Part shown: positions 1-64,000 of the stretch, piece after piece | How positions within the stretch are numbered: the first letter of the stretch is position 1 | Layout: each line of letters begins with the position of its first letter | Origin: Rhodoferax koreense | Lineage (GTDB): Bacteria; Pseudomonadota; Gammaproteobacteria; Burkholderiales; Burkholderiaceae_C | Direction: 5' to 3' | NCBI RefSeq assembly: GCF_001955695.1 | Contig: NZ_CP019236.1 | Span: 1,984,001 to 2,048,000, forward strand | DNA: 64,000 bases | Notes under the pieces: generated by a model | What the model saw: only the letters and a program-made list of their open reading frames with translations | What the model was told of the DNA's origin: nothing | The model's database searches: none | Position numbers and translations under genes: made by a program

Positions 1-841
1 ATTTGGTGTTGAAGATGTTCAGGCCCTTGTTCTCCATCGCGCCCATGTTGAAGTCGCTGGTGGCGACGATCATGAAGCGCTCCAGGTCCAGCGGCAGGCC
101 GAAGCGGGCTTCGTCCCAGGCGACCGAGGCCATCAGCGAATTCATCGCGTGTTCGGTCTTGTCCAGGTCGCCGGGGCGCACGAAGACCTGCAATAGATGC
201 TCGCGGCCGTTGCGTGCCGTGATGCGCTGCTCGCGGCCCACGAGTTGGCCCGCCACCAGCGCGAACAGGTAGCTCGGCTTTTTGAACGGGTCAACCCACT
301 TGGCGAAGTGGCGGCCGTCGTCGAGCGTGCCTTGCTCGACCAGGTTGCCGTTGGACAGCAGCACCGGGTACTTGGCCTTGTCGGCGCGCAGCGTCACGGT
401 GTAGCTGGCCATCACGTCGGGCCGGTCCAGGAAATAGGTGATGCGGCGGAAGCCCTCGGCCTCGCACTGCGTGAAGAACGAGTCGTTGCTCACGTACAGG
501 CCCATGAGCTTGGTGTTCTTCGCCGGGCAGCAGGTGGTGAAGATTTCCAGGTCGAAGGCGCCGTCTTCCGCGGCGGGCAGGTTTTCCAGCACGAGCTGGT
601 TGCCGTCCATCTTGAACGACGCGCCCTGGCCGTTGACCAGCACGCGGGCCAGGTTCAGTTCCTCGCCATCCAGGCGCAGCGGCTGGGCCGGCACGTCGGC
701 GTTGCGGCGCAGGCGCATCTTGTTGAGCACGCGGGTCTTGGCCGGGTCGAGGTCGAAACAGAGTTCGACAGTGTCGATCCAGAAAGCCGGGGCGGTGTAG
801 TCCGCCCGGTGGATGGCCGAATGTTGTCCTTCACGCGTCAT
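1..841 (-). CDS. pepN: Aminopeptidase N, N-terminal part (cut by window edge)
   Basis: This is the first 280 residues of an M1-family zinc aminopeptidase; the rest lies beyond base 1. The N-terminal beta-sandwich domain is followed by the start of the thermolysin-like domain, where the exopeptidase motif GAMEN is visible at residues 267-271. The zinc-binding HExxH helix would follow shortly and is not in the window. PepN is a cytosolic enzyme of about 870 residues that removes N-terminal residues from peptides. The ATG at 841 overlaps the end of the upstream HAD gene by 11 bp, so the two are probably co-transcribed with prfB and translationally coupled. Confidence 0.93.
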   Translation of the reverse strand, partial: MTREGQHSAIHRADYTAPAFWIDTVELCFDLDPAKTRVLNKMRLRRNADVPAQPLRLDGEELNLARVLVNGQGASFKMDGNQLVLENLPAAEDGAFDLEIFTTCCPAKNTKLMGLYVSNDSFFTQCEAEGFRRITYFLDRPDVMASYTVTLRADKAKYPVLLSNGNLVEQGTLDDGRHFAKWVDPFKKPSYLFALVAGQLVGREQRITARNGREHLLQVFVRPGDLDKTEHAMNSLMASVAWDEARFGLPLDLERFMIVATSDFNMGAMENKGLNIFNTK

Positions 842-1523
842 TGAGGTGCTCCAGAAAATTCGTTTGGATGAGTTCGTTGTAGTCGCGCACGCAGGTGATC
901 ACGTGGGTGCCGGCCAGGGCTGAAGCGGTGTTGGTCGTGCAGATGCCGACCGCGCGCATGCCGGCGCGGCGCGCCGCTTCGATGCCGAACGGCGCGTCCT
1001 CGAACACGATGCAGCGTTCGGGCGCCACGCCCATGCGCTCGGCCACGGCCAGGAAGATGGCCGGCGTGGGCTTGCCCGACAGGCCTTCGTCGCCGCGCGC
1101 GATGGCGTCGGGCGCCGGGTTCATGCGCAGATGGCCCATGGCGAATTCGACATTGTGGATGTCGCCCGCCGTGCCGACGCCGACCTTCAGCCCGCGTGCG
1201 CGGGTGGCGGCATAAAACGCACTGAAGCCGGCCACCTCCTGGAAGATCGGGCCGAAGATGTCGCGGTACAGCTGTTCCTTCTCGTGCACCAGCGCCCAGG
1301 CGGTGGCCTCGTCCATGTCGGGCTGGTCGAGGATCAGCCGCACGCATTCGAGGCCGGTGCGGCCCGTGGTGCGGCGCATCAGCTCGGCGATGTCCATGGC
1401 CACCTCATGCTTGCGCGCGAAGTCGAGCCAGGTGGAGCTGTGGTGCGGCATCGAGTCGATCATGGTGCCGTCCATGTCGAAAATGATAGCGTCCACCGCC
1501 CGTATTTCCTGCGCCGGAGCCAT
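831..1523 (-). CDS. HAD-superfamily phosphatase (beta-phosphoglucomutase-like)
   Basis: A 230-residue haloacid dehalogenase-type hydrolase. The nucleophile motif DMDGT is at residues 16-20 (Asp16 nucleophile, Asp18 acid/base). A helical cap follows, then the lysine of motif III (SGKPTP, about residue 150) and the metal-binding motif IV (VFEDAPFGIEAA, about 172-183). The family dephosphorylates or isomerises small phosphorylated metabolites, often sugar phosphates; the substrate cannot be read from sequence. Its ATG shares one base with the prfB stop (TAATG), and its stop overlaps the pepN start, so it sits in a tightly coupled chain. Confidence 0.88.
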   Translation of the reverse strand: MAPAQEIRAVDAIIFDMDGTMIDSMPHHSSTWLDFARKHEVAMDIAELMRRTTGRTGLECVRLILDQPDMDEATAWALVHEKEQLYRDIFGPIFQEVAGFSAFYAATRARGLKVGVGTAGDIHNVEFAMGHLRMNPAPDAIARGDEGLSGKPTPAIFLAVAERMGVAPERCIVFEDAPFGIEAARRAGMRAVGICTTNTASALAGTHVITCVRDYNELIQTNFLEHLNDA

Positions 1524-2627
1524 TAAACGCCCTGCTTCAAAGAGGCTTCGATGAAGATGTCCAGGTCACCATCGAGCACCTTCTGCGTGGCCGAGACTTC
1601 GACGTTGGTGCGCAGGTCCTTGATGCGGCTGTTGTCCAGCACGTAGCTGCGGATCTGGTGGCCCCAGCCCACGTCGGTCTTGGTGTCTTCGAGCTTCTGC
1701 TGCGCTTCCTGCTGCTTGCGCAGTTCGAAGTCGTACAGCCGGCTGCGCAGGCGTTTCCAGGCCACGTCGCGGTTGCTGTGCTGGCTGCGGCCGTCCTGGC
1801 ACTGCACCACGATGCCGGTCGGAATGTGCGTCAGGCGCACGGCCGAATCGGTCTTGTTGATGTGCTGGCCGCCGGCGCCGCTGGCGCGGAAGGTGTCGGT
1901 GCGCACGTCGGCGGGGTTGATCTCAATCTCGATCGAGTCGTCGATTTCCGGGTACACGAACACACTCGCGAAGCTGGTGTGGCGGCCGCCCGAGCTGTCG
2001 AAGGGGCTCTTGCGCACGAGGCGGTGCACGCCTGTTTCGGTGCGCAGCAGGCCGAAGGCGTATTCGCCCTCGACCTTGATCGTGGCGCCCTTGATGCCAG
2101 CGGTGTCGCCGTCGGAAATGTCTTCCACCGTGGCCGTGAAGCCCTTGCGTTCGGCGTAGCGAAGGTACTGGCGCAGCAGCATGCTGGCCCAGTCGCAGGC
2201 TTCCGTGCCACCGGCGCCGGCCTGGATGTCCAGGAAGCAGGGCAGCGGGTCGGCCGGGTTGTTGAACATGCGGCGGAATTCCAGCGCTTCCACTTCCGTG
2301 GCGAGCTTGGCGGTCTCGGCCTCGATGGTGGCCAGGCCGTCATCGTCGCCTTCTTCCTTCGACATTTCGAAGAGCTCGGTGTTGTCGGCCAGCTCGCTCT
2401 GCAGCTTGGACAGCGACAGCACCACGGCGTCGAGCGACTTCTTTTCCTTGCCCAGTTCCTGGGCTTTCTTCGGATCGTTCCAGACGCTCGGGTCTTCCAG
2501 CGAGGCGTTGACGGTCCTCAGGCGTTCGGCTTTGGCATCGTAGTCAAAGATACCTCCGTAAATCTTCCGTGCGCGCGCTCAGCGAGACGAGTTGATTGCC
2601 GATGGTGTTGACGCGTTCTGCTTCCAT
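1523..2627 (-). CDS. prfB: Peptide chain release factor 2, with programmed +1 frameshift
   Basis: RF2 recognises UGA and UAA stops and releases the peptide in the ribosome. The gene is in two frames. A 27-codon leader starts at ATG 2627 ([18 protein letters not shown]...) and ends in an in-frame TGA at 2544-2546. Skipping one base (the T at 2546) joins it to the main frame, GAC TAC GAT..., giving a 367-residue protein. The leader carries the classical recoding signal: an internal Shine-Dalgarno CGGAGG, then TATCTT directly before TGAC. The GGQ catalytic motif ([15 protein letters not shown]) lies at roughly residues 245-260. This is autoregulation, not a sequencing error: low RF2 favours the shift. 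Confidence 0.96.
2537..2556 (-). promoter_or_regulatory. prfB: prfB +1 recoding site
   Basis: Read on the minus strand the site is CGGAGGTATCTTTGAC. An SD-like CGGAGG stands three bases before the CTT slippery codon, which is followed by the weak stop context TGAC. This matches the E. coli prfB element in order and spacing. It makes RF2 synthesis depend on the RF2 level. Confidence 0.93.
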
Positions 2628-2706
2628 GATGTGCTTTCTGAAGGGGGGAGCCGGACCACCGATGGTCCAGGCGAATCCGCTATTTTCTCACGCCCTTCAA
2701 GTGCGT

Positions 2707-3624
2707 TTACGCCTGCAGGAAATCCTCGATCAGCCGGGCCAGCGCTTCGGGCTGGTCGTGGTGCAGCATGTGGCCGGTGTCGGGCAGGGTGACGGTGCGC
2801 ACGTTGGGCACCAGCTTGAGCCGTTCGTGGAACTCGGGCAGGCTGTACTGGCCCGGCCAGTAGCGCGCGAAGGTGTCGTCGGCCGCGTCGACGGCCAGTG
2901 TCGGCGCCTGGATGCGCTGGTACATCGCCAGCACCTCGTCGAGTCGGGTGAGCTGGGCGAACACGATCTTGTGCGCCGGGTCGCCCAGGATCTGCCAGTT
3001 ACCCTGAGCGTCGGGCCGCGCCCAGTGCCGGGCCAGCCAGGCCGCGCGGTCGGGCGCCAGCCGCGGATTGGTCTTCATGAGTCGGCGCGCCACGCCGTCG
3101 GCGTCCGGATAACCCTTCAAGGCCTTGTCACCCCGGTGGAAGGCCTTGAGCTCGTCGATCCAGCGCGCGTAGCGGCCCGGCGCCTGGGCCGCGCGGTTCT
3201 GCGGGCCGCCGAAGCCTTCCAGGTTGACCAGCCGGCGGATGCGCTCGGGCCGCACGCCCGCGTATTGCATCACCACGTTGCCGCCCATGCTGTGGCCGAC
3301 GAGGTCGACCGGGGTGTCGCCCGCATAGTGGTCGAGCAGGAAGTCGAGATCCGCCAGGTAGTCGGGAAACCAGTAGTTGTCCACCGCCGGGCCGGTGGTC
3401 AGGCCGAAGCCGCGCCAGTCGGGCGCGATCACATGGCGGTCGGCGGCCAGCGCATCGACCACGAACTGGTAACTCGCGCCCACGTCCATCCAGCCGTGCA
3501 CCATCACCAGCGGCGGCACGCCGGGCCGCGGTTCGCCCCACACGTAGGCATGGTAGGTGTGCTGGCGCACGGGCACATATTCGCTGCGGAAGTTTCGGCG
3601 GGTCGTGTACATGCGGGCGATCAT
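2707..3624 (-). CDS. Alpha/beta-hydrolase fold protein
   Basis: A hydrolase of about 300 residues with a clear alpha/beta-hydrolase order: oxyanion-hole HGWMD (LVMVHGWMDVGASY), nucleophile elbow GHSMGG, and a late catalytic His in DTGHMLHHDQP. The acid is probably in VDAADDTFARY. No signal peptide is seen, so it should be cytosolic. Substrate is unknown; relatives are annotated as esterases or haloalkane dehalogenase-like proteins. The start may be ATG 3624 (MIARMYTTRR) or ATG 3612 (MYTTRR); neither has a strong Shine-Dalgarno. It is divergent from the reductase starting at 3691. Confidence 0.85.
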   Translation of the reverse strand: MIARMYTTRRNFRSEYVPVRQHTYHAYVWGEPRPGVPPLVMVHGWMDVGASYQFVVDALAADRHVIAPDWRGFGLTTGPAVDNYWFPDYLADLDFLLDHYAGDTPVDLVGHSMGGNVVMQYAGVRPERIRRLVNLEGFGGPQNRAAQAPGRYARWIDELKAFHRGDKALKGYPDADGVARRLMKTNPRLAPDRAAWLARHWARPDAQGNWQILGDPAHKIVFAQLTRLDEVLAMYQRIQAPTLAVDAADDTFARYWPGQYSLPEFHERLKLVPNVRTVTLPDTGHMLHHDQPEALARLIEDFLQA

Positions 3625-3690
3625 ACGGAGCCCGGCGCGTTCACGAAGTAAACCGTAAACTCGCCCGTTTCCCATGGGAGAGTTTTTGTG

Positions 3691-4755
3691 ATGAACCAAA
3701 TCCAGCTGGGCCAAAGCGAGTTGCGCGTGACCCCGATCTGCCTGGGCACCATGACCTTCGGCGAACAGGTCGACGAGGCCACCGCGCACGCCATCCTCGA
3801 CCGCTCGCTCGAGCGCGGCGTGAATTTCCTCGACACCGCCGAGATGTATTCGGTGCCGGCCCGTGCCGAAACCTACGGCCACACCGAGACCATCCTCGGC
3901 AACTGGTTCGCCAAACGCCCGGGTGCGCGCGAAAAGATCGTGCTGGCCAGCAAGGTCGCCGGCCCGGCGCGCGGCATGAACTGGGTGCGCAATGGCAGCA
4001 CCGACCTCACTGGCGCGGAGATCATCGGCGCCTGCAACGACAGCCTGAAGCGACTGCAGACGGATGTCATCGACCTCTATCAGATCCACTGGCCCGCCCG
4101 CCATGTGCCGGCCTTCGGCAACGTGTATTTCGACCCCGAGAAAGACCTGCCCGTGGCGCCGATCCACGAGCAGCTCGACGCCATGGCCACGCTGGTCAAG
4201 GCCGGCAAGATCCGCGCGATCGGTCTGTCCAACGAGACGCCCTACGGCGTGCACGAGTTCGTTCGCCTGGCCGAACAGCACGGCCTGCCGCGCGTGGCCA
4301 CGGTGCAGAACCCCTATTGCCTGATCAACCGCACGGTGGAAAACGGCCTGGACGAAACCATGTACCGCCTGGGCGTTTCGCTGCTGGCCTATTCGCCGCT
4401 GGGCTTCGGCCTGTTGACCGGCAAGTACGATGCCTCGGGCACGACCGGCCCCGACGCACCCGCCAACGCCCGCATCGGCCGCTACGAGTCCGTGCGCAAG
4501 CAGCGCTGGGGCCGCCACGAAGCGCTGGTCGCCGCGCGCCGCTACAACGCGCTGGCGCGCGAGCACGGCCTCACGCCGACGCAGCTCGCGCTGGCCTTCT
4601 GCTACACCAAGTGGCAGGTGGCGAGCACCATCATCGGCGTGACCACGGTCGCCCAGCTCGACGAAGACCTCGACGCCTGGGGTACGACGCTGTCGCCCGA
4701 GGTGCTGGCGGCGGTCGACGCGATCCGCTGGGAAATCCGCGACCCGGCACTTTAA
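3691..4755 (+). CDS. tas: Aldo/keto reductase, Tas-like
   Basis: A protein of about 354 residues close to E. coli Tas: start MNQIQLGQSELRVTPICLGTMTFGEQ, the catalytic region FLDTAEMYSVPAR, and the C-terminal NADPH-binding segment VASTIIGVTTVAQL. It is an NADPH-dependent (alpha/beta)8-barrel reductase of the aldo/keto reductase superfamily. The physiological substrate of Tas is uncertain; the E. coli gene was found as a suppressor of tyrosine auxotrophy under starvation. Asp, Tyr, Lys and His of the tetrad are recognisable (D..AEMY, ASK, QIHW). The ATG at 3691 follows a GGGAG and is preferred over the GTG at 3688. Confidence 0.9.
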   Translation: MNQIQLGQSELRVTPICLGTMTFGEQVDEATAHAILDRSLERGVNFLDTAEMYSVPARAETYGHTETILGNWFAKRPGAREKIVLASKVAGPARGMNWVRNGSTDLTGAEIIGACNDSLKRLQTDVIDLYQIHWPARHVPAFGNVYFDPEKDLPVAPIHEQLDAMATLVKAGKIRAIGLSNETPYGVHEFVRLAEQHGLPRVATVQNPYCLINRTVENGLDETMYRLGVSLLAYSPLGFGLLTGKYDASGTTGPDAPANARIGRYESVRKQRWGRHEALVAARRYNALAREHGLTPTQLALAFCYTKWQVASTIIGVTTVAQLDEDLDAWGTTLSPEVLAAVDAIRWEIRDPAL

Positions 4756-4756
4756 G

Positions 4757-4826
4757 CGAACATTACTATTGATTTGATAGCTACTCGCGCTGACTTAGCT
4801 TGCGCGAGAGGTTGATTTGGTTCATC
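4757..4826. repeat. Comamonadaceae-type intergenic repeat with hairpin
   Basis: The gap between the reductase and ybaK holds a 'gatttgatagctactcgcgc' type sequence with a 7-bp perfect stem, CTCGCGC at 4784-4790 and GCGCGAG at 4802-4808, then AGAGGTTGATTTGG. From memory, variants of this element are scattered between genes in Comamonadaceae genomes. Its function is unknown; here it could also act as a weak transcript end for the upstream gene. Confidence 0.55.
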
Positions 4827-4827
4827 A

Positions 4828-5319
4828 ATGGCAAAGTCAGGGCACATCTCCGAAACGCCGGCCACGCAGTTCCTGCGTGCGAACGGCGTGGCTTTCACCG
4901 AGCACCCCTACGCCTACGTGGAACACGGTGGCGCCCAGCACAGCGCCGAAGTGCTGGGGCTGGACCCGTTCACCGTGGTCAAGACGCTGGTGATGGAAGA
5001 CGAGCGCGCCAGGCCGCTGATCGTGCTGATGCATGGCAACCGCGCCGTGTCGCTGAAGAACCTGGCACGGCAGATCGGCTGCAAGTCGGTCGTGCCGTGC
5101 AGGCCCGAGGTGGCGAACCGGCACAGCGGCTACCTGGTGGGCGGCACCTCGCCGTTCGCCACGCGCAAAGCCATGCCGGTCTACGTGGAGGCGGCGATCC
5201 TCGCGCTGCCGCGCATCGCCATCAACGGCGGGCGGCGCGGCTACCTGGTCGGGCTCGATCCGCAGGTGTTGACAAGCTTGCTGGACGCGAAGCCCGTCGA
5301 CTGCGCTTTACCGCTGTAG
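4828..5319 (+). CDS. ybaK: Cys-tRNA(Pro)/Cys-tRNA(Cys) deacylase YbaK
   Basis: A 163-residue YbaK/ProRS-editing-domain protein. The family hydrolyses mischarged Cys-tRNA(Pro) made by prolyl-tRNA synthetase. Diagnostic features are the start TPATQFLRANGVAFTEHPY, the conserved lysine in FTVVKTLVM, the HGN motif of the catalytic pocket (VLMHGNRAVSLKNLAR), and the GGTSPFATRKAMPVY segment. It is a free-standing cytosolic domain of the usual size. The stop at 5317-5319 directly precedes the plsY region, and both are likely on one transcript. Confidence 0.92.
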   Translation: MAKSGHISETPATQFLRANGVAFTEHPYAYVEHGGAQHSAEVLGLDPFTVVKTLVMEDERARPLIVLMHGNRAVSLKNLARQIGCKSVVPCRPEVANRHSGYLVGGTSPFATRKAMPVYVEAAILALPRIAINGGRRGYLVGLDPQVLTSLLDAKPVDCALPL

Positions 5320-5373
5320 ATGCCGGAACAGGTCTGCGCGGCTGGCAAAATGCGCCACCGTTTGGAGACTTTC

Positions 5374-6009
5374 TTGGACATCATCTACCCCATCCTGGCC
5401 ACGCTGGCCGCCTACCTGCTCGGCTCGTTGTCGTTCGCCGTGATCGTGAGCCGCGTCATGGGGCTGAGCGATCCGCGCACCTTCGGCAGCAAGAACCCCG
5501 GTGCCACCAACGTGCTGCGCTCCGGCAGCAAGAAGGCTGCCGTCATCACGCTGCTGCTCGACGGCCTCAAGGGCTGGCTGCCGGTGGCGTTGGTCGGCTG
5601 GTATGGCAAGCGTTACGGCCTGGAGGAGGGCACGCAGGCGCTGGTCGGGCTGGCGGCTTTCCTGGGCCACCTGTACCCGGTGTTCTTCCGCTTCCAGGGC
5701 GGCAAGGGCGTGGCCACGGCGCTGGGCGTGCTGTTCGGCGTGCACTGGCTGCTGGGGCTGGCCACGGTGCTGACCTGGCTCATCATCGCGGTGTTCTTCC
5801 GCTATTCGTCGCTGGCTTCGCTGGTGTCGGCCGTGTTCGCGCCGGTGTTCTACCTGCTGGTCAGCGGTGTGGCCTGGTACAGCGACACGCGCATCACGTT
5901 GGCGATCTGCGTGATGAGCCTGCTGCTGTTCTACCGCCACCGCGAGAACATCGCGCGCCTGCTGGCGGGCAAGGAGTCGCGGTTGGGCGGGGGCAAGAAG
6001 AGCGCTTGA
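5374..6009 (+). CDS. plsY: Acyl-phosphate:glycerol-3-phosphate acyltransferase PlsY
   Basis: An inner-membrane enzyme making lysophosphatidic acid from acyl-phosphate and glycerol-3-phosphate, the first step of phospholipid synthesis. The three cytoplasmic family motifs are present: [27 protein letters not shown] and [20 protein letters not shown]. About five membrane helices are seen. I prefer the TTG start at 5374 ([17 protein letters not shown]), because GGAG lies 6 bases upstream and it gives the standard N-terminus and a length of 211 residues. In-frame ATGs at 5320 and 5350 would add an uncharged-poor leader that the family normally lacks. Confidence 0.93.
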
Positions 6010-6027
6010 GGTAGAGCGCCCCGAGCG

Positions 6028-7296
6028 TCACAGTGCCGCGCAGTCGGCGACCTTGAATTCGACGCGGCGGTCGATCGCATCGCGCGCGTCGTCGCTGCCG
6101 CTGCCGACGATGTTTTCCGACCAGCCCTTGCCGCTGGCCCGAAGGCGGCCCGCCAATCGCGGCTGCTGGGCCAGCAGGGTCTGACGTACGCGTTCGCTGC
6201 GGGCCAGCGACAGGCCCAGGTTGAAGGCTTCCGTGCCACTGCGGCTGGTGTGGCCGGCAATCTCCAGGCAGGTGGGCGCTGCGGCCGCCTGGGTCGAAAT
6301 CTCCTGCAGCCAGAAGCCGTAGGCACCGCTCACCGCCGGATCGGCCCAGAACTCGGTCTGACCGGGTGTGAACAGCAGCTTGACCGCGAGCCGGCGGCTG
6401 GCCAGGCCCATGGCGACCACGCGCTTGAAGGCCTGCTTCGCCGCCTCGGGCTGGCCGAGCTTGAGGTAGCTCAGGTATTCCCCGTTGGCCGCGCGCAGGG
6501 CTTGCTCGGGCGACTTGGCGGCCACTTCCTGGAACAGGTTCAGCGCCTTCGGATAATGGCCCGAGGCATAAGCCTGTTGCGCCTGCTCCAGCCTGGCCAG
6601 GCCAAGCGCGTCCTGCACCGAAGGCCCATCGATGGCGGTATGCATGGGCGCGCTGAAGAGGGTCGACCGGCCTTCGGCGGCGGACTGGTTGATCAGCACC
6701 GGGCTTTCGGCGTCGAACGGGCTCGGGTTGGCGTCGGCCGCCTGGGTGCGCAAGGGGCTTTGCCAGCGCGCGACGACGTTGCGCGTCTTGAGGTCGAGCA
6801 GGACCAGGGTCAGCATCAGCGGTGGATTCGGGTTGCCTCCGGCCGCGTTGGGCCGGCCGGCGGGCGACGCGGACTGGTCGCGTGAGACGAAAGGGATCAG
6901 GCTGGCGCTGAGCAGCAGGTCGGCCTGGTCGTCCGCGCTGCCGAGCGTGGCCGGCACCAGCCTGATCCCGGGCAGGATCTGCTCGATGTGCTGTGCCACC
7001 ACCTGCCGGACCCTGACGGCCGCCACCGTCTGTCGCCAGCCGAAGGCGGCACCCTGGGCCGTGCTGGCCGTGCTCAAGTCGACGAAAGGACCCAACGCCA
7101 GCCGTTGCGCCGGCCAGCGCGGTCGGAAAGGGGCCTTGCCGCGCCACTGGCCCGCCAAGGCGTCGGTGGCCTCGAACACGTCCTGCTCGAAGGGACTGGC
7201 GGGCGGGCGGGGCGGTGGGCTGGTGCAGGCGGCCAGCATCAGGAGCAGCAGCAGCCCGAGCGTCGTCAGCCAGTTGCGGGAAAGCTTGGTATTCAT
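6028..7296 (-). CDS. OmpA-like lipoprotein with TPR-like region
   Basis: A 422-residue outer-membrane-type lipoprotein. The N-terminus has a signal peptide ending in a lipobox (LLLMLAAC, Cys about residue 22). A central domain (about 50-210) resembles curli/CsgG-like or penicillin-binding-activator folds only loosely. A TPR-like stretch follows (LEQAQQAYASGHYPKALNLFQEVAAKSPEQAL), then a C-terminal OmpA peptidoglycan-binding domain (IAGHTSRSGTEAFN..LARSERVRQTLL, ending DAIDRRVEFKVADC). Its ATG overlaps the stop of the ATPase gene as ATGA, so the pair is translationally coupled. Likely role: an outer-membrane to cell-wall anchor working with the ATPase. Confidence 0.8.
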   Translation of the reverse strand: MNTKLSRNWLTTLGLLLLLMLAACTSPPPRPPASPFEQDVFEATDALAGQWRGKAPFRPRWPAQRLALGPFVDLSTASTAQGAAFGWRQTVAAVRVRQVVAQHIEQILPGIRLVPATLGSADDQADLLLSASLIPFVSRDQSASPAGRPNAAGGNPNPPLMLTLVLLDLKTRNVVARWQSPLRTQAADANPSPFDAESPVLINQSAAEGRSTLFSAPMHTAIDGPSVQDALGLARLEQAQQAYASGHYPKALNLFQEVAAKSPEQALRAANGEYLSYLKLGQPEAAKQAFKRVVAMGLASRRLAVKLLFTPGQTEFWADPAVSGAYGFWLQEISTQAAAAPTCLEIAGHTSRSGTEAFNLGLSLARSERVRQTLLAQQPRLAGRLRASGKGWSENIVGSGSDDARDAIDRRVEFKVADCAAL

Positions 7297-8675
7297 CGGC
7301 ATGTGGATTCCAGGGTGCGTTGTTGGCGCGCCGTCAGCGGTTCGCCCAACGACAGCTGGGTGAGCAGATGGCCGCAGTTCGGGCTTTCGGTTTTGGTTGG
7401 TGGCTCCGGTGCCGCCGGGTGGCGGTTGGCGGCGAGACGGGTCGGGGGCGGCACCGGCCGCGCCGGTTGCCGTTGCGCCGGTGGCGTCGGCGGTGCGGAC
7501 TCGGGTGGCTGGCTTGTCCTGGGGGGTGGCGGGGTGGTGGCTTCCGTGGCGGCCTCTGCTCCTGCCTGGGCTCCCGTTCCAGCGGGCGGCGCCGCGGCGG
7601 GCAGTGCACTCGCCGAAACGGCCGCAGGCACTGGCAACGGCGCGCGGATGGCCAGCGGCACAGCCTCGTGCCGTAGCCACAAGGCCGCGCCTGCGGCAAG
7701 TGTCAGCAGCATCAGCACGATGGAGAGCGGCAGGGTGCGGGAGGTTCGCGCAGTGACCGGCGCCTGCGCCGGCTGTGTTGGCTGCACGGGTGGCGACGGG
7801 GGGACCGGCGGTGGCAGGTCGGCCGGGGCCGTCGGCTCGAGGACCTCGGCGTGGAAGCCGAGTTCGTCGGCCTGTTCCGCCACCGCCTGCACGTCGATCG
7901 GCCGGTCCTCGTCGAGCAGGATCGAAGTCTGCAGCAATTGTTTGCACAACAGCTTGATCTGGCCCGGCCGGCCCTGGGCGCGGGCGTGGATTGCGGCCAC
8001 GACCGGCGCGGACAAGGTCAGCCTGCCGGGCGACGGCAAGGCGGCCAGGCGTTGGGCGATGAAGGCGGCGGATTCCTGGGGCTGGAATGCGGACAGCGCA
8101 AACTGCGGGCCGATGTCGGCGGCGGCGCCTGGCGATGCGAGCGCGGCCAGACGTTCGAGCAGCGGCGGTCGGCCTGCGAGCAGCATCCGCAGCAGCGGAC
8201 GGCCGTCCTGTTGCAAGCGGCTCAGCGCGAGCAATGGCCCAAGGGCGTCCAGCGGGAGATGCTGTGCTTCGTCCACGACCAGCAGGCTCGCTTCGCCGGC
8301 GGCGGCCCAGTGCCGCAGCCGGCTTTCGGTCCAGGCCACGGCCGCGCTGCCGTGCGTCGGCGTGTCGGCCGGCATGCCGAACGCGTAGGCCATCGAGCGC
8401 AGGATTTCCGCGCCATCCATCGAGGTGTAGGCCAGTTGCGCGAGGTGCGGCCAGCGGCCGGGCATGTCCAGCAGGACACGTTGCAGCAACAAGGTCTTGC
8501 CGGCACCCGCGGCGCCGGTGAGAACCACCACGCCACGGCCCGCTTCGAGGCTGCGGCGCAGGCCGTGGCGCACGAGCTCGCTGGCCGGTGTGGGTAAGTA
8601 TTGGGCGGGATCAGGCTGCCAATCGAAGACGCTGCCCAATTCGCCGAGCAGTTCAAGGTCCATTGGCGTGGCCAA
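7293..8675 (-). CDS. ExeA/GspA-like AAA ATPase with transmembrane and proline-rich tail
   Basis: A 460-residue protein. Residues 1-270 form an AAA ATPase like the cytoplasmic part of ExeA/GspA: Walker A GAAGAGKT (about 54-61), Walker B LLVVDEAQH (about 131-139), and the AAA C-terminal lid with ARAQGRPGQIKLLCKQLL. A single transmembrane helix follows (LPLSIVLMLLTLAAGAALWL, about 318-337). The periplasmic part is about 120 residues rich in Pro and Ala, with no recognisable peptidoglycan-binding domain, unlike ExeA. ExeA uses ATP to help the secretin cross peptidoglycan. No type II secretion genes lie nearby; the partner is the OmpA-like lipoprotein downstream. Confidence 0.82.
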   Translation of the reverse strand: MATPMDLELLGELGSVFDWQPDPAQYLPTPASELVRHGLRRSLEAGRGVVVLTGAAGAGKTLLLQRVLLDMPGRWPHLAQLAYTSMDGAEILRSMAYAFGMPADTPTHGSAAVAWTESRLRHWAAAGEASLLVVDEAQHLPLDALGPLLALSRLQQDGRPLLRMLLAGRPPLLERLAALASPGAAADIGPQFALSAFQPQESAAFIAQRLAALPSPGRLTLSAPVVAAIHARAQGRPGQIKLLCKQLLQTSILLDEDRPIDVQAVAEQADELGFHAEVLEPTAPADLPPPVPPSPPVQPTQPAQAPVTARTSRTLPLSIVLMLLTLAAGAALWLRHEAVPLAIRAPLPVPAAVSASALPAAAPPAGTGAQAGAEAATEATTPPPPRTSQPPESAPPTPPAQRQPARPVPPPTRLAANRHPAAPEPPTKTESPNCGHLLTQLSLGEPLTARQQRTLESTCR

Positions 8676-8807
8676 GCATCGTTCGTAGTCCGCTGGATAT
8701 GCGTGCAGTCATCTGCATACAGTCTAACGATCAATCAACGCGACATTGGCTGGTGCACAAACACTTTCACATCTTCAAATCGTCACATCGCGGTGTGACG
8801 TTGCGCC

Positions 8808-9794
8808 TCAGGCCGTCTTGTCGGCCTGGATGCCCTGGCGCAGCAGGCTCTGGTGGTTGATGCGGATCTTGATCGCGTCCTGCGTGAGGGCGGCCTGGAT
8901 CAGCGGGCTGCTGGTGGCCGTGCGATGCAGTCGCGGCGGGCTCAGGGTATCGCCGGCGCGGTTGAGGACGGTCGCCACCAGCGGATGGTTGGGCGTTGCG
9001 CTGCGGCGCAGCACCACCGCCACGTCGCCGTTGTCCATTCGCACGTAGGTGCCGGGCGGGCAGAGCCCGGTGGCCCGCACCAGCGCGAAGCCGACCGGGT
9101 CGCGCGTGCCCGATGGGCCATTGGCGGCCGCCATGATGGAGCGCACGGATTCGGTGGCGGTGCGGCCGGCGCGGGTCTTGCGCGGGCTGATCATCGCGGC
9201 ATAACGGTCCACGGTGCGCAGGATGTGGGCCAGCCGGTCCACCGGCGCCCACTGCATGAGTTCGCCCTCGGCCAGTGGCAGCACATCGTGGTGGGCCGCC
9301 ACGACGTTCACCCACAGGCTGTCCTCGACGCCCACGTCGATCAGCATCAGCCGGCCGGAGAAGGCATGCGCCTGGATGCTGGCCTGCTGTTGCGGATTCG
9401 GCTTTTCGGCCTGCGCGGCGAGCTCGTCCTGCAGCCGCGTCATGGCGATGTTCATGGTCATGGCGGCGAGGACGAGGCTGTCGCGCTCCTCGCGCGGCAG
9501 TTGCAGTTCGGCGGCCGTGAGGTGGCAGATCACGGCACTGACCAGCGCGTGCAAGGCGCTGTAGCCCACCGAGGCGTTGGTGGCGAGCTGGAACAGCAGG
9601 TACAGGCCGGTGTCGGTATCCTGGCGCAGCAGGTCCTGCATCCAGCGGTCGTACTGGCGCAGCTTGCGTTCGAAGTCGGGAATGATCAACGGATTGCCGA
9701 GGACCATGGCCAGCCCGGATTCAAGGTCGGCCCACAGGCTCAGCAAGTCTTCGTAATCGGCGTCCTGCGGGTGAGGCAATGTCGTGGGCTGCAT
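8808..9794 (-). CDS. Degenerate HD-GYP-like phosphodiesterase-fold protein
   Basis: A 328-residue protein whose middle (about 85-240) follows the HD-GYP layout: a helix starting SALHALVSAVICHL, then the position of the HD pair occupied by LAAMTMNIAM, an AHHDVLPL segment where HHE is expected, and ILRTVDRYAAMISPRKTRAG near the place of the ADxYDALT motif. The C-terminal PPGTYVRMDNGDVAVVLRR matches the small domain often found after HD-GYP. The HD pair and other metal ligands are largely lost, so cyclic-di-GMP hydrolysis is unlikely; a sensory or binding role is inferred. ATG 9794 is chosen over an upstream TTG at 9878. Confidence 0.65.
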   Translation of the reverse strand: MQPTTLPHPQDADYEDLLSLWADLESGLAMVLGNPLIIPDFERKLRQYDRWMQDLLRQDTDTGLYLLFQLATNASVGYSALHALVSAVICHLTAAELQLPREERDSLVLAAMTMNIAMTRLQDELAAQAEKPNPQQQASIQAHAFSGRLMLIDVGVEDSLWVNVVAAHHDVLPLAEGELMQWAPVDRLAHILRTVDRYAAMISPRKTRAGRTATESVRSIMAAANGPSGTRDPVGFALVRATGLCPPGTYVRMDNGDVAVVLRRSATPNHPLVATVLNRAGDTLSPPRLHRTATSSPLIQAALTQDAIKIRINHQSLLRQGIQADKTA

Positions 9795-9916
9795 GGCGGA
9801 ATCGGCTGTCTTCGGTTTCAACGGGTCGGTGGGCTGAGGGTGGCGGAATGGACCGTCGCAATCCGGACGGTGTAACAAAAAGAATCAAATTCGGCGCGGC
9901 GCCATTCTGCGCTCTT

Positions 9917-10564
9917 TCAGTACCGTCGCTCGAGCACCATCTGGTCGTTGAGCCGTGTCATCTGGAATTGTGTGAGAAAGTTGTTGCCCAGCAGCACGAA
10001 TGGCATTGACGCCGGCGTGACCACCGCTTCGAGTTCGGTGAGCTGGACGTCCCCGACGCGCACGGCCGCCAGCCGCACGCGCCAGCCCGGCGTGCTGCCG
10101 TTGGCCGTGGACATGGTCATCGGCAGGCCCTTGCGGTAGTCGATGCCCAGGCGCTCGGCCTCGGCCGCGCTCAGGCTGATGTAGCTCGCGCCGGTGTCCA
10201 CCATGAACTGCATCGCCTGGTTGTTGATGCGGCCGGCGGTGAAGAAATGGCCGCGGCTGTCGGCGGTGAGCACGATGCGGTTGCCGCCGGCCGCGCCCTT
10301 GGCGCCGACCTGCGTGGGCGAGTCGCCCATCCTGAGCGTGACACGCTGGCCGCCGACATCCACCACCGCAGATTCTCCGGCCACCGACAGCACCTTCACG
10401 CCCAGGTAGCTCTCGCCAGCGGCGACGCTGCGCGGCGGCTTGCCGTCGACCAGCAGCAAGGCCTTGCTGCCCAGGATGCCGGTCAGTACCACGCTTTGCG
10501 CCTGCGCGACGCCGCACAGTGCTGCCAGGGCGACGGCGAGCAGACGATGGCGCGTCGAGGGCAT
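9917..10564 (-). CDS. Retropepsin-like aspartic protease, exported
   Basis: A 215-residue protein with a signal peptide (LLAVALAALCGVAQA, cleavage near residue 22) and a clan AA retropepsin-like domain. The catalytic motif DTGAS is at residues 123-127 (FMVDTGASYISLS), and LLGNNFLTQFQ near the end is the paired hydrophobic segment. Retropepsins work as dimers; bacterial relatives are periplasmic, with mostly unknown targets. The mature N-terminal part (about 23-95) has an SH3-like pattern of short strands and no known motif. It lies just downstream of yajQ on the same strand, 10 bases away. Confidence 0.83.
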   Translation of the reverse strand: MPSTRHRLLAVALAALCGVAQAQSVVLTGILGSKALLLVDGKPPRSVAAGESYLGVKVLSVAGESAVVDVGGQRVTLRMGDSPTQVGAKGAAGGNRIVLTADSRGHFFTAGRINNQAMQFMVDTGASYISLSAAEAERLGIDYRKGLPMTMSTANGSTPGWRVRLAAVRVGDVQLTELEAVVTPASMPFVLLGNNFLTQFQMTRLNDQMVLERRY

Positions 10565-10574
10565 GGCGCCTCGT

Positions 10575-11060
10575 TCAGTCGCGGAAGTTGTCGAAGCTCA
10601 GCGGCAGTTCGGTCATTTCCTTGCGGATCAGCGCCATGGCGGCCTGCAGGTCGTCGCGCTTGGCGCCGGTGACGCGCACCGCATCGCCCTGGATCGCGGC
10701 CTGCACCTTGAGCTTGCTTTCCTTGATGATCTTCTGGATCTTCTTCGCGGCTTCGGTCTCGATGCCGTTGCGCACCTTGAAGACCTGCTTGACCTTGTCG
10801 CCGCCCATCTTCTGCACGTCGCCCTTGTCGAGGAACTTCACGTCGACATTGCGCTTGGTGAGCTTGTTGTGCAGCACGTCCTCGATCTGCGAGAGCTGGA
10901 AGTCGGCGTCGCCGATCAGCGTGATTTCCTTGTCCTTCAGCTCGACGGCCGCCGAAGTGCCCTTGAAGTCGAAGCGGGTGGCGATTTCTTTCTGCGTGTT
11001 CTCGACGGCATTCTTGACCTCGACAAGGTTGGCTTCGCAGACGGTGTCAAAAGTTGGCAT
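10575..11060 (-). CDS. yajQ: YajQ-family nucleotide-binding protein
   Basis: A 161-residue YajQ/DUF520 protein with the expected start [21 protein letters not shown] and the repeated RNP-like half-domains ([15 protein letters not shown]...; [27 protein letters not shown] end). YajQ binds nucleotides and nucleic acids, and in Xanthomonas a homologue is a cyclic-di-GMP effector. Length and ends are normal. The gene is divergent from murB, with about 130 bases between the starts. Confidence 0.93.
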
Positions 11061-11188
11061 GGTGAAAGTTTTCTCTAAATCGGCAGCCCGGCCTGTGCAG
11101 GCTGCGCCTTGGGGATTGCGGGGCCGGCAACAGGCGTGGCCCGGCCCGGTCTGACTTGGCAAAAGGAGCCCGGTGCGACAATCCAGCC

Positions 11189-12241
11189 ATGTTAATCGAG
11201 AAAAATGTCCCGCTGCGGCCGTACAACAGCTTTGGCATCGTGGCGCGTGCGCAGACCCTGCTGCGCGTGACCGGCGAGGCCGATCTGCGGCAGCTCGCCG
11301 AGGACAGGCAGCTCGCCGCCGCACCCAAGTTCGTGCTCGGCGGCGGCAGCAACATCGTGCTCACCGGCGACGTCAAGCCGGTGGTGCTGAAGGTCGAAGT
11401 GATGGGCCGGCGCCTGGTGTCGCAGGACGACAAGGCCTGGATCGTCGAGGCCGGCGGCGGCGAGAACTGGCACGAGATCGTGCGCTGGACGCTGGCGCAA
11501 GGCTACCCGGGGCTGGAGAACCTGGCCCTGATTCCCGGCACCGTGGGCGCCTCGCCGGTGCAGAACATCGGCGCCTACGGCGTCGAGCTGCAGGACCGCT
11601 TCGACTCGCTCGACGCGGTGGACCTGGCCACCGGCCGCGTGTTCACGCTCGACGCGGCACAGTGTGCTTTCGGTTACCGCGATTCGGTGTTCAAGCACGT
11701 GGCCGCCGAGCCGGGTGGGTTCGGCCTCGCGGGCAAAGTGTTGATCCTGCGCGTGCGCTTTCGCCTGCCGAAAGCCTGGAAGCCCGTCCTGGGCTATCTC
11801 GATCTGGAGAAGAAGATGGCCGCCACCGGCGAGCAGCATCCTTCGGCGCAGCAGATCTTCGACTGGATCTGCGACATCCGCCGCGCCAAGCTGCCCGATC
11901 CGCGGGTCATCGGCAACGCCGGCAGTTTCTTCAAGAACCCCACGGTCAGCCGCGAGCAGTGCGCCGACATCATCGCGCGCGACCCGAAGGTGGTGCACTA
12001 CCTGCTGGCCGACGGCACGGTGAAGCTGGCGGCCGGCTGGCTCATCGACGCCTGCGGCTGGAAGGGCAAGTCGGTGGGCAATGCCGGCGTGTTCGAGAAA
12101 CAGGCGCTGGTGCTGGTGAACCGCGGCGGCGACGCGAACCCGGTCACCGGCGGCGAGGTGATGACGCTGGCCAGGGCGATCCAGACCAGCGTCTACGAGC
12201 GGTTCGGCATCCGGCTGGAGCCGGAACCGGTGGTGGTCTAG
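11189..12241 (+). CDS. murB: UDP-N-acetylenolpyruvoylglucosamine reductase MurB
   Basis: The FAD enzyme that reduces enolpyruvyl-UDP-GlcNAc to UDP-MurNAc in the cytosol, the second committed step of peptidoglycan synthesis. It has 350 residues, as in the E. coli type. It shows the FAD-binding GGGSNIVL (about residues 51-58), [20 protein letters not shown], the YRDSVFK tyrosine loop of type I MurB, and the catalytic Ser region [13 protein letters not shown] 11189 gives the canonical [16 protein letters not shown]. It ends one base before the end of argG, which is convergent. Confidence 0.96.
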
Positions 12242-12242
12242 C

Positions 12243-13610
<1,368 letters not shown>

Positions 13611-13705
13611 CTAAAAGCTGGTAGCCGGATGCGCGCGCGGGCCGGTGCCGGCGTCGCATGAACAGAAGATGCAACGCGGGATTTTAGTGCCGCATTGAGT
13701 TGCCG

Positions 13706-14062
13706 CTAGGCCCGAGGTTGCCAGGCTTCGGTGTCGAAACCCACGGTCGTGTCCTGACCGGCGTGCGCGGCCCAGTCCACCACCGGGCGCTTCACCACAC
13801 TCGGCTGGGCCAGCATCAAGGCCTTGGCGCTGGCCGCATCGACCACGGCCGCCTGCGTTGCGGCATCGAGCTTGCGCCAGGTCGTGCCCTTGCGGTTCAC
13901 GAGCTTTTCCCAGCCCACGGCCGCGATCCAGGCGTCCAGCGCCTCGGCCGGCACGCCGGATTTCTTGAAGTCGTGGAACTGGTAGGCAATGTGTTGGGTG
14001 TCGAGCCAGGTACGCGCCTTTTTCACCGTGTCGCAGTTGGGGATGCCGTAGAGGATGGTCAT
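13706..14062 (-). CDS. ArsC/Spx-family protein (YffB-like)
   Basis: A 118-residue thioredoxin-fold protein of the ArsC-like family: start TILYGIPNCDTVKKARTWLD with the single N-terminal cysteine, and the basic segment VNRKGTTWRKL. E. coli YffB has the same CDTxKKA pattern and is thought to be a glutathione-dependent thiol reductase rather than an arsenate reductase. No ars genes are nearby. It is divergent from folC, with the two starts only about 55 bases apart. Confidence 0.88.
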   Translation of the reverse strand: MTILYGIPNCDTVKKARTWLDTQHIAYQFHDFKKSGVPAEALDAWIAAVGWEKLVNRKGTTWRKLDAATQAAVVDAASAKALMLAQPSVVKRPVVDWAAHAGQDTTVGFDTEAWQPRA

Positions 14063-14117
14063 GCGGGAATTATCGCAAGCCGGCCGGCAGGGGCAGCCAT
14101 TCCGCGACAATCGCCGC

Positions 14118-15407
14118 ATGGAAACCTTGAACGACTGGCTGGCCCACTGCGAGCAACTGCATTCGAAGAACATCGACATGGGCCTGGACCGGGTCAAGGC
14201 CGTGGCCGACCGCATGGGCCTGGCCTTCCAATGCCCCGTGATCACCGTGGCCGGCACCAATGGCAAGGGTTCGACCTGCGCGATGCTGGAAGCCGTGGCG
14301 CTGCAGGCCGGTTACCGCACCGGCGTCTACACCTCGCCGCACCTGGTGCATTTTGAGGAGCGCTGCCGCATCCACGGTGAAATCGTTGGTGCTTCAGATT
14401 TGATAGCGCACTTCGCAGAAGTGGAGCGCGCCAGGGGTGATATTTCTCTCACGTATTTCGAATTCACCACACTCGCCATTCTGGGCCTGATGGCGGCTTC
14501 GAACCTGGACGTGGCCATTCTGGAGATCGGCCTGGGCGGGCGGCTGGACGCGGTCAACATCATCGATGCCGACTGCGCCGTCATCACCAGCATCGATCTG
14601 GACCACATGGAACTGCTCGGCCCCGACCGCGAGACCATCGGCTTCGAGAAGGCCGGCATCATGCGCCGGGGCCGCCCGGTGGTGGTCAGCGATCCGGTGC
14701 CGCCGAAAAGCGTGATCGAACACGCGAAAAAGCTAGGTGCGGATTTGTGGCGGCTGGGCGAGGATTTCAATTTCTCGGGCGACCAGCAGCAGTGGAGCTG
14801 GGCGGGAAGAGGGCGGCGTTACAGCGGCCTGGCCTATCCCGGCCTGCGCGGCGCGAACCAGCTGGTCAATGCCGCCGGCGTGCTGGCTGCGCTGACCGCG
14901 CTGCGCGACAGGCTGCCGGTCACGGCCCAGGCCGTGCGCAACGGCATGGCCATGGTCGAGCTGCCCGGCCGTTTCCAGATCGTGCCGGGCCAGCCCACGC
15001 TGGTGCTCGACGTGGCGCACAACGCGCATGCCGTGGCCGCGCTGACCGTCAACCTCGATGCGATGGGCTTCTTCCCGACCACGCACGCGGTCTTCGGCGC
15101 CATGGCCGACAAGGACCTCGCGCCGATGTTCGAGCGCATCGGCCCGCTGATCGACCGCTGGTACTTCACCGACCTGCCCACGCCGCGTGCGGAGACGGCC
15201 GAGCGGCTGCAGGAGCGTTGGGAGGCGCAGAACAAGCGCAAGGATGCCTCGAGCACGGTGGCCCCGGGCCCGGCTCAGGCTCTGCAGGCGGCGGTGGCCG
15301 TGGCCGACCCCGCTGATAGAATCGTGGTCTTTGGCTCGTTCTTCACAGTCGGCGGCGTCCTCCAGGACGGCATCCCCCGGCTTTACGCCAAACACCTCGG
15401 CCCCTGA
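14118..15407 (+). CDS. folC: Bifunctional dihydrofolate/folylpolyglutamate synthase
   Basis: FolC adds glutamate to dihydropteroate and to tetrahydrofolate. The protein has 429 residues. It shows the Mur-ligase-type P-loop AGTNGKGSTC (45-54), YTSPHLVHFEERCRI, the acidic GLGGRLDAVN segment, and the C-terminal domain start LPGRFQIVPGQPTLVLDVAHNAHA. It begins the folC-SPOR-cvpA-purF block also known from other proteobacteria. Codons at about 14,392-14,460 (TCA, TTG, ATA, GCA, GGT, TCT) are unlike the rest and include a 'tttgatagcgcactt' string resembling the intergenic repeat at 4757. Confidence 0.95.
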   Translation: METLNDWLAHCEQLHSKNIDMGLDRVKAVADRMGLAFQCPVITVAGTNGKGSTCAMLEAVALQAGYRTGVYTSPHLVHFEERCRIHGEIVGASDLIAHFAEVERARGDISLTYFEFTTLAILGLMAASNLDVAILEIGLGGRLDAVNIIDADCAVITSIDLDHMELLGPDRETIGFEKAGIMRRGRPVVVSDPVPPKSVIEHAKKLGADLWRLGEDFNFSGDQQQWSWAGRGRRYSGLAYPGLRGANQLVNAAGVLAALTALRDRLPVTAQAVRNGMAMVELPGRFQIVPGQPTLVLDVAHNAHAVAALTVNLDAMGFFPTTHAVFGAMADKDLAPMFERIGPLIDRWYFTDLPTPRAETAERLQERWEAQNKRKDASSTVAPGPAQALQAAVAVADPADRIVVFGSFFTVGGVLQDGIPRLYAKHLGP

Positions 15408-15418
15408 GTCTTTACCGC

Positions 15419-16213
15419 ATGGCTTTTTTCAAGTTTCGTTCTCGTGGCCAGAAGGGCGAAGACGCTTCGTCCGGCCCCACGGAGACCATCGAGGGCATGC
15501 GCCGTCGTGCCAAGCATCGTCTCATCGGTGCGGCCATCCTGGTGTTGCTGGGGGTGATCGGTTTCCCGCTGCTGTTCGACAGCCAGCCCCGGCCGATCCC
15601 GGTCAATATCGCCATCGACATTCCCGACAAGGGCAAGGCCAAGCCGATCGGCATCGGCGCGGCCGGCCCGGTCGTCAAGCTGGACAAGCCCGCGGAAACC
15701 ACCGATCCGGCACCGGTTGCCGCCGCGCCGGCCGCATCTTCCACGGCCTCCGCCAACAACAAGGTGCCCGCAGCGGCCAGCCTCGATTCCAAGGAGGAAG
15801 TGGTCGCCTCCAAGGCCGAGCCAGCGACGCCGACGGTGCCGAAGCCCGAGAAGCCCGCGCCGGTGAAGCCCGAGCCGCATCCCGAACCCAAGCCCGAGCC
15901 GAAACCCGTGGCCAAGGCCGACGAGAGTGGCGCGCGCGCCAAGGCCCTGCTCGAAGGCAAGGATGCGCCGTCCGCCTCCGCCGACGCGCGCTTCGTGGTC
16001 CAGGTCGGCGCGTTTTCCGATGCCGCCAAGGCCCGTGAGGCGCGGCAGAAGGTCGAGCGCGCCGGCCTCAAGACCTACACCCAGGTGGTCGACACCAAGG
16101 ATGGCCCGCGCACCCGGGTGCGCGTGGGGCCGTTCGCCAACAAGGCGGAGGCCGACAAGGCGGCCTCCAAGATCAAGGGACTGGAATTGTCGGCATCCAT
16201 CCTCACCTTGTGA
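15419..16213 (+). CDS. SPOR-domain protein (DedD-like)
   Basis: A 264-residue bitopic inner-membrane protein. A short basic cytoplasmic head (1-35) precedes one transmembrane helix (LIGAAILVLLGVIGFPLLF, about 36-54), then a long Pro/Lys/Ala-rich periplasmic linker with PEPKPEPKP-type repeats. The C-terminal SPOR domain (about 187-264) starts RFVVQVGAFSDAAKAREARQ. SPOR domains bind denuded glycan at the division septum. Position between folC and cvpA is that of E. coli dedD. The start is 11 bases after the folC stop. Confidence 0.92.
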   Translation: MAFFKFRSRGQKGEDASSGPTETIEGMRRRAKHRLIGAAILVLLGVIGFPLLFDSQPRPIPVNIAIDIPDKGKAKPIGIGAAGPVVKLDKPAETTDPAPVAAAPAASSTASANNKVPAAASLDSKEEVVASKAEPATPTVPKPEKPAPVKPEPHPEPKPEPKPVAKADESGARAKALLEGKDAPSASADARFVVQVGAFSDAAKAREARQKVERAGLKTYTQVVDTKDGPRTRVRVGPFANKAEADKAASKIKGLELSASILTL

Positions 16214-16235
16214 CCAAGGTCTGAGAGAGCTGGCC

Positions 16236-16718
16236 ATGGCGGCGTTGGACTGGATCTTGCTCGCGGTGCTGTGCGCGTCGACCTTGCTCGGTGCCTGGCG
16301 CGGCCTGGTTTTCGAAGTGTTGTCGGTGCTGGGCTGGCTTGCGGCCTTTGTGCTGGCCCAGTGGTTCGCGCCCGAAGTGGCGGCCCGCCTGCCGATGGGG
16401 CAGGCGTCGGAGACGATGCGTTTTGCCGCCGGTTTCGTGCTGGTGTTCGTGGTCGCGGCTTTTGCCGGCGGACTGGTGGCCTCATTGATCAAAAGGCTGG
16501 TGCAGGCCGTGGGCCTGCGACCGGTGGACCGGGTGCTGGGCATGGTGTTCGGTGCCTTGCGCGGCGTGATCCTGCTGCTGGTGGCTGCGGCGGTGGTGCG
16601 GCTGATGTCGCTCGACGGCAGCGCCTGGTGGCAGGAGTCCAGGGTCGCCGCGCTGCTGGCCGAGACGCTGCACACGGTGCGGCCGATGTTGCCCGAAGAA
16701 TTTGCCAAGTTTTTGTAA
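16236..16718 (+). CDS. cvpA: CvpA family inner-membrane protein
   Basis: A 160-residue protein with about four transmembrane helices (ILLAVLCASTLLGAWRG; VLSVLGWLAAFVLAQWF; MRFAAGFVLVFVVAAFAGGL; RVLGMVFGALRGVILLLVAA). The family motif LVFEVLSVLGW and the RGVILLLVAA segment are present. CvpA is needed for colicin V production in E. coli and for envelope fitness; its molecular role is unclear. It sits 15 bases upstream of purF, the conserved neighbour. Confidence 0.93.
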   Translation: MAALDWILLAVLCASTLLGAWRGLVFEVLSVLGWLAAFVLAQWFAPEVAARLPMGQASETMRFAAGFVLVFVVAAFAGGLVASLIKRLVQAVGLRPVDRVLGMVFGALRGVILLLVAAAVVRLMSLDGSAWWQESRVAALLAETLHTVRPMLPEEFAKFL

Positions 16719-16732
16719 ACCAGGATCAGACT

Positions 16733-18265
16733 ATGTGTGGAATCGTCGGTGTTGTCAGCAATGCCCCTGTGAACCAGCTCATTTACGACGCCCTGCTGCT
16801 GTTGCAGCACCGCGGCCAGGATGCGGCCGGCATCGTCACGCAGCAGGAACGCAAGTTCTTCATGCACAAGGCCAAGGGCATGGTGCGCGACGTGTTCCGC
16901 ACGCGCAACATGCGTGCGCTGCCCGGCCACTGCGGCCTGGGCCAGGTGCGCTACCCCACGGCGGGCAATGCCTACAGCGAGGAAGAGGCGCAGCCGTTCT
17001 ATGTGAATGCGCCCTTCGGCATCGTGCTGGTGCACAACGGCAACCTCACCAATGCCCATGCACTGAAGAGTGAACTCTTCACCACCGACCACCGCCACAT
17101 CAACACCGAGAGCGATTCCGAAGTGCTGCTCAACGTGCTCGCGCACGAGATGGAGAAATCCACGCGCGGCCTGCCGCTCACGCCGATGGACGTGTTCGCC
17201 GCCGTGCGCAACGTGCACCGCCGCGTGAAGGGTTCGTATGCCGTGATCGCCTCCATCGCCGGCCACGGCCTGTTGGCCTTCCGCGACCCGTTCGGCATCC
17301 GCCCGCTGTGCATCGGCCGCGCCAATGACGGCAAGGGCACGGTGATGCTGGCCAGCGAATCGGTGGTGCTCGAAGGCACGGCCCACACGCTGGACCGCAA
17401 TCTCGCGCCAGGCGAAGCGGTGTTCGTCGACCTCGAAGGCAAGGTCCACACGCAACAGTGCGCCGACACGCCGACGCTGAACCCCTGCATCTTCGAATAC
17501 GTCTACCTGGCCCGGCCCGACTCGGTGATGGATGGCATCTCGGTCTACCAGGCCCGGCTGAATCTCGGCGAAACCCTGGCCAAACGCGTGATCTCCACCG
17601 TGCCGCCGAAGGACATCGACGTGGTGATCCCGATCCCCGAGTCCAGCCGGCCGAGCGCCATGCAGCTCGCGCAATTGCTGGGCCTGCCGTACCGCGAGGG
17701 CTTCGTGAAGAATCGCTACGTGGGCCGCACTTTCATCATGCCGGGCCACGAAGTGCGCAAGAAGTCCGTGCGCCAGAAGCTCAATGTGATCGGCAGCGAA
17801 TTCAAGGGCCGCAACGTGCTGCTGGTGGATGACTCCATCGTGCGTGGCACCACCTCCAGGGAAATCGTGCAGATGGCGCGCGACGCCGGCGCGCGCAAGG
17901 TGTATCTCGCCAGCGCCGCGCCACCGGTGCGCTACCCCAACGTGTACGGCATCGACATGCCCACCAAGGACGAACTCGTGGCCCATGGGCGCAGCGTCGA
18001 GGAGATCCGCGAACTCATCGGCTGCGACGCGTTGATCTACCAGGATGTCGAAGGCATGAAGCGCGCCATCTCCGCCGCGGTCACCGACATCGGTTCTTCC
18101 GGCGTGGCCATCACGGGTTTCGATGCCTCGTGTTTCGACGGCGTCTACGTCACCGGCGACATCACCTTCGACGACATCCAGCGCCTGAACGAAGGCCGCT
18201 CCAGCGCGGGCGAGCCGGAGGAAGACACCTCGCGCCTCGCTTTGCCCAACGCCCAGACCGCCTGA
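16733..18265 (+). CDS. purF: Amidophosphoribosyltransferase
   Basis: The first step of purine synthesis: PRPP + glutamine to phosphoribosylamine. The 510-residue protein begins MCGIVGVV, so Cys2 becomes the N-terminal nucleophile of the glutaminase domain after Met removal. VHNGNLTN and AFRDPFGIRPLCIG follow. The phosphoribosyltransferase half has the PRPP loop NVLLVDDSIVRGTTS. It has no long propeptide or iron-sulfur cysteines of the Bacillus type, in line with proteobacterial PurF. Confidence 0.97.
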   Translation: MCGIVGVVSNAPVNQLIYDALLLLQHRGQDAAGIVTQQERKFFMHKAKGMVRDVFRTRNMRALPGHCGLGQVRYPTAGNAYSEEEAQPFYVNAPFGIVLVHNGNLTNAHALKSELFTTDHRHINTESDSEVLLNVLAHEMEKSTRGLPLTPMDVFAAVRNVHRRVKGSYAVIASIAGHGLLAFRDPFGIRPLCIGRANDGKGTVMLASESVVLEGTAHTLDRNLAPGEAVFVDLEGKVHTQQCADTPTLNPCIFEYVYLARPDSVMDGISVYQARLNLGETLAKRVISTVPPKDIDVVIPIPESSRPSAMQLAQLLGLPYREGFVKNRYVGRTFIMPGHEVRKKSVRQKLNVIGSEFKGRNVLLVDDSIVRGTTSREIVQMARDAGARKVYLASAAPPVRYPNVYGIDMPTKDELVAHGRSVEEIRELIGCDALIYQDVEGMKRAISAAVTDIGSSGVAITGFDASCFDGVYVTGDITFDDIQRLNEGRSSAGEPEEDTSRLALPNAQTA

Positions 18266-18286
18266 AGTTTGCTGCCCCCGATAGCC

Positions 18287-19675
18287 ATGACCGTCAAGAC
18301 CCGCACCCGTTTCGCCCCGTCGCCCACCGGCTTCATTCACCTGGGCAACATCCGCTCGGCGCTGTATCCGTGGGCGTTCGCACGCTCCACCGGCGGCGAC
18401 TTCATCCTGCGCATCGAAGACACCGACGTCGAACGCTCGAGCCAGGCCGCCGTGGACGTGATCCTCGAAGGCATGGCCTGGCTGGGCCTGGACCACGACG
18501 AGGGCCCGTTCTACCAGATGCAGCGCATGGACCGCTACAAGACCGTGCTGGCCGAGCTGCAGGCCGCGGGCCAGGTCTATCCCTGCTACATGTCGATGAC
18601 CGAGCTCGACGCATTGCGCGAGAAGCAGATGGCCGCCAAGGAAAAGCCGCGCTACGACGGCACCTGGCGCCCCGCGCCCGGCAAGACCCTGCCGCCGGTG
18701 CCCGAGGGTGTGCAGCCGGTGCTGCGATTCATGAACCCGCAGGGCGGCGTGGTGGCCTGGGACGACAAGGTCAAGGGCCGCATCGAGATCGCCAACGACG
18801 AACTCGACGACCTAGTGATTGCGCGGCCCGACGGCACGCCGACGTACAACTTCTGCGTGGTGGTGGACGATGTCGACATGGCCATCACCCACGTGATCCG
18901 CGGCGACGACCACGTGAACAACACGCCGCGCCAGATCAACATCTTCAAGGCGCTCGGCAAGGAGCCGCCGGTCTATGCGCATCTGCCGACCGTGCTCAAC
19001 GAGCAGGGCGAGAAGATGAGCAAGCGCAACGGCGCCAAGCCCGTCACGCAGTACCGCGAAGAGGGCTATCTGCCCGAGGCCATGGTGAATTACCTCGCGC
19101 GCCTGGGCTGGAGCCACGGCGACGACGAGATCTTCAGCCGCGCGCAATTCCTGCAATGGTTCAATCTCGACCACCTGGGCCGCAGCGCGGCGCAGTTCGA
19201 CGAGGCCAAGCTGCGCTGGGTCAATGCCCAGCACCTGAAGGCCATGGACGACGATGCGCTCGAGCCGCTGGTGGCGGCGCAGCTCGACAAACGCGGCATT
19301 GAAAGCGACGCTCGCCTGCCGGCCATCTGCGGCCTGCTGAAAGACCGTTGCGATACCACGGTGGTGCTCGCCGATTGGGCCGCGCGGTTCTACACCGCGG
19401 TGGAAGCGCCAGTGGAAGAGCGTGCCCAGCATCTCGTGCCGGCCGTGTTGCCCGCCCTGGATACACTGGCCGGGAAGTTCGCCGCCATCGAATGGAGCAA
19501 GCCGGCGATCGCCGCCGCCATCAAGGAAACGCTGGCCGCACACGGCCTGAAGATGCCTCAGTTGGCCATGCCGGTGCGGGTGTTGACCGTCGGTACGGCG
19601 CACACGCCTTCGGTCGATGCGGTGCTCGAATTGATCGGAAGAGAAAAAGTTTTGGCGAGATTGCGAAATCGCTGA
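18287..19675 (+). CDS. gltX: Glutamyl-tRNA synthetase
   Basis: Charges tRNA(Glu) with glutamate. The 462-residue class I synthetase has [19 protein letters not shown] (HIGH-equivalent HLGN) near residue 18 and the KMSKR loop ([10 protein letters not shown], about 243-252). The start [15 protein letters not shown] at ATG 18287 is the standard one. It follows purF by 21 bases. Its last bases contain the promoter of the tRNA array, which includes a tRNA-Glu, its own substrate. Confidence 0.96.
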
Positions 19676-19690
19676 AAACCTGTCTATAAT
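19661..19690 (+). promoter_or_regulatory. Promoter of the tRNA-Ala/Glu/Asp array
   Basis: TTGCGA (19661-19666), an 18-base spacer and TATAAT (19685-19690) form a near-consensus sigma-70 promoter. The -35 part overlaps the last codons of gltX. Transcription would start about 7 bases on, near the G-rich tcgaggctc, some 70 bases before tRNA-Ala. Confidence 0.7.
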
Positions 19691-19764
19691 TCGAGGCTCA
19701 GCAGTTGACGACATGAAGACAGCGCAAAACGATGAGTTAAGCGCAGAAGATGTTGAAGACCGTG

Positions 19765-19840
<76 letters not shown>

Positions 19841-19897
19841 CGAAACTGAACGGTAACGAATTTGGCAACGCAAGTTGCCACGGAGTTCCAAGGTCAT

Positions 19898-19973
19898 GAC
19901 CCTATCGTCTAGAGGCCTAGGACACTACCCTTTCACGGTAGGTACCGGGGTTCGAATCCCCGTAGGGTCGCCA
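19898..19973 (+). tRNA. tRNA-Glu (TTC)
   Basis: A 76-base tRNA with encoded CCA. Acceptor GACCCTA pairs with TAGGGTC. The D-region is TCGTCTAGAGGCCTAGGAC, the anticodon loop CTTTCAC reads TTC, and the T-loop is GGTTCGAATCC. It closely resembles E. coli tRNA-Glu. Confidence 0.96.
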
Positions 19974-20030
19974 AGTTGTAGCGCTTGGATGTGAAGCACA
20001 GCAGTGTTTCGTATCGAAAGCTATCTACCA

Positions 20031-20107
20031 GGAGTGGTAGTTCAGTTGGTTAGAATACCGGCCTGTCACGCCGGGGGTCGCGGGTTCGAGTCCCGTCCAC
20101 TCCGCCA
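20031..20107 (+). tRNA. tRNA-Asp (GTC), integration site of the island
   Basis: A 77-base tRNA with encoded CCA. Acceptor GGAGTGG pairs with CCACTCC, anticodon loop CTGTCAC gives GTC, and the T-arm is GGGTTCGAGTCCC. The last 13 bases plus the next base (20095-20108) recur exactly at 37226-37239. The gene is therefore intact and is the left attachment site of the element that follows. Confidence 0.96.
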
Positions 20108-20171
20108 GCCAGTAAGGGTTTGCTGCTATGAAAATAGTAGCAAGCCCTTTTTTTATATTCCAAATTTGGAA
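20095..20171 (+). repeat. Left direct repeat (attL-like): tRNA-Asp end plus terminator
   Basis: The 77 bases from GTCCACTCCGCCAG through the terminator hairpin to TTCCAAATTTGGAA match 37226-37301 at about 69 of 77 positions, with one gap. The first 14 bases are identical. This is what integration into the 3' end of a tRNA gene leaves behind. Confidence 0.82.
20113..20155 (+). terminator. Rho-independent terminator of the tRNA array
   Basis: The stem AAGGGTTTGCTGCTAT / ATAGTAGCAAGCCCTT with a GAAA loop is followed by a run of T. It ends transcription of the Ala-Glu-Asp tRNA operon. The hairpin resembles the intergenic repeat class containing 'ctattttcatagc' in this family of bacteria. Confidence 0.88.
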
Positions 20172-20366
20172 TACTGCCCGCGAAGAGGCATGGTGCGAGG
20201 ACAGCCGGGCAGGGTTTTCTGGCCATGTTAAATAACTCCCGTCGCCTGCAATAAGCTCAATCAGCTACCTCTGCCGCAGCTACGTCGCCGTCCAGAACCC
20301 TATGGTGCCCAGGATAACCAGCAGCTACAGACGTGCATTGCGCCACGCAGCCAGTGCCGTCATTTG

Positions 20367-20960
20367 CTATTGGCGTGCCATGGTCGCCTCGCGCTGGGCA
20401 GCTTGCCAATTAGGGATGTCGATGGCGCCGGCCAGGTACCGCGTCCGGGCGGCGGCAATGGCCCTTTACCAGCTCGGCGCGGGCTGCCACGGCGTTGGTT
20501 TCGGCTTCGACCGTTTTGTAGGCGCGCCAGACCTCGAACGCGATCCGCGACTCGGCCGCCGCGGCATCGGCCTCACGCGCCTGCAGGCCGGCCAACTGCT
20601 CGTGGATGCGGTAGCTGCGGCCGAAACCATCGAACAGCGGGATCGACAGTATCAAGGCCACCAATTGCTCGGGGCTTTGCGAGCCGGTCAGCGCGGTGTT
20701 GGGCCGGGCCGTTGCAGTAGTTGCCATAGGACAGGCCGAGGCCGGCCCAGCAGCGCGAGCTGCTCCACCAGCCCGGCCCCACGTGCGGGCGCGGGGGGGG
20801 CTGGTGCACAGCGCGAGCGAAACGCGCGGTCCAGGGTCAGCGGCTCGCCTGCCGTGCCCAGTTGCGCACCGGCCTGCATAGCGCTCGCGACACCGGCGGG
20901 ATCGGTGCGCTGGCGGTCAGGCTGCTCTCCGGCGAAGCCAGGCGCATCATGCCCCGAGGG
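20367..20960 (-). pseudogene. TolC/NodT-type outer-membrane efflux protein, frameshifted remnant
   Basis: Pieces of one TolC-family protein are readable in order but in different frames. They are a domain start with GEPLTLDRAF, a GLGLSYGNYCNGPAQ stretch, then TGSQSPEQLVALILSIPLFD followed by a long helix (EADAAAAESRIAFEVWRAYK), and finally RTRYLAGAIDIPNWQAAQR before a stop at 20367-20369. Frame changes fall near 20,705 and 20,460. The family forms trimeric outer-membrane channels for RND or ABC exporters. No partner exporter genes remain. Confidence 0.7.
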
Positions 20961-20969
20961 GCGATTTGC

Positions 20970-21221
20970 CTACCGCACCGGCTTGGCCGTGCGGGTCCGT
21001 CGGCGGTCATACACCTGCCGTACTATCCGTTCGCTCGTGTGCAGGGTCGCGTCCAGAACGTCCTCGGCCCCGTCCTCCAACTTGTCGCTGACCCCTTTAG
21101 GTCGCAAGTCTTGCAGCGAAAATCGTTTGAAAGCCACCTCACGTTTTTCGGCTTCGGCAGCGCATGCGTCCATCAATACCTTGAGCACCGATTTCCATCC
21201 TCCCTTGGTGTAGCGATCCAC
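20970..21221 (-). pseudogene. Tyrosine recombinase (integrase), C-terminal remnant
   Basis: About 83 codons match the C-terminus of phage/island integrases: FSLQDLRPKGVSDKLEDG, then DATLHTSERIVRQVYDRRR with the likely catalytic tyrosine in QVYDRRR. The catalytic Arg-His-Arg part and the N-terminal domains are missing. The 5' side is joined to an IS3 orfA fragment at about 21,215-21,225. Its place, under 1 kb from tRNA-Asp, is where an island integrase is expected. Confidence 0.72.
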
Positions 21222-21346
21222 TTATGCAGCACGTTCTCGTGCACGTCCAGATCTCGCGCAGCCTGTGCGACTGATACCCGTCGTTCCTTGACCAGCCTCA
21301 CGGCCTCAAGCTTGAACTCCCGTCTAAATTGCCTTCTCGTTCCCAT
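21215..21346 (-). pseudogene. IS3-family OrfA, N-terminal fragment
   Basis: From ATG 21346 the frame reads MGTRRQFRREFKLEAVRL, then VKERRVSVAQAARDLDV and HENVLHKW, a typical helix-turn-helix start of IS3 OrfA. Homology stops at about 21,215, where the sequence runs straight into the integrase remnant. The DNA-binding helix is kept, but OrfB and the right IS end are gone. The upstream 100 bases (21,347-21,462) hold no gene and may include the left IS end. Confidence 0.75.
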
Positions 21347-21462
21347 ATCCACTCTCCGGTTTCACTTCCCACCTTAACAAGCTGTCCATGAAACCGGCAG
21401 CAGCCCAGAGCCACGTTTCGGCAGTTGGGGTAACCCAGCAAGTGTTTAGGTCAACAACACCT

Positions 21463-21753
21463 CTAGGTACCGGCAACGATTCGAATGTCGCGATCTGCGC
21501 CGTCGCCGAGCGCGGCCAGTGCAGCTTGGTAGGCAGGGCTGTCATGAGCAGCCACAGCCTGTTCCACGGTTTCGAATTCAAGCACCACAGTGCGCTCCAT
21601 CATTCCGAGTTCGTACACCGTTGACGGGGCGCCACGTGCGATGAAGCGGCCTCCGGCTGCTGTGAGAGCGGGGCCCGCGAGCTTGGCATATGCCGCCACC
21701 TTCTCGCTGTCCTTGACTGCGCGGTAAGTAGTGACCCAATAGGCTTTCGACAT
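21463..21753 (-). CDS. DUF1330 family protein
   Basis: A 96-residue ferredoxin-like-fold protein: MSKAYWVTTYRAVKDSEKVAAYAKLAGPAL, then GGRFIARGAP and VVLEFETVEQAVAAHDSPAYQAAL, all typical of DUF1330. The family is a small dimeric alpha/beta barrel related to Dabb/ABM proteins; its function is not established. GGAGAG stands 6 bases before ATG 21753. It is followed at 96 bases by the end of the Fe-type dehydrogenase, transcribed in the same direction, so both could share a transcript. Confidence 0.87.
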   Translation of the reverse strand: MSKAYWVTTYRAVKDSEKVAAYAKLAGPALTAAGGRFIARGAPSTVYELGMMERTVVLEFETVEQAVAAHDSPAYQAALAALGDGADRDIRIVAGT

Positions 21754-21848
21754 ATTTGTCTCTCCGGTCAAAGTTGTGTTGTTGCGCCAAGCATCCCCAC
21801 TGCGGGGCTATCCTGCCGCTGCTTTTCGAAGATGCTCCAGCGGCTTCC

Positions 21849-22988
21849 TTACATGCTGGCTTCGAGCATCGCTTCGTAATCGGTGTCGGATGCGACGCGC
21901 GGATTGGTCCGGTGGCTGTGGTCCTTCAGGGCGCCGCGGATGATGTCGGGGAACATCGCGCGTGTCACGCCGAGTTGGTCCAGGCCGGTCGGCAACCCGA
22001 GCCGCTCGGTCATGGCGCGCACGGCCGTCCCCACCTCGGTCCCGTTGCCAAGGCCCATGGCCTGGGCCAGGCGGTCGAGCTTGTGCTCCTCGCGCACCGA
22101 AGGGGCCGATTGGTTGAACGCGATCACGGCCGGCAGGAAGATCGCGTTCAGCGTGCCGTGGTGCAAGCGTGGATTGATGCCGCCGAGCGAGTGGCTCAGG
22201 CTGTGCACGCACCCGAGTCCTTTCTGGAATGCCAGAGCGCCTTGCATCGACGCACTCATCATGTTCAGCCGCGCACCGCGGTCATCGCCCTGGCGCGTGG
22301 CGCGCTCGATGTGGCGCCAGCCGCGCCACAGCCCGTCGAGCGCGATGCCGTCCGCGGGCGGATTGAAGGCGGGCGACAGGAAGGTTTCGATGCAATGGGC
22401 GATGGCATCCATGCCCGTGGCCGCCGTCAGCGCCGGCGGCAGGCCCATGGTCAGTGCCGGGTCGCAGATCGCGACCCGGGGCACGACGAAGGGCGAGATC
22501 ACGCCGACCTTGCGGCCGTCGTCGAGGATGAGGATCGCACCCCGGCCGACCTCGCTGCCGGTGCCGGCGGTGGTCGGGACAGCGATGACGGGGGCGGTGC
22601 GGGAGGTGATGCGATCGGCCCCGCCTTCGATCACGGCAAAGCTTTGCAGCGGGCCTTCGTGTGTTGCGCAGACGGCCACGCCTTTGGCGAGGTCGATGGA
22701 CGAGCCGCCGCCCACGGCGATGATGCCATCGCAATCGCCCTTGAGGTACGCGCCCACCGCCTCGCGCACGGCGGCCTCGTTCGGGTTTGGCGGTGTGCCG
22801 TCGTAGAGCGCCACGGTGCCTGCCGCCCCAAGCGCATCCAGCACGGTGTCGACGATGCCGGCCGCCTTGACGCCGCGGTCCGTCACGATGAGCGGGCGGC
22901 GGATGCCGACGCGTTCGCACGTTGCTCCGAGCAGGCCGATGGCGCCGAACTCGAACTGGATCTGGGTGACGTAGTTGATGAGGGCCAT
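21849..22988 (-). CDS. Iron-containing alcohol dehydrogenase
   Basis: A 379-residue group III dehydrogenase. It has the NAD(P)-binding GGGSSID (about 95-101), the TTAGTGSEV motif, and metal ligands in GMDAIAHCIE, HSLSHSLGGI and NPRLHHG. The family oxidises primary alcohols or reduces aldehydes and keto groups, and includes 4-hydroxybutyrate dehydrogenase and maleylacetate reductase; the substrate here is unknown. The start MALINYVTQIQFEFGAIG at 22988 has GGAG upstream. It ends the minus-strand pair read toward the island's left end. Confidence 0.9.
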   Translation of the reverse strand: MALINYVTQIQFEFGAIGLLGATCERVGIRRPLIVTDRGVKAAGIVDTVLDALGAAGTVALYDGTPPNPNEAAVREAVGAYLKGDCDGIIAVGGGSSIDLAKGVAVCATHEGPLQSFAVIEGGADRITSRTAPVIAVPTTAGTGSEVGRGAILILDDGRKVGVISPFVVPRVAICDPALTMGLPPALTAATGMDAIAHCIETFLSPAFNPPADGIALDGLWRGWRHIERATRQGDDRGARLNMMSASMQGALAFQKGLGCVHSLSHSLGGINPRLHHGTLNAIFLPAVIAFNQSAPSVREEHKLDRLAQAMGLGNGTEVGTAVRAMTERLGLPTGLDQLGVTRAMFPDIIRGALKDHSHRTNPRVASDTDYEAMLEASM

Positions 22989-22999
22989 GGCGATGAGCT

Positions 23000-23040
23000 C
23001 CGAAATGAGCAAATGTTATAGCACAAGCGAACCGCGATCA
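23000..23040 (-). promoter_or_regulatory. Possible promoter of the Fe-type dehydrogenase
   Basis: On the minus strand TTGATC and TATAAC, 15 bases apart, stand just upstream of the gene. The string TATAACAT occurs again upstream of the LysR gene (24,048-24,060), so the two may share control. Spacing is short, so this is tentative. Confidence 0.35.
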
Positions 23041-23107
23041 ACGTCTCTGGTGGCTTCAAGTCCCTTTCGCCAAGGCCTGGCGAGGCAACGAACGTTCGAT
23101 CCGAGGC

Positions 23108-24034
23108 TCAGGACCGGCGATGCATCAGTTCGTCGAACAGCAGTTTGGCGGCGGGCGAAACCTGCGCTCCCTTGCGCGTGACGAGCTCATAGGGCTCGCT
23201 GCGCGACGACAGCGCCAGCGGCAGGATGCACGACATCTGCTGGTGCGCGAAGAACTGCGCGACCTCGATCGACACCAAGGCCACGAAGGACGGATTGGCC
23301 TGCAGCAGCGCCAGCGTCGCAAAGGCGGAGGTCGTCTCGAGCAGGTGCTGCGGAAAGCGGATCCCGCAGTCGCGGAACTCGGCTTCGAGCAGGAGCCGCA
23401 TCGGCATGTTCGCGCGGTACACCACCCATCGGTACGGCGCCAGCTGTTGCAGGGTGAGCTTCTTCGCGCGCCGAAGGGGGTGGCCGATGTTGGCGATCAC
23501 CGCGAGCGTCTCATCCTGGAGTTTCACGCTCTCGTAGACCTGCGGCGCCTGCGGGATGGATGTGCGGCAGATCGCCAGGTCGAGCCGGCCGGCGTCGAGT
23601 TGGGCCAGCAGGGTGGCGCTGGTGTCCTCGACGATCTCCACGGACAACTCCGGCTGCCGCGCAACGAGCGCGGAGATGGCATCCGTGAGCAGCGGCACCG
23701 CGCCCATGATGACCCCGGCGCTCACCCGCCCGCCCTGGCCACGCAAGATGCCGACGAGTTCGTCGCGCAGGTGCGCCAGGTCCGTCTGGATGAGCCGCGC
23801 ATAGCGGATCACGCAATGGCCGACGGCATTGGGCTCGAGGCCTCGGTTGGTGCGAATGAACAGTGGCGTGCCGAAGGTTGTCTCGATCTCCTGCAGCGAC
23901 TTGCTCGCGCCCGGCTGCGTCAGGGCGACCTGTTGCGAGGCCTTCAGCAGCGAGCCGTGCTCGCCCAGCGCAACGACGAGTCGTAGCTGCTTGAGGTGGA
24001 GCCTCGAGATGATGGAGTGGAGCGGTGGGGTCAT
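23108..24034 (-). CDS. LysR-family transcriptional regulator
   Basis: A 308-residue regulator. The N-terminal helix-turn-helix (LKQLRLVVALGEHGSLLKAS, then QVALTQPGASKSLQEIE, about 13-60) is followed by a substrate-binding domain (about 95-300) starting GRVSAGVIMGAVPLLTD. It is divergent from the ABC-transporter operon and lies upstream of the Fe-type dehydrogenase, so it likely controls one or both. The ligand is unknown; the family usually responds to a substrate or intermediate of the neighbouring pathway. Confidence 0.92.
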   Translation of the reverse strand: MTPPLHSIISRLHLKQLRLVVALGEHGSLLKASQQVALTQPGASKSLQEIETTFGTPLFIRTNRGLEPNAVGHCVIRYARLIQTDLAHLRDELVGILRGQGGRVSAGVIMGAVPLLTDAISALVARQPELSVEIVEDTSATLLAQLDAGRLDLAICRTSIPQAPQVYESVKLQDETLAVIANIGHPLRRAKKLTLQQLAPYRWVVYRANMPMRLLLEAEFRDCGIRFPQHLLETTSAFATLALLQANPSFVALVSIEVAQFFAHQQMSCILPLALSSRSEPYELVTRKGAQVSPAAKLLFDELMHRRS

Positions 24035-24469
24035 GGCTTGGATTGAGGGAATGTTATACCGGAATCACATCTTTTCAGTTGTCGGGGCGGCAAATAATGC
24101 AACACTGTCACCAGTCGACCGGCAACTGCCCATGCGCGGCCCCGCAAAAACCAAGCGGTGGACCAAGGGGCGGTTCTGCGTCGATTCATAAAGTCCGGTG
24201 GAGACAAAGGCCGGTACAAAAGGGGGAGACATCCGTGGAAACATTGACTGGCCATCCTGGGTACGGCAGCGATCAGCATGCCGGGCGTGACGCAAGCTAT
24301 TGCGCAGACGCCTGTTCATTGGCCGAAGCCGGCACAACTGGCGCCCTCTGGCGGCCAGCGCAAGCGTGAAAGACCTGCAGCGCATGCAAGCGACGCCGGC
24401 GGCAATATGCTGGTCTTCACCGATCGCGGGGCCGGCCGGCCGGGCGCTTTTCGCAGTGGGGCAGCGGTA
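24035..24469 (+). other. Divergent control region with leader, no clear gene
   Basis: This stretch between the LysR start and the permease probably holds both promoters and the LysR binding sites (GGTATAACATTCC reading toward lysR). An open frame from ATG 24278 runs into the permease. Its first part reads like a stray signal peptide (AILGTAAISMPGVTQAIAQTP) preceded by a stop, possibly the relic of a lost secreted protein. I see no complete gene. Confidence 0.45.
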
Positions 24470-25243
24470 ATGCGGCACTGGGTCTCGTCGTCGTTGTGGT
24501 TCTGCGCTCCTTTCGCCGTCCTGCTGGTCCTGTGGGCGGTCCTGGTCCCGTACTTCGACGTCAACCCCCGCTTGTTTCCGCATCTCGACGCGGTGGTACA
24601 GGCGGGTCTCGATGGCATCAAGGATGGCACCCTCATCCAGCACATCGGTGCAAGCCTTCTGCGCGTCACGGTCGGCACGCTGCTCGCCCTTGTGTTCGCC
24701 ATTCCCCTGGGCATCGCCATGGGCGTGAGCCCGGCGGTTTCCGGCTTTCTCACACCCCCGTTCAGGTTCTTTTCGGTGCTGGCGGGCATCGCATGGATAC
24801 CGGTCGCATCGCTGTGGTTCGGCTACGGCTTCGGCGCCATCACCTTCGTGATCTTCAATGCCGTGTTCTTCATCGTGACCTACAACACACTGCTCGGCGT
24901 CTCGACCATTCCCCTGCAGGTGCGCCACGCAGCTGCATCGCTGGGTGCGGGGCGATGGGCCATGCTGACCGAAGTCCTGCTGCCGGGTGCGCTTCCCAAT
25001 ATCGTCACCGGCATTCGCACAGGACTGGGCTTCGCCTGGCGCGGGCTGATCGCCGCCGAGATGATCGCCACCAACGTGGGCCTGGGCTACATGCTGTTCG
25101 TGGCGCGCGATTTCTACAAGACAGAGGTCATCGTGCTGGGCATGATCGTCATCGGCGTGTTGTGGCTGCTGCTGGACCGTTTGCTGCTGGCGCCGATCGA
25201 ACGCGCGACCAGCGAGCGCTGGGGCATGGTGCAGCGCGCATGA
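24470..25243 (+). CDS. ABC transporter permease (SsuC/TauC type)
   Basis: A 257-residue inner-membrane permease with about six helices. It carries the binding-protein-dependent transport signature that docks with the ATPase, in AASLGAGRWAMLTEVLLPGALP. It is like SsuC/TauC and the permeases of NMT1/THI5-type importers. Possible starts are ATG 24470 (MRHWVSSSLWF) or ATG 24407; the former fits the family. It overlaps the next permease as ATGA (25240-25243). Confidence 0.88.
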   Translation: MRHWVSSSLWFCAPFAVLLVLWAVLVPYFDVNPRLFPHLDAVVQAGLDGIKDGTLIQHIGASLLRVTVGTLLALVFAIPLGIAMGVSPAVSGFLTPPFRFFSVLAGIAWIPVASLWFGYGFGAITFVIFNAVFFIVTYNTLLGVSTIPLQVRHAAASLGAGRWAMLTEVLLPGALPNIVTGIRTGLGFAWRGLIAAEMIATNVGLGYMLFVARDFYKTEVIVLGMIVIGVLWLLLDRLLLAPIERATSERWGMVQRA

Positions 25244-26049
25244 AAACGTTTCTCCTCAGGGCCTGGAGCCGCTACCTGCGCCTGACGACACGATGGCCGT
25301 CGGTCGGCACCATCGTGCCGTTTCTTCCCTTGATCGCCGCCTGGTGGATCATCACCGCGCTGCATGTATTTCCGCCTGCGTTCCTGCCGGGGCCGGCGGA
25401 TGTCGTGCGTTCGTTCGGCACACTCGTCTACACGGGCGTCTTGCCGGATTACCTGCAGGACAGCATCGTGCGGCTCGTCGTCGGTTCCTTCTGGGGCATC
25501 ATGCTGGGCATCCCTCTCGGATTGCTGGTGGGCCTGAGCCAGCGGGCGCACAAGGTGCTGTGGCCGTTGCTGATGTTCTTCCAGGCCATCGGAGACATCG
25601 CCTGGTTGCCCATCCTGGTGATCTGGTTCGGCTACGGCCTGACGACCATGACCGTTGTCATCGTCTACACGGTCATCTTCCCGGTCATCCTGAACACGGT
25701 GCTGGGCGTGCGTTCCATCCCGATCAACATGCATCGCGCCGCGCTGAGCCTGGGTGCGTCGCGCACCCGCATGCTCTGGGAGGTAGTGCTGCCGGGGGCG
25801 TTGCCCAACATCATGACCGGCCTGCGCAATGGCCTGGGTTATGGATGGCGTGCCCTGATCGCGACCGAGATCATCGTCGGCACCAGCGGCATCGGTTTCC
25901 TGATGTTCGATGCGCGCCGCGCCGGCTCGGTCGTCGAGATCCTGCTGGGCATGATCATCCTCGGGACTCTTTGGTACATCGTAGACAGTTGGATCCTCGC
26001 TCCTATCGAGCGGGCGACTGGACAGCGCTGGGGATTGGTGACGAAGTGA
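25240..26049 (+). CDS. ABC transporter permease, second subunit
   Basis: A 269-residue SsuC/TauC-type permease with six helices and the coupling motif in AALSLGASRTRMLWEVVLPGALP. It is a paralogue of the preceding permease, so the channel is likely a heterodimer. This differs from many SsuBC systems, which use one permease. ATG overlaps the stop of the first permease, and its own stop overlaps the GTG start of the ATPase. Confidence 0.9.
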   Translation: MKTFLLRAWSRYLRLTTRWPSVGTIVPFLPLIAAWWIITALHVFPPAFLPGPADVVRSFGTLVYTGVLPDYLQDSIVRLVVGSFWGIMLGIPLGLLVGLSQRAHKVLWPLLMFFQAIGDIAWLPILVIWFGYGLTTMTVVIVYTVIFPVILNTVLGVRSIPINMHRAALSLGASRTRMLWEVVLPGALPNIMTGLRNGLGYGWRALIATEIIVGTSGIGFLMFDARRAGSVVEILLGMIILGTLWYIVDSWILAPIERATGQRWGLVTK

Positions 26050-26804
26050 AAAGCCTGACTATCCGTAATCTTTCGAAGACCTATTTCGACGTCCACGCGG
26101 GCGCGAACGTGACCGCGGTGCGCGACATGTCGCTGGAGGTGCCGGCCGGCGAGTTCGTGTCCATCGTCGGCCCGTCCGGGTGCGGCAAGACCACGCTGCT
26201 CAACATGATCGCGGGCTTCATTCCCCACACTGAAGGGGAAATCACCGTCGGCGGCCAGCCGGTGAAAGGGCCTGGACCCGACCGCGGCGTGGTGTTCCAG
26301 TCATGGGCGCTGTTTCCCTGGCGCACCGTTCTCGACAACGTCGCCTTCGGCCCCAAGATGCGCGGCGTCGGCCGGGCCGAACGCGAGAAGATCGCGCACG
26401 ACTACCTGGCGCTCGCCAAGCTGTCCCACGCGGCAGGGCGTTATCCCAACGAGCTGTCGGGCGGCATGCAGCAGCGCGTCGGCGTGGTGCGTGCGCTGGC
26501 CAACGAGCCGGACGTGCTGCTGATGGACGAACCCTTCGCCAGCGTGGATGCGCAGACGCGCATGACCTTGCAGGAGGAGCTGACCCGGATCTGGGAGCAG
26601 AAGCGGCCCACGGTCATCTTCATCACCCACGACGTCGCGGAAGCCGTGTTCCTGGGCAACCGGGTCGTGGCCCTGTCCAAGGGGCGGGTGCTGGAGGAGA
26701 TCGCCGTCGACCTGCCACGGCCCCGGGTTTGGGACGAGCTGAACGAGGACGGCCGGTTCAAGGCCCTGTGCGGGCGCGTCCTTCAACTCGTGCGGTCGGC
26801 CTGA
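26046..26804 (+). CDS. ABC transporter ATP-binding protein (SsuB/TauB type)
   Basis: A 252-residue ATPase: Walker A GPSGCGKTT (about 44-52), Q-loop VVFQSWALFPW, signature LSGGMQQRVGVVRAL, Walker B VLLMDEPFASVD, and switch His in FITHDVAEA. It energises the two permeases. It starts with GTG 26046 within the stop of the previous gene (GTGA), so translation is coupled. Confidence 0.93.
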   Translation: MKSLTIRNLSKTYFDVHAGANVTAVRDMSLEVPAGEFVSIVGPSGCGKTTLLNMIAGFIPHTEGEITVGGQPVKGPGPDRGVVFQSWALFPWRTVLDNVAFGPKMRGVGRAEREKIAHDYLALAKLSHAAGRYPNELSGGMQQRVGVVRALANEPDVLLMDEPFASVDAQTRMTLQEELTRIWEQKRPTVIFITHDVAEAVFLGNRVVALSKGRVLEEIAVDLPRPRVWDELNEDGRFKALCGRVLQLVRSA

Positions 26805-26807
26805 GCC

Positions 26808-27125
26808 ATGCTGCGTGACGTGCTCCGGTCGCGGAAGTTCCACATCCTGCTGGCGATGGCGGTCTTCTATGTCGCCTGGCAGCTTTGGCTGACGATCGCC
26901 GCGCCGAGCAAGATCACGGGCCTTGCGGGCGAGTCGGAAAAGGTGAACGTACTGGTCACGCTGGCCTTTGCGCCGGAACGCTTTCACTTTCAGCGCTTTC
27001 AGGCCTACGGCAGGGTATCCGGTACGGAACAGAACGCCCTTGAAGTTCGCGGCGTGAAACGCGCGGACCTGACGGCCGTTGCCCGACCTTACTGGGTGAA
27101 GCGTGTTGAACCATTACAACCATGA
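26808..27125 (+). CDS. Small single-pass membrane protein in the ABC operon
   Basis: A 105-residue protein I cannot assign. Residues 1-10 are basic, 11-32 form one membrane helix (FHILLAMAVFYVAWQLWLTI), and the rest (about 70 residues) should be periplasmic, with a strand-rich pattern (VNVLVTLAFAPERFHFQRFQ). It starts 3 bases after the ATPase stop and ends just before the binding-protein gene, so it is part of the operon. It could help dock the binding protein or be a partial lipoprotein-like accessory. The codon pattern supports coding. Confidence 0.7.
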   Translation: MLRDVLRSRKFHILLAMAVFYVAWQLWLTIAAPSKITGLAGESEKVNVLVTLAFAPERFHFQRFQAYGRVSGTEQNALEVRGVKRADLTAVARPYWVKRVEPLQP

Positions 27126-27132
27126 GGAGACC

Positions 27133-28197
27133 ATGATGAAACGAATCGCGCTGTTGTTCTGTTCCCTGCTGTTCCTGCCGTTGCTGGCACTGGCGCAGTC
27201 CACGAATCTCGTCAAGGTCAAGGTCGGCATGGTGGCCGCCGTCGACATGCTGGCCTTGCCGATTGCTGTCGAGCGCGGCTTCTTTGAGAAATACGGGCTC
27301 GACGTGACGATCGCGCGCCCCTACGCCACCGGCGTCGATGCCCTCAACGCGCTGCAGGCGGGCGAGACCGACATGGTCCAGGCCGGCGTTCCGGCCATCG
27401 GCGCCATCCTGCGCGGCATGGACCTGGTGTTCCTGGGCAACTTCAGCGGCAACGCCACCAAGGCTGGGTCCGATGCCACGCTCGCGCTGATCGCAAACAG
27501 CGGTACCGGCATCGTCAAGGGTGACCTGAAGAGCCTCAAGGGCAAGAAGATCGCGACCTCGTTCGGCACGATCAACCACCTCTACATTCTCGGCCTGCTC
27601 GAGAAAGGCGGCCTGACGCCGGCCGATGTGACGCTGGTCAACACCCCACCGCCGGAGATGACCGTGGCCTTGCTGGCCAAGGGCGTGGATGCGTTCGTGG
27701 CCTGGGACCCGGCGCCGGTCATGGCCATGAAGGACGTGCCGGGCGCGATCGAGGTGATCCGCGGCGGCGATGTGATCTCCTACCTCGGCTTCAACATCGC
27801 GCTGCGGCCCTGGGTGGAGAAGAACGGCGCGACGATCGAGAAATTCCTGGCGGGCGTGTCCGAGGCCGACCAGTGGATGCGCAAGAATCCCAAGCAGGCC
27901 GCCGCCATCGGTACGCGCTGGATTCCCGGGCTGAAGATGGACGTTGCGGAAGCCGCGATGCAGAACAACATCCAGCAGGTGGACCGCCGCATTTCCGCGC
28001 ACAACTACCGTGCGCTGTGGAAGGCGCAGGACACACTGCAGCGGCTGGGCGTGATCAAGACCGTGTTCGACGTGAACAAACACATCGAGCCCAAGTTCAT
28101 TCTCAACGTGATGCAGACCTACCCAGCGCTGTTTTCCGACCTGCAGCCCATTCCCGCGGATGTGGCGATCAAACCCGGTTTCGTGTTCAAGCCCTGA
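27133..28197 (+). CDS. ABC transporter substrate-binding protein (NMT1/THI5-like)
   Basis: A 354-residue periplasmic protein with signal peptide ([22 protein letters not shown]). The binding-protein fold begins [23 protein letters not shown], then [18 protein letters not shown] and [17 protein letters not shown], which match NMT1/THI5-like and SsuA-like proteins. Such proteins bind sulfonates, thiamine precursors, nitrate or aromatic acids; the ligand here is unknown. GAGGAG is 5 bases before ATG 27133. It completes the importer. Confidence 0.9.
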
Positions 28198-28216
28198 TCC
28201 GGCTGGAGGCGCAGTC

Positions 28217-28939
28217 ATGACAGAGAAAAGAGTTGCGATCGTCACCGGCGCAGGCAGCGGGATCGGCAAGTCTGCGGCGCTCGCGCTGCTGAAGGACGGC
28301 TACTACGTCGGCCTGGTGGGCCGCCGCCAGGACATGCTGGAGAAAACCGCGGCGGAATCCGCAGCCCAGGACCGCGCGCTGGTGCTGGTTGCCGACATCA
28401 CCCGGGATGCCGATGTCGAGAAAGTGTTTTCCGAAGTGAAGCGCACATTCGGCCGGCTCGACGTGTTGTTCAACAATGCCGGCATGGGCGCGCCCGCCGT
28501 GCCGATGGAAGACCTGCCGATCGAGAAATTCCGCGAGGTGGTGAACATCAACCTGGTGGCCATGTTCCTGTGTACCCAACACGCCATCCGCATCATGAAG
28601 GCACAGGAGCCGAAGGGCGGCCGCATCATCAACAACGGTTCGCTTTCGGCGCACGCGCCGCGGCCGATGTCGGTCGCCTACACCGCGACCAAACACGCGG
28701 TCACCGGCCTGACCAAATCCATCTCGCTCGACGGCCGCAAGGACGACATCGTCGGCAGCCAGATCGACATCGGCAATGCGCTCACCGAGCTCGCCGCGGG
28801 CATGTCGACGACCGAACCGATGATGGACGTGACACACGCCGGCGACGCCGTGCTGCACATGGCCAAGCTGCCGCTGGACGTGAACGTGCAGTTCATGACC
28901 ATCATGGCCACGAAAATGCCGTTCGTCGGCCGCGGCTAA
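28217..28939 (+). CDS. Short-chain dehydrogenase/reductase
   Basis: A 240-residue SDR enzyme. Cofactor motif TGAGSGIG (about 10-17), NNAG (about 91-94), and the catalytic Ser in NNGSLSA and YTATK (Tyr and Lys). It is NAD(P)-dependent and oxidises or reduces a hydroxyl or keto group, probably on the substrate imported by the preceding transporter. GGAGG lies 9 bases before ATG 28217, 19 bases after the binding-protein stop. Confidence 0.92.
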
Positions 28940-29010
28940 CATTCCGTACGCTGCCTCCGATGACAGCATAAAGCCGCGTTGAGAGGAGAGCGTCAAGGTG
29001 ACGGGCCCTT

Positions 29011-29146
29011 CCAGAAAGGAATCTACGCTTTGTCCTCCTCGATTGGCGTCGGCCCATGCATTGCGACGCCCGGTACGCCGGTGAACGTCAGGCATGCTGG
29101 TGAACAGCTCCAACTGGCGTACCTGCGGTTGATCGAGAATGAACAT
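29011..29146 (-). pseudogene. SMP-30/gluconolactonase, N-terminal remnant
   Basis: From ATG 29146 the frame reads MFILDQPQVRQLELFTSMPD and RNAWADANRGGQSVDSFLEGP, the usual opening of bacterial SMP-30/gluconolactonase-like proteins. After SFLEGP (about 29,011) the homology stops and the beta-propeller is absent. It lies at the 3' end of the minus-strand Bug-gene run, so a lactonase was probably once part of that pathway. Confidence 0.6.
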
Positions 29147-29163
29147 GGGCGGGTCCGATCGAA

Positions 29164-30159
29164 TTACTGTTTCTCGACTTTCGCGCTTGTAGCTACGGCG
29201 CTCCAGTACTGGGTCTGGTTTTTGAGCAGTTGAGCGAAGTCTTGGCCGAAAACCACGGTTGGCACCGCGCCGATGCTGTCTGCATATTCCTTCATGCTGT
29301 TGCCCTTCATGACGACGCTGATCTCGCGCTCCAGACGCTGGACCACGGTGGCGGGCGTTCCCTTGGGAATCCACAGGCCGGTAAAGTTAACCACGCTGTA
29401 GTTCGGAAGGCCAGCCTCTGCGAAAGTCGGCACATTTGGAAATGCCTTGAGCCGCTCCTTTCCGCTGATTGCCAGCAACTTGACCTTGCCGCCGTTAAGC
29501 TGGCCCATGACACCAGCAGTAGATGCAATCTGGAAATCGATAGTGTTGGTCAACAGTGCCATCGTTGCTTCTCCATTGCCCTTGAATGGCACATGGACCG
29601 CGTCGAATTGGCCAGCCATTTTCAAGGCTTCGGTGGAGAAGTGTGGCATGGTACCTGCCCCTCCCGTGCCATAGTTCAACTTTCCGGGATTGGCCTTGGC
29701 ATAGGCGATGAGCTCCCCGAGTGTTTTGAACTTGGAGTCTGCGGCCACGACGATGGCTGCCGGCGCAAAGTTGAAAGCCGCGACCGGCACCAAATCCTTG
29801 TCGTAGTCCCAGGCCAGCTTGTGGAAGACGTGCGGAAGGATCGCATACGTCATGTCATTGGTGAGCAAGGTCGCGCCATCGGGCGTGGAGCGCGCAACCT
29901 GCAGAATGCCGATGGTGCCTGTGCCGCCGGGCTTGTTGTCCACGAAGAAGCTGGTGCCGGTCTGTTCCGTCAACTGCTGTGCGATGCGGCGCGTCACGAG
30001 GTCGACCGCGCCGCCGGGGGCATAGGGAACCACCACGCGCACTGGCTTGGATGGGTAGTCCGCCTGCGCATGCGCTGCAGGCGCTGCGATTGCCATCGCT
30101 GCGGCCATGGATCCAAGGGCCAGAAGGCGGTGGCCGAACTTGATGAGGTTATGCGCCAT
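29164..30159 (-). CDS. Bug-family periplasmic solute-binding protein (1)
   Basis: A 331-residue tripartite-tricarboxylate-transporter-type receptor: signal peptide ending APAAHAQADYPSKPVRVVVPY, then PGGAVDLVTRRIAQQL, NKPGGTGTIG and HVPFKGNGEAT. Bug proteins bind mono- or dicarboxylates and similar acids. No TctA/TctB membrane partner is nearby, which is common in betaproteobacteria. It is the last intact gene of the minus-strand run, 17 bases after the second Bug gene. Confidence 0.91.
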   Translation of the reverse strand: MAHNLIKFGHRLLALGSMAAAMAIAAPAAHAQADYPSKPVRVVVPYAPGGAVDLVTRRIAQQLTEQTGTSFFVDNKPGGTGTIGILQVARSTPDGATLLTNDMTYAILPHVFHKLAWDYDKDLVPVAAFNFAPAAIVVAADSKFKTLGELIAYAKANPGKLNYGTGGAGTMPHFSTEALKMAGQFDAVHVPFKGNGEATMALLTNTIDFQIASTAGVMGQLNGGKVKLLAISGKERLKAFPNVPTFAEAGLPNYSVVNFTGLWIPKGTPATVVQRLEREISVVMKGNSMKEYADSIGAVPTVVFGQDFAQLLKNQTQYWSAVATSAKVEKQ

Positions 30160-30175
30160 GAGAATGTCCTGCGGG

Positions 30176-31162
30176 TCAGTCGGCGTGGATGTTGCCGGCC
30201 TTGATGACTTCGGCCCATTTGGCGGTTTCTGTCTTCACGAACGCGCCGAAGTCCTTGGCGCTGGAGCCGACAGGCTGTACGCCCATCTCTTCGAAGCGTT
30301 TGGCCACGGCCGGACTGGCCACCACGGCGCGGGTCTCCGCCTCCAGGCGATCCAGCACGGCACGGGGCGTGCCGGCGGGGGCGAACAGGCCGTTCCATTC
30401 GTACACCTCGAAGCCCTTCATGCCCGACTCCGACATCGTGGGCACCTGGGCCCAGGCATCCTGCCGCTTCGCCGAGGTGATGGCCAAGGCCTTGAGCTTG
30501 CCACCCTTGACGAAGGTGCCGCTGGCGGTCGTGGCGCTGAACATCAGGTCCAGCTGGCCGCCGATGAGGTCCGTCAGTGCGGGCGCGCCGCCCTTGTAAG
30601 GCACATGGGTCATTTGCAGCTTCTGGCTTTGGGCGAACAGTTCGGCCGCCAGGTGCTGGGCGCCGCCGTTGCCTGCGGAGGCGAAGGCCAGCTTGCCGGG
30701 CTGGGCCGCCGCCGCCTTGACTACGTCGGCCACGCTCGAAAAGCGCGAGTTGGCCGGCACGACCATCAGCAGCGGGACCTGCATGATTTGGGACACCGGC
30801 GCCAGTTCTTTTTCCGGGTTGTAAGAGAGCTTGGGGTACAGCGTCGGGTTGACGGTGTAGGAAGTCGCGTCCAGCAGCAGCGTGTAGCCATCGGCGGGCG
30901 CCTTGGCGACAAAGGCTGCGCCGATGGTGCCGCTGGCACCGGGCCGGTTGTCGACGAGGATCTGTTGCTTGAGCCGGCCGCCGAGTTCCTGAGCCAGGAT
31001 GCGTGCCGTGTTGTCGGCCGCGCCACCGGCCGGGTACGGCACGACGAGCCGGATCGGCTTGTCGGGCCAGTCGGCCATGGCAGCGCCGGTCAAGGAAAGC
31101 AGCGCTGCTGCGAGGACGGGGCCGACGAGGGCGGCCATCTTGGCCGGGCGTGTATTTTTCAT
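30176..31162 (-). CDS. Bug-family periplasmic solute-binding protein (2)
   Basis: A 328-residue Bug protein with signal peptide to about residue 31 (LTGAAMADWPDKPIRLVVPYP), then AGGAADNTARILAQELGG, DNRPGASGTIG and HVPYKGGAPALTDLIGGQ. ATG 31162 has a good Shine-Dalgarno (AGGAG). It differs clearly from its neighbour Bug protein, so the two likely have different ligands. It follows the cyclase-family gene by 25 bases. Confidence 0.92.
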   Translation of the reverse strand: MKNTRPAKMAALVGPVLAAALLSLTGAAMADWPDKPIRLVVPYPAGGAADNTARILAQELGGRLKQQILVDNRPGASGTIGAAFVAKAPADGYTLLLDATSYTVNPTLYPKLSYNPEKELAPVSQIMQVPLLMVVPANSRFSSVADVVKAAAAQPGKLAFASAGNGGAQHLAAELFAQSQKLQMTHVPYKGGAPALTDLIGGQLDLMFSATTASGTFVKGGKLKALAITSAKRQDAWAQVPTMSESGMKGFEVYEWNGLFAPAGTPRAVLDRLEAETRAVVASPAVAKRFEEMGVQPVGSSAKDFGAFVKTETAKWAEVIKAGNIHAD

Positions 31163-31187
31163 TGAAAAGTCTCCTGTGTTATTGAGA

Positions 31188-32252
31188 TCAAACGGTCGCA
31201 ATGGGGGTCGCGGGTGAACCGACCGCACCCGGCAGGCGCAGCGGTGGTGCGGTGAGCAGGAAGCGGTGGCGCCCGTTGGCGCGCAGCCAGCGCGCCAACG
31301 GCGTGAGCAGCCACAGCTCGCCGAGGTGGATGCCGTTCTTGAACAGGCAGTGTTCGTGCAGCGGCAGGCGGGGCCGACGCATGGGCGTCGGCGTCATGAG
31401 CTTGGGCACCACCAGCTCCACCGCGGGGTTGTCGGCCAGCAGGCAGGCCAGCCGCACGTCGACGATCCAGTTCAGCAGTTTCGCGTCGTGGCCGTCCAGT
31501 CCGCTGCCGGTGGCGTGCAGCTGCTGCAGGTCGGGTTGGCGGTTCATGGCCAGCAGCGTGTCCGCGAAACCGGTGTGCAAGCAGACCATGTCCCCCGCCT
31601 CGATCTCAACGCCGTCCGTGTCGAGGATGCGCATGAGCTCGTCATAGCCCACAGCATGCCGGCGGCGACCGACGTGGTGTTCCAGATCGACCATCACCCC
31701 CCGGCCTTGGGCACCATGTTCCGCCAGATTCTGGATGCCCAAAGCGTCGGCGCGTGGCCCCGGAAAGCGGGCCCAGTCGGCCACGGCCTGTGGGTCGGCC
31801 GAGGCTGCATGGATGTCACGCCCGGCGCGGTAACCGTTATAGAACACCGCCTCGGCTTCGCCGTCGCCATCGGCATCGAAACGCGAGCCCATGTGCGCCA
31901 GGCTGTCCCACTGGGTCGAATACTGGGTGTTCATCAGCAGCACCTCGTCGCACACCACATCGGTCTGCTCGGGGTCTTCCGTGGCGTAGGACCAGCAGTA
32001 GCCCTGCACGCCGGCGCTATTGCCGTCCCGCAGCGTGGCGAACATTTGCGCCGGCATGCGGCGTGGGTTCATCGTCATGCCGCCCGGCACGTCCAGCGGT
32101 AGCGAAAGGCAGAATGTCTTTCCCTCGCGCACTTCGGCGATGCCCTGCAGCACCTTGTCTGCGTCGACCAGGTTCATGCGACCGCGTTGGTCGTCGATGC
32201 CGAACTCCCCCCAGTGGCTGCCCGGCGGCGCGTTTTTCCAGCGTTGTGACAT
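31188..32252 (-). CDS. Cyclase-family hydrolase (COG1878-like)
   Basis: A 354-residue protein of the putative cyclase/kynurenine-formamidase-like family: WGEFGIDDQRGRMNLVDADKV, then the metal-site region NTQYSTQWDSLAH and the later DMVCLHTGFADTLL, and LPLHEHCLFKNGIHLGELW. Family members hydrolyse amide or lactone bonds, for example isatin or formylkynurenine. In the usual HxGTHxDxxxH motif the third position here is Gln (STQWD), as in one large subfamily. It lies between a dehydrogenase and two Bug genes. Confidence 0.83.
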   Translation of the reverse strand: MSQRWKNAPPGSHWGEFGIDDQRGRMNLVDADKVLQGIAEVREGKTFCLSLPLDVPGGMTMNPRRMPAQMFATLRDGNSAGVQGYCWSYATEDPEQTDVVCDEVLLMNTQYSTQWDSLAHMGSRFDADGDGEAEAVFYNGYRAGRDIHAASADPQAVADWARFPGPRADALGIQNLAEHGAQGRGVMVDLEHHVGRRRHAVGYDELMRILDTDGVEIEAGDMVCLHTGFADTLLAMNRQPDLQQLHATGSGLDGHDAKLLNWIVDVRLACLLADNPAVELVVPKLMTPTPMRRPRLPLHEHCLFKNGIHLGELWLLTPLARWLRANGRHRFLLTAPPLRLPGAVGSPATPIATV

Positions 32253-32259
32253 GGTGACC

Positions 32260-33186
32260 TCACGCAGTGACCGCTCGGCGCGCCAGGCTCGCCAGTGCGT
32301 TGCGTGCCGCGAAGACACCCATGTTGACGTACGCCCCGTTGGTCACCGCGCCGATGTGGGGGCTCAGCACGATGCCGGGCTGACCCTGGAAAGGGTGTCC
32401 GGGTTGCATCGGCTCCACTGCGAAGCTGTCCAAGCCGGCGCCCATGACCTGGCCCGACTGCACCGCAGCCAGGAGGGCCGCTTCATCGATCAAGCCACCA
32501 CGCGCCGTATTGACCACGATGACGCCGGGTTTGCAGGTGGCCAGCGTGGCGTCGTTGAGCATGTGCCGGTTCTCGTCGGTGAGCGGGCAATGCAGAGAAA
32601 TGACATCGGCCTCGCGCAACAGGTTCGGCATGTCCGTGGTGGTGATGTAGTCGGGCAGGCTCTGGGCGTAGGGGTCGAAACCCAGCACCCGCATGCCCAG
32701 GCCATGGGCCATGCGCGCGAAGCGCTGGCCGATGGCCCCCAGGCCGACCACCCCCACCGTCAGTCCGTCCAACTCCACGCTCATGTGGCCGGCCTTGTCC
32801 CAATGGCCCGCGTGCATGCGCGCGTCGACGCGGCTGACCGACTTAGCGCAGGCCATGAGCAAGGCCAGGGCTTGCTCGGCCACGGCCGCTGCATTAGCGC
32901 CAGCGGCGGCGACGACATCGATCCCGCGCTCTTTGGCCGCGGCCTTGTCGATGTTGTCGGTGCCGCTGCCGTGTTTGGACAGCACCTTCATGGCCGGCGC
33001 CGCGTCCATCGCTGCTGCGCCGATCTTGCCGTAGCGCACGATCATGGCCACAGGGTTGTGTTCACGGCAGAGCGCGACGATGTGTTCTTCCTGCGGGTTC
33101 TTGCCGGTGAAGACCAGTGCATACTCCTTGAGCAATTCCAGCGCCTGGGGCGCCAGCGCGTCGCTGCTCACGAGGATGGTGCTCAC
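32260..33186 (-). CDS. D-2-hydroxyacid dehydrogenase (NAD-binding)
   Basis: A 308-residue enzyme. Rossmann motif GLGAIGQRFARMAHGLGM (about 148-165), then CPLTDENRHMLND, NTARGGLIDEAAL (catalytic Arg), and the C-terminal SPHIGAVT with the catalytic His. The family interconverts 2-keto and D-2-hydroxy acids. It starts at GTG 33186 inside the stop of the upstream aldolase gene (GTGA overlap), so it is coupled to it. Confidence 0.92.
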   Translation of the reverse strand: MSTILVSSDALAPQALELLKEYALVFTGKNPQEEHIVALCREHNPVAMIVRYGKIGAAAMDAAPAMKVLSKHGSGTDNIDKAAAKERGIDVVAAAGANAAAVAEQALALLMACAKSVSRVDARMHAGHWDKAGHMSVELDGLTVGVVGLGAIGQRFARMAHGLGMRVLGFDPYAQSLPDYITTTDMPNLLREADVISLHCPLTDENRHMLNDATLATCKPGVIVVNTARGGLIDEAALLAAVQSGQVMGAGLDSFAVEPMQPGHPFQGQPGIVLSPHIGAVTNGAYVNMGVFAARNALASLARRAVTA

Positions 33187-33869
33187 AGTGTTTCCCCTTC
33201 CTTGAGAGCGCCCGCAGCGCGCAAAGCCGAGTCCAGCCATTTGGCGGCGGTGTCGCCGGTCTTGATGGCAGCGATGCGAGCCGCCTCGTCGCGCACCTTC
33301 TTTTTCGCCATGGGCAACAGGCCTTCGATCTTGTCGCGTTCGACGACGACGACGCCGTCGGCATCGCCGATGACGAAATCGCCTGAGTGCACGGTAACGC
33401 CACCGACCGACACCGGATGACCGATGCGGCCGGGCACCAGCTTCGTGGGGCCGTTGGGATTCGTGCCGGCGCAGAATACCGGGTAGTCCATTTCGTGGAT
33501 CTCCAGACTATCTCGCGCGGCCCCGTCGATTACCACCCCTGCAATGCCCAACTGCTTGCAAGCAGTCATCATGATGGTGCCCATCAGTGCGGCGCTGAGA
33601 TCGCCCTTGCCATCGATGACCAGCACGTCGCCGGGCTTGGCCAGCGAGATGGCGGCGTGGATCATGAGGTTGTCGCCAGGGCGCACTTCCACAGTCAGCG
33701 CCGTGCCGGCCAGCTTCATGCGCGGCCGCAGGGCCCGGATGCGGCCGTCCAGGCCTCCGCGACGGCCGGCCACGTCGGCCAGGATGGCCGGCTGGAACTC
33801 GGCGGCCTGCTGCACGATGTGTGCGGGAACGCGTTCGAAGTCACGGATGATGTCGGGCAGTGTGGACAT
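33183..33869 (-). CDS. RraA-family aldolase (HMG/oxaloacetate aldolase-like)
   Basis: A 228-residue RraA-like protein: RGGLDGRIRALRPRMKLAGT, PGDNLMIHAAISLAKPGDVLVIDG, GTIMMTACKQLGIAGVVIDGAARD, then NPNGPTKLVPGRIGHPVSVGG. The Gly-rich substrate loop and the Arg-Asp pair (GAARD) of 4-hydroxy-4-methyl-2-oxoglutarate aldolase are present. Such enzymes split hydroxy-keto-dicarboxylates to pyruvate and a second acid. It overlaps the dehydrogenase gene and follows a Bug gene. Confidence 0.9.
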   Translation of the reverse strand: MSTLPDIIRDFERVPAHIVQQAAEFQPAILADVAGRRGGLDGRIRALRPRMKLAGTALTVEVRPGDNLMIHAAISLAKPGDVLVIDGKGDLSAALMGTIMMTACKQLGIAGVVIDGAARDSLEIHEMDYPVFCAGTNPNGPTKLVPGRIGHPVSVGGVTVHSGDFVIGDADGVVVVERDKIEGLLPMAKKKVRDEAARIAAIKTGDTAAKWLDSALRAAGALKEGETL

Positions 33870-33961
33870 GGGGGTACCTTTCGAAGGAGGAGGGATGTGG
33901 GGCGGCCGGCCTGGCGCAATGCCGGGCCTGTGAAGCTGGATTTGGTGATGGTGAGCCGCGC

Positions 33962-34951
33962 TCAGTCGATCTTGGCGCCGGATTCCTTGACGACCGCCGC
34001 CCAGCGTGTGGTCTCGGTGCGAATAAGGGTCGCGAAGTGCTCGGGTGTGCCGCCCAACACCTCGCTGCCCTGCTCGGCTAGTTTCTGGCGGACATCGGGT
34101 GCCTGCAGCGCCTTGTTGAAGGCGGCGTTCAGGGTGCCAACGATGTCCTTCGGCAGACCGGCCGGGCCGGCGATGCCGAACCACGTGACGGCCTCGAAAC
34201 CTTTGAAGCCCGACTCGGCCACGGTGGGGACTTCGGGCATGTCCGGCGAACGCTTGACCGAGGTAACCACGACGCCGCGCATCTTTCCGTTCTTGATGTG
34301 GCCGATGAGGGTCGGCACGGACGAGATGTACATCTGGACTTGTCCGCCGATCAGATCCGTGATCCCCTGTGCGGCGCCTTTGTAGGGCACATGCGTAAAA
34401 CGCACACTGGCGATCTTCTGCAGTTGTTCCATGGCAAGGTGCGCGACCGTGCCGTTGCCGGAGCTGGCGAAGTTGAGGAACTCGGGCTTCGCCTTGGCCG
34501 CGGCCACGATGTCGGCGAGCGTCTTGTAGGGCGAGGTGTTCGACACGGCGAGCACCAGCGGCGCACTGGCCACCAAGCCGACCGGTGTGAGATCCTTTTC
34601 CACGTCGTATGGCATCTTGGCGTAAAGGCTCGGGTTGATGGCCAGGTTGCTTGTTTGCCCTAGAACCAGGGTGTAGCCGTCCGCCTTAGCCTTCGCAGCA
34701 GCATCGACACCCAGGTTGCCACCGGAGCCCGGCTTGTTGTCGATGATGATGGTCCAGCCCTGCTGCGTGGTCACCTTGTTGGCAACCTCGCGCGCGATCA
34801 TGTCCGGTGCGCCGCCTGCCGGAAACGGCACCACGAGTCGGATCGCGCGGGATGGATAGGCGCCTTGTGCGCTGGCCGAACAGGCTGCGGCTGCGCCGAC
34901 AACAAGCAGGGCTGCCATGGTCGCAGCGCCACGCACGGTGGGCAATCTCAT
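33962..34951 (-). CDS. Bug-family periplasmic solute-binding protein (3)
   Basis: A 329-residue Bug protein: signal peptide to about residue 28 (ACSASAQGAYPSRAIRLVVP), FPAGGAPDMIAREVANKV, DNKPGSGGNLGVDAAAKA and HVPYKGAAQGITDLIGGQ. It is the first structural gene after the LysR regulator and the third Bug protein of the run. One of the three probably feeds the aldolase pathway. Confidence 0.92.
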   Translation of the reverse strand: MRLPTVRGAATMAALLVVGAAAACSASAQGAYPSRAIRLVVPFPAGGAPDMIAREVANKVTTQQGWTIIIDNKPGSGGNLGVDAAAKAKADGYTLVLGQTSNLAINPSLYAKMPYDVEKDLTPVGLVASAPLVLAVSNTSPYKTLADIVAAAKAKPEFLNFASSGNGTVAHLAMEQLQKIASVRFTHVPYKGAAQGITDLIGGQVQMYISSVPTLIGHIKNGKMRGVVVTSVKRSPDMPEVPTVAESGFKGFEAVTWFGIAGPAGLPKDIVGTLNAAFNKALQAPDVRQKLAEQGSEVLGGTPEHFATLIRTETTRWAAVVKESGAKID

Positions 34952-35076
34952 TTGTTGTCTCCTCAGTCCATCTACGGCAGCTAGATCGCTCTCGCTGGAC
35001 TCAGGGGAAAGTATTCACGCCCGCGCCGAAAACATCCAATCGATTATTCGTTTCAACCCATTGGAAAAACTTTTGA

Positions 35077-35976
35077 TCAGGAAGGGTGGCGCCTCGCTTG
35101 GGTTGCGAGCAATGCCACAAGACGATCAGCAGCAGGAGAAAGATAGCCGTCTCTTCTCGAGCTGACCACCATCCGCCGTCGCATGGTCGCTCCGCGCACC
35201 ACCACTTCGCGCAACTGGGCGCCGCTGCTGCCCGCCCGCAGATGGAGGCGGGAGATGAAGCTCAGCAAGCCGGTTTCCTCGATCAAGGTGGGAAGCATCA
35301 GCAGCATGGTGCTTTCCACCTGGACTTCGGGACGCGGCAGGTGATGACGGTCGAATGTCTGGTCCAGCCAGTCCCGGATGGGGGCACCCGGTGGCTGCAA
35401 CACCCAGGGGTAGCCGACCAAGTCGCGTAGCGTGAGCGCCGGCCGCTCGAAAAGAGGGTGGGACGCCGCAGCGGCAACAACGATCTGGTCTTCTGCAAGC
35501 AATTGGGAGCTCAGTTCCTGATCGTCGAAGCTTTCGGTGCCCACCATCAGGTCGATGTCCCCACTCGTCAACTTTGGCCGTAGCACGTCTCCAAGCGCCA
35601 CTGTTGTCTTCAGCTTCACGCCAGGTGCTTCTCTGAGCAGAGTCCGGGCTGCTGGTGGGAGTAGAAATTGGGCCGCTGTTGGCACGATGCCCAGCTTGAC
35701 CTCGCCGGTCATGCCCTGACTAAGATCGCGAATCTCGCGGTGGGCGTTTTCGAGGTCCAACCTCGCGCGCTGTGCCCACTTGAGCAAAGTCTTACCAGCG
35801 GCCGTCAGCCTGATGCCGCGGCCAGTGCGCTCAATGAGGTTGGCGCCGTACGTCTCTTCCAAGCGACGAACTGCGCCGGTGAGCGCGGGCTGCGAGCGAT
35901 GCAAACGCTCAGTAGCACGGCCAATATGTTCAAGCTCGGCAATTACCTCGAAATAGTGAAGGTCGCGTAAATCCAC
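35077..35976 (-). CDS. LysR-family transcriptional regulator
   Basis: A 299-residue regulator starting at GTG 35976: MDLRDLHYFEVIAELEHIGR, then HRSQPALTGAVRRLEE in the helix-turn-helix (about 1-60). The effector domain starts GEVKLGIVPTAAQFLLP. It lies upstream of and on the same strand as the Bug-aldolase-dehydrogenase run (125-base gap) and likely controls it. The bases GATTTACG repeat just at and before the start. Confidence 0.91.
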   Translation of the reverse strand: MDLRDLHYFEVIAELEHIGRATERLHRSQPALTGAVRRLEETYGANLIERTGRGIRLTAAGKTLLKWAQRARLDLENAHREIRDLSQGMTGEVKLGIVPTAAQFLLPPAARTLLREAPGVKLKTTVALGDVLRPKLTSGDIDLMVGTESFDDQELSSQLLAEDQIVVAAAASHPLFERPALTLRDLVGYPWVLQPPGAPIRDWLDQTFDRHHLPRPEVQVESTMLLMLPTLIEETGLLSFISRLHLRAGSSGAQLREVVVRGATMRRRMVVSSRRDGYLSPAADRLVALLATQARRHPS

Positions 35977-36064
35977 GTAAATCCCTTTAGACGGTCCGAC
36001 GCATTCTGAATCGCCCCCGGTGTTGAACTGACCTCCAGAAGTTGAACGGTCACGATGCCGCCGT

Positions 36065-36400
36065 TCAGGCGGTGCTTCTCAACCGGTACTCCACCGGGCT
36101 GAGCCCTTGCAGCCCGAGCTTGATGCGCTCGTGGTTGTAGTAGTGGACGTGATCATGCACGCCCGCTTCAAGCGCATCAATGCTGGCGGGCCTTTCGAGA
36201 TGAAAATACTCGACCTTCAGGGCGCCAAGAAAGCTCTCAATTGCCGAGTTGTCGAAGCAGTTGCATTTGCGGCTCATGCTTTGCTTGACTCCGCGTCGCG
36301 TGAGCATCGCACGGTAGGGCTGCATCTTGTAGTGCCAGCCTTGGTCGGAGTGCACGATCAGGTCATCTTGCACGACGCGGCAGCTTGTGGGCAAGGCATC
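36065..36400 (-). pseudogene. IS3-family OrfB, C-terminal fragment (IS150-like)
   Basis: The frame reads LIVHSDQGWHYKMQPYRAML, then RKCNCFDNSAIESFLGALK and HYYNHERIKLGLQGLSPVEY, to a stop at 36065. It is the end of an IS3-type transposase with the second D (HSD) and the E (IESF) of the DDE triad. The first D and the N-terminal part are missing. The DNA beyond the stop (about 36,014-36,050: tgaactgacctcc...) resembles an IS end. Confidence 0.8.
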
Positions 36401-36479
36401 GATGCGACTCGCTGGATCTCGATTAACTCGCTGTTCCACAGCAACTTGGTCGGCACCGCGAACAATGCCGTGCTCACAA

Positions 36480-37055
36480 TGGCGCTCGAGGTCGTCATCC
36501 AGCTCAGTCGCGTGGTGTACTTGTACCGATCAATGGCACGCGACGATAGTGCGTTGACGATGCGGATGAAGATCATGCAGGCCCGCGTGCACTTCGGTTA
36601 CAGGCGAGTGCACGTGATGCTCAAGCGCGAGGGCTTCAAAGACAATCACAAGCGGGTGTACCGCCTGTACCGGGAGGAAGGCCTGTCACTGCGCCTCAAG
36701 CGGCCCAGGCGCAGCAAGGCGGCACGACTGCGCCAACCCAAGACCGCGGCGCAGCGAGTTAATCAGATATGGAGCATGGATTTCGTGGCTGACAACCTGT
36801 TTGACGGCCGCTAGCTGCGCATGGTCACGGTCGTGGACTGCTGCTCGCGCGAGAGCCTGGCCATTCATGCCGGACAAAGCCTGAAAGGCGAAGACGTGGT
36901 GCGGGTTTTGAACTTGATCGTGTGCGAGCGCGGCCTGCCGCAGACCATCAAGACGGATAACGGCAGTGAGTTCATCAGCAAGGTCATGGACAGGTGGGCC
37001 TATGAGCACGGCGTCGAACTGGACTTCAGCATAACGAGGTTAGACCCCACAGTGC
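36480..37055 (+). pseudogene. IS3-family OrfB (IS407-like) with internal stop, truncated
   Basis: It reads MRMKIMQARVHFGYRRVHVM, KRVYRLYREEGLSLRLKRPR and IWSMDFVADNLFDGR, then a TAG at about 36,812, and continues LRMVTVVDCCSRESLAIHAG and IKTDNGSEFISKVMDRWAYE. The third acidic residue (E) and everything after VELDFS are gone. It belongs to a different IS group from the neighbouring minus-strand fragment, and the two abut near 36,430. Confidence 0.82.
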
Positions 37056-37083
37056 GCTAGACTGGACAACGCCCCAGGAGTTC

Positions 37084-37119
37084 GCCCGGCGTGCGGGGTT
37101 TAAACCCCGCACGCCGGGC
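37084..37119. repeat. Perfect 36-bp palindrome
   Basis: Bases 37084-37119 read the same on both strands. The left half is GCCCGGCGTGCGGGGTTT and the right half its exact complement, centred on TTTAAA. There is no T-run after it, so it is not a standard terminator. It lies in a 170-base gene-free stretch between the broken transposase and the right repeat; the remaining bases of that stretch (37,120-37,225) hold nothing I recognise. Confidence 0.9.
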
Positions 37120-37225
37120 AACAAAAGAGCCGGAAATACTAACTTCTGATCGGTAGGGAAATTGGGTCAGGGTCATTGACGGACTTCGCGAACTTCAGGT
37201 TGGTACGGCTGGGAGGGGCAGGTCA

Positions 37226-37301
37226 GTCCACTCCGCCAGACATAAGGGTTTGCTCCTATGAAAATGGCAGCAAACCCTTTTTTTATGGTCCAAATTTGGA
37301 A
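37226..37301 (+). repeat. Right direct repeat (attR-like)
   Basis: It starts GTCCACTCCGCCAG, identical to 20095-20108, then repeats the tRNA-Asp terminator and the CCAAATTTGG palindrome with about 90% identity. It marks the right end of the island. Beyond it the sequence is host-like. Confidence 0.82.
37240..37286 (+). terminator. Duplicate of the tRNA-Asp terminator
   Basis: The stem AAGGGTTTGCT.../...AGCAAACCCTT with a T-run is the second copy of the hairpin at 20113-20155. It differs by a few compensating or G-T changes, so it should still fold. Confidence 0.75.
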
Positions 37302-37374
37302 GGCTAGCGCCAAGCCGCTTGCGGAGGTCGGGTGAACCGTCCTGTTGCGCGCGTGCGCAGGCACTGGCGGGCCA

Positions 37375-37653
37375 TCACAGCTTGTCCCAGCGCGACTGCG
37401 GAACGATCCACCCGCCACAATGCTCGCAGCGCCGGTAACGCTGGCTGGTGCTCTGGAAGCAGTGCGGGCAGACCTCGCTTGAGTACTCCCTTCGACCGAA
37501 AATCCGCGGCGTCAACGCCGAACGCAGCAGGGTCCAAAGCGTGGTTTTGGCCCGAGGTTGGCGGGATGGCCGGCCACTTCGGACGGATTGCGTATAGCCT
37601 GTGATACGGCGCTGAGGGCGTGACATTGTCGGCATGAGCGTGTTGGTTGGCAC
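37375..37653 (-). CDS. Small zinc-ribbon protein, unknown function
   Basis: A basic protein of up to 92 residues that I do not recognise. The C-terminal part has two CxxC pairs, CPHCFQSTSQRYRRCEHCGG (about 62-81), forming a likely zinc ribbon. The N-terminus is Arg-rich and low in complexity. Candidate starts are GTG 37653, ATG 37635 and ATG 37626. The cysteine pattern supports a real gene, but it could be a fragment. It lies just outside the island's right repeat. Confidence 0.5.
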   Translation of the reverse strand: MPTNTLMPTMSRPQRRITGYTQSVRSGRPSRQPRAKTTLWTLLRSALTPRIFGRREYSSEVCPHCFQSTSQRYRRCEHCGGWIVPQSRWDKL

Positions 37654-37928
37654 CCAGATTCGTCCGGACGAGAGGCGCCGGCCACCGCAACTGGATTTAA
37701 GTTCACTATAGCCATGCTTGTAGCACCCTGTTTCACGGCCAGCCTGGCGCTTCAGAGCCGTCCGAAACGCGTTGCCATGGGGGCGGATGACGGCCAGGTT
37801 GCTGCGGCAAGGACTACGTGGGCTGTCGGTTTCGTCCTACGCGGCGGCGTGTCGGTACCGTAAGACCATTCAGAAAGGAGAGATTTTTTTACCTCTCTGT
37901 CACAACTGAAACAACAGGGACACACGCC

Positions 37929-38720
37929 ATGAGGAAACTTCTGTTCAGCGCCATTTTTGCCGTCGGGGCGGGGCTTGCCGGAGGGGCGCAGGCCTACCAG
38001 GTGAGTTACAACTACACCAACACCAATGTGCCCGGTGGCGACCAGTCCGGCAAGACCAGCCCGTTCCTGACCGCCGCCAACGTGGCGGTTCCGGGCTCAG
38101 GCATCTTCATCGAGACGTTCGGCGCGCGCAACGGCGGCGGCAATGCGCAAGGCTGCGGGCTGGATACGCCGGCCGGGCTGGTGAGCCTGAGCGGCGGCAG
38201 CTACGCCTTCAGGTCGGGCACGGTCGCAGGCGTGGCCGCGGCGCCGGCGGGGGACTCAACCTGTTATGCCTATGGCCCTTCGCAGGGCGGCAGCTTGCCC
38301 GATGTCGTGAACGTCAATTACAGCGGGCTGTTGAGCCAATTGGGCGCCGGGGCGAGCCTGAACTACCTCGGTCTCTATTACGGCTCCATCGACACCTACA
38401 ACGACCTGCTGTTTTACAACGCGCAAGGCGGGCTGATCGCGACCGTTACCGGCGCCAGCCTGATCGATCAGTTCAAGGGCACCTCGGGCAACCAGCAGGC
38501 CGACTCGTCCAACATCTATGTGAACCTGTTCTTCGAACCGGGCGAGCAGTTCACCAGTTTCTCGTTCCGCACCACCGGCATCGCCTTCGAGATGGACAAC
38601 GTGTCTGTCGGCTTCAACGTGGCGCCGCCGAGCCAGGTGCCCGAGCCTGGCTCGCTGGCCTTGCTGGGCCTGGGCATCGCGGCCATCGGTCTGACGCGCC
38701 GCCGCAAACGCTCCGTCTAA
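37929..38720 (+). CDS. PEP-CTERM sorting-domain protein
   Basis: A 263-residue exported protein: signal peptide MRKLLFSAIFAVGAGLAGGAQA, a beta-rich body with many Gly, Ser, Asn and Tyr, and a C-terminal PEP-CTERM signal (VPEPGSLALLGLGIAAIGL, then TRRRKRSV). Exosortase cleaves at the PEP motif and helps export or anchor such proteins in biofilm-forming bacteria. No exosortase gene is in the window. The upstream 200 bases include a GAGAG...CTCTC hairpin with a T-run between the arms just before the gene. Its specific role is unknown. Confidence 0.88.
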   Translation: MRKLLFSAIFAVGAGLAGGAQAYQVSYNYTNTNVPGGDQSGKTSPFLTAANVAVPGSGIFIETFGARNGGGNAQGCGLDTPAGLVSLSGGSYAFRSGTVAGVAAAPAGDSTCYAYGPSQGGSLPDVVNVNYSGLLSQLGAGASLNYLGLYYGSIDTYNDLLFYNAQGGLIATVTGASLIDQFKGTSGNQQADSSNIYVNLFFEPGEQFTSFSFRTTGIAFEMDNVSVGFNVAPPSQVPEPGSLALLGLGIAAIGLTRRRKRSV

Positions 38721-38812
38721 GCGACGCCACCTGCGCTTGGGGCTGTTGCCGAATGCATCGGCGGCAGCCCTTTGATGTTTCAGGAGGCGCCGCGGCCCCT
38801 ACACTGGCGCGC

Positions 38813-39790
38813 ATGGCCACCCATCACGAACTTCATTCCTCCCCCGATACCGTGCATTGGGGATTCTTCGATGCGGCATTGCCACCCGTGCTCACGGTCG
38901 CCTCCGGCGACAGGGTCACGTTGCACTGCGTCTCCGGCGCTCCGGAAGACATGCCGGGTCCACCGTTCGAGGTGCTGCCCGAATTACGCGCCATCCACGA
39001 CCGCATCAAGCCGCGCATGCGCGGCCACATCCTCACCGGGCCGGTGGCGGTGCAGGGCGCCATGCCGGGCGACATGCTCGAAGTGCGGGTGATCGACGTC
39101 GCCCTGCGCCAGGACTGGGGCTACAACGTCCAGCGCCCGCTGCTGGGCACCCTGCCGGAAGACTTCCCGCAACTGCGCCGCATGCACATCCCGATCGACC
39201 GGCAGCGCCGCATCGCCACCATGCCCTGGGGCACCGAGCTACCGCTGGCGCCGTTCTTCGGCATCATGGGCGTGGCGCCGCCGGCCCACTATGGCGCGCA
39301 GAGTTCGATCGAGCCGCGCGAATACGGCGGCAACATCGACCTCAAGGAAATGGTGCCGGGCACCACGCTGCTGCTGCCCGTGTGGGCCGAAGGCGCGCTG
39401 TTTTCCGCGGGCGATGGTCACGGCATGCAGGGGGATGGCGAGGTGTGCCTCACGGCGCTGGAGACCAGCCTGTCGGGCACCTTCGAGTTCGTGCTCCACA
39501 AGCACGCCGGCCTGCGTTTCCCGCGTGCGCTCACGCCCACGCACTACATCGCCATGGGCCTGGATGCCGACCTGGACGACGCCGCCCGGCAGGCGCTGCG
39601 CGAGATGATCCGCTGGATCGGCGAACTCACCGGCCTGCCCGCGCCCGACGCCTACACGCTGTGCAGCCTGGCCTGTGACCTGCGCGTGACGCAACTCGTC
39701 GACGGCAACAAGGGCATCCACGCGATGCTGCCGCGCGCGGCGTTGCCAGGGGCGCGGCCTTATCCGCCCGAACCTGGCCTTCAGACGTAG
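38813..39790 (+). CDS. Acetamidase/formamidase family protein
   Basis: A 325-residue FmdA/AmdA-type amidase: HHELHSSPDTVHWGFFDAAL, then RGHILTGPVAVQGAMPGDML, EPREYGGNIDLKEMVPGTTL and FSAGDGHGMQGDGEVC, all typical. The family hydrolyses formamide or acetamide to the acid and ammonia, using a metal-bound mechanism. ATG 38813 is chosen from in-frame codons as the one giving the family N-terminus. It overlaps the convergent zinc-finger gene by 10 bp. Confidence 0.9.
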   Translation: MATHHELHSSPDTVHWGFFDAALPPVLTVASGDRVTLHCVSGAPEDMPGPPFEVLPELRAIHDRIKPRMRGHILTGPVAVQGAMPGDMLEVRVIDVALRQDWGYNVQRPLLGTLPEDFPQLRRMHIPIDRQRRIATMPWGTELPLAPFFGIMGVAPPAHYGAQSSIEPREYGGNIDLKEMVPGTTLLLPVWAEGALFSAGDGHGMQGDGEVCLTALETSLSGTFEFVLHKHAGLRFPRALTPTHYIAMGLDADLDDAARQALREMIRWIGELTGLPAPDAYTLCSLACDLRVTQLVDGNKGIHAMLPRAALPGARPYPPEPGLQT

Positions 39791-40086
39791 CGGGGGATCG
39801 GGCCGTTCTGCGGCGTGGTGTCGCCGAGATCGACCTCGACCTTGTCGACGAAACACCAGCCCCAGCCTTCGGGCGGATCGTAGCCCTCGATGATCGGATG
39901 CCCGGTCTCGTGAAAATGCGCGCGGGCGTGGCGGTGCGGAGAATCGTCGCAGCAGCCGACGTGGCCACAGGTGCGGCACAGGCGCAGGTGGACCCAGATG
40001 CTGCCCAGCTTCAGGCATTCGGCACAGCCCAGCGTGCCCGGCACCACGTGGGCAATGCTGTCGGTATGGGTGCAGTGTTTGCTCAT
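39781..40086 (-). CDS. UBP-type zinc finger protein
   Basis: A 101-residue protein made almost only of a ZnF-UBP domain. Cys and His ligands are in HCTHTDSI, LGCAECLKLGSIWVHLRLC, CRTCGHVGCCDDSPHRHARA and HFHETGHPI. The tail WGWCFVDKVEVDL is typical. In eukaryotes this domain binds ubiquitin; the bacterial role is unknown. ATG 40086 is preferred; ATG 40095 is possible. Confidence 0.88.
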   Translation of the reverse strand: MSKHCTHTDSIAHVVPGTLGCAECLKLGSIWVHLRLCRTCGHVGCCDDSPHRHARAHFHETGHPIIEGYDPPEGWGWCFVDKVEVDLGDTTPQNGPIPRYV

Positions 40087-40250
40087 GCGGACCATGCTAG
40101 CACCAAGCCGCCAGAAACGGGTGGTGTCTCGGTGCGTCCTGAAATCCGGCACAGTGTTTCCCGGCTTTGCCATCTAGTGGTGCCGACACGGCGTCTGTAC
40201 ATTCATGGCATGGCGCCATGGCGCGCCACATCATTTGAGAAAGAAACACC

Positions 40251-41111
40251 ATGCAAGCCATGACCCGCCCATCCACCGACTCCTACGCCGACTCAGCCAC
40301 CCGATTCCCGGTCTATTTCGTTTCGCACGGCGGAGGCCCCTGGCCCTGGGTCGACGGCATGCGCGAGCAGTTCGCCAGGACGGAGCAGGCGTTCCGCCAG
40401 ATGCCACAGCGCTTCCCGGCCAAGCCGAAGGCCGTGCTGGTGATCACGGGGCACTGGGAGGCGGAGGCCTTCACCGTGTCTACCGCCGAACACCCGTCGA
40501 TGGAATACGACTACTACGGCTTTCCAGAACACACCTACCGGATCCAGTACCGTGCCCCAGGCGCTCCCGCACTCGCCGCCCGTGTGCGTGAACTGCTCGG
40601 CGCGGCCGGCATGGAGAGCGCAGAAGACCCACGCCGCGGCTTCGACCACGGCACCTTCGTGCCGATGGCGCTGATGTACCCCGAGGCCGACATCCCGGTG
40701 GTCATGCTGTCGATGAAGTCCAGCTACGACCCGGCCGAGCACATCCGGCTCGGCCAGGCCCTCGTGCCGCTGCGCGACGAAGGCGTGTTGATCATCGGCA
40801 GCGGGCTCACCTACCACAACATGCGGGGTTTCGGCCGTCCCACGTCGACGCCCGTGGCCAGCGCCTTCGAGGCCTATCTCAACGACGCGATCACCGCGCC
40901 GACGGCTGCCGTGCGCAACGAGCGGCTGGTGCATTGGGAGGCAGCGCCCGGCGCGCGGCTCGCCCATCCGCAGGAAGACCATCTGATTCCGTTGATGGTG
41001 GTGGCCGGCGCGGCGGGAGACGATGTGGGCCGCCGTCTCTTCGTCGACCAGGCCATGAACGTGGCGATGGCTTCGTATGAGTTCGGTACCGTGGCCGAGC
41101 CGTCGGAGTGA
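40251..41111 (+). CDS. DODA-type extradiol ring-cleavage dioxygenase (YgiD-like)
   Basis: A 286-residue class III (LigB-superfamily) dioxygenase similar to 4,5-DOPA dioxygenase/YgiD. Metal His residues are in FVSHGGGPW and VITGHWEAEA. The DHGTF motif (RRGFDHGTFVPMALMYP) and SGLTYHN are present. It opens catechol rings next to a hydroxyl; the natural substrate is unknown. Two in-frame ATGs lie three codons apart at the start. Confidence 0.9.
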   Translation: MQAMTRPSTDSYADSATRFPVYFVSHGGGPWPWVDGMREQFARTEQAFRQMPQRFPAKPKAVLVITGHWEAEAFTVSTAEHPSMEYDYYGFPEHTYRIQYRAPGAPALAARVRELLGAAGMESAEDPRRGFDHGTFVPMALMYPEADIPVVMLSMKSSYDPAEHIRLGQALVPLRDEGVLIIGSGLTYHNMRGFGRPTSTPVASAFEAYLNDAITAPTAAVRNERLVHWEAAPGARLAHPQEDHLIPLMVVAGAAGDDVGRRLFVDQAMNVAMASYEFGTVAEPSE

Positions 41112-41256
41112 CGAACGTATACATGTGGCATTGATAAAGTGACTTCTGTCACCTGTTTATGAGCGAACTTATCGCGAATTTTGGTATTCACAGACCGGGC
41201 AGACCATGCAAACCGTCCATCCCGGACGGACCATTCACCCGAGAGGAATCCACACC

Positions 41257-41583
41257 ATGAACAGCTCGAAGAAACGCCTGTCTTCCGCCTTGATCGCCGT
41301 AGCGGCCCTGACCGCTGTCAGCGCCTTTGCGGAATCGAACGACGCCTACCCCGTGCAGCCCAAGACCCAGAGCACCCTCACGCGTGCGCAGGTCGAGGCC
41401 GACGCCGCGAAGGCCGAAAAGAGCGGTGGCGTTCTCAAGAACGACGACAGCTATCCCAAGGCCCAGAAATCCACCGGTCCCGGCAAGACCCGCGCCCAGG
41501 TCAAGGCGGAATTGAAGAAGGCCGAGGCGGCAGGCCAGACGCCCGAAATCAATAACAACAACTACCCCGCCGCCACCAAGTAA
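41257..41583 (+). CDS. DUF4148 protein (1)
   Basis: A 108-residue small exported protein: signal peptide MNSSKKRLSSALIAVAALTA plus VSAFAES, then two repeats containing LTRAQVEADAAKAEKSG and KTRAQVKAELKKAEAAG, the DUF4148 pattern, and terminal NNYPAATK. The family is common in Burkholderiales and of unknown role. GAGAGGAA precedes ATG 41257. The upstream gap contains GTGAC-TTCT-GTCAC (41139-41152), a possible operator. Confidence 0.88.
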   Translation: MNSSKKRLSSALIAVAALTAVSAFAESNDAYPVQPKTQSTLTRAQVEADAAKAEKSGGVLKNDDSYPKAQKSTGPGKTRAQVKAELKKAEAAGQTPEINNNNYPAATK

Positions 41584-41734
41584 GACGCGTGCCCCACTCT
41601 GAGGCAGAGTCTCTGGTTTGGAAACAGTGTGATTCGATTTAGGGCTCTTCAGAAGCGGAACGCCAGGACCCAACTGCCAATCACAGAGGGCGCAAGCTTG
41701 CAAACCCTGTACATGCAAAGAACCTCTTTTCAAG

Positions 41735-41754
41735 GGCCACCGAACCCGGTGGCC
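41735..41754 (+). terminator. Hairpin between the DUF4148 genes
   Basis: GGCCACCG / CGGTGGCC with an AACC loop is a perfect 8-bp stem in the 231-base gap. There is no clear T-run, so it may be an attenuator or RNA-stability element rather than a full terminator. Confidence 0.45.
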
Positions 41755-41814
41755 ACGCGGCAAGAGGCTCCTTTCATGTAGTGGCCATTTTTTACTGTCA
41801 GAGGAAACTACATC

Positions 41815-42135
41815 ATGAACACTTCGACCAAGATTCTTTCGTCGGCCCTGATCGCCATTGCTTCCTTGTCTGCCGCCAGCGCATTCGCGGGCGACAACGA
41901 CTATCCCGGTGTCCAGACCAGCACCGTGAGCAACACGACCCGCGCCCAGGTCCGCGCGGAACTGATGCAAGCGCGTCGCGACGGTACGCTGATCCAGGCG
42001 GACGACAACTACCCGGCCGACCAGGCGGCCCAGACCGTCGGTGGCAAGACCCGTGAGCAGGTCAAGGCCGAATTGCGCGACGCGCAATCGCAAGGCAACT
42101 ACTCCGCACGTGTGGCCGACAGCTATCCCGCCTGA
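41815..42135 (+). CDS. DUF4148 protein (2)
   Basis: A 106-residue paralogue of the preceding gene: signal peptide ending SAASAFAGD, repeats TTRAQVRAELMQARRDG and KTREQVKAELRDAQSQG, and closing ADSYPA. Both genes share the NDYP/SYP motif near the mature start and end, so they arose by tandem duplication. Function is unknown; they should be periplasmic or secreted. Confidence 0.88.
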   Translation: MNTSTKILSSALIAIASLSAASAFAGDNDYPGVQTSTVSNTTRAQVRAELMQARRDGTLIQADDNYPADQAAQTVGGKTREQVKAELRDAQSQGNYSARVADSYPA

Positions 42136-42341
42136 TCCTTGAGTCCATTCCTGGCGCTTGACGCCTGGGCGACGGCCGCATCCTGTGAGGGGTGTGGCCG
42201 TTTTTTCGTGGTCGGCCGATCGCATCGACCTTGGCGTGGGCGCTCGCTGACAGCAGGGCCGCGGTCCGTCCCACAGCCCGGCAGGTCTTCGCTTCGCACA
42301 ATGGAACAACCTTTCCCAACGAGACGAACCGAAGGAACATC

Positions 42342-42710
42342 ATGGCAACCAGCAGCATTTTGGGCGGCGAACACATGCCCGAACCCATCCCCGGCAAAGA
42401 CACGGACGCACTGGGCCCCAGCGACAACTCCGACAGCGGCAGCGACGCGCAGGGCGCCTATGGGGACGGCGAACTGGCCAACGACAGCGATGCCGCGGGT
42501 ACGGGCGAGCGCGCGAGCATCGAGGGCATGGACCTCTCCGACCGCGACATCCTGCCCGATCACGTTGAACGCGAAAGTGACGCGACATCCGATGAACCCA
42601 TCGACATCGACAGCGAGGCCGCCGTCGACGACCTCGCCCTCGACGAGGAAGGCGACGAAGAGGACGAGGATGAAGGCGGTGCCGAGTCCGACAGCCCGGA
42701 CCGTGGCTGA
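42342..42710 (+). CDS. Acidic low-complexity protein
   Basis: A 122-residue protein with very many Asp, Glu, Ser and Gly and a strongly negative charge (for example LALDEEGDEEDEDEGGAESD). No signal peptide or membrane helix is present. The start MATSSILGGEHMPEPIPGKD has GAAGGA upstream of ATG 42342. Similar proteins occur in related genomes under uninformative names. It may be disordered and bind basic partners. It ends 11 bases before recQ. Confidence 0.72.
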   Translation: MATSSILGGEHMPEPIPGKDTDALGPSDNSDSGSDAQGAYGDGELANDSDAAGTGERASIEGMDLSDRDILPDHVERESDATSDEPIDIDSEAAVDDLALDEEGDEEDEDEGGAESDSPDRG

Positions 42711-42721
42711 GCAGGTGTTCC

Positions 42722-44521
<1,800 letters not shown>

Positions 44522-44980
44522 CCCAGGCCGCTCGCGGCGCGGTGCGTCTCGCGCGAAACCTCGCGCCAGGGCGGGGCCAACAGTGGCGCGAAGGCATCGC
44601 CTTCGAAGTCGGCGTCGATCTCCGTCACCACCGCCGAGTCCGCCAGCGGCAGCGCCTGCGCGTAGATGTCGGCACCGCCGATCACCCAGGCGTCGACGCC
44701 CGCGGGGAACATCGCGCGCGCCTCTTCCACCGAGCCGGCGCGCACCGCGCCGTCGGCCTGCCAGCCGGCCTGGCGCGTGAGCACCACGTTCTGGCGTCCG
44801 GGCAGCGGGCGGAACCGTGGCGGCAGCGAGTCCCAGGTCTTGCGGCCCATGATGACCGGCGCGCCCATGGTGGTGCGCTTGAAATGCGCCAGGTCCTCGG
44901 GCAGGTGCCAGGGCAGGGTGTTGTTGGCGCCGATGACGCCGTTGCGCGCGCGCGCGAAGATCAAGTGGATCGGCATTGGG

Positions 44981-45823
44981 CTAGACCGCCACCGGCGCCT
45001 TGATGGCGGCGTGGCATTGGTAGTCGAGCACCTCGAAATCCTCGAATTGGTAGTCGAAGATCGAATCCGGCTTGCGCTTGATGTGCAGCGTCGGGTAAGG
45101 ATAGGGCGCGCGGCTCAGTTGCAGCGCCACCTGCTCGGCATGGTTGCTGTAGATGTGGCAGTCGCCGCCGGTCCAGATGAAGTCGCCCACGTCCAGGTCG
45201 CATTGCTGCGCCACCATGTGCGTCAGCAGCGCATAGCTGGCGATGTTGAAGGGTACGCCGAGGAAGATGTCCGCACTGCGCTGGTACAGCTGGCAGCTCA
45301 GCTTGCCGCGTTCGCCGGGGGCCTGTGCCGGCGCCACGTAGAATTGAAAGAAGGCATGGCAGGGCATGAGGGCCATCTTGTCGAGATCGGCCACGTTCCA
45401 GGCGCTGACGATGATGCGGCGCGAATCGGGATTGGCCTTCAGCGTCTTGATGACTTCGGCGATCTGGTCGATGTGGCCGCCGTCGGGCGTGGGCCAGCTG
45501 CGCCACTGCACGCCGTAGACCGGGCCCAGGTCCCCATCGGCGCGCGCCCATTCGTCCCAGATCGTCACGCCGCGCTCTTTCAGCCAGTTGTTGCTGCTCG
45601 ATCCGGTGAGGAACCACAGCAGTTCCTGGATGATGGAACGCAGGTGCACCTTCTTCGTCGTGACCAGGGGAAAACCTTCGTTCAGGTCGAAGCGCATCTG
45701 GTAGCCGAACACGCTCTTCGTGCCGGTGCCGGTGCGGTCGCCCTTGGCCACGCCATGGGTGTCGACGTGGCGCATGAAATCTTCGTACTGGGAGCGGGTC
45801 GGTCTGGAGGGGGAGGAAGTCAT
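44981..45823 (-). CDS. thyA: Thymidylate synthase
   Basis: Makes dTMP from dUMP using methylene-tetrahydrofolate. The 280-residue protein has [19 protein letters not shown], the catalytic Cys in [15 protein letters not shown], and [20 protein letters not shown]. It heads the thyA-folA pair, with the folate cycle closed by the adjacent reductase. Confidence 0.97.
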
Positions 45824-45985
45824 CGCGAATGGGCCTTGGGCTCGGCTCGGAGCGCGGGAGCGTTCCGTCAGCGTGCATTCTAGGCGGATCGGGCAGCGCC
45901 CCCGATGGCCGCGGGGAGGGGTGGGGTGTGCTAAAACGGCACAGCAAGACGTTCACTCGGCGCGTACCGAAAAGGCTTTCAACAT

Positions 45986-47461
45986 ATGGACAAACTCGAA
46001 ATCTGGGCCCAGGAGGCCGCCCGGCTGGCCGCGCCGGAGGCCGACTTCTGGTCGGTGCGCCATGTGGTGGAAAGTGCGGAGCAATTGAACGTGCGGCAGA
46101 ACCTCGCCGAGTCGCCGGTGCGCACGCACGACGAAGGGGTGATGGTGTGCGTGGTCAGCGGCGGCGCCATGGGTTATGGGGCCACCGGCGATGTCTCCGG
46201 CCCCGGCATCCGGCAGGCGTTCAGCCAGGCCATGATGATGGCCCAGGCCGCCGCGGGCCACAGCGTGTTCGACTATCGCAAAGCGCTTGCAGAAGATGTC
46301 GCGCCGGCCGCCGCGCATTACCGTTCGCCGAACCGGCGCCCGGTCGGCCAGTCTTCGCTGAAGGAGCGCTTCGATCTGCTCATGGGCGTGAGCCACAGCC
46401 TCAAGCTCGGCAGCGAGATCGTCGACTGGAGCGCATCGCTGTGGACGACCCACACCGAACAACGGCTCGTGACTTCGCGCGGCGACCATGTTGCGCAGGC
46501 GTGGGATTTCGTCGTGCCCAACATCCTTGCCGTGGCCAGCGTGGGCGGCGAGACGCAGACGCGCAGTGCCGCCGGGCAGTACAACGGCTTCTGCCAGCAA
46601 GGCAGCCTGGAAGTGCTGGACCGCGCGGGCTTCGCGAACGACGGCCCGCGCGTGGCCCGCGAAGCCATCGAACTCGCACGCGCGCCGAACTGTCCGACGG
46701 GCGAGATGGACCTGGTGCTGATGCCCGACCAGATGATGCTGCAGATCCACGAGAGCATCGGCCATCCGCTGGAGCTCGACCGCATCCTCGGCGACGAGCG
46801 CAACTTCGCCGGCACCAGTTTCGTCACGCTCGACATGTTCGGCAGCTACGCCTACGGCAGCGACCTGCTGAACGTGACCTTCGATCCGACGCGCGGCGAG
46901 CAGTTCGCCAGTTTCGGCTTCGACGACGAAGGCACGCCGGCCCGGCGCGAGTTCATCATCGAGAAAGGCCTGCTCCAACGCCCGCTCGGCGGCAGCCTGT
47001 CGCAGCAGCGCGCGCACGCGCTCGGGGTGGACTTCGAAGCCGTCGCCACGACGCGTGCCTGCAGCTGGAACCGCGCGCCGATCGACCGCATGAGCAACCT
47101 CAACATCGAGCCCGGCACTTCTTCACTGGCCGACATGATCGCCAGCGTGGAAGACGGCATCCTGATGAAGACCAATGCTTCGTGGAGCATCGACGACTCG
47201 CGCAACAAGTTCCAGTTCGGCTGCGAATACGGCCAGCGCATCCGCGAGGGGCAACTCGCCGAGGTGGTGAAGAAGCCCAGCTACCGCGGCATCTCGTCCA
47301 CCTTCTGGCGTTCGCTGGCCATGGTCGGCGATGCGTCCACCTTCGAGGTCATGGGCACGCCGTTCTGCGGCAAGGGCGAGCCGAACCAGGTCGTGCGCGT
47401 GGGCCATGCGGCGCCGGCCTGCAAGTTCAGCCGCGTGTCGGTGTTCGGCGGAGCGAACTGA
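45986..47461 (+). CDS. TldD/PmbA-family metalloprotease, TldD-like subunit
   Basis: A 491-residue TldD-like protein. The zinc motif HESIGH (IHESIGHPLELDR, about 255-260) and the later SGCDR-like end, here in CSWNRAPIDRMSNLNIEPG, mark the catalytic subunit. TldD and TldE together process partly unfolded peptides such as microcin B17 precursor and CcdA. Its stop shares one base with the next ATG (TGATG), so the two subunits are coupled. Confidence 0.9.
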   Translation: MDKLEIWAQEAARLAAPEADFWSVRHVVESAEQLNVRQNLAESPVRTHDEGVMVCVVSGGAMGYGATGDVSGPGIRQAFSQAMMMAQAAAGHSVFDYRKALAEDVAPAAAHYRSPNRRPVGQSSLKERFDLLMGVSHSLKLGSEIVDWSASLWTTHTEQRLVTSRGDHVAQAWDFVVPNILAVASVGGETQTRSAAGQYNGFCQQGSLEVLDRAGFANDGPRVAREAIELARAPNCPTGEMDLVLMPDQMMLQIHESIGHPLELDRILGDERNFAGTSFVTLDMFGSYAYGSDLLNVTFDPTRGEQFASFGFDDEGTPARREFIIEKGLLQRPLGGSLSQQRAHALGVDFEAVATTRACSWNRAPIDRMSNLNIEPGTSSLADMIASVEDGILMKTNASWSIDDSRNKFQFGCEYGQRIREGQLAEVVKKPSYRGISSTFWRSLAMVGDASTFEVMGTPFCGKGEPNQVVRVGHAAPACKFSRVSVFGGAN

Positions 47462-48783
47462 TGCAGATCTATTTCCAGCAATTGGCGGACGCCGTGTGCA
47501 CGTTGCCGGGTGGCATCGACCGCGTGCTGTTGAACTTCTCGGCCGAGCAGTCCGACTTCATCCGTTTCAACCACGCCCAGGTGCGCCAGGCCACGCAGGT
47601 CGATCAGCGCTATGCCACGGTTTCGGTGGTGGCCGGCCTGCGCCGCGCCGACGGCAGCCTGAGCCTCTGCGGCGATCCGCAGCGCGACATCCAGCGCCTG
47701 CTGGCCGAACGTGCCACGCTCATCGAACAACTGCCTTTTATTCCCGAAGACCCTTATCTGCTGTTGCCCGGCGTGGTGACCAACACCGAACGCACCGAGG
47801 AGGGCAATGTCCCCAACGCCGTTTCGGTGATCGAAGCCGTGGCCCGGCATGCGGCCGGGGTGGACTTCGTCGGCTTCTATGCGGGCGGCGGCGTGCAGCG
47901 CGCGTTTGCCGACAGCCGCGGCCAGCGCAACTGGCACAGTGTGCGCAGCTTCAACTTCGAATGGTGCATCTACCAGGCGGCCGACAAGGCCGTGAAGGCC
48001 GCCTATGCCGGCACCGACTGGCAGGGTGATGAGCTGGCGGCGCGCATTCGCGACTCGGCGGCCCGCAGTGCGCTGCTGGCCCAGCCCGCGCGGGTCCTGT
48101 CGCCCGGCGCCTACCGCGTGTATTTCTCGCCTGTGGCGGTCGCCGAGATGCTGGGCACGCTGAGTTGGGGCGGCTTCGGCCTGAAGGCGGTCAAGACCGG
48201 CGTGTCCAGCCTGATCCTGATGCACCGCGACGGCATGCGCCTGAATGCAGGCGTGAACCTGCTCGAAGCCACCTCGACGGGCACCGCGCCGCGTTTCCAG
48301 GGAGATGGCTTCGTCAAGCCCGACGCCGTGCCGCTAGTCCGCGCCGGCGTGGTGGCCGACTCCCTGGTCTCCCCGCGCTCGGCGCAGGAATATGGCCAGC
48401 CCACGAACGGCAGCGGCGGCGGCGAATCGCCCGAAGCCCTGGCGCTCGGCCCGGGCGATCTGCCCGCAACCGAGGTGCTGCAGCGCCTGGGCACCGGCGT
48501 ATGGATCAGCAACCTGCACTACCTCAACTACAGCGATCGCCAGGCTTGCCGCATCACGGGCATGACCCGTTTCGCCTGCTGGTGGGTGGAGGACGGCCGA
48601 CTCGTCGCGCCCATCCAGGTGATGCGTTTCGACGACTCGCTGCTGCGCATGTTCGGCGAGGGGCTGGTGGCGCTGACGGACGCCGCGGAGCTCGTGCCCG
48701 ATGCGGCCACCTACGGCGCGCGGCAACTCGGCAGCGTGACCGCGCCGGGGGCGATCGTGGACGGGTTTTGCCTGACCTTGTGA
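47461..48783 (+). CDS. TldD/PmbA-family protein, TldE-like subunit
   Basis: A 440-residue PmbA/TldE-like protein without the HExxxH zinc motif, so it is the non-catalytic partner of the preceding TldD-like protein. Typical stretches are SAEQSDFIRFNHAQVRQATQ, LSPGAYRVYFSPVAVAEML and LGTGVWISNLHYLNYSDRQA. The true start is ATG 47461. The pair is of the form found beside, but distinct from, housekeeping tldD/pmbA. Confidence 0.88.
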   Translation: MQIYFQQLADAVCTLPGGIDRVLLNFSAEQSDFIRFNHAQVRQATQVDQRYATVSVVAGLRRADGSLSLCGDPQRDIQRLLAERATLIEQLPFIPEDPYLLLPGVVTNTERTEEGNVPNAVSVIEAVARHAAGVDFVGFYAGGGVQRAFADSRGQRNWHSVRSFNFEWCIYQAADKAVKAAYAGTDWQGDELAARIRDSAARSALLAQPARVLSPGAYRVYFSPVAVAEMLGTLSWGGFGLKAVKTGVSSLILMHRDGMRLNAGVNLLEATSTGTAPRFQGDGFVKPDAVPLVRAGVVADSLVSPRSAQEYGQPTNGSGGGESPEALALGPGDLPATEVLQRLGTGVWISNLHYLNYSDRQACRITGMTRFACWWVEDGRLVAPIQVMRFDDSLLRMFGEGLVALTDAAELVPDAATYGARQLGSVTAPGAIVDGFCLTL

Positions 48784-48853
48784 GGCCACGGCACCGCGCC
48801 GGCCCGTTCCCGGCGGCAAAACTACAATCCGGAACTCAACAAGGAACCGCACC

Positions 48854-49492
48854 ATGACCTGGTCCAACTGGCTCGTCTTTGCAAGCGTTTCGATCTTCAT
48901 GGCCTTCACGCCCGGTCCGGCCGTGCTGCTGGCCGTATCGAATTCGGTGTCGGTCGGCCCGGGCCGGGCCATGCTCGGCTCGCTGGGCAATGCACTGGGC
49001 ATTTTCCTTGTCTCTGCCGTCGCCATGGCCGGGTTGGGGGTGTTGCTCAGCACATCGGCCACGGCCTTCCTGGCGTTGAAGCTCGCGGGTGCGGCTTACC
49101 TGATCTATCTCGGCATCAAGCAATGGCGCAATGGCGCCAACGGCTTCGCCGATGCCGACCAGGCGCAAGCGGCGGGCGTACGCGGTTCGCTGAAGCTGTT
49201 CCTCAACGGCGTGACCGTGGCCGTCACCAATCCCAAGGCGATCCTGTTCTTCACCGCGCTGTTCCCGCAGTTCCTCGTTGCCGATGCGCCAGCGACCGAA
49301 CAGTTCCTGGTGCTCACCGCCACTTTCGCCGGCTGCACGGTGCTGTCGCACATCTTCTACGTGCTGCTGGCGCGCGGACTCAAGCGCAGTTTCGCCGACG
49401 CGCGGCGCGTGCGGCTGTTCAACCGCATCTCGGGTGGCGCCTTCGTGCTGCTCGGCCTGGGCCTGCTGAGGCTGCGCAGCAAGGCGGCTTGA
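48854..49492 (+). CDS. LysE/RhtB-family amino-acid exporter
   Basis: A 212-residue inner-membrane protein with six helices. The family start FASVSIFMAFTPGPAVLLAV, SLGNALGIFLVSAVAMAGLG, and the NPKAILFFTALFPQF motif fit RhtB/LysE exporters. They expel amino acids or homoserine lactones using the proton gradient. Substrate is unknown. AAGGAA precedes ATG 48854. Confidence 0.9.
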   Translation: MTWSNWLVFASVSIFMAFTPGPAVLLAVSNSVSVGPGRAMLGSLGNALGIFLVSAVAMAGLGVLLSTSATAFLALKLAGAAYLIYLGIKQWRNGANGFADADQAQAAGVRGSLKLFLNGVTVAVTNPKAILFFTALFPQFLVADAPATEQFLVLTATFAGCTVLSHIFYVLLARGLKRSFADARRVRLFNRISGGAFVLLGLGLLRLRSKAA

Positions 49493-49502
49493 AGGGGCAC
49501 CG

Positions 49503-49970
49503 ATGCGCCATGTCTACACGGCACAGGTCGCCTGGGAACGCGCCGGCCAGGCCTTCATCGACAACCGCTACAGCCGGCGGCATGTGATCCGGCTCGACGG
49601 CGGCCTCGAGGTGCCGGCCTCGTCGTCGCCCCTGGTGGTACGCGTGCCTTTCTCCGACCCGGCGGCCATGGACCCGGAGGAGGCCTTCGTCGCCTCGCTG
49701 TCGAGTTGCCACATGTTGTGGTTCCTCGGCATTGCGGCCGAGCGCAAGTTCTGTGTCGACAGTTATGTCGATCAGGCCGAGGGGGTGATGCGCCCGAACG
49801 CGAAAGGCAAGCTCGCCTTCTCCCTCGTGACGCTGCGGCCCGCGGTGCGTTTCTGCGGTGACAGGCTGCCGAGCGATGACGATATTGCAGCCATGCACCG
49901 ACTGGCGCACGAGGAATGTTTCATCGCGAATTCGGTGCTTGCCGACGTCCGCTGCGAGCCGGTGCATTGA
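49503..49970 (+). CDS. OsmC-family peroxiredoxin-like protein
   Basis: A 155-residue OsmC/Ohr-like protein. The two redox cysteines are in DPEEAFVASLSSCHMLWFL and EECFIANSV. The family reduces organic hydroperoxides as a dimer. It lies 10 bases after the LysE-type gene and is probably co-transcribed with it. Confidence 0.88.
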   Translation: MRHVYTAQVAWERAGQAFIDNRYSRRHVIRLDGGLEVPASSSPLVVRVPFSDPAAMDPEEAFVASLSSCHMLWFLGIAAERKFCVDSYVDQAEGVMRPNAKGKLAFSLVTLRPAVRFCGDRLPSDDDIAAMHRLAHEECFIANSVLADVRCEPVH

Positions 49971-50059
49971 ACTGAATCGCAGCTTGTAGCCACGCCGGAA
50001 CGTGACCACAATGGGGTCTGGGCCGGGACATCGCTCCCGGGTCAGGCAAGGAGACGATC

Positions 50060-50878
50060 ATGTCCGTTCCCGACAACGCGCCCGTGTTCGCGGGTTCCGT
50101 TCCGCAGCTCTATGAAAAGTACATGGTGCCGCTGATCTTCGAGCCTTACGCGGTCGACATGGCCGCGCGGGTCGCAGAGCGCCGGCCTTCGCAGGTGCTC
50201 GAGGTCGCGGCCGGGACGGGTGTCGTCACGCGCAAGCTGGCGCGGCTGCTGCCGCCCGAGGCCACGATCGTGGCCACCGATCTGAGCCCGGCCATGCTCG
50301 AGCAGGCGGCATTGGCGGTCACCGGCCGGCCCATCACCTGGCGCCAGGCCGACGCCATGCAGCTGCCGTTTCCCGACGCTGCGTTCGATGTGGTCGTGTG
50401 CCAATTCGGCGTGATGTTCTTTCCCGACAAGGCGCAAGCCTTCGCCGAGGCCAGGCGCGTGCTGCGCCCGGGGGGCACATTGCTCTTCAACGTCTGGGAC
50501 CGCATCGAAGACAACGAATTCGCCGACACCGTGACCACCGCGCTGGCCGGCGTCTTTCCGGACGATCCGCCGCGCTTTCCCGTGCGCGTGCCGCACGGCT
50601 ATTTCGCGTGGCCCGTCATCGCCCAGGATCTCGCCGCCGGAGGCTTTACCGGCAGCCCCGCATTCGCCACGCTGGCCGCGCGCAGCCGTGCGGACAGTCC
50701 CGAGGTGCCGGCCTTGGCCTACTGCCAGGGGACGCCGCTACGCGGCGAAATCGAAGCGCGCGGACATCCCGGCCTGGCCGATGCCACCGCAGCCGCGGCC
50801 GAGGCGATCGCGCGCCGGTTCGGCACCGGTGCGGTGGATGGTGGCATTCAGGCCTCCATCGTCTGCGTCGACCGCTGA
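50060..50878 (+). CDS. Class I SAM-dependent methyltransferase
   Basis: A 272-residue methyltransferase. The SAM motif I VLEVAAGTGVVTRKLARLL (about 46-64), then ATDLSPAMLEQA, the acidic FDVVVCQFGVMFFPD and LRPGGTLLFNVWD fit UbiE/MenG-like enzymes. The acceptor is unknown. The start MSVPDNAPVFAGSVPQLYEK is typical, with AAGGAG upstream. Confidence 0.88.
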   Translation: MSVPDNAPVFAGSVPQLYEKYMVPLIFEPYAVDMAARVAERRPSQVLEVAAGTGVVTRKLARLLPPEATIVATDLSPAMLEQAALAVTGRPITWRQADAMQLPFPDAAFDVVVCQFGVMFFPDKAQAFAEARRVLRPGGTLLFNVWDRIEDNEFADTVTTALAGVFPDDPPRFPVRVPHGYFAWPVIAQDLAAGGFTGSPAFATLAARSRADSPEVPALAYCQGTPLRGEIEARGHPGLADATAAAAEAIARRFGTGAVDGGIQASIVCVDR

Positions 50879-50886
50879 GTGCGCGC

Positions 50887-51957
50887 TCAGGCCGCAGGCG
50901 GCCCGTCATCCATCCCTTCGGCCCGGTTGCGCCCGCCGTGCTTGGCCGCATACAGCGCTACATCGGCGCGCTGCAGCAGGGTTTCGGCGGTGTCGCCGGC
51001 TCGCACCCGCACGACCCCACAACTGACGCTGATGGTGTGTTCGCCGACCAGCGGCGTGGCCGCCACATGGCGGCACAGCCCGGCGGCCTTGTGCATGGCC
51101 TGCTCGAACGCGGTCTCCGGCAGGACCACGATGAACTCTTCGCCGCCCCAGCGGCCGAGCATGTCGACGTCGCGGAGCACTTCCGTGGCCCGCGCGGCCA
51201 GGGCCACGAGGGCCTGATCGCCGACGGCGTGCCCGAAACGGTCGTTGATCGTCTTGAAGTGGTCGATGTCGATCAGGATGACTGAAAACGCGTGCCCGTA
51301 ACGCGTGAAGCGGACCAGTTCGGAACCGATCGCTTCGGCCATGCGCCGGCGATTGGCCAGCTTGGTGAGTTCGTCGGTGTTGGCCAGCCGGGCCAGCTCG
51401 TCCACCGTGAGCAGCGCGATCTGGAAGCGGTGCTGGTAGCTGGAGAAAAAATAAAGCGCCGCGATCAACACCGCCGACACCATGTGCAACTGAACGGTGA
51501 AGTTGGCGTAGGGCGGCGGATCCTGGCTCAGCAGGTAAGGCAGGCTGATGGCCACAAAGAGCGCGAGGATGCAGAGCGAGATGGTCAGGCTGGTCTTGTG
51601 GCCCGCCAGCGTGAAGGCGAACACGTAGATCACCGGAATCCACAGGTACAGCGGTTGCAGGTCGATGCTGGCGCCGTACACGGGTGCATAGAGGCGCAGC
51701 GCCATGCAGGCGGCGCAGATGCCGGCCGCGAACAACAGGCAGGCCATGTCGATGTAGCGCGTCGGCAGCAGTCGCCGCCACACGACCACGTACATCACCG
51801 GGTGGAACACCAGGTTCAGTCCGAACACCCCGCGCAGCACTGCAGACGATTGGCCGCGCGCCTCCATCAGGGCCCAGCCGGCCGCCGAACTCAGCAGGCT
51901 CAGCGCAAGGATCGCCATCAGGACGCGGCGTTTGAGATGTTCGGCTGGCTTCGGCAC
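50887..51957 (-). CDS. Membrane diguanylate cyclase (GGDEF)
   Basis: A 356-residue protein with six or seven membrane helices (about 10-175) and a C-terminal GGDEF domain. The active site is GGEEF (LGRWGGEEFIVVLPE, about 278). The inhibitory I-site RDVD is 5 residues before it, so product inhibition should work. It makes cyclic-di-GMP. No sensory domain other than the membrane part is visible. Starts: GTG 51957 or ATG 51918. Confidence 0.92.
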   Translation of the reverse strand: MPKPAEHLKRRVLMAILALSLLSSAAGWALMEARGQSSAVLRGVFGLNLVFHPVMYVVVWRRLLPTRYIDMACLLFAAGICAACMALRLYAPVYGASIDLQPLYLWIPVIYVFAFTLAGHKTSLTISLCILALFVAISLPYLLSQDPPPYANFTVQLHMVSAVLIAALYFFSSYQHRFQIALLTVDELARLANTDELTKLANRRRMAEAIGSELVRFTRYGHAFSVILIDIDHFKTINDRFGHAVGDQALVALAARATEVLRDVDMLGRWGGEEFIVVLPETAFEQAMHKAAGLCRHVAATPLVGEHTISVSCGVVRVRAGDTAETLLQRADVALYAAKHGGRNRAEGMDDGPPAA

Positions 51958-52004
51958 GGGCGGGGGCGTTGTGAACGACGGCGGCAGCGTGCCGCAAGCA
52001 ATGA

Positions 52005-52778
52005 CTAGGCCTGGCTGTCCGCGGGAACGCCTTGCGCTTCCCTCTGATGGGTCGAGGCCCGCAGGCGCAGGTGCGCGGCGTCTTCAGGGTCCGGCTTCAC
52101 CGAGTTCTTGGCGTCGATGTAGCGGCCGGTGAAAACTTCCAGGTAGGCATCCAGGGTTTCGGCCGCCTGGCGCTCGCCGGCCAGCGCCAGGCAGCGCGCG
52201 GCGACTTCGGCCGTGCAGAGCTGTGCGTCGTCGTAGCCCTGGCGCAGCCGGTAGCGGGAAAGCTGCTCGGGGCGGACGCTGAGCATCGGCAGGCCGTTGA
52301 GGTAGGGGCTCTTCCTGAACATCTTGTTGGCCTCGGTCCAGGTGCCGTCCAGCAGCACGAACAGCGGGCGTTTGCCGGGCAGGGTGGGCACCTCGGTCAC
52401 GGTGCGCGCCACGGCCGGGGCGTCCTGCGGGTCGGCGGGGAACACCAGGTAGGGCGTCCATTGCGGGTCGGCCAGCAGCCGCAGCAGGGCCGGGTCGACT
52501 TCGGTGCGCGCCCAGCCGAAGGCGAAGGTGTGCGGCACCACGTCGGCGATCAGCCAGCCGGTGTTGCTGGGCTTCAGGGCTTCCACATCGGCCATGATGA
52601 GGCACATGCCGGCCTCGGTCTGCGCCCGCGGCCGCAGCGCACAGAAGCAATGGCTGGCGATGACACGGCAGCCGGGGCAGCGTGGCTGGCGGTTGCCTCG
52701 GCCGACGAAGGGCTTCTTGCTGCTGGCCTGGCGCTCTGCGCGCAGCCGGGCGACGGCGTGGAGTTGCTGTGTGCTCAC
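52005..52778 (-). CDS. DTW-domain tRNA-uridine aminocarboxypropyltransferase
   Basis: A 257-residue DTW-family protein (E. coli TapT/YfiP type): a zinc-like PRCPGCRVIASHCFC (about 32-46), then LIMADVEALKPSNTGWLIAD and the diagnostic FVLLDGTWTEANKMFRKSP. It adds an acp group from SAM to a uridine of tRNA. It starts with GTG 52778, overlapping the stop of the upstream oxidase gene (GTGA). Confidence 0.88.
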   Translation of the reverse strand: MSTQQLHAVARLRAERQASSKKPFVGRGNRQPRCPGCRVIASHCFCALRPRAQTEAGMCLIMADVEALKPSNTGWLIADVVPHTFAFGWARTEVDPALLRLLADPQWTPYLVFPADPQDAPAVARTVTEVPTLPGKRPLFVLLDGTWTEANKMFRKSPYLNGLPMLSVRPEQLSRYRLRQGYDDAQLCTAEVAARCLALAGERQAAETLDAYLEVFTGRYIDAKNSVKPDPEDAAHLRLRASTHQREAQGVPADSQA

Positions 52779-54193
52779 AACACCCGGCCAGGGTTCATCA
52801 GCCCCTGCGGGTCCAGCGCGGTCTTGATCGCGCGCATCATGGATAGCGCCACCGGCGACTTGTGCTTCACGAGTTTGTGCCGCTTGAGTTCACCCACGCC
52901 GTGTTCGGCCGAGATCGAGCCGTCGAATTGCTGCACGGCGTCGTAGACGATGGTGTTCACGTGTTCCTCCTGTTCGCGCAGGAAGGCTTTCGGGTCGCCT
53001 TCGGCGGGCGCCTGGATGTTGTAGTGCAGGTTGCCGTCGCCCAGGTGGCCGAAGTTGACGAAGCGCACGCCGGGAATCGCGGCGGCCAGGGCGGCGTCGG
53101 TCTGCCGCACAAACTCGGGGATGCGCGAGACCGGAATCGAGATGTCGTGCTTGATGTTCAGGCCTTCCTCGGCCTGGGCCAGGGTGATGCTTTCGCGGAC
53201 GTGCCAGAGGTTGTGCGCCTGGGCGATGTTCTCGGCCACCACGGCATCGCTGACCAGGCCCTGTTCGAGTGCGGCCTCGAGCAGGCTCTCGAATTGTGAG
53301 CGGGCGTGGTCCTCGGACTCGCTGTCGGAATTTTCCAGCAGCACGCACCACGGCGCGTCCTTCCACATCGGCACGCGCAACTGCGGGTAGTGCTTGTCGA
53401 CCAGGCTCAGCGCGAACTGGCCCATCACCTCGAAGCCGGTGAGGCCTGCGCCCAGGCGCTGGTGGGCCAGCACGAGCAGCTTGACCGCGTCGTCGAGCGA
53501 GGCCACGGGCGCCCAGGCGGTGAGCTGCGCGGCCGGCTGCGGAAACAGCTTCACCGTGGCTGCGGTGATGATGCCCAGCGTGCCTTCGCTGCCGATGAAC
53601 AAGTCGCGCAGGTCGTAGCCGGTGTTGTCCTTGCGCAGGCCCGACAGGCCGTCCCAGATCTCGCCCTGCGCGGTCACGACCTCCACACCCAGGCACAGTT
53701 CGCGTGCATTGCCGTAGCGCACGACCTGGGTGCCGCCGGCATTGGTGGCCAGGTTGCCGCCGATGGTGCAGCTGCCTTCGGCGCCCAGGCTCAGCGGGAA
53801 CAGGAAACCCGCTTTCTCGGCCGCGTCCTGCAGGTTCTGCAGGATGCAGCCGGCCTCCACGGTGATGGTCGAATTGCCCGGGTCCACGTTGCGCACGGCG
53901 CTCATGCGCTGCAGGCTCAGCACCACCTGGGTGCCGCTGTCGTTCGGGATCGAGCCGACCACCAGCCCGGTGTTGCCGCCTTGCGGCACGATGCTGGTGC
54001 CGGCGGCGGCGCAGGCCTGCACGACTTCGGCCACCTGGCGCGTGCTGCCCGGGCGCACCACCGCCAACGCCCTGCCGCGCGTGCGCTTGCGCCAGTCCTG
54101 TTCCCAGGCACCGAGGTCGGCTTCGGGATCGTCGTGGGTGAAAACGTTGGTGTCGCCGACGATGCGGCGCAACTGGTCGATCAGGTCTTGCAT
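52775..54193 (-). CDS. FAD-linked oxidase (GlcD/D-lactate dehydrogenase-like)
   Basis: A 472-residue protein with an FAD-binding-4 domain: GTSIVPQGGNTGLVVGSIPN, LGAEGSCTIGGNLATNAGGT, and LFIGSEGTLGIITAATVKLF. The C-terminal FAD-linked oxidase domain has RFVNFGHLGDGNLHYN and SAEHGVGELKRHKL. It oxidises a 2-hydroxy acid such as D-lactate or glycolate. No GlcE/F partners are near, so it acts alone. Its start ATG 54193 is 8 bases after the DUF2069 gene. Confidence 0.9.
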   Translation of the reverse strand: MQDLIDQLRRIVGDTNVFTHDDPEADLGAWEQDWRKRTRGRALAVVRPGSTRQVAEVVQACAAAGTSIVPQGGNTGLVVGSIPNDSGTQVVLSLQRMSAVRNVDPGNSTITVEAGCILQNLQDAAEKAGFLFPLSLGAEGSCTIGGNLATNAGGTQVVRYGNARELCLGVEVVTAQGEIWDGLSGLRKDNTGYDLRDLFIGSEGTLGIITAATVKLFPQPAAQLTAWAPVASLDDAVKLLVLAHQRLGAGLTGFEVMGQFALSLVDKHYPQLRVPMWKDAPWCVLLENSDSESEDHARSQFESLLEAALEQGLVSDAVVAENIAQAHNLWHVRESITLAQAEEGLNIKHDISIPVSRIPEFVRQTDAALAAAIPGVRFVNFGHLGDGNLHYNIQAPAEGDPKAFLREQEEHVNTIVYDAVQQFDGSISAEHGVGELKRHKLVKHKSPVALSMMRAIKTALDPQGLMNPGRVL

Positions 54194-54200
54194 GGGGCCT

Positions 54201-54605
54201 TCAGGCGGAAAGGGGTGTCGTGGACGAAGCGGCGAGGGCGGCGGCCTTGGCGTGTTTCTGGCGCAGCCGCACATGCAGCGCGCAGGCGGCGAACAGGCCC
54301 AGGCACAGCAACACTTCGGCCAAGGCGAACCAGGCGCTCGGCGCCTTGTCGCTCCAGGCGCGCACCACGCCCTCGGTGAAATACAGCCATACCACCAGGC
54401 TTAGCCAGCGGTAGGTGTACATGCGGTTCTTCAGCACGCCGGCCAGCGGCAGGCACAGCGGCAGCACTTTCAGCGCCAGCAGCGAGCCGCCGGGCTTGAT
54501 CGGCGCGAGCCAGAGCTCCCAGGCCAGGCCGAGCACGATCAGGCCCAGCAGGCAGGCCACGGCCAGGCGGCGCGTCCAGGCGACGGTATGGTGATCGGTA
54601 GTCAT
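54201..54605 (-). CDS. DUF2069 membrane protein
   Basis: A 134-residue inner-membrane protein with about four helices and the DUF2069 core KVLPLCLPLAGVLKNRMYTY, then RWLSLVVWLYFTEGVVRAWS. The function is unknown. It is divergent from the YihY gene, with only 21 bases between the starts. Confidence 0.88.
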   Translation of the reverse strand: MTTDHHTVAWTRRLAVACLLGLIVLGLAWELWLAPIKPGGSLLALKVLPLCLPLAGVLKNRMYTYRWLSLVVWLYFTEGVVRAWSDKAPSAWFALAEVLLCLGLFAACALHVRLRQKHAKAAALAASSTTPLSA

Positions 54606-54626
54606 TGCGATGGCATCATACCGAGC

Positions 54627-55895
54627 ATGCCTTTGCCCCCGGCGCCTGTCGCTCATTCCCTGTCACTGTCCCGCCGCCTCGAACTGCTGCTGGCCGATCT
54701 GCGCCGCTTTCCCTGGCGCACTACCGCCCATACGCTGCGCGAGCGGTTCCGCGAAGACCAGCTCGGCCTGACCGCCAGCAGCCTGACCTTCACCACCTCG
54801 CTGGCGCTCGTGCCGTTCTTCACCGTGGCGCTGGCGGTCTTCACCGCGTTCCCGATGTTCGGCAAGGTGCAGGACGTGCTGCAGCGCTGGCTGGTGCAGA
54901 GCCTGATCCCGGATTCGATCGCGCGCCAGGTGCTGGGCTACCTCACGCAGTTCGCGGCCAAGGCCAGCAAGCTCGGCAGCGTGGGCCTGGCCATCGTGCT
55001 GGTCACCGCGCTGGCGTTGATCCTCACCATCGACCGCACGCTCAACCGCATCTGGCGCGTGCGCCGGCCGCGGCCGCTGGGCCAGCGCGTGCTGATCTAC
55101 TGGGCGGCGATCACGCTCGGCCCGCTGATCCTAGGCGCGAGCCTGGCGCTGACCTCCTATGCCATCTCCAGCTCGCAGGGCGTGGTCGACAACCTGCCCG
55201 GCGGCGTGCGGGTGCTGCTCGACACGATCGAGTTCGCCCTGCTGGCCGGCGGCATGGCCGCGCTGTACCACTACGTGCCGAACACGCGCGTGCGCTGGGG
55301 CCATGCCTGGGCCGGCGGCATCTTCGTGTCGGCCGGCATCGAGGTTGCCAAGCGGCTGCTGAGCTTCTACCTGGCCTCGGTGCCGACCTATTCCATGGTC
55401 TACGGCGCTTTCGCCACGCTGCCGATCCTGCTGGTCTGGCTGTACCTGGCCTGGGTGATCGTGCTGCTCGGCGCGGTGATCGCGGCCTACCTGCCCAGCC
55501 TCATGACCGGCGTGGCGCGGCGCGCGAGCGAACACGGCTGGCAGTTCCAGCTTGCGGTGGAGGTGCTGCAGCAGTTGGACCGGTCGCGGCTGAACCTCGC
55601 GCGCGGCGGGCATGGACTGAGTGCCACACAGCTTGCACAGGCGTTGGGCGTCGATGTGCTGCAGCTCGAGCCGGTGCTCGACACGCTGGGCGCGCTCGAC
55701 TGGACCGGCAAACTCGACGAGATGGAAATGGCCGGCACGCCGAGGCCCGAGGCGCGTTACGTGCTGCTGGCCGATCCGGACGCGACGCCCGCCGCGCCGC
55801 TGTTCGAGCAGTTGCTGCTGGCACCGAGTCCGGGCCTTGAAAATCTATGGAAAAACAGCCGTTTGCGCAGTCTGCATCTGTGTGACCTGTTATGA
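54627..55895 (+). CDS. YihY/virulence-factor BrkB family membrane protein
   Basis: A 422-residue UPF0761/YihY protein with six helices: LTASSLTFTTSLALVPFFTV, VTALALILTIDRTLNRIW, YHYVPNTRVRWGHAWAGGIF, and SVPTYSMVYGAFATLPILLV. The extra C-terminal 130 residues (from about 300) form a winged-helix-like cytosolic domain typical of betaproteobacterial members. Once thought to be RNase BN, the family's function is unknown. Confidence 0.9.
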   Translation: MPLPPAPVAHSLSLSRRLELLLADLRRFPWRTTAHTLRERFREDQLGLTASSLTFTTSLALVPFFTVALAVFTAFPMFGKVQDVLQRWLVQSLIPDSIARQVLGYLTQFAAKASKLGSVGLAIVLVTALALILTIDRTLNRIWRVRRPRPLGQRVLIYWAAITLGPLILGASLALTSYAISSSQGVVDNLPGGVRVLLDTIEFALLAGGMAALYHYVPNTRVRWGHAWAGGIFVSAGIEVAKRLLSFYLASVPTYSMVYGAFATLPILLVWLYLAWVIVLLGAVIAAYLPSLMTGVARRASEHGWQFQLAVEVLQQLDRSRLNLARGGHGLSATQLAQALGVDVLQLEPVLDTLGALDWTGKLDEMEMAGTPRPEARYVLLADPDATPAAPLFEQLLLAPSPGLENLWKNSRLRSLHLCDLL

Positions 55896-56009
55896 AAAAG
55901 TGAGCAAAATCGGCGGTTGGCACTGCCAGGTTTCCCGCAAGACGGCGGCCACCGTCGATTCGCGGCGGTGACGTTCGTCGTAGCAGACCACCCATCCAAC
56001 GGAGCCTTC

Positions 56010-56405
56010 ATGAAATACATCGGACTCGCCTACTACGACCCGCAAAAGATGGGTGCGCTGCCGCCCCAGGAGCGGCAAGCCATCGTGAGCCAATGCCCGG
56101 CATTGGACCAAAAGATGTACGCCACCGGGAAGGTGCGGGTTTCGGCGTCGCTCGGCGCGCCGATGACCTTGCGCCCCCGCGCGGGCAAGACGCTGATCAG
56201 CGATGGTCCGTACGCCGAATCGAAGGAAATCGTCGGCGGGCTCTTCATCATCGAGGCGGATTCCCGCGACGAGGCGCTGCGCATTGCCGCGATGCATCCG
56301 GCGGCGACCCTGGGCGAAGCCGCAGGCTGGGGGATCGAGCTGATTCCTCTGGAGGAACGGGTGTTGCCATCGCCGGCTGAGCCCCGGCAGCCGTCTGGCG
56401 GCTAG
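56010..56405 (+). CDS. YCII-related protein
   Basis: A 131-residue YCII/DGPF-domain protein: KYIGLAYYDPQKMGALPPQE, DGPYAESKEIVGGLFIIEAD and SRDEALRIAAMHPAA. The DGPYAESKE motif is characteristic of the DGPF subfamily, often linked to ECF sigma factors; none is here. Biochemical role is unknown. The stop abuts that of the convergent PAP2 gene. Confidence 0.9.
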   Translation: MKYIGLAYYDPQKMGALPPQERQAIVSQCPALDQKMYATGKVRVSASLGAPMTLRPRAGKTLISDGPYAESKEIVGGLFIIEADSRDEALRIAAMHPAATLGEAAGWGIELIPLEERVLPSPAEPRQPSGG

Positions 56406-57053
56406 TCAGGACGGCTGGCCCGCGTGCAGGTCCTCGCGCAGGAAGGGCCGGTCCCGCCCGGCCAGCCGCAGCGACAGTTCGGTCACGAGATCATGGGCGT
56501 TGGTCGGCGCGGCGTAGCCCGGCATCAGCGCGAACCAGCACGCCACCGCGACCAGGGCCCAGCGCAGCCACGGCCGGCCGGCCGGCCGCCCGGCCAGCCA
56601 CAAGGTGCAGCCGCTGGCGGCCGCGCCCAGCACGAAGCCGGCCACCACCTCCGACCAGGAATGCGCGTGGACCACCACCCGGCTGTAGGCGATGAGCAGG
56701 GCGAAGGCATAGGCCGCGGCCACGGCCAGCAGCTGCCAGCGCCGCCGCTCGGGCCGGGCGCTGGCGGTGAGGGCGAAGGCCATCACCGGGTAGATGGCCG
56801 CGGAGAACATGGCATGGCCCGAGACCCCGGTGAAGTCGAGCGCGCGGATGCCCACGCCCCAGCCGATGAAGGCGATTTTCGACACCGAGGTGATGAACAC
56901 GGCCACGCCCAGCGGCAGCAGCCAGGCCAGCGCGAGCCGCCAGGAACGGCCGACGAACAGCATCCACAGCGCCAACGCGATGGCCACCGGCCAGAGGATG
57001 CCGATTTCGCCAAAGCGGGTGAGCCAGCGGTATTCGGAATAGGGCAAAAGCAT
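56406..57053 (-). CDS. PAP2-family phosphatase
   Basis: A 215-residue membrane phosphatase with about six helices. Motif 1 is loosely seen in SKIAFIGWGVGIRALDFTGV, motif 2 is SGHAMFSA, and motif 3 is SRVVVHAHSWSEVVAG. The family removes phosphate from lipid phosphates or undecaprenyl pyrophosphate. Basic residues of motif 1 are weaker than usual, so activity is likely but unproven. Confidence 0.86.
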   Translation of the reverse strand: MLLPYSEYRWLTRFGEIGILWPVAIALALWMLFVGRSWRLALAWLLPLGVAVFITSVSKIAFIGWGVGIRALDFTGVSGHAMFSAAIYPVMAFALTASARPERRRWQLLAVAAAYAFALLIAYSRVVVHAHSWSEVVAGFVLGAAASGCTLWLAGRPAGRPWLRWALVAVACWFALMPGYAAPTNAHDLVTELSLRLAGRDRPFLREDLHAGQPS

Positions 57054-57124
57054 CGCGCGATTCTAGGCCGGCACTGTTGCAGTGCAGCATGGACACGGCG
57101 CTTCGTGCTTCGCGCTTCGATTCC

Positions 57125-57931
57125 TCAGCGCACCAGGAAATGGTTGAGCGCGGCCAGTACCGCTTCCGGCGCCTCGGCCATCAGGTCGTGGCCGGCATCC
57201 ACCGTCACCAACCGGCCGTGGCGTGCGCGCAGCACCAGCGGCTGCGCGGCCTGCGGCGGCGTCATCTGGTCGCGCTGGCCGGCGATGAAGAGTGTGGAGG
57301 CTTCGACTTTCTCCATGGCCGACTCGCCGCCGCGGTAGTCGTCGCAGGCCTTGAAGCCGGTGTGGAACACGTTCACCGCCGGGTTGCTGGCCAGCACGCG
57401 TCGCATCAGGGCGCGCGCGCCGCCGGCCACCCAGGTGCCGGGGCCGAGCACGGACGGCGGCGGCGCCAGCAGCGCATGCGAGAAACGGTTCACCATGTCG
57501 ATGGCCACCAGCGGCTCGTCGAGCGAGGCCTGCAGGAGCGCGGGCGACACCTTCATCGGCGCGGCCGTGCCGAGCAGCACCAGTTGGCGCACGCGGGAAG
57601 GCGCACGCGCCGCCGCTTCCATGGCGATCAGCGAGCCGAAGCTGTGGCCGATCAGCGTGGCGGCCGGCAGCCCAGCCGCGTCGAGCAGGGCGATCAGCCA
57701 GTCGGCCGCGGCTTCGACCGACGTCGGCGGCGCGCCCGCGCTGCGGCCATGGCCGGGCAGGTCCACGGCCAGCACGTTCCAGCCGTGGTGCGCGAGGTAA
57801 CGCGTCTGCAAGATCCACACGCTGTGGTCGTTCAATACGCCGTGGACGAAGACCAGGGTCGGTTGCCCGGGATTGAAGCTTTTGCCGCCGGTGTACGCGT
57901 AGACGGCGGCGCCGTGGACGGTGAAGATCAT
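57125..57931 (-). CDS. Alpha/beta-hydrolase fold protein
   Basis: A 268-residue hydrolase: oxyanion HGVLNDHSVW, nucleophile elbow GHSFGS (LIGHSFGSLIAMEAAAR), and His in VDAGHDLMAEAPEAV. The acid is likely in AGQRDQMTPP. The ATG at 57931 overlaps the stop of metY (ATGA), suggesting co-translation and perhaps a role in sulfur-ester metabolism. The actual substrate is unknown. Confidence 0.87.
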   Translation of the reverse strand: MIFTVHGAAVYAYTGGKSFNPGQPTLVFVHGVLNDHSVWILQTRYLAHHGWNVLAVDLPGHGRSAGAPPTSVEAAADWLIALLDAAGLPAATLIGHSFGSLIAMEAAARAPSRVRQLVLLGTAAPMKVSPALLQASLDEPLVAIDMVNRFSHALLAPPPSVLGPGTWVAGGARALMRRVLASNPAVNVFHTGFKACDDYRGGESAMEKVEASTLFIAGQRDQMTPPQAAQPLVLRARHGRLVTVDAGHDLMAEAPEAVLAALNHFLVR

Positions 57932-59229
57932 GCCGCCGCCTTTTCTGCTGTTTTCAAAGCGCGCTGAAGGTCGTCGATCAGGTCGCTCGGGTCTTCCAGG
58001 CCGATCGACAGGCGGATCGTGCCCTGCGTGATGCCGGCACGGGCCAGCGCCTCGTCCGCCATGCGGAAATGCGTGGTGCTGGCGGGGTGGATCACCACGC
58101 TGCGGCAGTCCCCCACATTGGCCAGGTGGCTGAAGATCTTCAGCGCCTCGACGAACTTCTTGCCCTGTTCGCGGCTGCCTTTCAGGTCGAAGCTGAAGAC
58201 GGAACCCGCGCCGCGCGGCAGCAGCTTCTGGGCGAGGGCATGGCCCGGATGGGTTTGCAGCAAAGGATGGCCGACGCGCGCCACGAAAGCGTGCCCGGCC
58301 AGGAATTCCACGACCTTGCGCGTGTTCTCCATGTGCCGCGCCATGCGCAGCGGCAGGGTCTCGATGCCCTGCAGGATCAGCCAGGCCGTGTGCGGGCTCA
58401 TGCAGGCGCCGAAGTCGCGCAGGCCTTCGCGGCGCGCGCGCAGCAGGAAGGCGCCGACCGTGCTCTCCTCGCTGAACACCATGTTGTGGAAGCCGTCGTA
58501 GGCCTGGGTCAGTTCGGGGAAGCGGCCCGATTTCTCCCAGTCGAAGCTGCCGCCATCGACCACCAGGCCGCCGATCACCGTGCCGTGGCCGCTGAGAAAC
58601 TTGGTCGCCGAGTGGTAGACCAGATCGGCCCCATGGTCGAAAGGCTTGATCAGCCAGGGCGAGGTCAGCGTGGAGTCCACCAGCAGCGGCACGCCGGCCT
58701 CGTGCGCGATGGCCGAGACGGTGGCGATGTCGAGCACGTCCAGACCGGGGTTGCCGACGGTTTCGCCGAAGAAGAGTTTGGTGTTCGGCTTTACTGCGGC
58801 GCGCCAGCCGTCGATGTCGCCGGGCTGCACGAAGGTAGTTTCGATGCCGAAGCGGCGCAGCGTGTAGTGCAGCAGGTTCTGCGAGCCGCCATACAGGGCC
58901 GTGCTGGCCACGATGTGCGAGCCCGCGCCCATGAGCGTGGCCACCGCCAGGTGCAGCGCCGCCTGGCCGCTGGCCGTGGCAATGGCGCCGATGCCGCCTT
59001 CGAGTGCCGAGATGCGCTGCTCGAGCACGGCATTGGTCGGGTTGCTAATGCGCGAATACACGTGGCCGGCGCGCTCCAGGTTGAACAGCGCGGCGGCATG
59101 GTCGCTCGACTCGAAGACGAACGAGGTGCTGAGGTGGATGGGCACGGCGCGGGCGCCGGTGGCCGGGTCGGGCGCGGCGCCCGCGTGCAGGGCCAGCGTG
59201 TCGAAGCCGGGGTCTGAGTAACCGGGCAT
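57928..59229 (-). CDS. metY: O-acetylhomoserine sulfhydrylase-type enzyme
   Basis: A 433-residue PLP enzyme of the Cys/Met metabolism family. FDTLALHAGAAPDPATGARA, YSRISNPTNAVLEQRISALE, and the PLP lysine in DLVYHSATKFLSGHGTVIGG match MetY. It converts O-acetyl-homoserine and sulfide (or methanethiol) to homocysteine (or methionine). It could also act on O-succinylhomoserine; the sequence does not tell. Confidence 0.9.
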   Translation of the reverse strand: MPGYSDPGFDTLALHAGAAPDPATGARAVPIHLSTSFVFESSDHAAALFNLERAGHVYSRISNPTNAVLEQRISALEGGIGAIATASGQAALHLAVATLMGAGSHIVASTALYGGSQNLLHYTLRRFGIETTFVQPGDIDGWRAAVKPNTKLFFGETVGNPGLDVLDIATVSAIAHEAGVPLLVDSTLTSPWLIKPFDHGADLVYHSATKFLSGHGTVIGGLVVDGGSFDWEKSGRFPELTQAYDGFHNMVFSEESTVGAFLLRARREGLRDFGACMSPHTAWLILQGIETLPLRMARHMENTRKVVEFLAGHAFVARVGHPLLQTHPGHALAQKLLPRGAGSVFSFDLKGSREQGKKFVEALKIFSHLANVGDCRSVVIHPASTTHFRMADEALARAGITQGTIRLSIGLEDPSDLIDDLQRALKTAEKAAA

Positions 59230-59424
59230 GGGCTTTTGTCTCCGTGGTTGGGCGCGGGCGGCGGCTGGTGCGGCCTCCTGGTATTTCCGACGCCGTCAAG
59301 GCCAAACTGGGCAAAACCGCCCGAAAAGACCCGACAGTGCGTTTATTGTGGGCTATATTGACACCATGGGACGCGCCGAGTCCCTACCCGATCACCGAAA
59401 CCGCGAGCCACGAGGAGAACTTCC

Positions 59425-59877
59425 ATGAAAGTCAGCGACATCCTGCGCGTCAAAGGCAACACACTCTACACCGCCACCCCCGACGAGCCCCTGGCCACGG
59501 CGGTGAACCTGATGGCCGAGAAGGACATCGGTTCGCTGGTGGTGATGGCGCATGGCGACCTGGTCGGCATGCTGACCTTCCGGGAGGTGATCCTGGCCAT
59601 CGTGAAGAACGGCGGCGCCATCGGCAACACGCTGGTGCGCACGGCGATGGACGACCACCCGCTCACCTGCAGTTCCGAGACCGACCTGGATGAAGTCCGG
59701 CGCATGATGCTCGACCGCCACGCGCGCTACATGCCGGTGATGAACCAGAAGATGCTGATGGGTGTGATCAGCCTGTACGACGTGGCCAAGGCCGTGGTCG
59801 ACAGCCAGAACTTCGAGAACAAGATGCTCAAGGCCTACATCCGCGACTGGCCGGCCGAAGACGAATCGCCGACTTGA
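59425..59877 (+). CDS. CBS-domain protein
   Basis: A 150-residue protein of two CBS domains: SDILRVKGNTLYTATPDEPL to FREVILAIV, and RTAMDDHPLTCSSETDLDEV to SLYDVAKAVVD. CBS pairs bind adenosine nucleotides and sense energy state. No catalytic domain is attached. AGGAG lies before ATG 59425. Confidence 0.9.
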   Translation: MKVSDILRVKGNTLYTATPDEPLATAVNLMAEKDIGSLVVMAHGDLVGMLTFREVILAIVKNGGAIGNTLVRTAMDDHPLTCSSETDLDEVRRMMLDRHARYMPVMNQKMLMGVISLYDVAKAVVDSQNFENKMLKAYIRDWPAEDESPT

Positions 59878-59895
59878 AACCGGCCTTCGCCCAAC

Positions 59896-59925
59896 AAAAA
59901 GCCCGCTCTGTCAGCGGGCTTTTTT
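59896..59925 (+). terminator. Rho-independent terminator after the CBS gene
   Basis: AAAAAGCCCGCT / AGCGGGCTTTTT with a CTGTC loop and T-run. The A-rich 5' arm makes it work in both directions, but on the minus strand it would only follow phaZ at a distance. Confidence 0.92.
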
Positions 59926-60047
59926 GTGCTTCGACAGGCTCAGCCCCTTCGTCGCGCTCAGGATGATCGGGGTGCTTCGACAGGCTCAGCACGAACGGTG
60001 GGTACCTTGGTGGTTCCTGTCCCCGTTCGCCCCGAGCTCGTCGAAGG
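59926..60047. repeat. CTTCGACAGGCTCAG extragenic repeats
   Basis: Two direct copies of GTGCTTCGACAGGCTCAG lie at 59926 and 59972, the second continuing CACGAACGG. An inverted copy ends at 60047 (CCCGTTCGCCCCGAGCTCG then TCGAAGG). This REP-like palindromic element is widespread between genes of many GC-rich bacteria. Confidence 0.8.
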
Positions 60048-60058
60048 GTTAGTGCCAC

Positions 60059-61276
60059 TCAGCTCGTGCTATGGATCATGTCCCGCACACGCGGATAGAT
60101 CTGCTGGTTCCACTTGCGCCCGCTGAACACGCCGTAATGCCCCACGCCCGTCTGGATGTGGTGCGTCTTCATGTAGGGCCGGATGCCTGTACACAGGTCG
60201 TGCGCGGCCACGGTCTGGCCAATGGAGCAGATGTCGTCGCGTTCGCCCTCGACCGTCATCAGTGCGGTGCGGCGGATCGCGCCGCAGTTGACCGTGCGGC
60301 CCTTGTACGTGAGCACGCCGCGCGGCAGGTCGTAGGTCTGGAACACTTTCTCCACCGTCTCCAGGTAGAACTCGGCCGGCAGGTCGTTCACCGCCAGGTA
60401 CTCGTCGTAGAACACCTGGATGGTCCTGGCCTTGTCGAGCTCACCTTCGACGAGGAACTTGTACATGTCCTTGTACTGCTGCTTGTGCCGGTCCAGGTTC
60501 ATGCTCAGGAACGCGCTGAGCTGGATGAAGCCTGGGTAGACGCGGCGCATGTAGCCAGCGTGCGGCCAGGGTACGTGGGTGATCAGGTTCTTCTCAAACC
60601 AGTCGATGGGCTTGCTCGTGGCCAGGGTGTTCACGCCGGTTGGGTTGATGCGGCAGTCCACCGGGCCGGCCATCAGCGTGAGGCTTCTCGGCTGGGCCGG
60701 GTGGTCGTCCTCGGCCATCACCGCCGTGGCGGCCAGCGCGGCCACGCAGGGCTGGCAGACGGCGATCACGTGTGTGCCGGGGCCGATGGCCTCGATGAAG
60801 CGGATCATGTGCTCGGCGTAGTCGTCCAGCGCAAAGGCGCCGTGCTTGAGCGACACGTCGCGGGCGTTGTGCCAGTCGGTGATGTAGACGTCGTGGTCCT
60901 GCAGCAGGGTGCGCGTGGTTTCGCGCAGCAGCGTCGCGAAGTGGCCCGACAGCGGCGCCACCAGCAGCACCTTGGGCTGTTCCGGTTCGTCGGCGGCCAG
61001 GGTCTTCTTGAAGTGCAGCAGGCTGCCGAACGGCTGCTTCATCACCACTTCCTCGGTGATGGCGAACTCGCGTTCGCCCACCGTCACGCTGGCGATGCCG
61101 TAACTCGGCCGGCTGTGGGTGAGGCGCATGCGGGAGAACACGTCGCAGGCGGCGGCGAGTTTGCGCAGCGGACTGCTTTCGGTGTCGGGTAACCAGAAGG
61201 CAGCGCTGAGGCTTTGGGCCATGAGACGCAGTGGCGACGTCAGGTCGGACTGGAGTTGATAGGCCTGGTAAAGCAT
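60059..61276 (-). CDS. phaZ: Intracellular poly(3-hydroxybutyrate) depolymerase
   Basis: A 405-residue PhaZ of the Cupriavidus necator type, which mobilises stored PHB granules. The nucleophile elbow carries Cys rather than Ser (VIAVCQPCVAALAATA). Also typical are YGIASVTVGEREFAITEEVV, VYITDWHNARDVSL, and the C-terminal GVGHYGVFSGRKWNQQIYPR with the catalytic His. ATG 61276 gives the family start MLYQAYQLQSDLTSPLR. Confidence 0.94.
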   Translation of the reverse strand: MLYQAYQLQSDLTSPLRLMAQSLSAAFWLPDTESSPLRKLAAACDVFSRMRLTHSRPSYGIASVTVGEREFAITEEVVMKQPFGSLLHFKKTLAADEPEQPKVLLVAPLSGHFATLLRETTRTLLQDHDVYITDWHNARDVSLKHGAFALDDYAEHMIRFIEAIGPGTHVIAVCQPCVAALAATAVMAEDDHPAQPRSLTLMAGPVDCRINPTGVNTLATSKPIDWFEKNLITHVPWPHAGYMRRVYPGFIQLSAFLSMNLDRHKQQYKDMYKFLVEGELDKARTIQVFYDEYLAVNDLPAEFYLETVEKVFQTYDLPRGVLTYKGRTVNCGAIRRTALMTVEGERDDICSIGQTVAAHDLCTGIRPYMKTHHIQTGVGHYGVFSGRKWNQQIYPRVRDMIHSTS

Positions 61277-61473
61277 CGTTGAGTTGTCCTGTGCCGTTTT
61301 GGGGCTTGTGGTGGCTAGCAGGCAAGTTACGGGCCAGTTGCATTGGTGGTGTCGCCAAGGCGATGGCGGGGGCGGCGCGAGGGCCGCTGTCGGCCTGTCA
61401 CCTCTGGCACGGCGCCGGGCTTTCTGGCACAACCCTTGCGAAGCGATTGGCCAACACGAAGCAGGAGCACAAC

Positions 61474-62130
61474 ATGGCCAAGGCCGAATTGACGATCAGC
61501 AGCAAGAACTACGGCGCCTGGGCTTTGCGCGGCTGGTTGATGGCGAAGCTGGCCGGCCTGGAGTTCACCGAGAACGTGGTCTCGCCCGACGATCCGGCGA
61601 TGAAGGCCGAGATGCTGCTGCTGTCGTCCTCCATGCTCGTGCCTTCGCTGGTGCACAACAAGATCAAGGTTTGGGACACGCTGGCCATCGGCGAATACCT
61701 CAACGAGATCAAGCCCAAGGCCGGCCTGTTGCCTGCCGACGCCGCCGCCCGCGCGCATTGCCGCGCCATCTGCGGCGAGATGCATTCGGGTTTCAGTTCG
61801 CTGCGCGCGGCGCTGCCGATGAACATCAAGGGCCATTTCCCGAATTTCAAGATATGGTCGCGGGCCCAGGCCGACATCGACCGCATCCTCGAGATCTGGA
61901 AGGAATGCCTGGCCGTCTACGGCGGCCCCTATCTCTTCGGCAGCCACCCCTGCGTGGCCGACGCGATGTACGCGCCGGTGGTGACGCGTTTCCTGACCTA
62001 CGACGTGAAGGTGGACCCGGTCTGCGCCGCCTACTGCAAACGCATCATGGAACTGCCCGCGATGCAGGAATGGGTGGAAGAGGCCCAGCGCGAGCCAGAC
62101 GACATCGAGGAACTCGACGCTGAATTTTGA
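61474..62130 (+). CDS. Glutathione S-transferase family protein
   Basis: A 218-residue GST-fold protein: an N-terminal thioredoxin-like domain (ELTISSKNYGAWALRGWLMA, then MLVPSLVHNKIKVWDTLAIG with the cis-Pro) and a helical C-terminal domain (KIWSRAQADIDRILEIWKEC...). The SSKNYGAW start defines a bacterial subgroup; substrates are unknown. CAGGAG is upstream of ATG 61474. It is divergent from phaZ. Confidence 0.9.
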   Translation: MAKAELTISSKNYGAWALRGWLMAKLAGLEFTENVVSPDDPAMKAEMLLLSSSMLVPSLVHNKIKVWDTLAIGEYLNEIKPKAGLLPADAAARAHCRAICGEMHSGFSSLRAALPMNIKGHFPNFKIWSRAQADIDRILEIWKECLAVYGGPYLFGSHPCVADAMYAPVVTRFLTYDVKVDPVCAAYCKRIMELPAMQEWVEEAQREPDDIEELDAEF

Positions 62131-62325
62131 ACACCCCCAGGTTGGCTCACTGCGTGTAGCCGCCCACCCCCTTGCAAGGGGCACAACCTGCGGCCGGGCA
62201 AAGCCCGTTCCGCGGTTGTTCTGGAAGGCTTGTACATTGGCGCTGCGGTTACCCGTTACGGTCTTGTTCCCTCGCCCCTGTGGGGAGAGGGCCAGGGTGA
62301 GGGGTGGGTCGCCAAAGGCGCAGGA

Positions 62326-62748
62326 TCACTTCCAAGGCGTCGGCGCCGGAATCTCGCAAACCGGTTCCACGTCGATCGACTTGAAGTCCGCCGGCGACAC
62401 GATTTCCAGGTATTCCATGTCCGGCGAATAGTCGAACAGGTAGTGCGAGATGCCGGGGCGCTGGTGCACGCAGTCGCCGGCCTGGACCAGGGTTTCCTTG
62501 TCTTCGTACATGAAGCGGGCCCAGCCCTTGAGCATGATCACGATCTGGAAATCGGCCTCGTGGCGGTGCCAGCCCGTGCCCGTTTCTGGTGCCATGTTGG
62601 CCTTCACGAGGTGCGCGATCACTTTTCCGTGCGTGGCGTCGGCGATGCCCAGGTCGCGGTAGAGGAAGAAATCGCGCAAGCCGCCGGAAACGTAGTCGGT
62701 GTCGCCTGGCTTGACGTGGGAAAACTTGGTGGCGGTGCGGTCGAGCAT
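62326..62748 (-). CDS. Cupin-domain protein
   Basis: A 140-residue single-cupin protein. Metal ligands are in GTGWHRHEADFQIVIMLKGW (motif 1, His-His-Glu) and DCVHQRPGISHYLFDY (motif 2, His). Such small cupins bind a metal and may act as dioxygenases, isomerases or sensors; the role is unknown. AAGGAG precedes ATG 62748. The 195-base gap to the GST gene contains only gene-end sequence and a GC-rich repeat-like stretch. Confidence 0.88.
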   Translation of the reverse strand: MLDRTATKFSHVKPGDTDYVSGGLRDFFLYRDLGIADATHGKVIAHLVKANMAPETGTGWHRHEADFQIVIMLKGWARFMYEDKETLVQAGDCVHQRPGISHYLFDYSPDMEYLEIVSPADFKSIDVEPVCEIPAPTPWK

Positions 62749-62855
62749 CGGACTCTCCTTGAAAAGAAGTCGTACACCACGATTGGTGCGCTGCAGCATA
62801 AGCATGAAACGTTCCTGCCAAAGGCGCTGTCGGGGCCTCGGCGATAATCGGCGGC

Positions 62856-63953
62856 ATGAGCGGCAATACCTTCGGAAACCTCTTCGCAGTCACCAATTTC
62901 GGTGAATCCCACGGCCCGGCCATCGGCTGCGTGATCGACGGCTGCCCGCCGGGCATGGCGCTCACCGAGGCCGACATCCAGCACGACCTGGACCGCCGCC
63001 GCCCCGGCACCAGCCGCCACGTCACGCAGCGCAACGAGCCCGACGCGGTGGAGATCCTGAGCGGCGTCTACGAGGGCAAGACCACCGGCACGCCGATCGC
63101 GCTGCTCATCCGCAATGCCGACCAGCGCAGCAAGGACTATCAAAACATCGCGCAGAGCTTCCGCCCGGGCCATGCCGACTACACCTACTGGCACAAGTTC
63201 GGCATCCGCGATCCGCGCGGCGGCGGGCGCTCCTCGGCGCGCCTGACCGCGCCCACGGTGGCCGCCGGCGCCGTGGCCAAGAAGTGGCTGGCCGAGAAAT
63301 ACGGCCTGGTGTTCCGCGGCTGCATGACCCAGATCGGCGACATCGTGATCCCGTTTGAGAGTTGGGACCACGTGCCCAACAACCCGTTCTTCGCGCCCGT
63401 GGCCGACGTGGCTGCGCTCGAGGACTACATGGACAGCCTGCGCAAGGCCGGCGACTCCTGCGGCGCGAAGATCCGCGTCACCGCCACCGGCATGCCCGTC
63501 GGCCTGGGCGAGCCGCTGTACGACAAGCTCGACGCCGACATCGCCTTCGCGATGATGGGCCTGAACGCCGTCAAGGGCGTGGAGATCGGCGCGGGTTTCG
63601 CCAGCGTCGCGCAGCGCGGCAGCCTGCACGGCGATTCGCTGTCGCCGCAAGGCTTCAAGTCGAACAATGCCGGTGGCGTGCTCGGCGGCATCAGCACCGG
63701 GCAGGACCTGGAAGTGGCCATCGCCATCAAGCCCACGAGTTCGATCATCACGCCGCGCGAATCGATCGACACCGCCGGTCAGTCCACTGAAGTCGTGACC
63801 AAGGGCCGCCACGACCCCTGCGTCGGCATCCGCGCCACGCCCATCGTCGAGGCGCTGCTCGCGCTGGTGGTGATGGAGCACGCCCTGCGTCAACGTGCCC
63901 AGAACGCCGACGTGAAGCAGGACGTGCCGCCGATCCGGGCCTCTTTTCTCTAG
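62856..63953 (+). CDS. aroC: Chorismate synthase
   Basis: Last step of the shikimate pathway, EPSP to chorismate, needing reduced FMN. The 365-residue protein shows [40 protein letters not shown], and [20 protein letters not shown] with GGISTGQDL and [16 protein letters not shown]. Standard length. Confidence 0.97.
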
Positions 63954-64000
63954 GAACCCGTCGGCCGTTCGCGCATCCACTTCGCGAAAGGGTTGAAGCC
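63950..64000 (-). CDS. C-terminal end of an unknown gene (cut by window edge)
   Basis: The last 16 codons read [16 protein letters not shown] then TAG on the minus strand, overlapping the aroC stop by 4 bases (shared CTAG palindrome). It looks like a normal protein tail, convergent with aroC, but is too short to identify. Confidence 0.4.

Follow-up and report, generated by a model that had tools for sequence, protein, structure and literature searches.

The 3' end of the tRNA-Asp gene analysed here recurs downstream as a direct repeat, and the two copies are probably, by their sequence, two attL-type phage arms rather than the attL and attR of one island. We consider it likely that one phage family used the site serially, and that the site was then grounded and invaded by insertion sequences (IS). 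The window, the whole 64,000-nucleotide stretch of Rhodoferax koreense DNA that was analysed, contains a tRNA-Ala/Glu/Asp row after gltX (identified by Pfam), with tRNA-Asp as its final gene; relatives carry the same row. Self-comparison of the window (E 2e-21) matched positions 20095-20171 to 37226-37301, 17.1 kb downstream, with 69 of 77 columns identical, 7 mismatches and 1 gap, and bore out the first-pass annotation, which had reported that the tRNA end and its terminator recur there. The 5.9-Mb genome holds just these 2 copies (E <= 0.001). The 14 identical bases given in that annotation are indeed the longest exact run, but only 13 of them belong to the tRNA-Asp 3' end. This 13-mer occurs exactly 2 times on the forward strand and 0 times on the reverse strand genome-wide (reversed-pattern control, 0 and 1). 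The self-comparison detected no further repeat between the two ends and only 13 nt in common to the left of the arm. Two other origins of the repeat were considered and rejected. A hairpin derived from a dispersed repeat is at odds with the finding of only these two copies in the genome with up to 3 mismatches allowed. Three fetched loci have two Ala-Glu-Asp sets, but descent of the right copy from a second tRNA-Asp in tandem does not account for the phage motif that it carries.

Table 1. Features at the tRNA-Asp site, in window coordinates
Feature	Position	Strand	Content or basis
tRNA-Asp (gtc), integration target	20031..20107	+	ARAGORN
Left phage arm, tRNA-side (attL/attP) type	20108..20171	+	16-pair hairpin and T tract, TTCCAAA/TTTGGAA
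Outer-membrane efflux protein relic, between left arm and integrase relic	20410..20916	-	Pfam OEP
Relic of a phage integrase, last ~80 residues	20970..21221	-	hmmsearch with the family
IS3-family orfA fragment, abuts integrase relic	21216..21415	-	Pfam HTH_Tnp_1
Cargo module A	21463..28939	mixed	Pfam; minus strand: DUF1330 protein, Fe-alcohol dehydrogenase, LysR; plus strand: ABC permease, ABC ATPase, NMT1-type binding protein, short-chain dehydrogenase
Cargo module B	29155..35977	-	TctC (three), cyclase, 2-hydroxyacid dehydrogenase, RraA-like aldolase, LysR
IS3-family orfB fragment	36007..36362	-	88% to Acidovorax plasmid IS
Second IS3-family transposase fragment	about 36551..37030	+	
Outer end (..CAGGTCA) of IS1477-like element	37176..37225	-	Plasmid copies compared
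Right repeat, tRNA-side type	37226..37301	+	13 nt of tRNA-Asp 3' end and second, diverged phage arm

The integrase relic identifies the phage family. It matched the profile of its own family at an hmmsearch E of 3.5e-39 (no other frame in the window did better than E 6), is 57-72% identical over ~80 aa to the members listed and retains the conserved C-terminal residues; two of three full-length members matched PHROG 1 (integrase). The relic had been placed next to the tRNA, and it does lie nearby, but it is separated from it by the remains of an efflux protein gene (Pfam E 1.7e-7 on 20410-20724, frame open to 20916). Integrase loci detected at E <= 1e-40 in 349 family genomes were all at tRNA-Asp (5 of 5). 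Among 36 family loci drawn from genome and viral collections (L134-L169), 25 have a tRNA-Asp end and 11 show none; 24 of the 25 have the TTTGGAA/TTCCAAA motif 40-85 nt after CCA, 24 have a hairpin of at least 8 pairs there, and two (L159 and L169) have the tRNA end between the arm and int. The closest relatives of the relic, L136 (72%, checked within 2.5 kb) and L149 (71%, on a contig that stops 9 bp past int), are among those with no tRNA-Asp end seen, and L146 (69%) and L148 (65%) do show one. Judged from these comparisons, the family attP carries a stretch of 45-52 nt from the 3' half of tRNA-Asp, then its own hairpin and TTTGGAA motifs, and usually int. As read from the junctions compared, the tRNA is restored on integration, and the host terminator that stood behind it is replaced by the phage arm.

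This tRNA-side signature, a hairpin plus the motif at 40-85 nt, is present in both copies in the window. In the left arm TTCCAAA and TTTGGAA lie 50 and 57 nt past CCA, and the hairpin, a predicted terminator, is the only terminator-like site found behind tRNA-Asp. The right arm has a 15-pair hairpin with one position mismatched and TTTGGAA 56 nt past CCA. We dropped a reading of the right hairpin as decayed: a consensus scan found none there, but folding gave -20.1 vs -25.1 kcal/mol. In all four pairs of junctions compared (4 genomes), attR keeps 48-50 nt of tRNA and then continues into different sequence, without the motif at 40-85 nt. The right copy differs from attR on both counts, with 13 nt of tRNA and the motif present. 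Given that both copies bear the tRNA-side signature and that attR lacks the motif, the repeats would be two attL-type arms left by two related phages in turn. A far junction of attR type (48-50 nt of tRNA, no motif) was not found; the genome has only the two copies of the 13-mer.

The first-pass annotation had taken the repeats as both attachment sites of one integration, a 17-kb island; on this reading the host terminator would have resembled the phage arm. Such an event would leave what is seen here, the tRNA 3' end directly repeated at either border and an integrase relic inside, and a related hairpin (48/64 to the left arm) stands behind tRNA-Asp in a genome of another genus (G009), at a locus where a search with the relic detected no integrase. 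We nevertheless judge a single integration improbable. Under the classical island test, host DNA would continue from a displaced host tRNA end in the right repeat; what stands there is the phage-arm motif, which none of the 4 attR has at 40-85 nt, and the repeat includes 13 nt of tRNA where attR has 48-50. Moreover, of 48 distinct tRNA-Asp 3' regions, 45 lack the motif within 120 nt, and the three exceptions are the window, G022 with an intact integrase and G037 with an integrase 40% identical. Hairpins without the motif follow tRNA-Asp in G009 and G373, and similar ones lie behind tRNA-Thr and tRNA-Ser in other genera, so the hairpin alone is not phage-specific. The proviso that the repeat might turn up at many unrelated loci therefore applies in part, to the hairpin type.

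Tandem prophages are recognised by a pair of tRNA-side arms that share one orientation at a single tRNA, as at this tRNA-Asp. Such a pair could also arise if a single integrated phage had its arm copied, in tandem or by an IS, and the copies diverged. The several IS pieces at the site would suit such a duplication, as would the similarity of the arms: at 56/64 identical they are closer to each other than to any of the other arms for which most of the length was compared (rows with fewer than 25 aligned columns excluded), the next best being L148 (48/66 to the left copy, 49/65 to the right) and G009 (47/67 to the right). However, two different family phages, L134 and L137, have arms that are equally alike (57/64), and a copied segment sits poorly with the short stretch shared left of the arm and the lack of other repeats between the ends. 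We regard duplication as unlikely and favor serial integration by two related phages. Among 399 genomes, that of the window (G000) is the sole one with two motif-bearing sites; the control gave 0 in all those listed.

A second case of a displaced arm was found in G079, where, on a single contig, a motif-bearing arm and an integrase remnant lie 11.8 kb behind tRNA-Asp. We take the integrase beside this arm to be P4-type. The G079 copy retains 14 nt of tRNA and so starts at nearly the same tRNA base as the window copy with its 13 nt, which would fit displacement by an element of another family in the window as well, with the left arm and integrase relic coming from a later, third event. Yet the ORFs scanned between the repeats had no match to Pfam Phage_integrase, and the 13-nt edge already coincides with an IS end, making this a very remote alternative. 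The last base of the IS1477-like end is the base just before the right repeat (37226), and this end is common to three plasmid copies, each followed by different flanks. The edge of the right copy thus coincides with the outer end of the IS1477-like element, not with an att core. IS debris at both ends, as first annotated, amounts to one piece on the left and three on the right. As to a possible composite transposon, no matching terminal repeats or common IS ends were found around the cargo; IS3-type pieces lie on its two sides and cover different genes.

The region between the repeats is catabolic in content. No ORF scanned there matched a Pfam phage structural or lysis gene; the PHROG scan covered the relic, 4 other interior ORFs and 6 ORFs right of 37301. 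Module B is colinear as one piece with positions 48687-55526 of a conjugative plasmid of Comamonas antarctica (NZ_CP054842.1), with seven genes in the same order at 79% identity and IS3 genes on both sides. The plasmid differs from the window in its flanking ISs, with one 69-bp IS match (74%) beyond 35977 in the stretch compared, and its 24.8-kb stretch has no match to module A. Of 379 genomes, 79 had an RraA-type relative (E <= 1e-70), counted at any genome position.

These observations are consistent with the following sequence of events. One phage would have integrated and left its arm after tRNA-Asp, and a related phage would then have entered the tRNA thus restored, displacing the first arm. 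The newer prophage presumably decayed, its integrase now cut to the last ~80 codons at the IS3 junction, and plasmid-type catabolic modules with IS borders may have filled the space. The displaced fragment of tRNA could have been trimmed by an IS1477-like element until 13 nt were left, and of the older prophage everything except its arm would have been lost. For these last four steps the end states are present in the DNA; their causes and order are reconstructed. A body of the older prophage right of 37301 was sought and the candidate rejected: hmmsearch found no second relic of the integrase family in the window, this flank included, and six ORFs there had no PHROG match, so it is the arm by itself that points to the older phage. 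No recombinase gene able to excise the region was found. The initial proposal of a tRNA-targeted integration that lost mobility and kept a metabolic cargo is, to this extent, supported.

Related genomes provided no useful empty site among seven of the same genus, and no genome at an intermediate state was found. The expected 77-bp unit joining the two flanks was not seen, all seven having other terminators. Nor did we see the same genes at this site without repeats: against 18 fetched stretches (whole tRNA-Asp in 15), the right-flank genes and cargo had weak matches, at most 42% identical, among the matches listed (to 60-80 bits). Five of the seven same-genus genomes share a gene block behind tRNA-Asp, and the counterpart of its first gene, presumably methyltransferase-like, lies at C1:4.24 Mb in the window genome.

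When the end of a tRNA gene is repeated directly, the two copies are commonly taken to delimit a single island. At this site, what follows the repeated end points to a pair of left ends, and on that reading the island's borders and its history both change. The arm signature (hairpin and TTTGGAA motifs at a set distance) offers a cheap test for other tRNA islands. It may also mark sites where the phage was lost and the arm kept, a possibility raised by the 5 of 13 motif loci with no family integrase within 1.5 kb; two of the five are near contig ends, and three that were examined again in longer stretches still had none. More tentatively, the family might swap the terminator of the host tRNA row at each integration, so that arms outlive prophages and count infections and the row depends on a viral terminator.

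The site is a fossil that can still be read, of a kind already known, not a new system. Mycobacterium abscessus T36 carries two prophages in tandem at tRNA-Thr, prophiT36-2a/b; as proposed here, two different phages came in succession to one tRNA with a central attR/attL-type junction, although each T36 prophage was detected by PCR in culture supernatant and the window retains two arms and one integrase end (PMC9934374). As described for grounded prophages, a broken recombinase or att site immobilizes the element, and IS and acquired metabolic genes gather; both recombinase and att are broken in the window, yet no phage structural gene was found and the phage identity comes from the integrase relic and att arms (PMC6379469). 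In the ssrA islands of Dehalococcoides, serial insertions at one RNA gene have likewise left direct repeats in a row; these islands hold metabolic cargo and some are now fixed, but they involve a serine recombinase at tmRNA, whereas an IS-broken integrase of the phage family lies at tRNA-Asp here (PMC3146451). Finally, for laboratory test plasmids in Pseudomonas putida, tandem copies have been explained by a further integration into the attB that the first one restored (PMC12884075); the same step is proposed for the present site, a decayed natural one.

The 3' end of tRNA-Asp and the hairpin behind it recur downstream as a direct repeat whose copies agree in 69 of 77 aligned columns and were the only two found in a search of the whole genome. 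Enclosed by them are an integrase C-terminus and, on either side, IS3-type fragments, which bears out the first-pass annotation of a direct repeat of the tRNA-Asp end with an integrase relic and IS pieces inside. The relic alone had no matches in Pfam, PHROG or NCBIfam; a full-length relative is encoded in G022, a genome of a different genus of the same family. With the G022 integrase as query, 5 of 349 family genomes matched (E <= 1e-40), and all five loci sit immediately 3' of tRNA-Asp, the integrase C-terminus facing the tRNA as it does in the window. Three members of the family, two of them matching PHROG 1 ('integrase'), were aligned, and a search with this alignment retrieved 9 loci from genome_contigs and 27 from viral contigs. 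Hydrogenophaga pseudoflava, Bordetella hinzii and viral contigs are among the records, and we infer that the integrase family is phage-borne.

Features of the tRNA-Asp locus and the region downstream
Feature	Position (nt)	Content
tRNA-Asp	20031-20107	downstream of gltX, tRNA-Ala, tRNA-Glu
Left repeat	20095-20171
Integrase relic	20970-21221 (-)	C-terminus
Module A	about 21.5-28.9 kb	DUF1330, iron alcohol dehydrogenase, LysR, ABC transporter, short-chain dehydrogenase
Internal repeat	24815-25231 and 25624-26040	65% identical, between adjacent ABC transporter genes
Module B	29155-35977	three TctC-type binding proteins, cyclase, hydroxyacid dehydrogenase, RraA-type aldolase, LysR
Palindrome	37084-37119	perfect, 36 bp, within IS debris (window self-comparison)
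IS end	37176-37225
Right repeat	37226-37301
PEP-CTERM protein gene region	37818-38717	four more similar loci in genome

The 36 family loci are partly dependent (L135 and L168 are a single contig; L134, L137 and L140 duplicate G188, G269 and G308). In 25 of them the stretch of 2.5 kb behind the integrase contains a tRNA-Asp 3' end, as a partial tRNA of 45-52 nt (attP or displaced; mismatches allowed in the last 17 nt) in 20 and as a whole tRNA in 5. In 24 of the 25, TTTGGAA or TTCCAAA follows 40-85 nt past the CCA (L145 being the exception), and folding predicted a hairpin of at least 8 pairs within the first 55 nt in 24 as well (all except L146). The arm is placed between the tRNA end and the integrase in 23 loci and on the opposite side in L159 and L169. 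Of the other 11 loci, four (L143, L144, L149 and L153) are on contigs that run on for just 9-1542 bp past the integrase, six (L135, L136, L142, L147, L164 and L168) showed no tRNA-Asp end within the 2.5 kb, and L161 carries, near 11077, a family integrase beside the 3' end of a different tRNA, flanked by TTTGGAAT motifs. Both window copies have the motif at comparable positions (50/57 nt and 56 nt), and the arm of viral contig L148 is of their hairpin type (48/66 and 49/65 positions identical).

Among 48 distinct tRNA-Asp 3' regions from the fetched relatives and the window, the motif occurred within 120 nt in three: the window, G022 with its intact integrase, and G037 with a 40%-identical integrase (367 residues; L208:1220-2302). 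The pattern of tRNA end, N(40-70) and TTTGGAA was present in 13 of 399 family genomes (none for the reversed-pattern control), with two sites in the Rhodoferax koreense genome alone. Eight of the 13 loci have the family integrase within 1.5 kb; of the five that have none, those of G418 and G403 lie close to the end of a contig, and G227, G178 and G095 showed no integrase in longer stretches either. Both junctions are available for four genomes (G022, G308, G227 and G037). Their far junctions match the tRNA exactly over 48-50 nt, and all lack the motif at 40-85 nt; that of G037, whose two junctions are on separate contigs, has a single TTTGGAA at 23 nt. In G227, a 2.3-kb remnant (L202:3658-6012) joins a motif arm to a far junction, with no integrase found in it, and is a nearly erased prophage.

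The two repeats had been proposed as attL and attR of one island. Because the right copy carries the signature of the tRNA-side junction, not that of a far junction, we read it from its sequence as a putative second left end. The simplest history is two successive integrations at the same tRNA-Asp. G079 offers a parallel on a single contig (L200:7616-19900): the tRNA-Asp itself is followed by a motif-free terminator, and 11.8 kb downstream a displaced, motif-bearing tRNA end is accompanied by a 43%-identical integrase remnant. The gene adjoining this displaced arm has P4-type integrase domains. Of the tRNA, 14 nt remain in the displaced copy versus 13 nt in the window, so that the two start at nearly the same base.

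The repeat copies open with 14 exact bases, 13 of them tRNA, a run already pointed out in the first-pass annotation. Immediately to its left at the right repeat, the window agrees with the terminus of IS1477-like elements carried by three plasmids (83-92%; the name is from the annotation of one record, and a fourth record matched a different part). The plasmid copies end in ..CAGGTCA before differing flanks, two of the three sharing one further base with the window, where that base is the first of the right repeat. Through insertion or adjacent deletion, an IS end thus most likely set the left edge of this copy, and the 14-base run would be a remnant, not a core.

The left arm, which has a T tract, folds into a hairpin of 16 pairs without interruption (-25.1 kcal/mol) and the right into one with a single mismatched position (-20.1 kcal/mol). 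A consensus terminator scan reported the left arm and not the right, which fits, without proving, a role of the left arm as terminator. Related motif-free hairpins behind tRNA-Asp in G009 and G373, together with similar ones behind tRNA-Thr and tRNA-Ser in other genera, cut-off tRNA-Thr ends included, count against the hairpin itself being phage-specific; the phages of this family probably carry host-type hairpins. At five loci of other genera (L078, L079, L080, L084 and L087), a similar hairpin stands behind a truncated tRNA-Thr(CGT) 3' end, which suggests a parallel element family at tRNA-Thr.

The alcohol dehydrogenase gene of module A is 82% identical to a Burkholderia anthina plasmid gene, and module B matches in one piece, at 79%, a conjugative plasmid of Comamonas antarctica on which it is likewise flanked by IS3 genes on both sides. 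A transposase was the only PHROG match among the interior ORFs scanned. The cargo thus probably arrived with IS elements and plasmids, later than the phage. Judging from the protein families, organic or hydroxy acids are the only substrates proposed for it. The ATPase gene of the ABC transporter pair bearing the internal repeat is seemingly fused to a permease. A second RraA-type gene in this genome (G000:C1:4884339-4885238; 71% identity to the island copy) has one TGA within the stretch searched. Likeness to the one G001 contig that carries the ortholog of the window's LigB-type gene begins at 39781, and G003-G007 have a different gene block behind tRNA-Asp, whose counterpart in the Rhodoferax koreense genome is at C1:4.24 Mb; the original right border therefore cannot be fixed.

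Among the papers listed in searches of the open-licence literature, none describes this tRNA-Asp site or arm in its title or the passages covered, which is weak evidence of absence. Insertion into a restored attB was observed in laboratory work (PMC12884075). In its successive integrations, the history read from the window resembles that of tandem prophages at one tRNA (PMC9934374) and of tandem ssrA islands built by serial insertion (PMC3146451).
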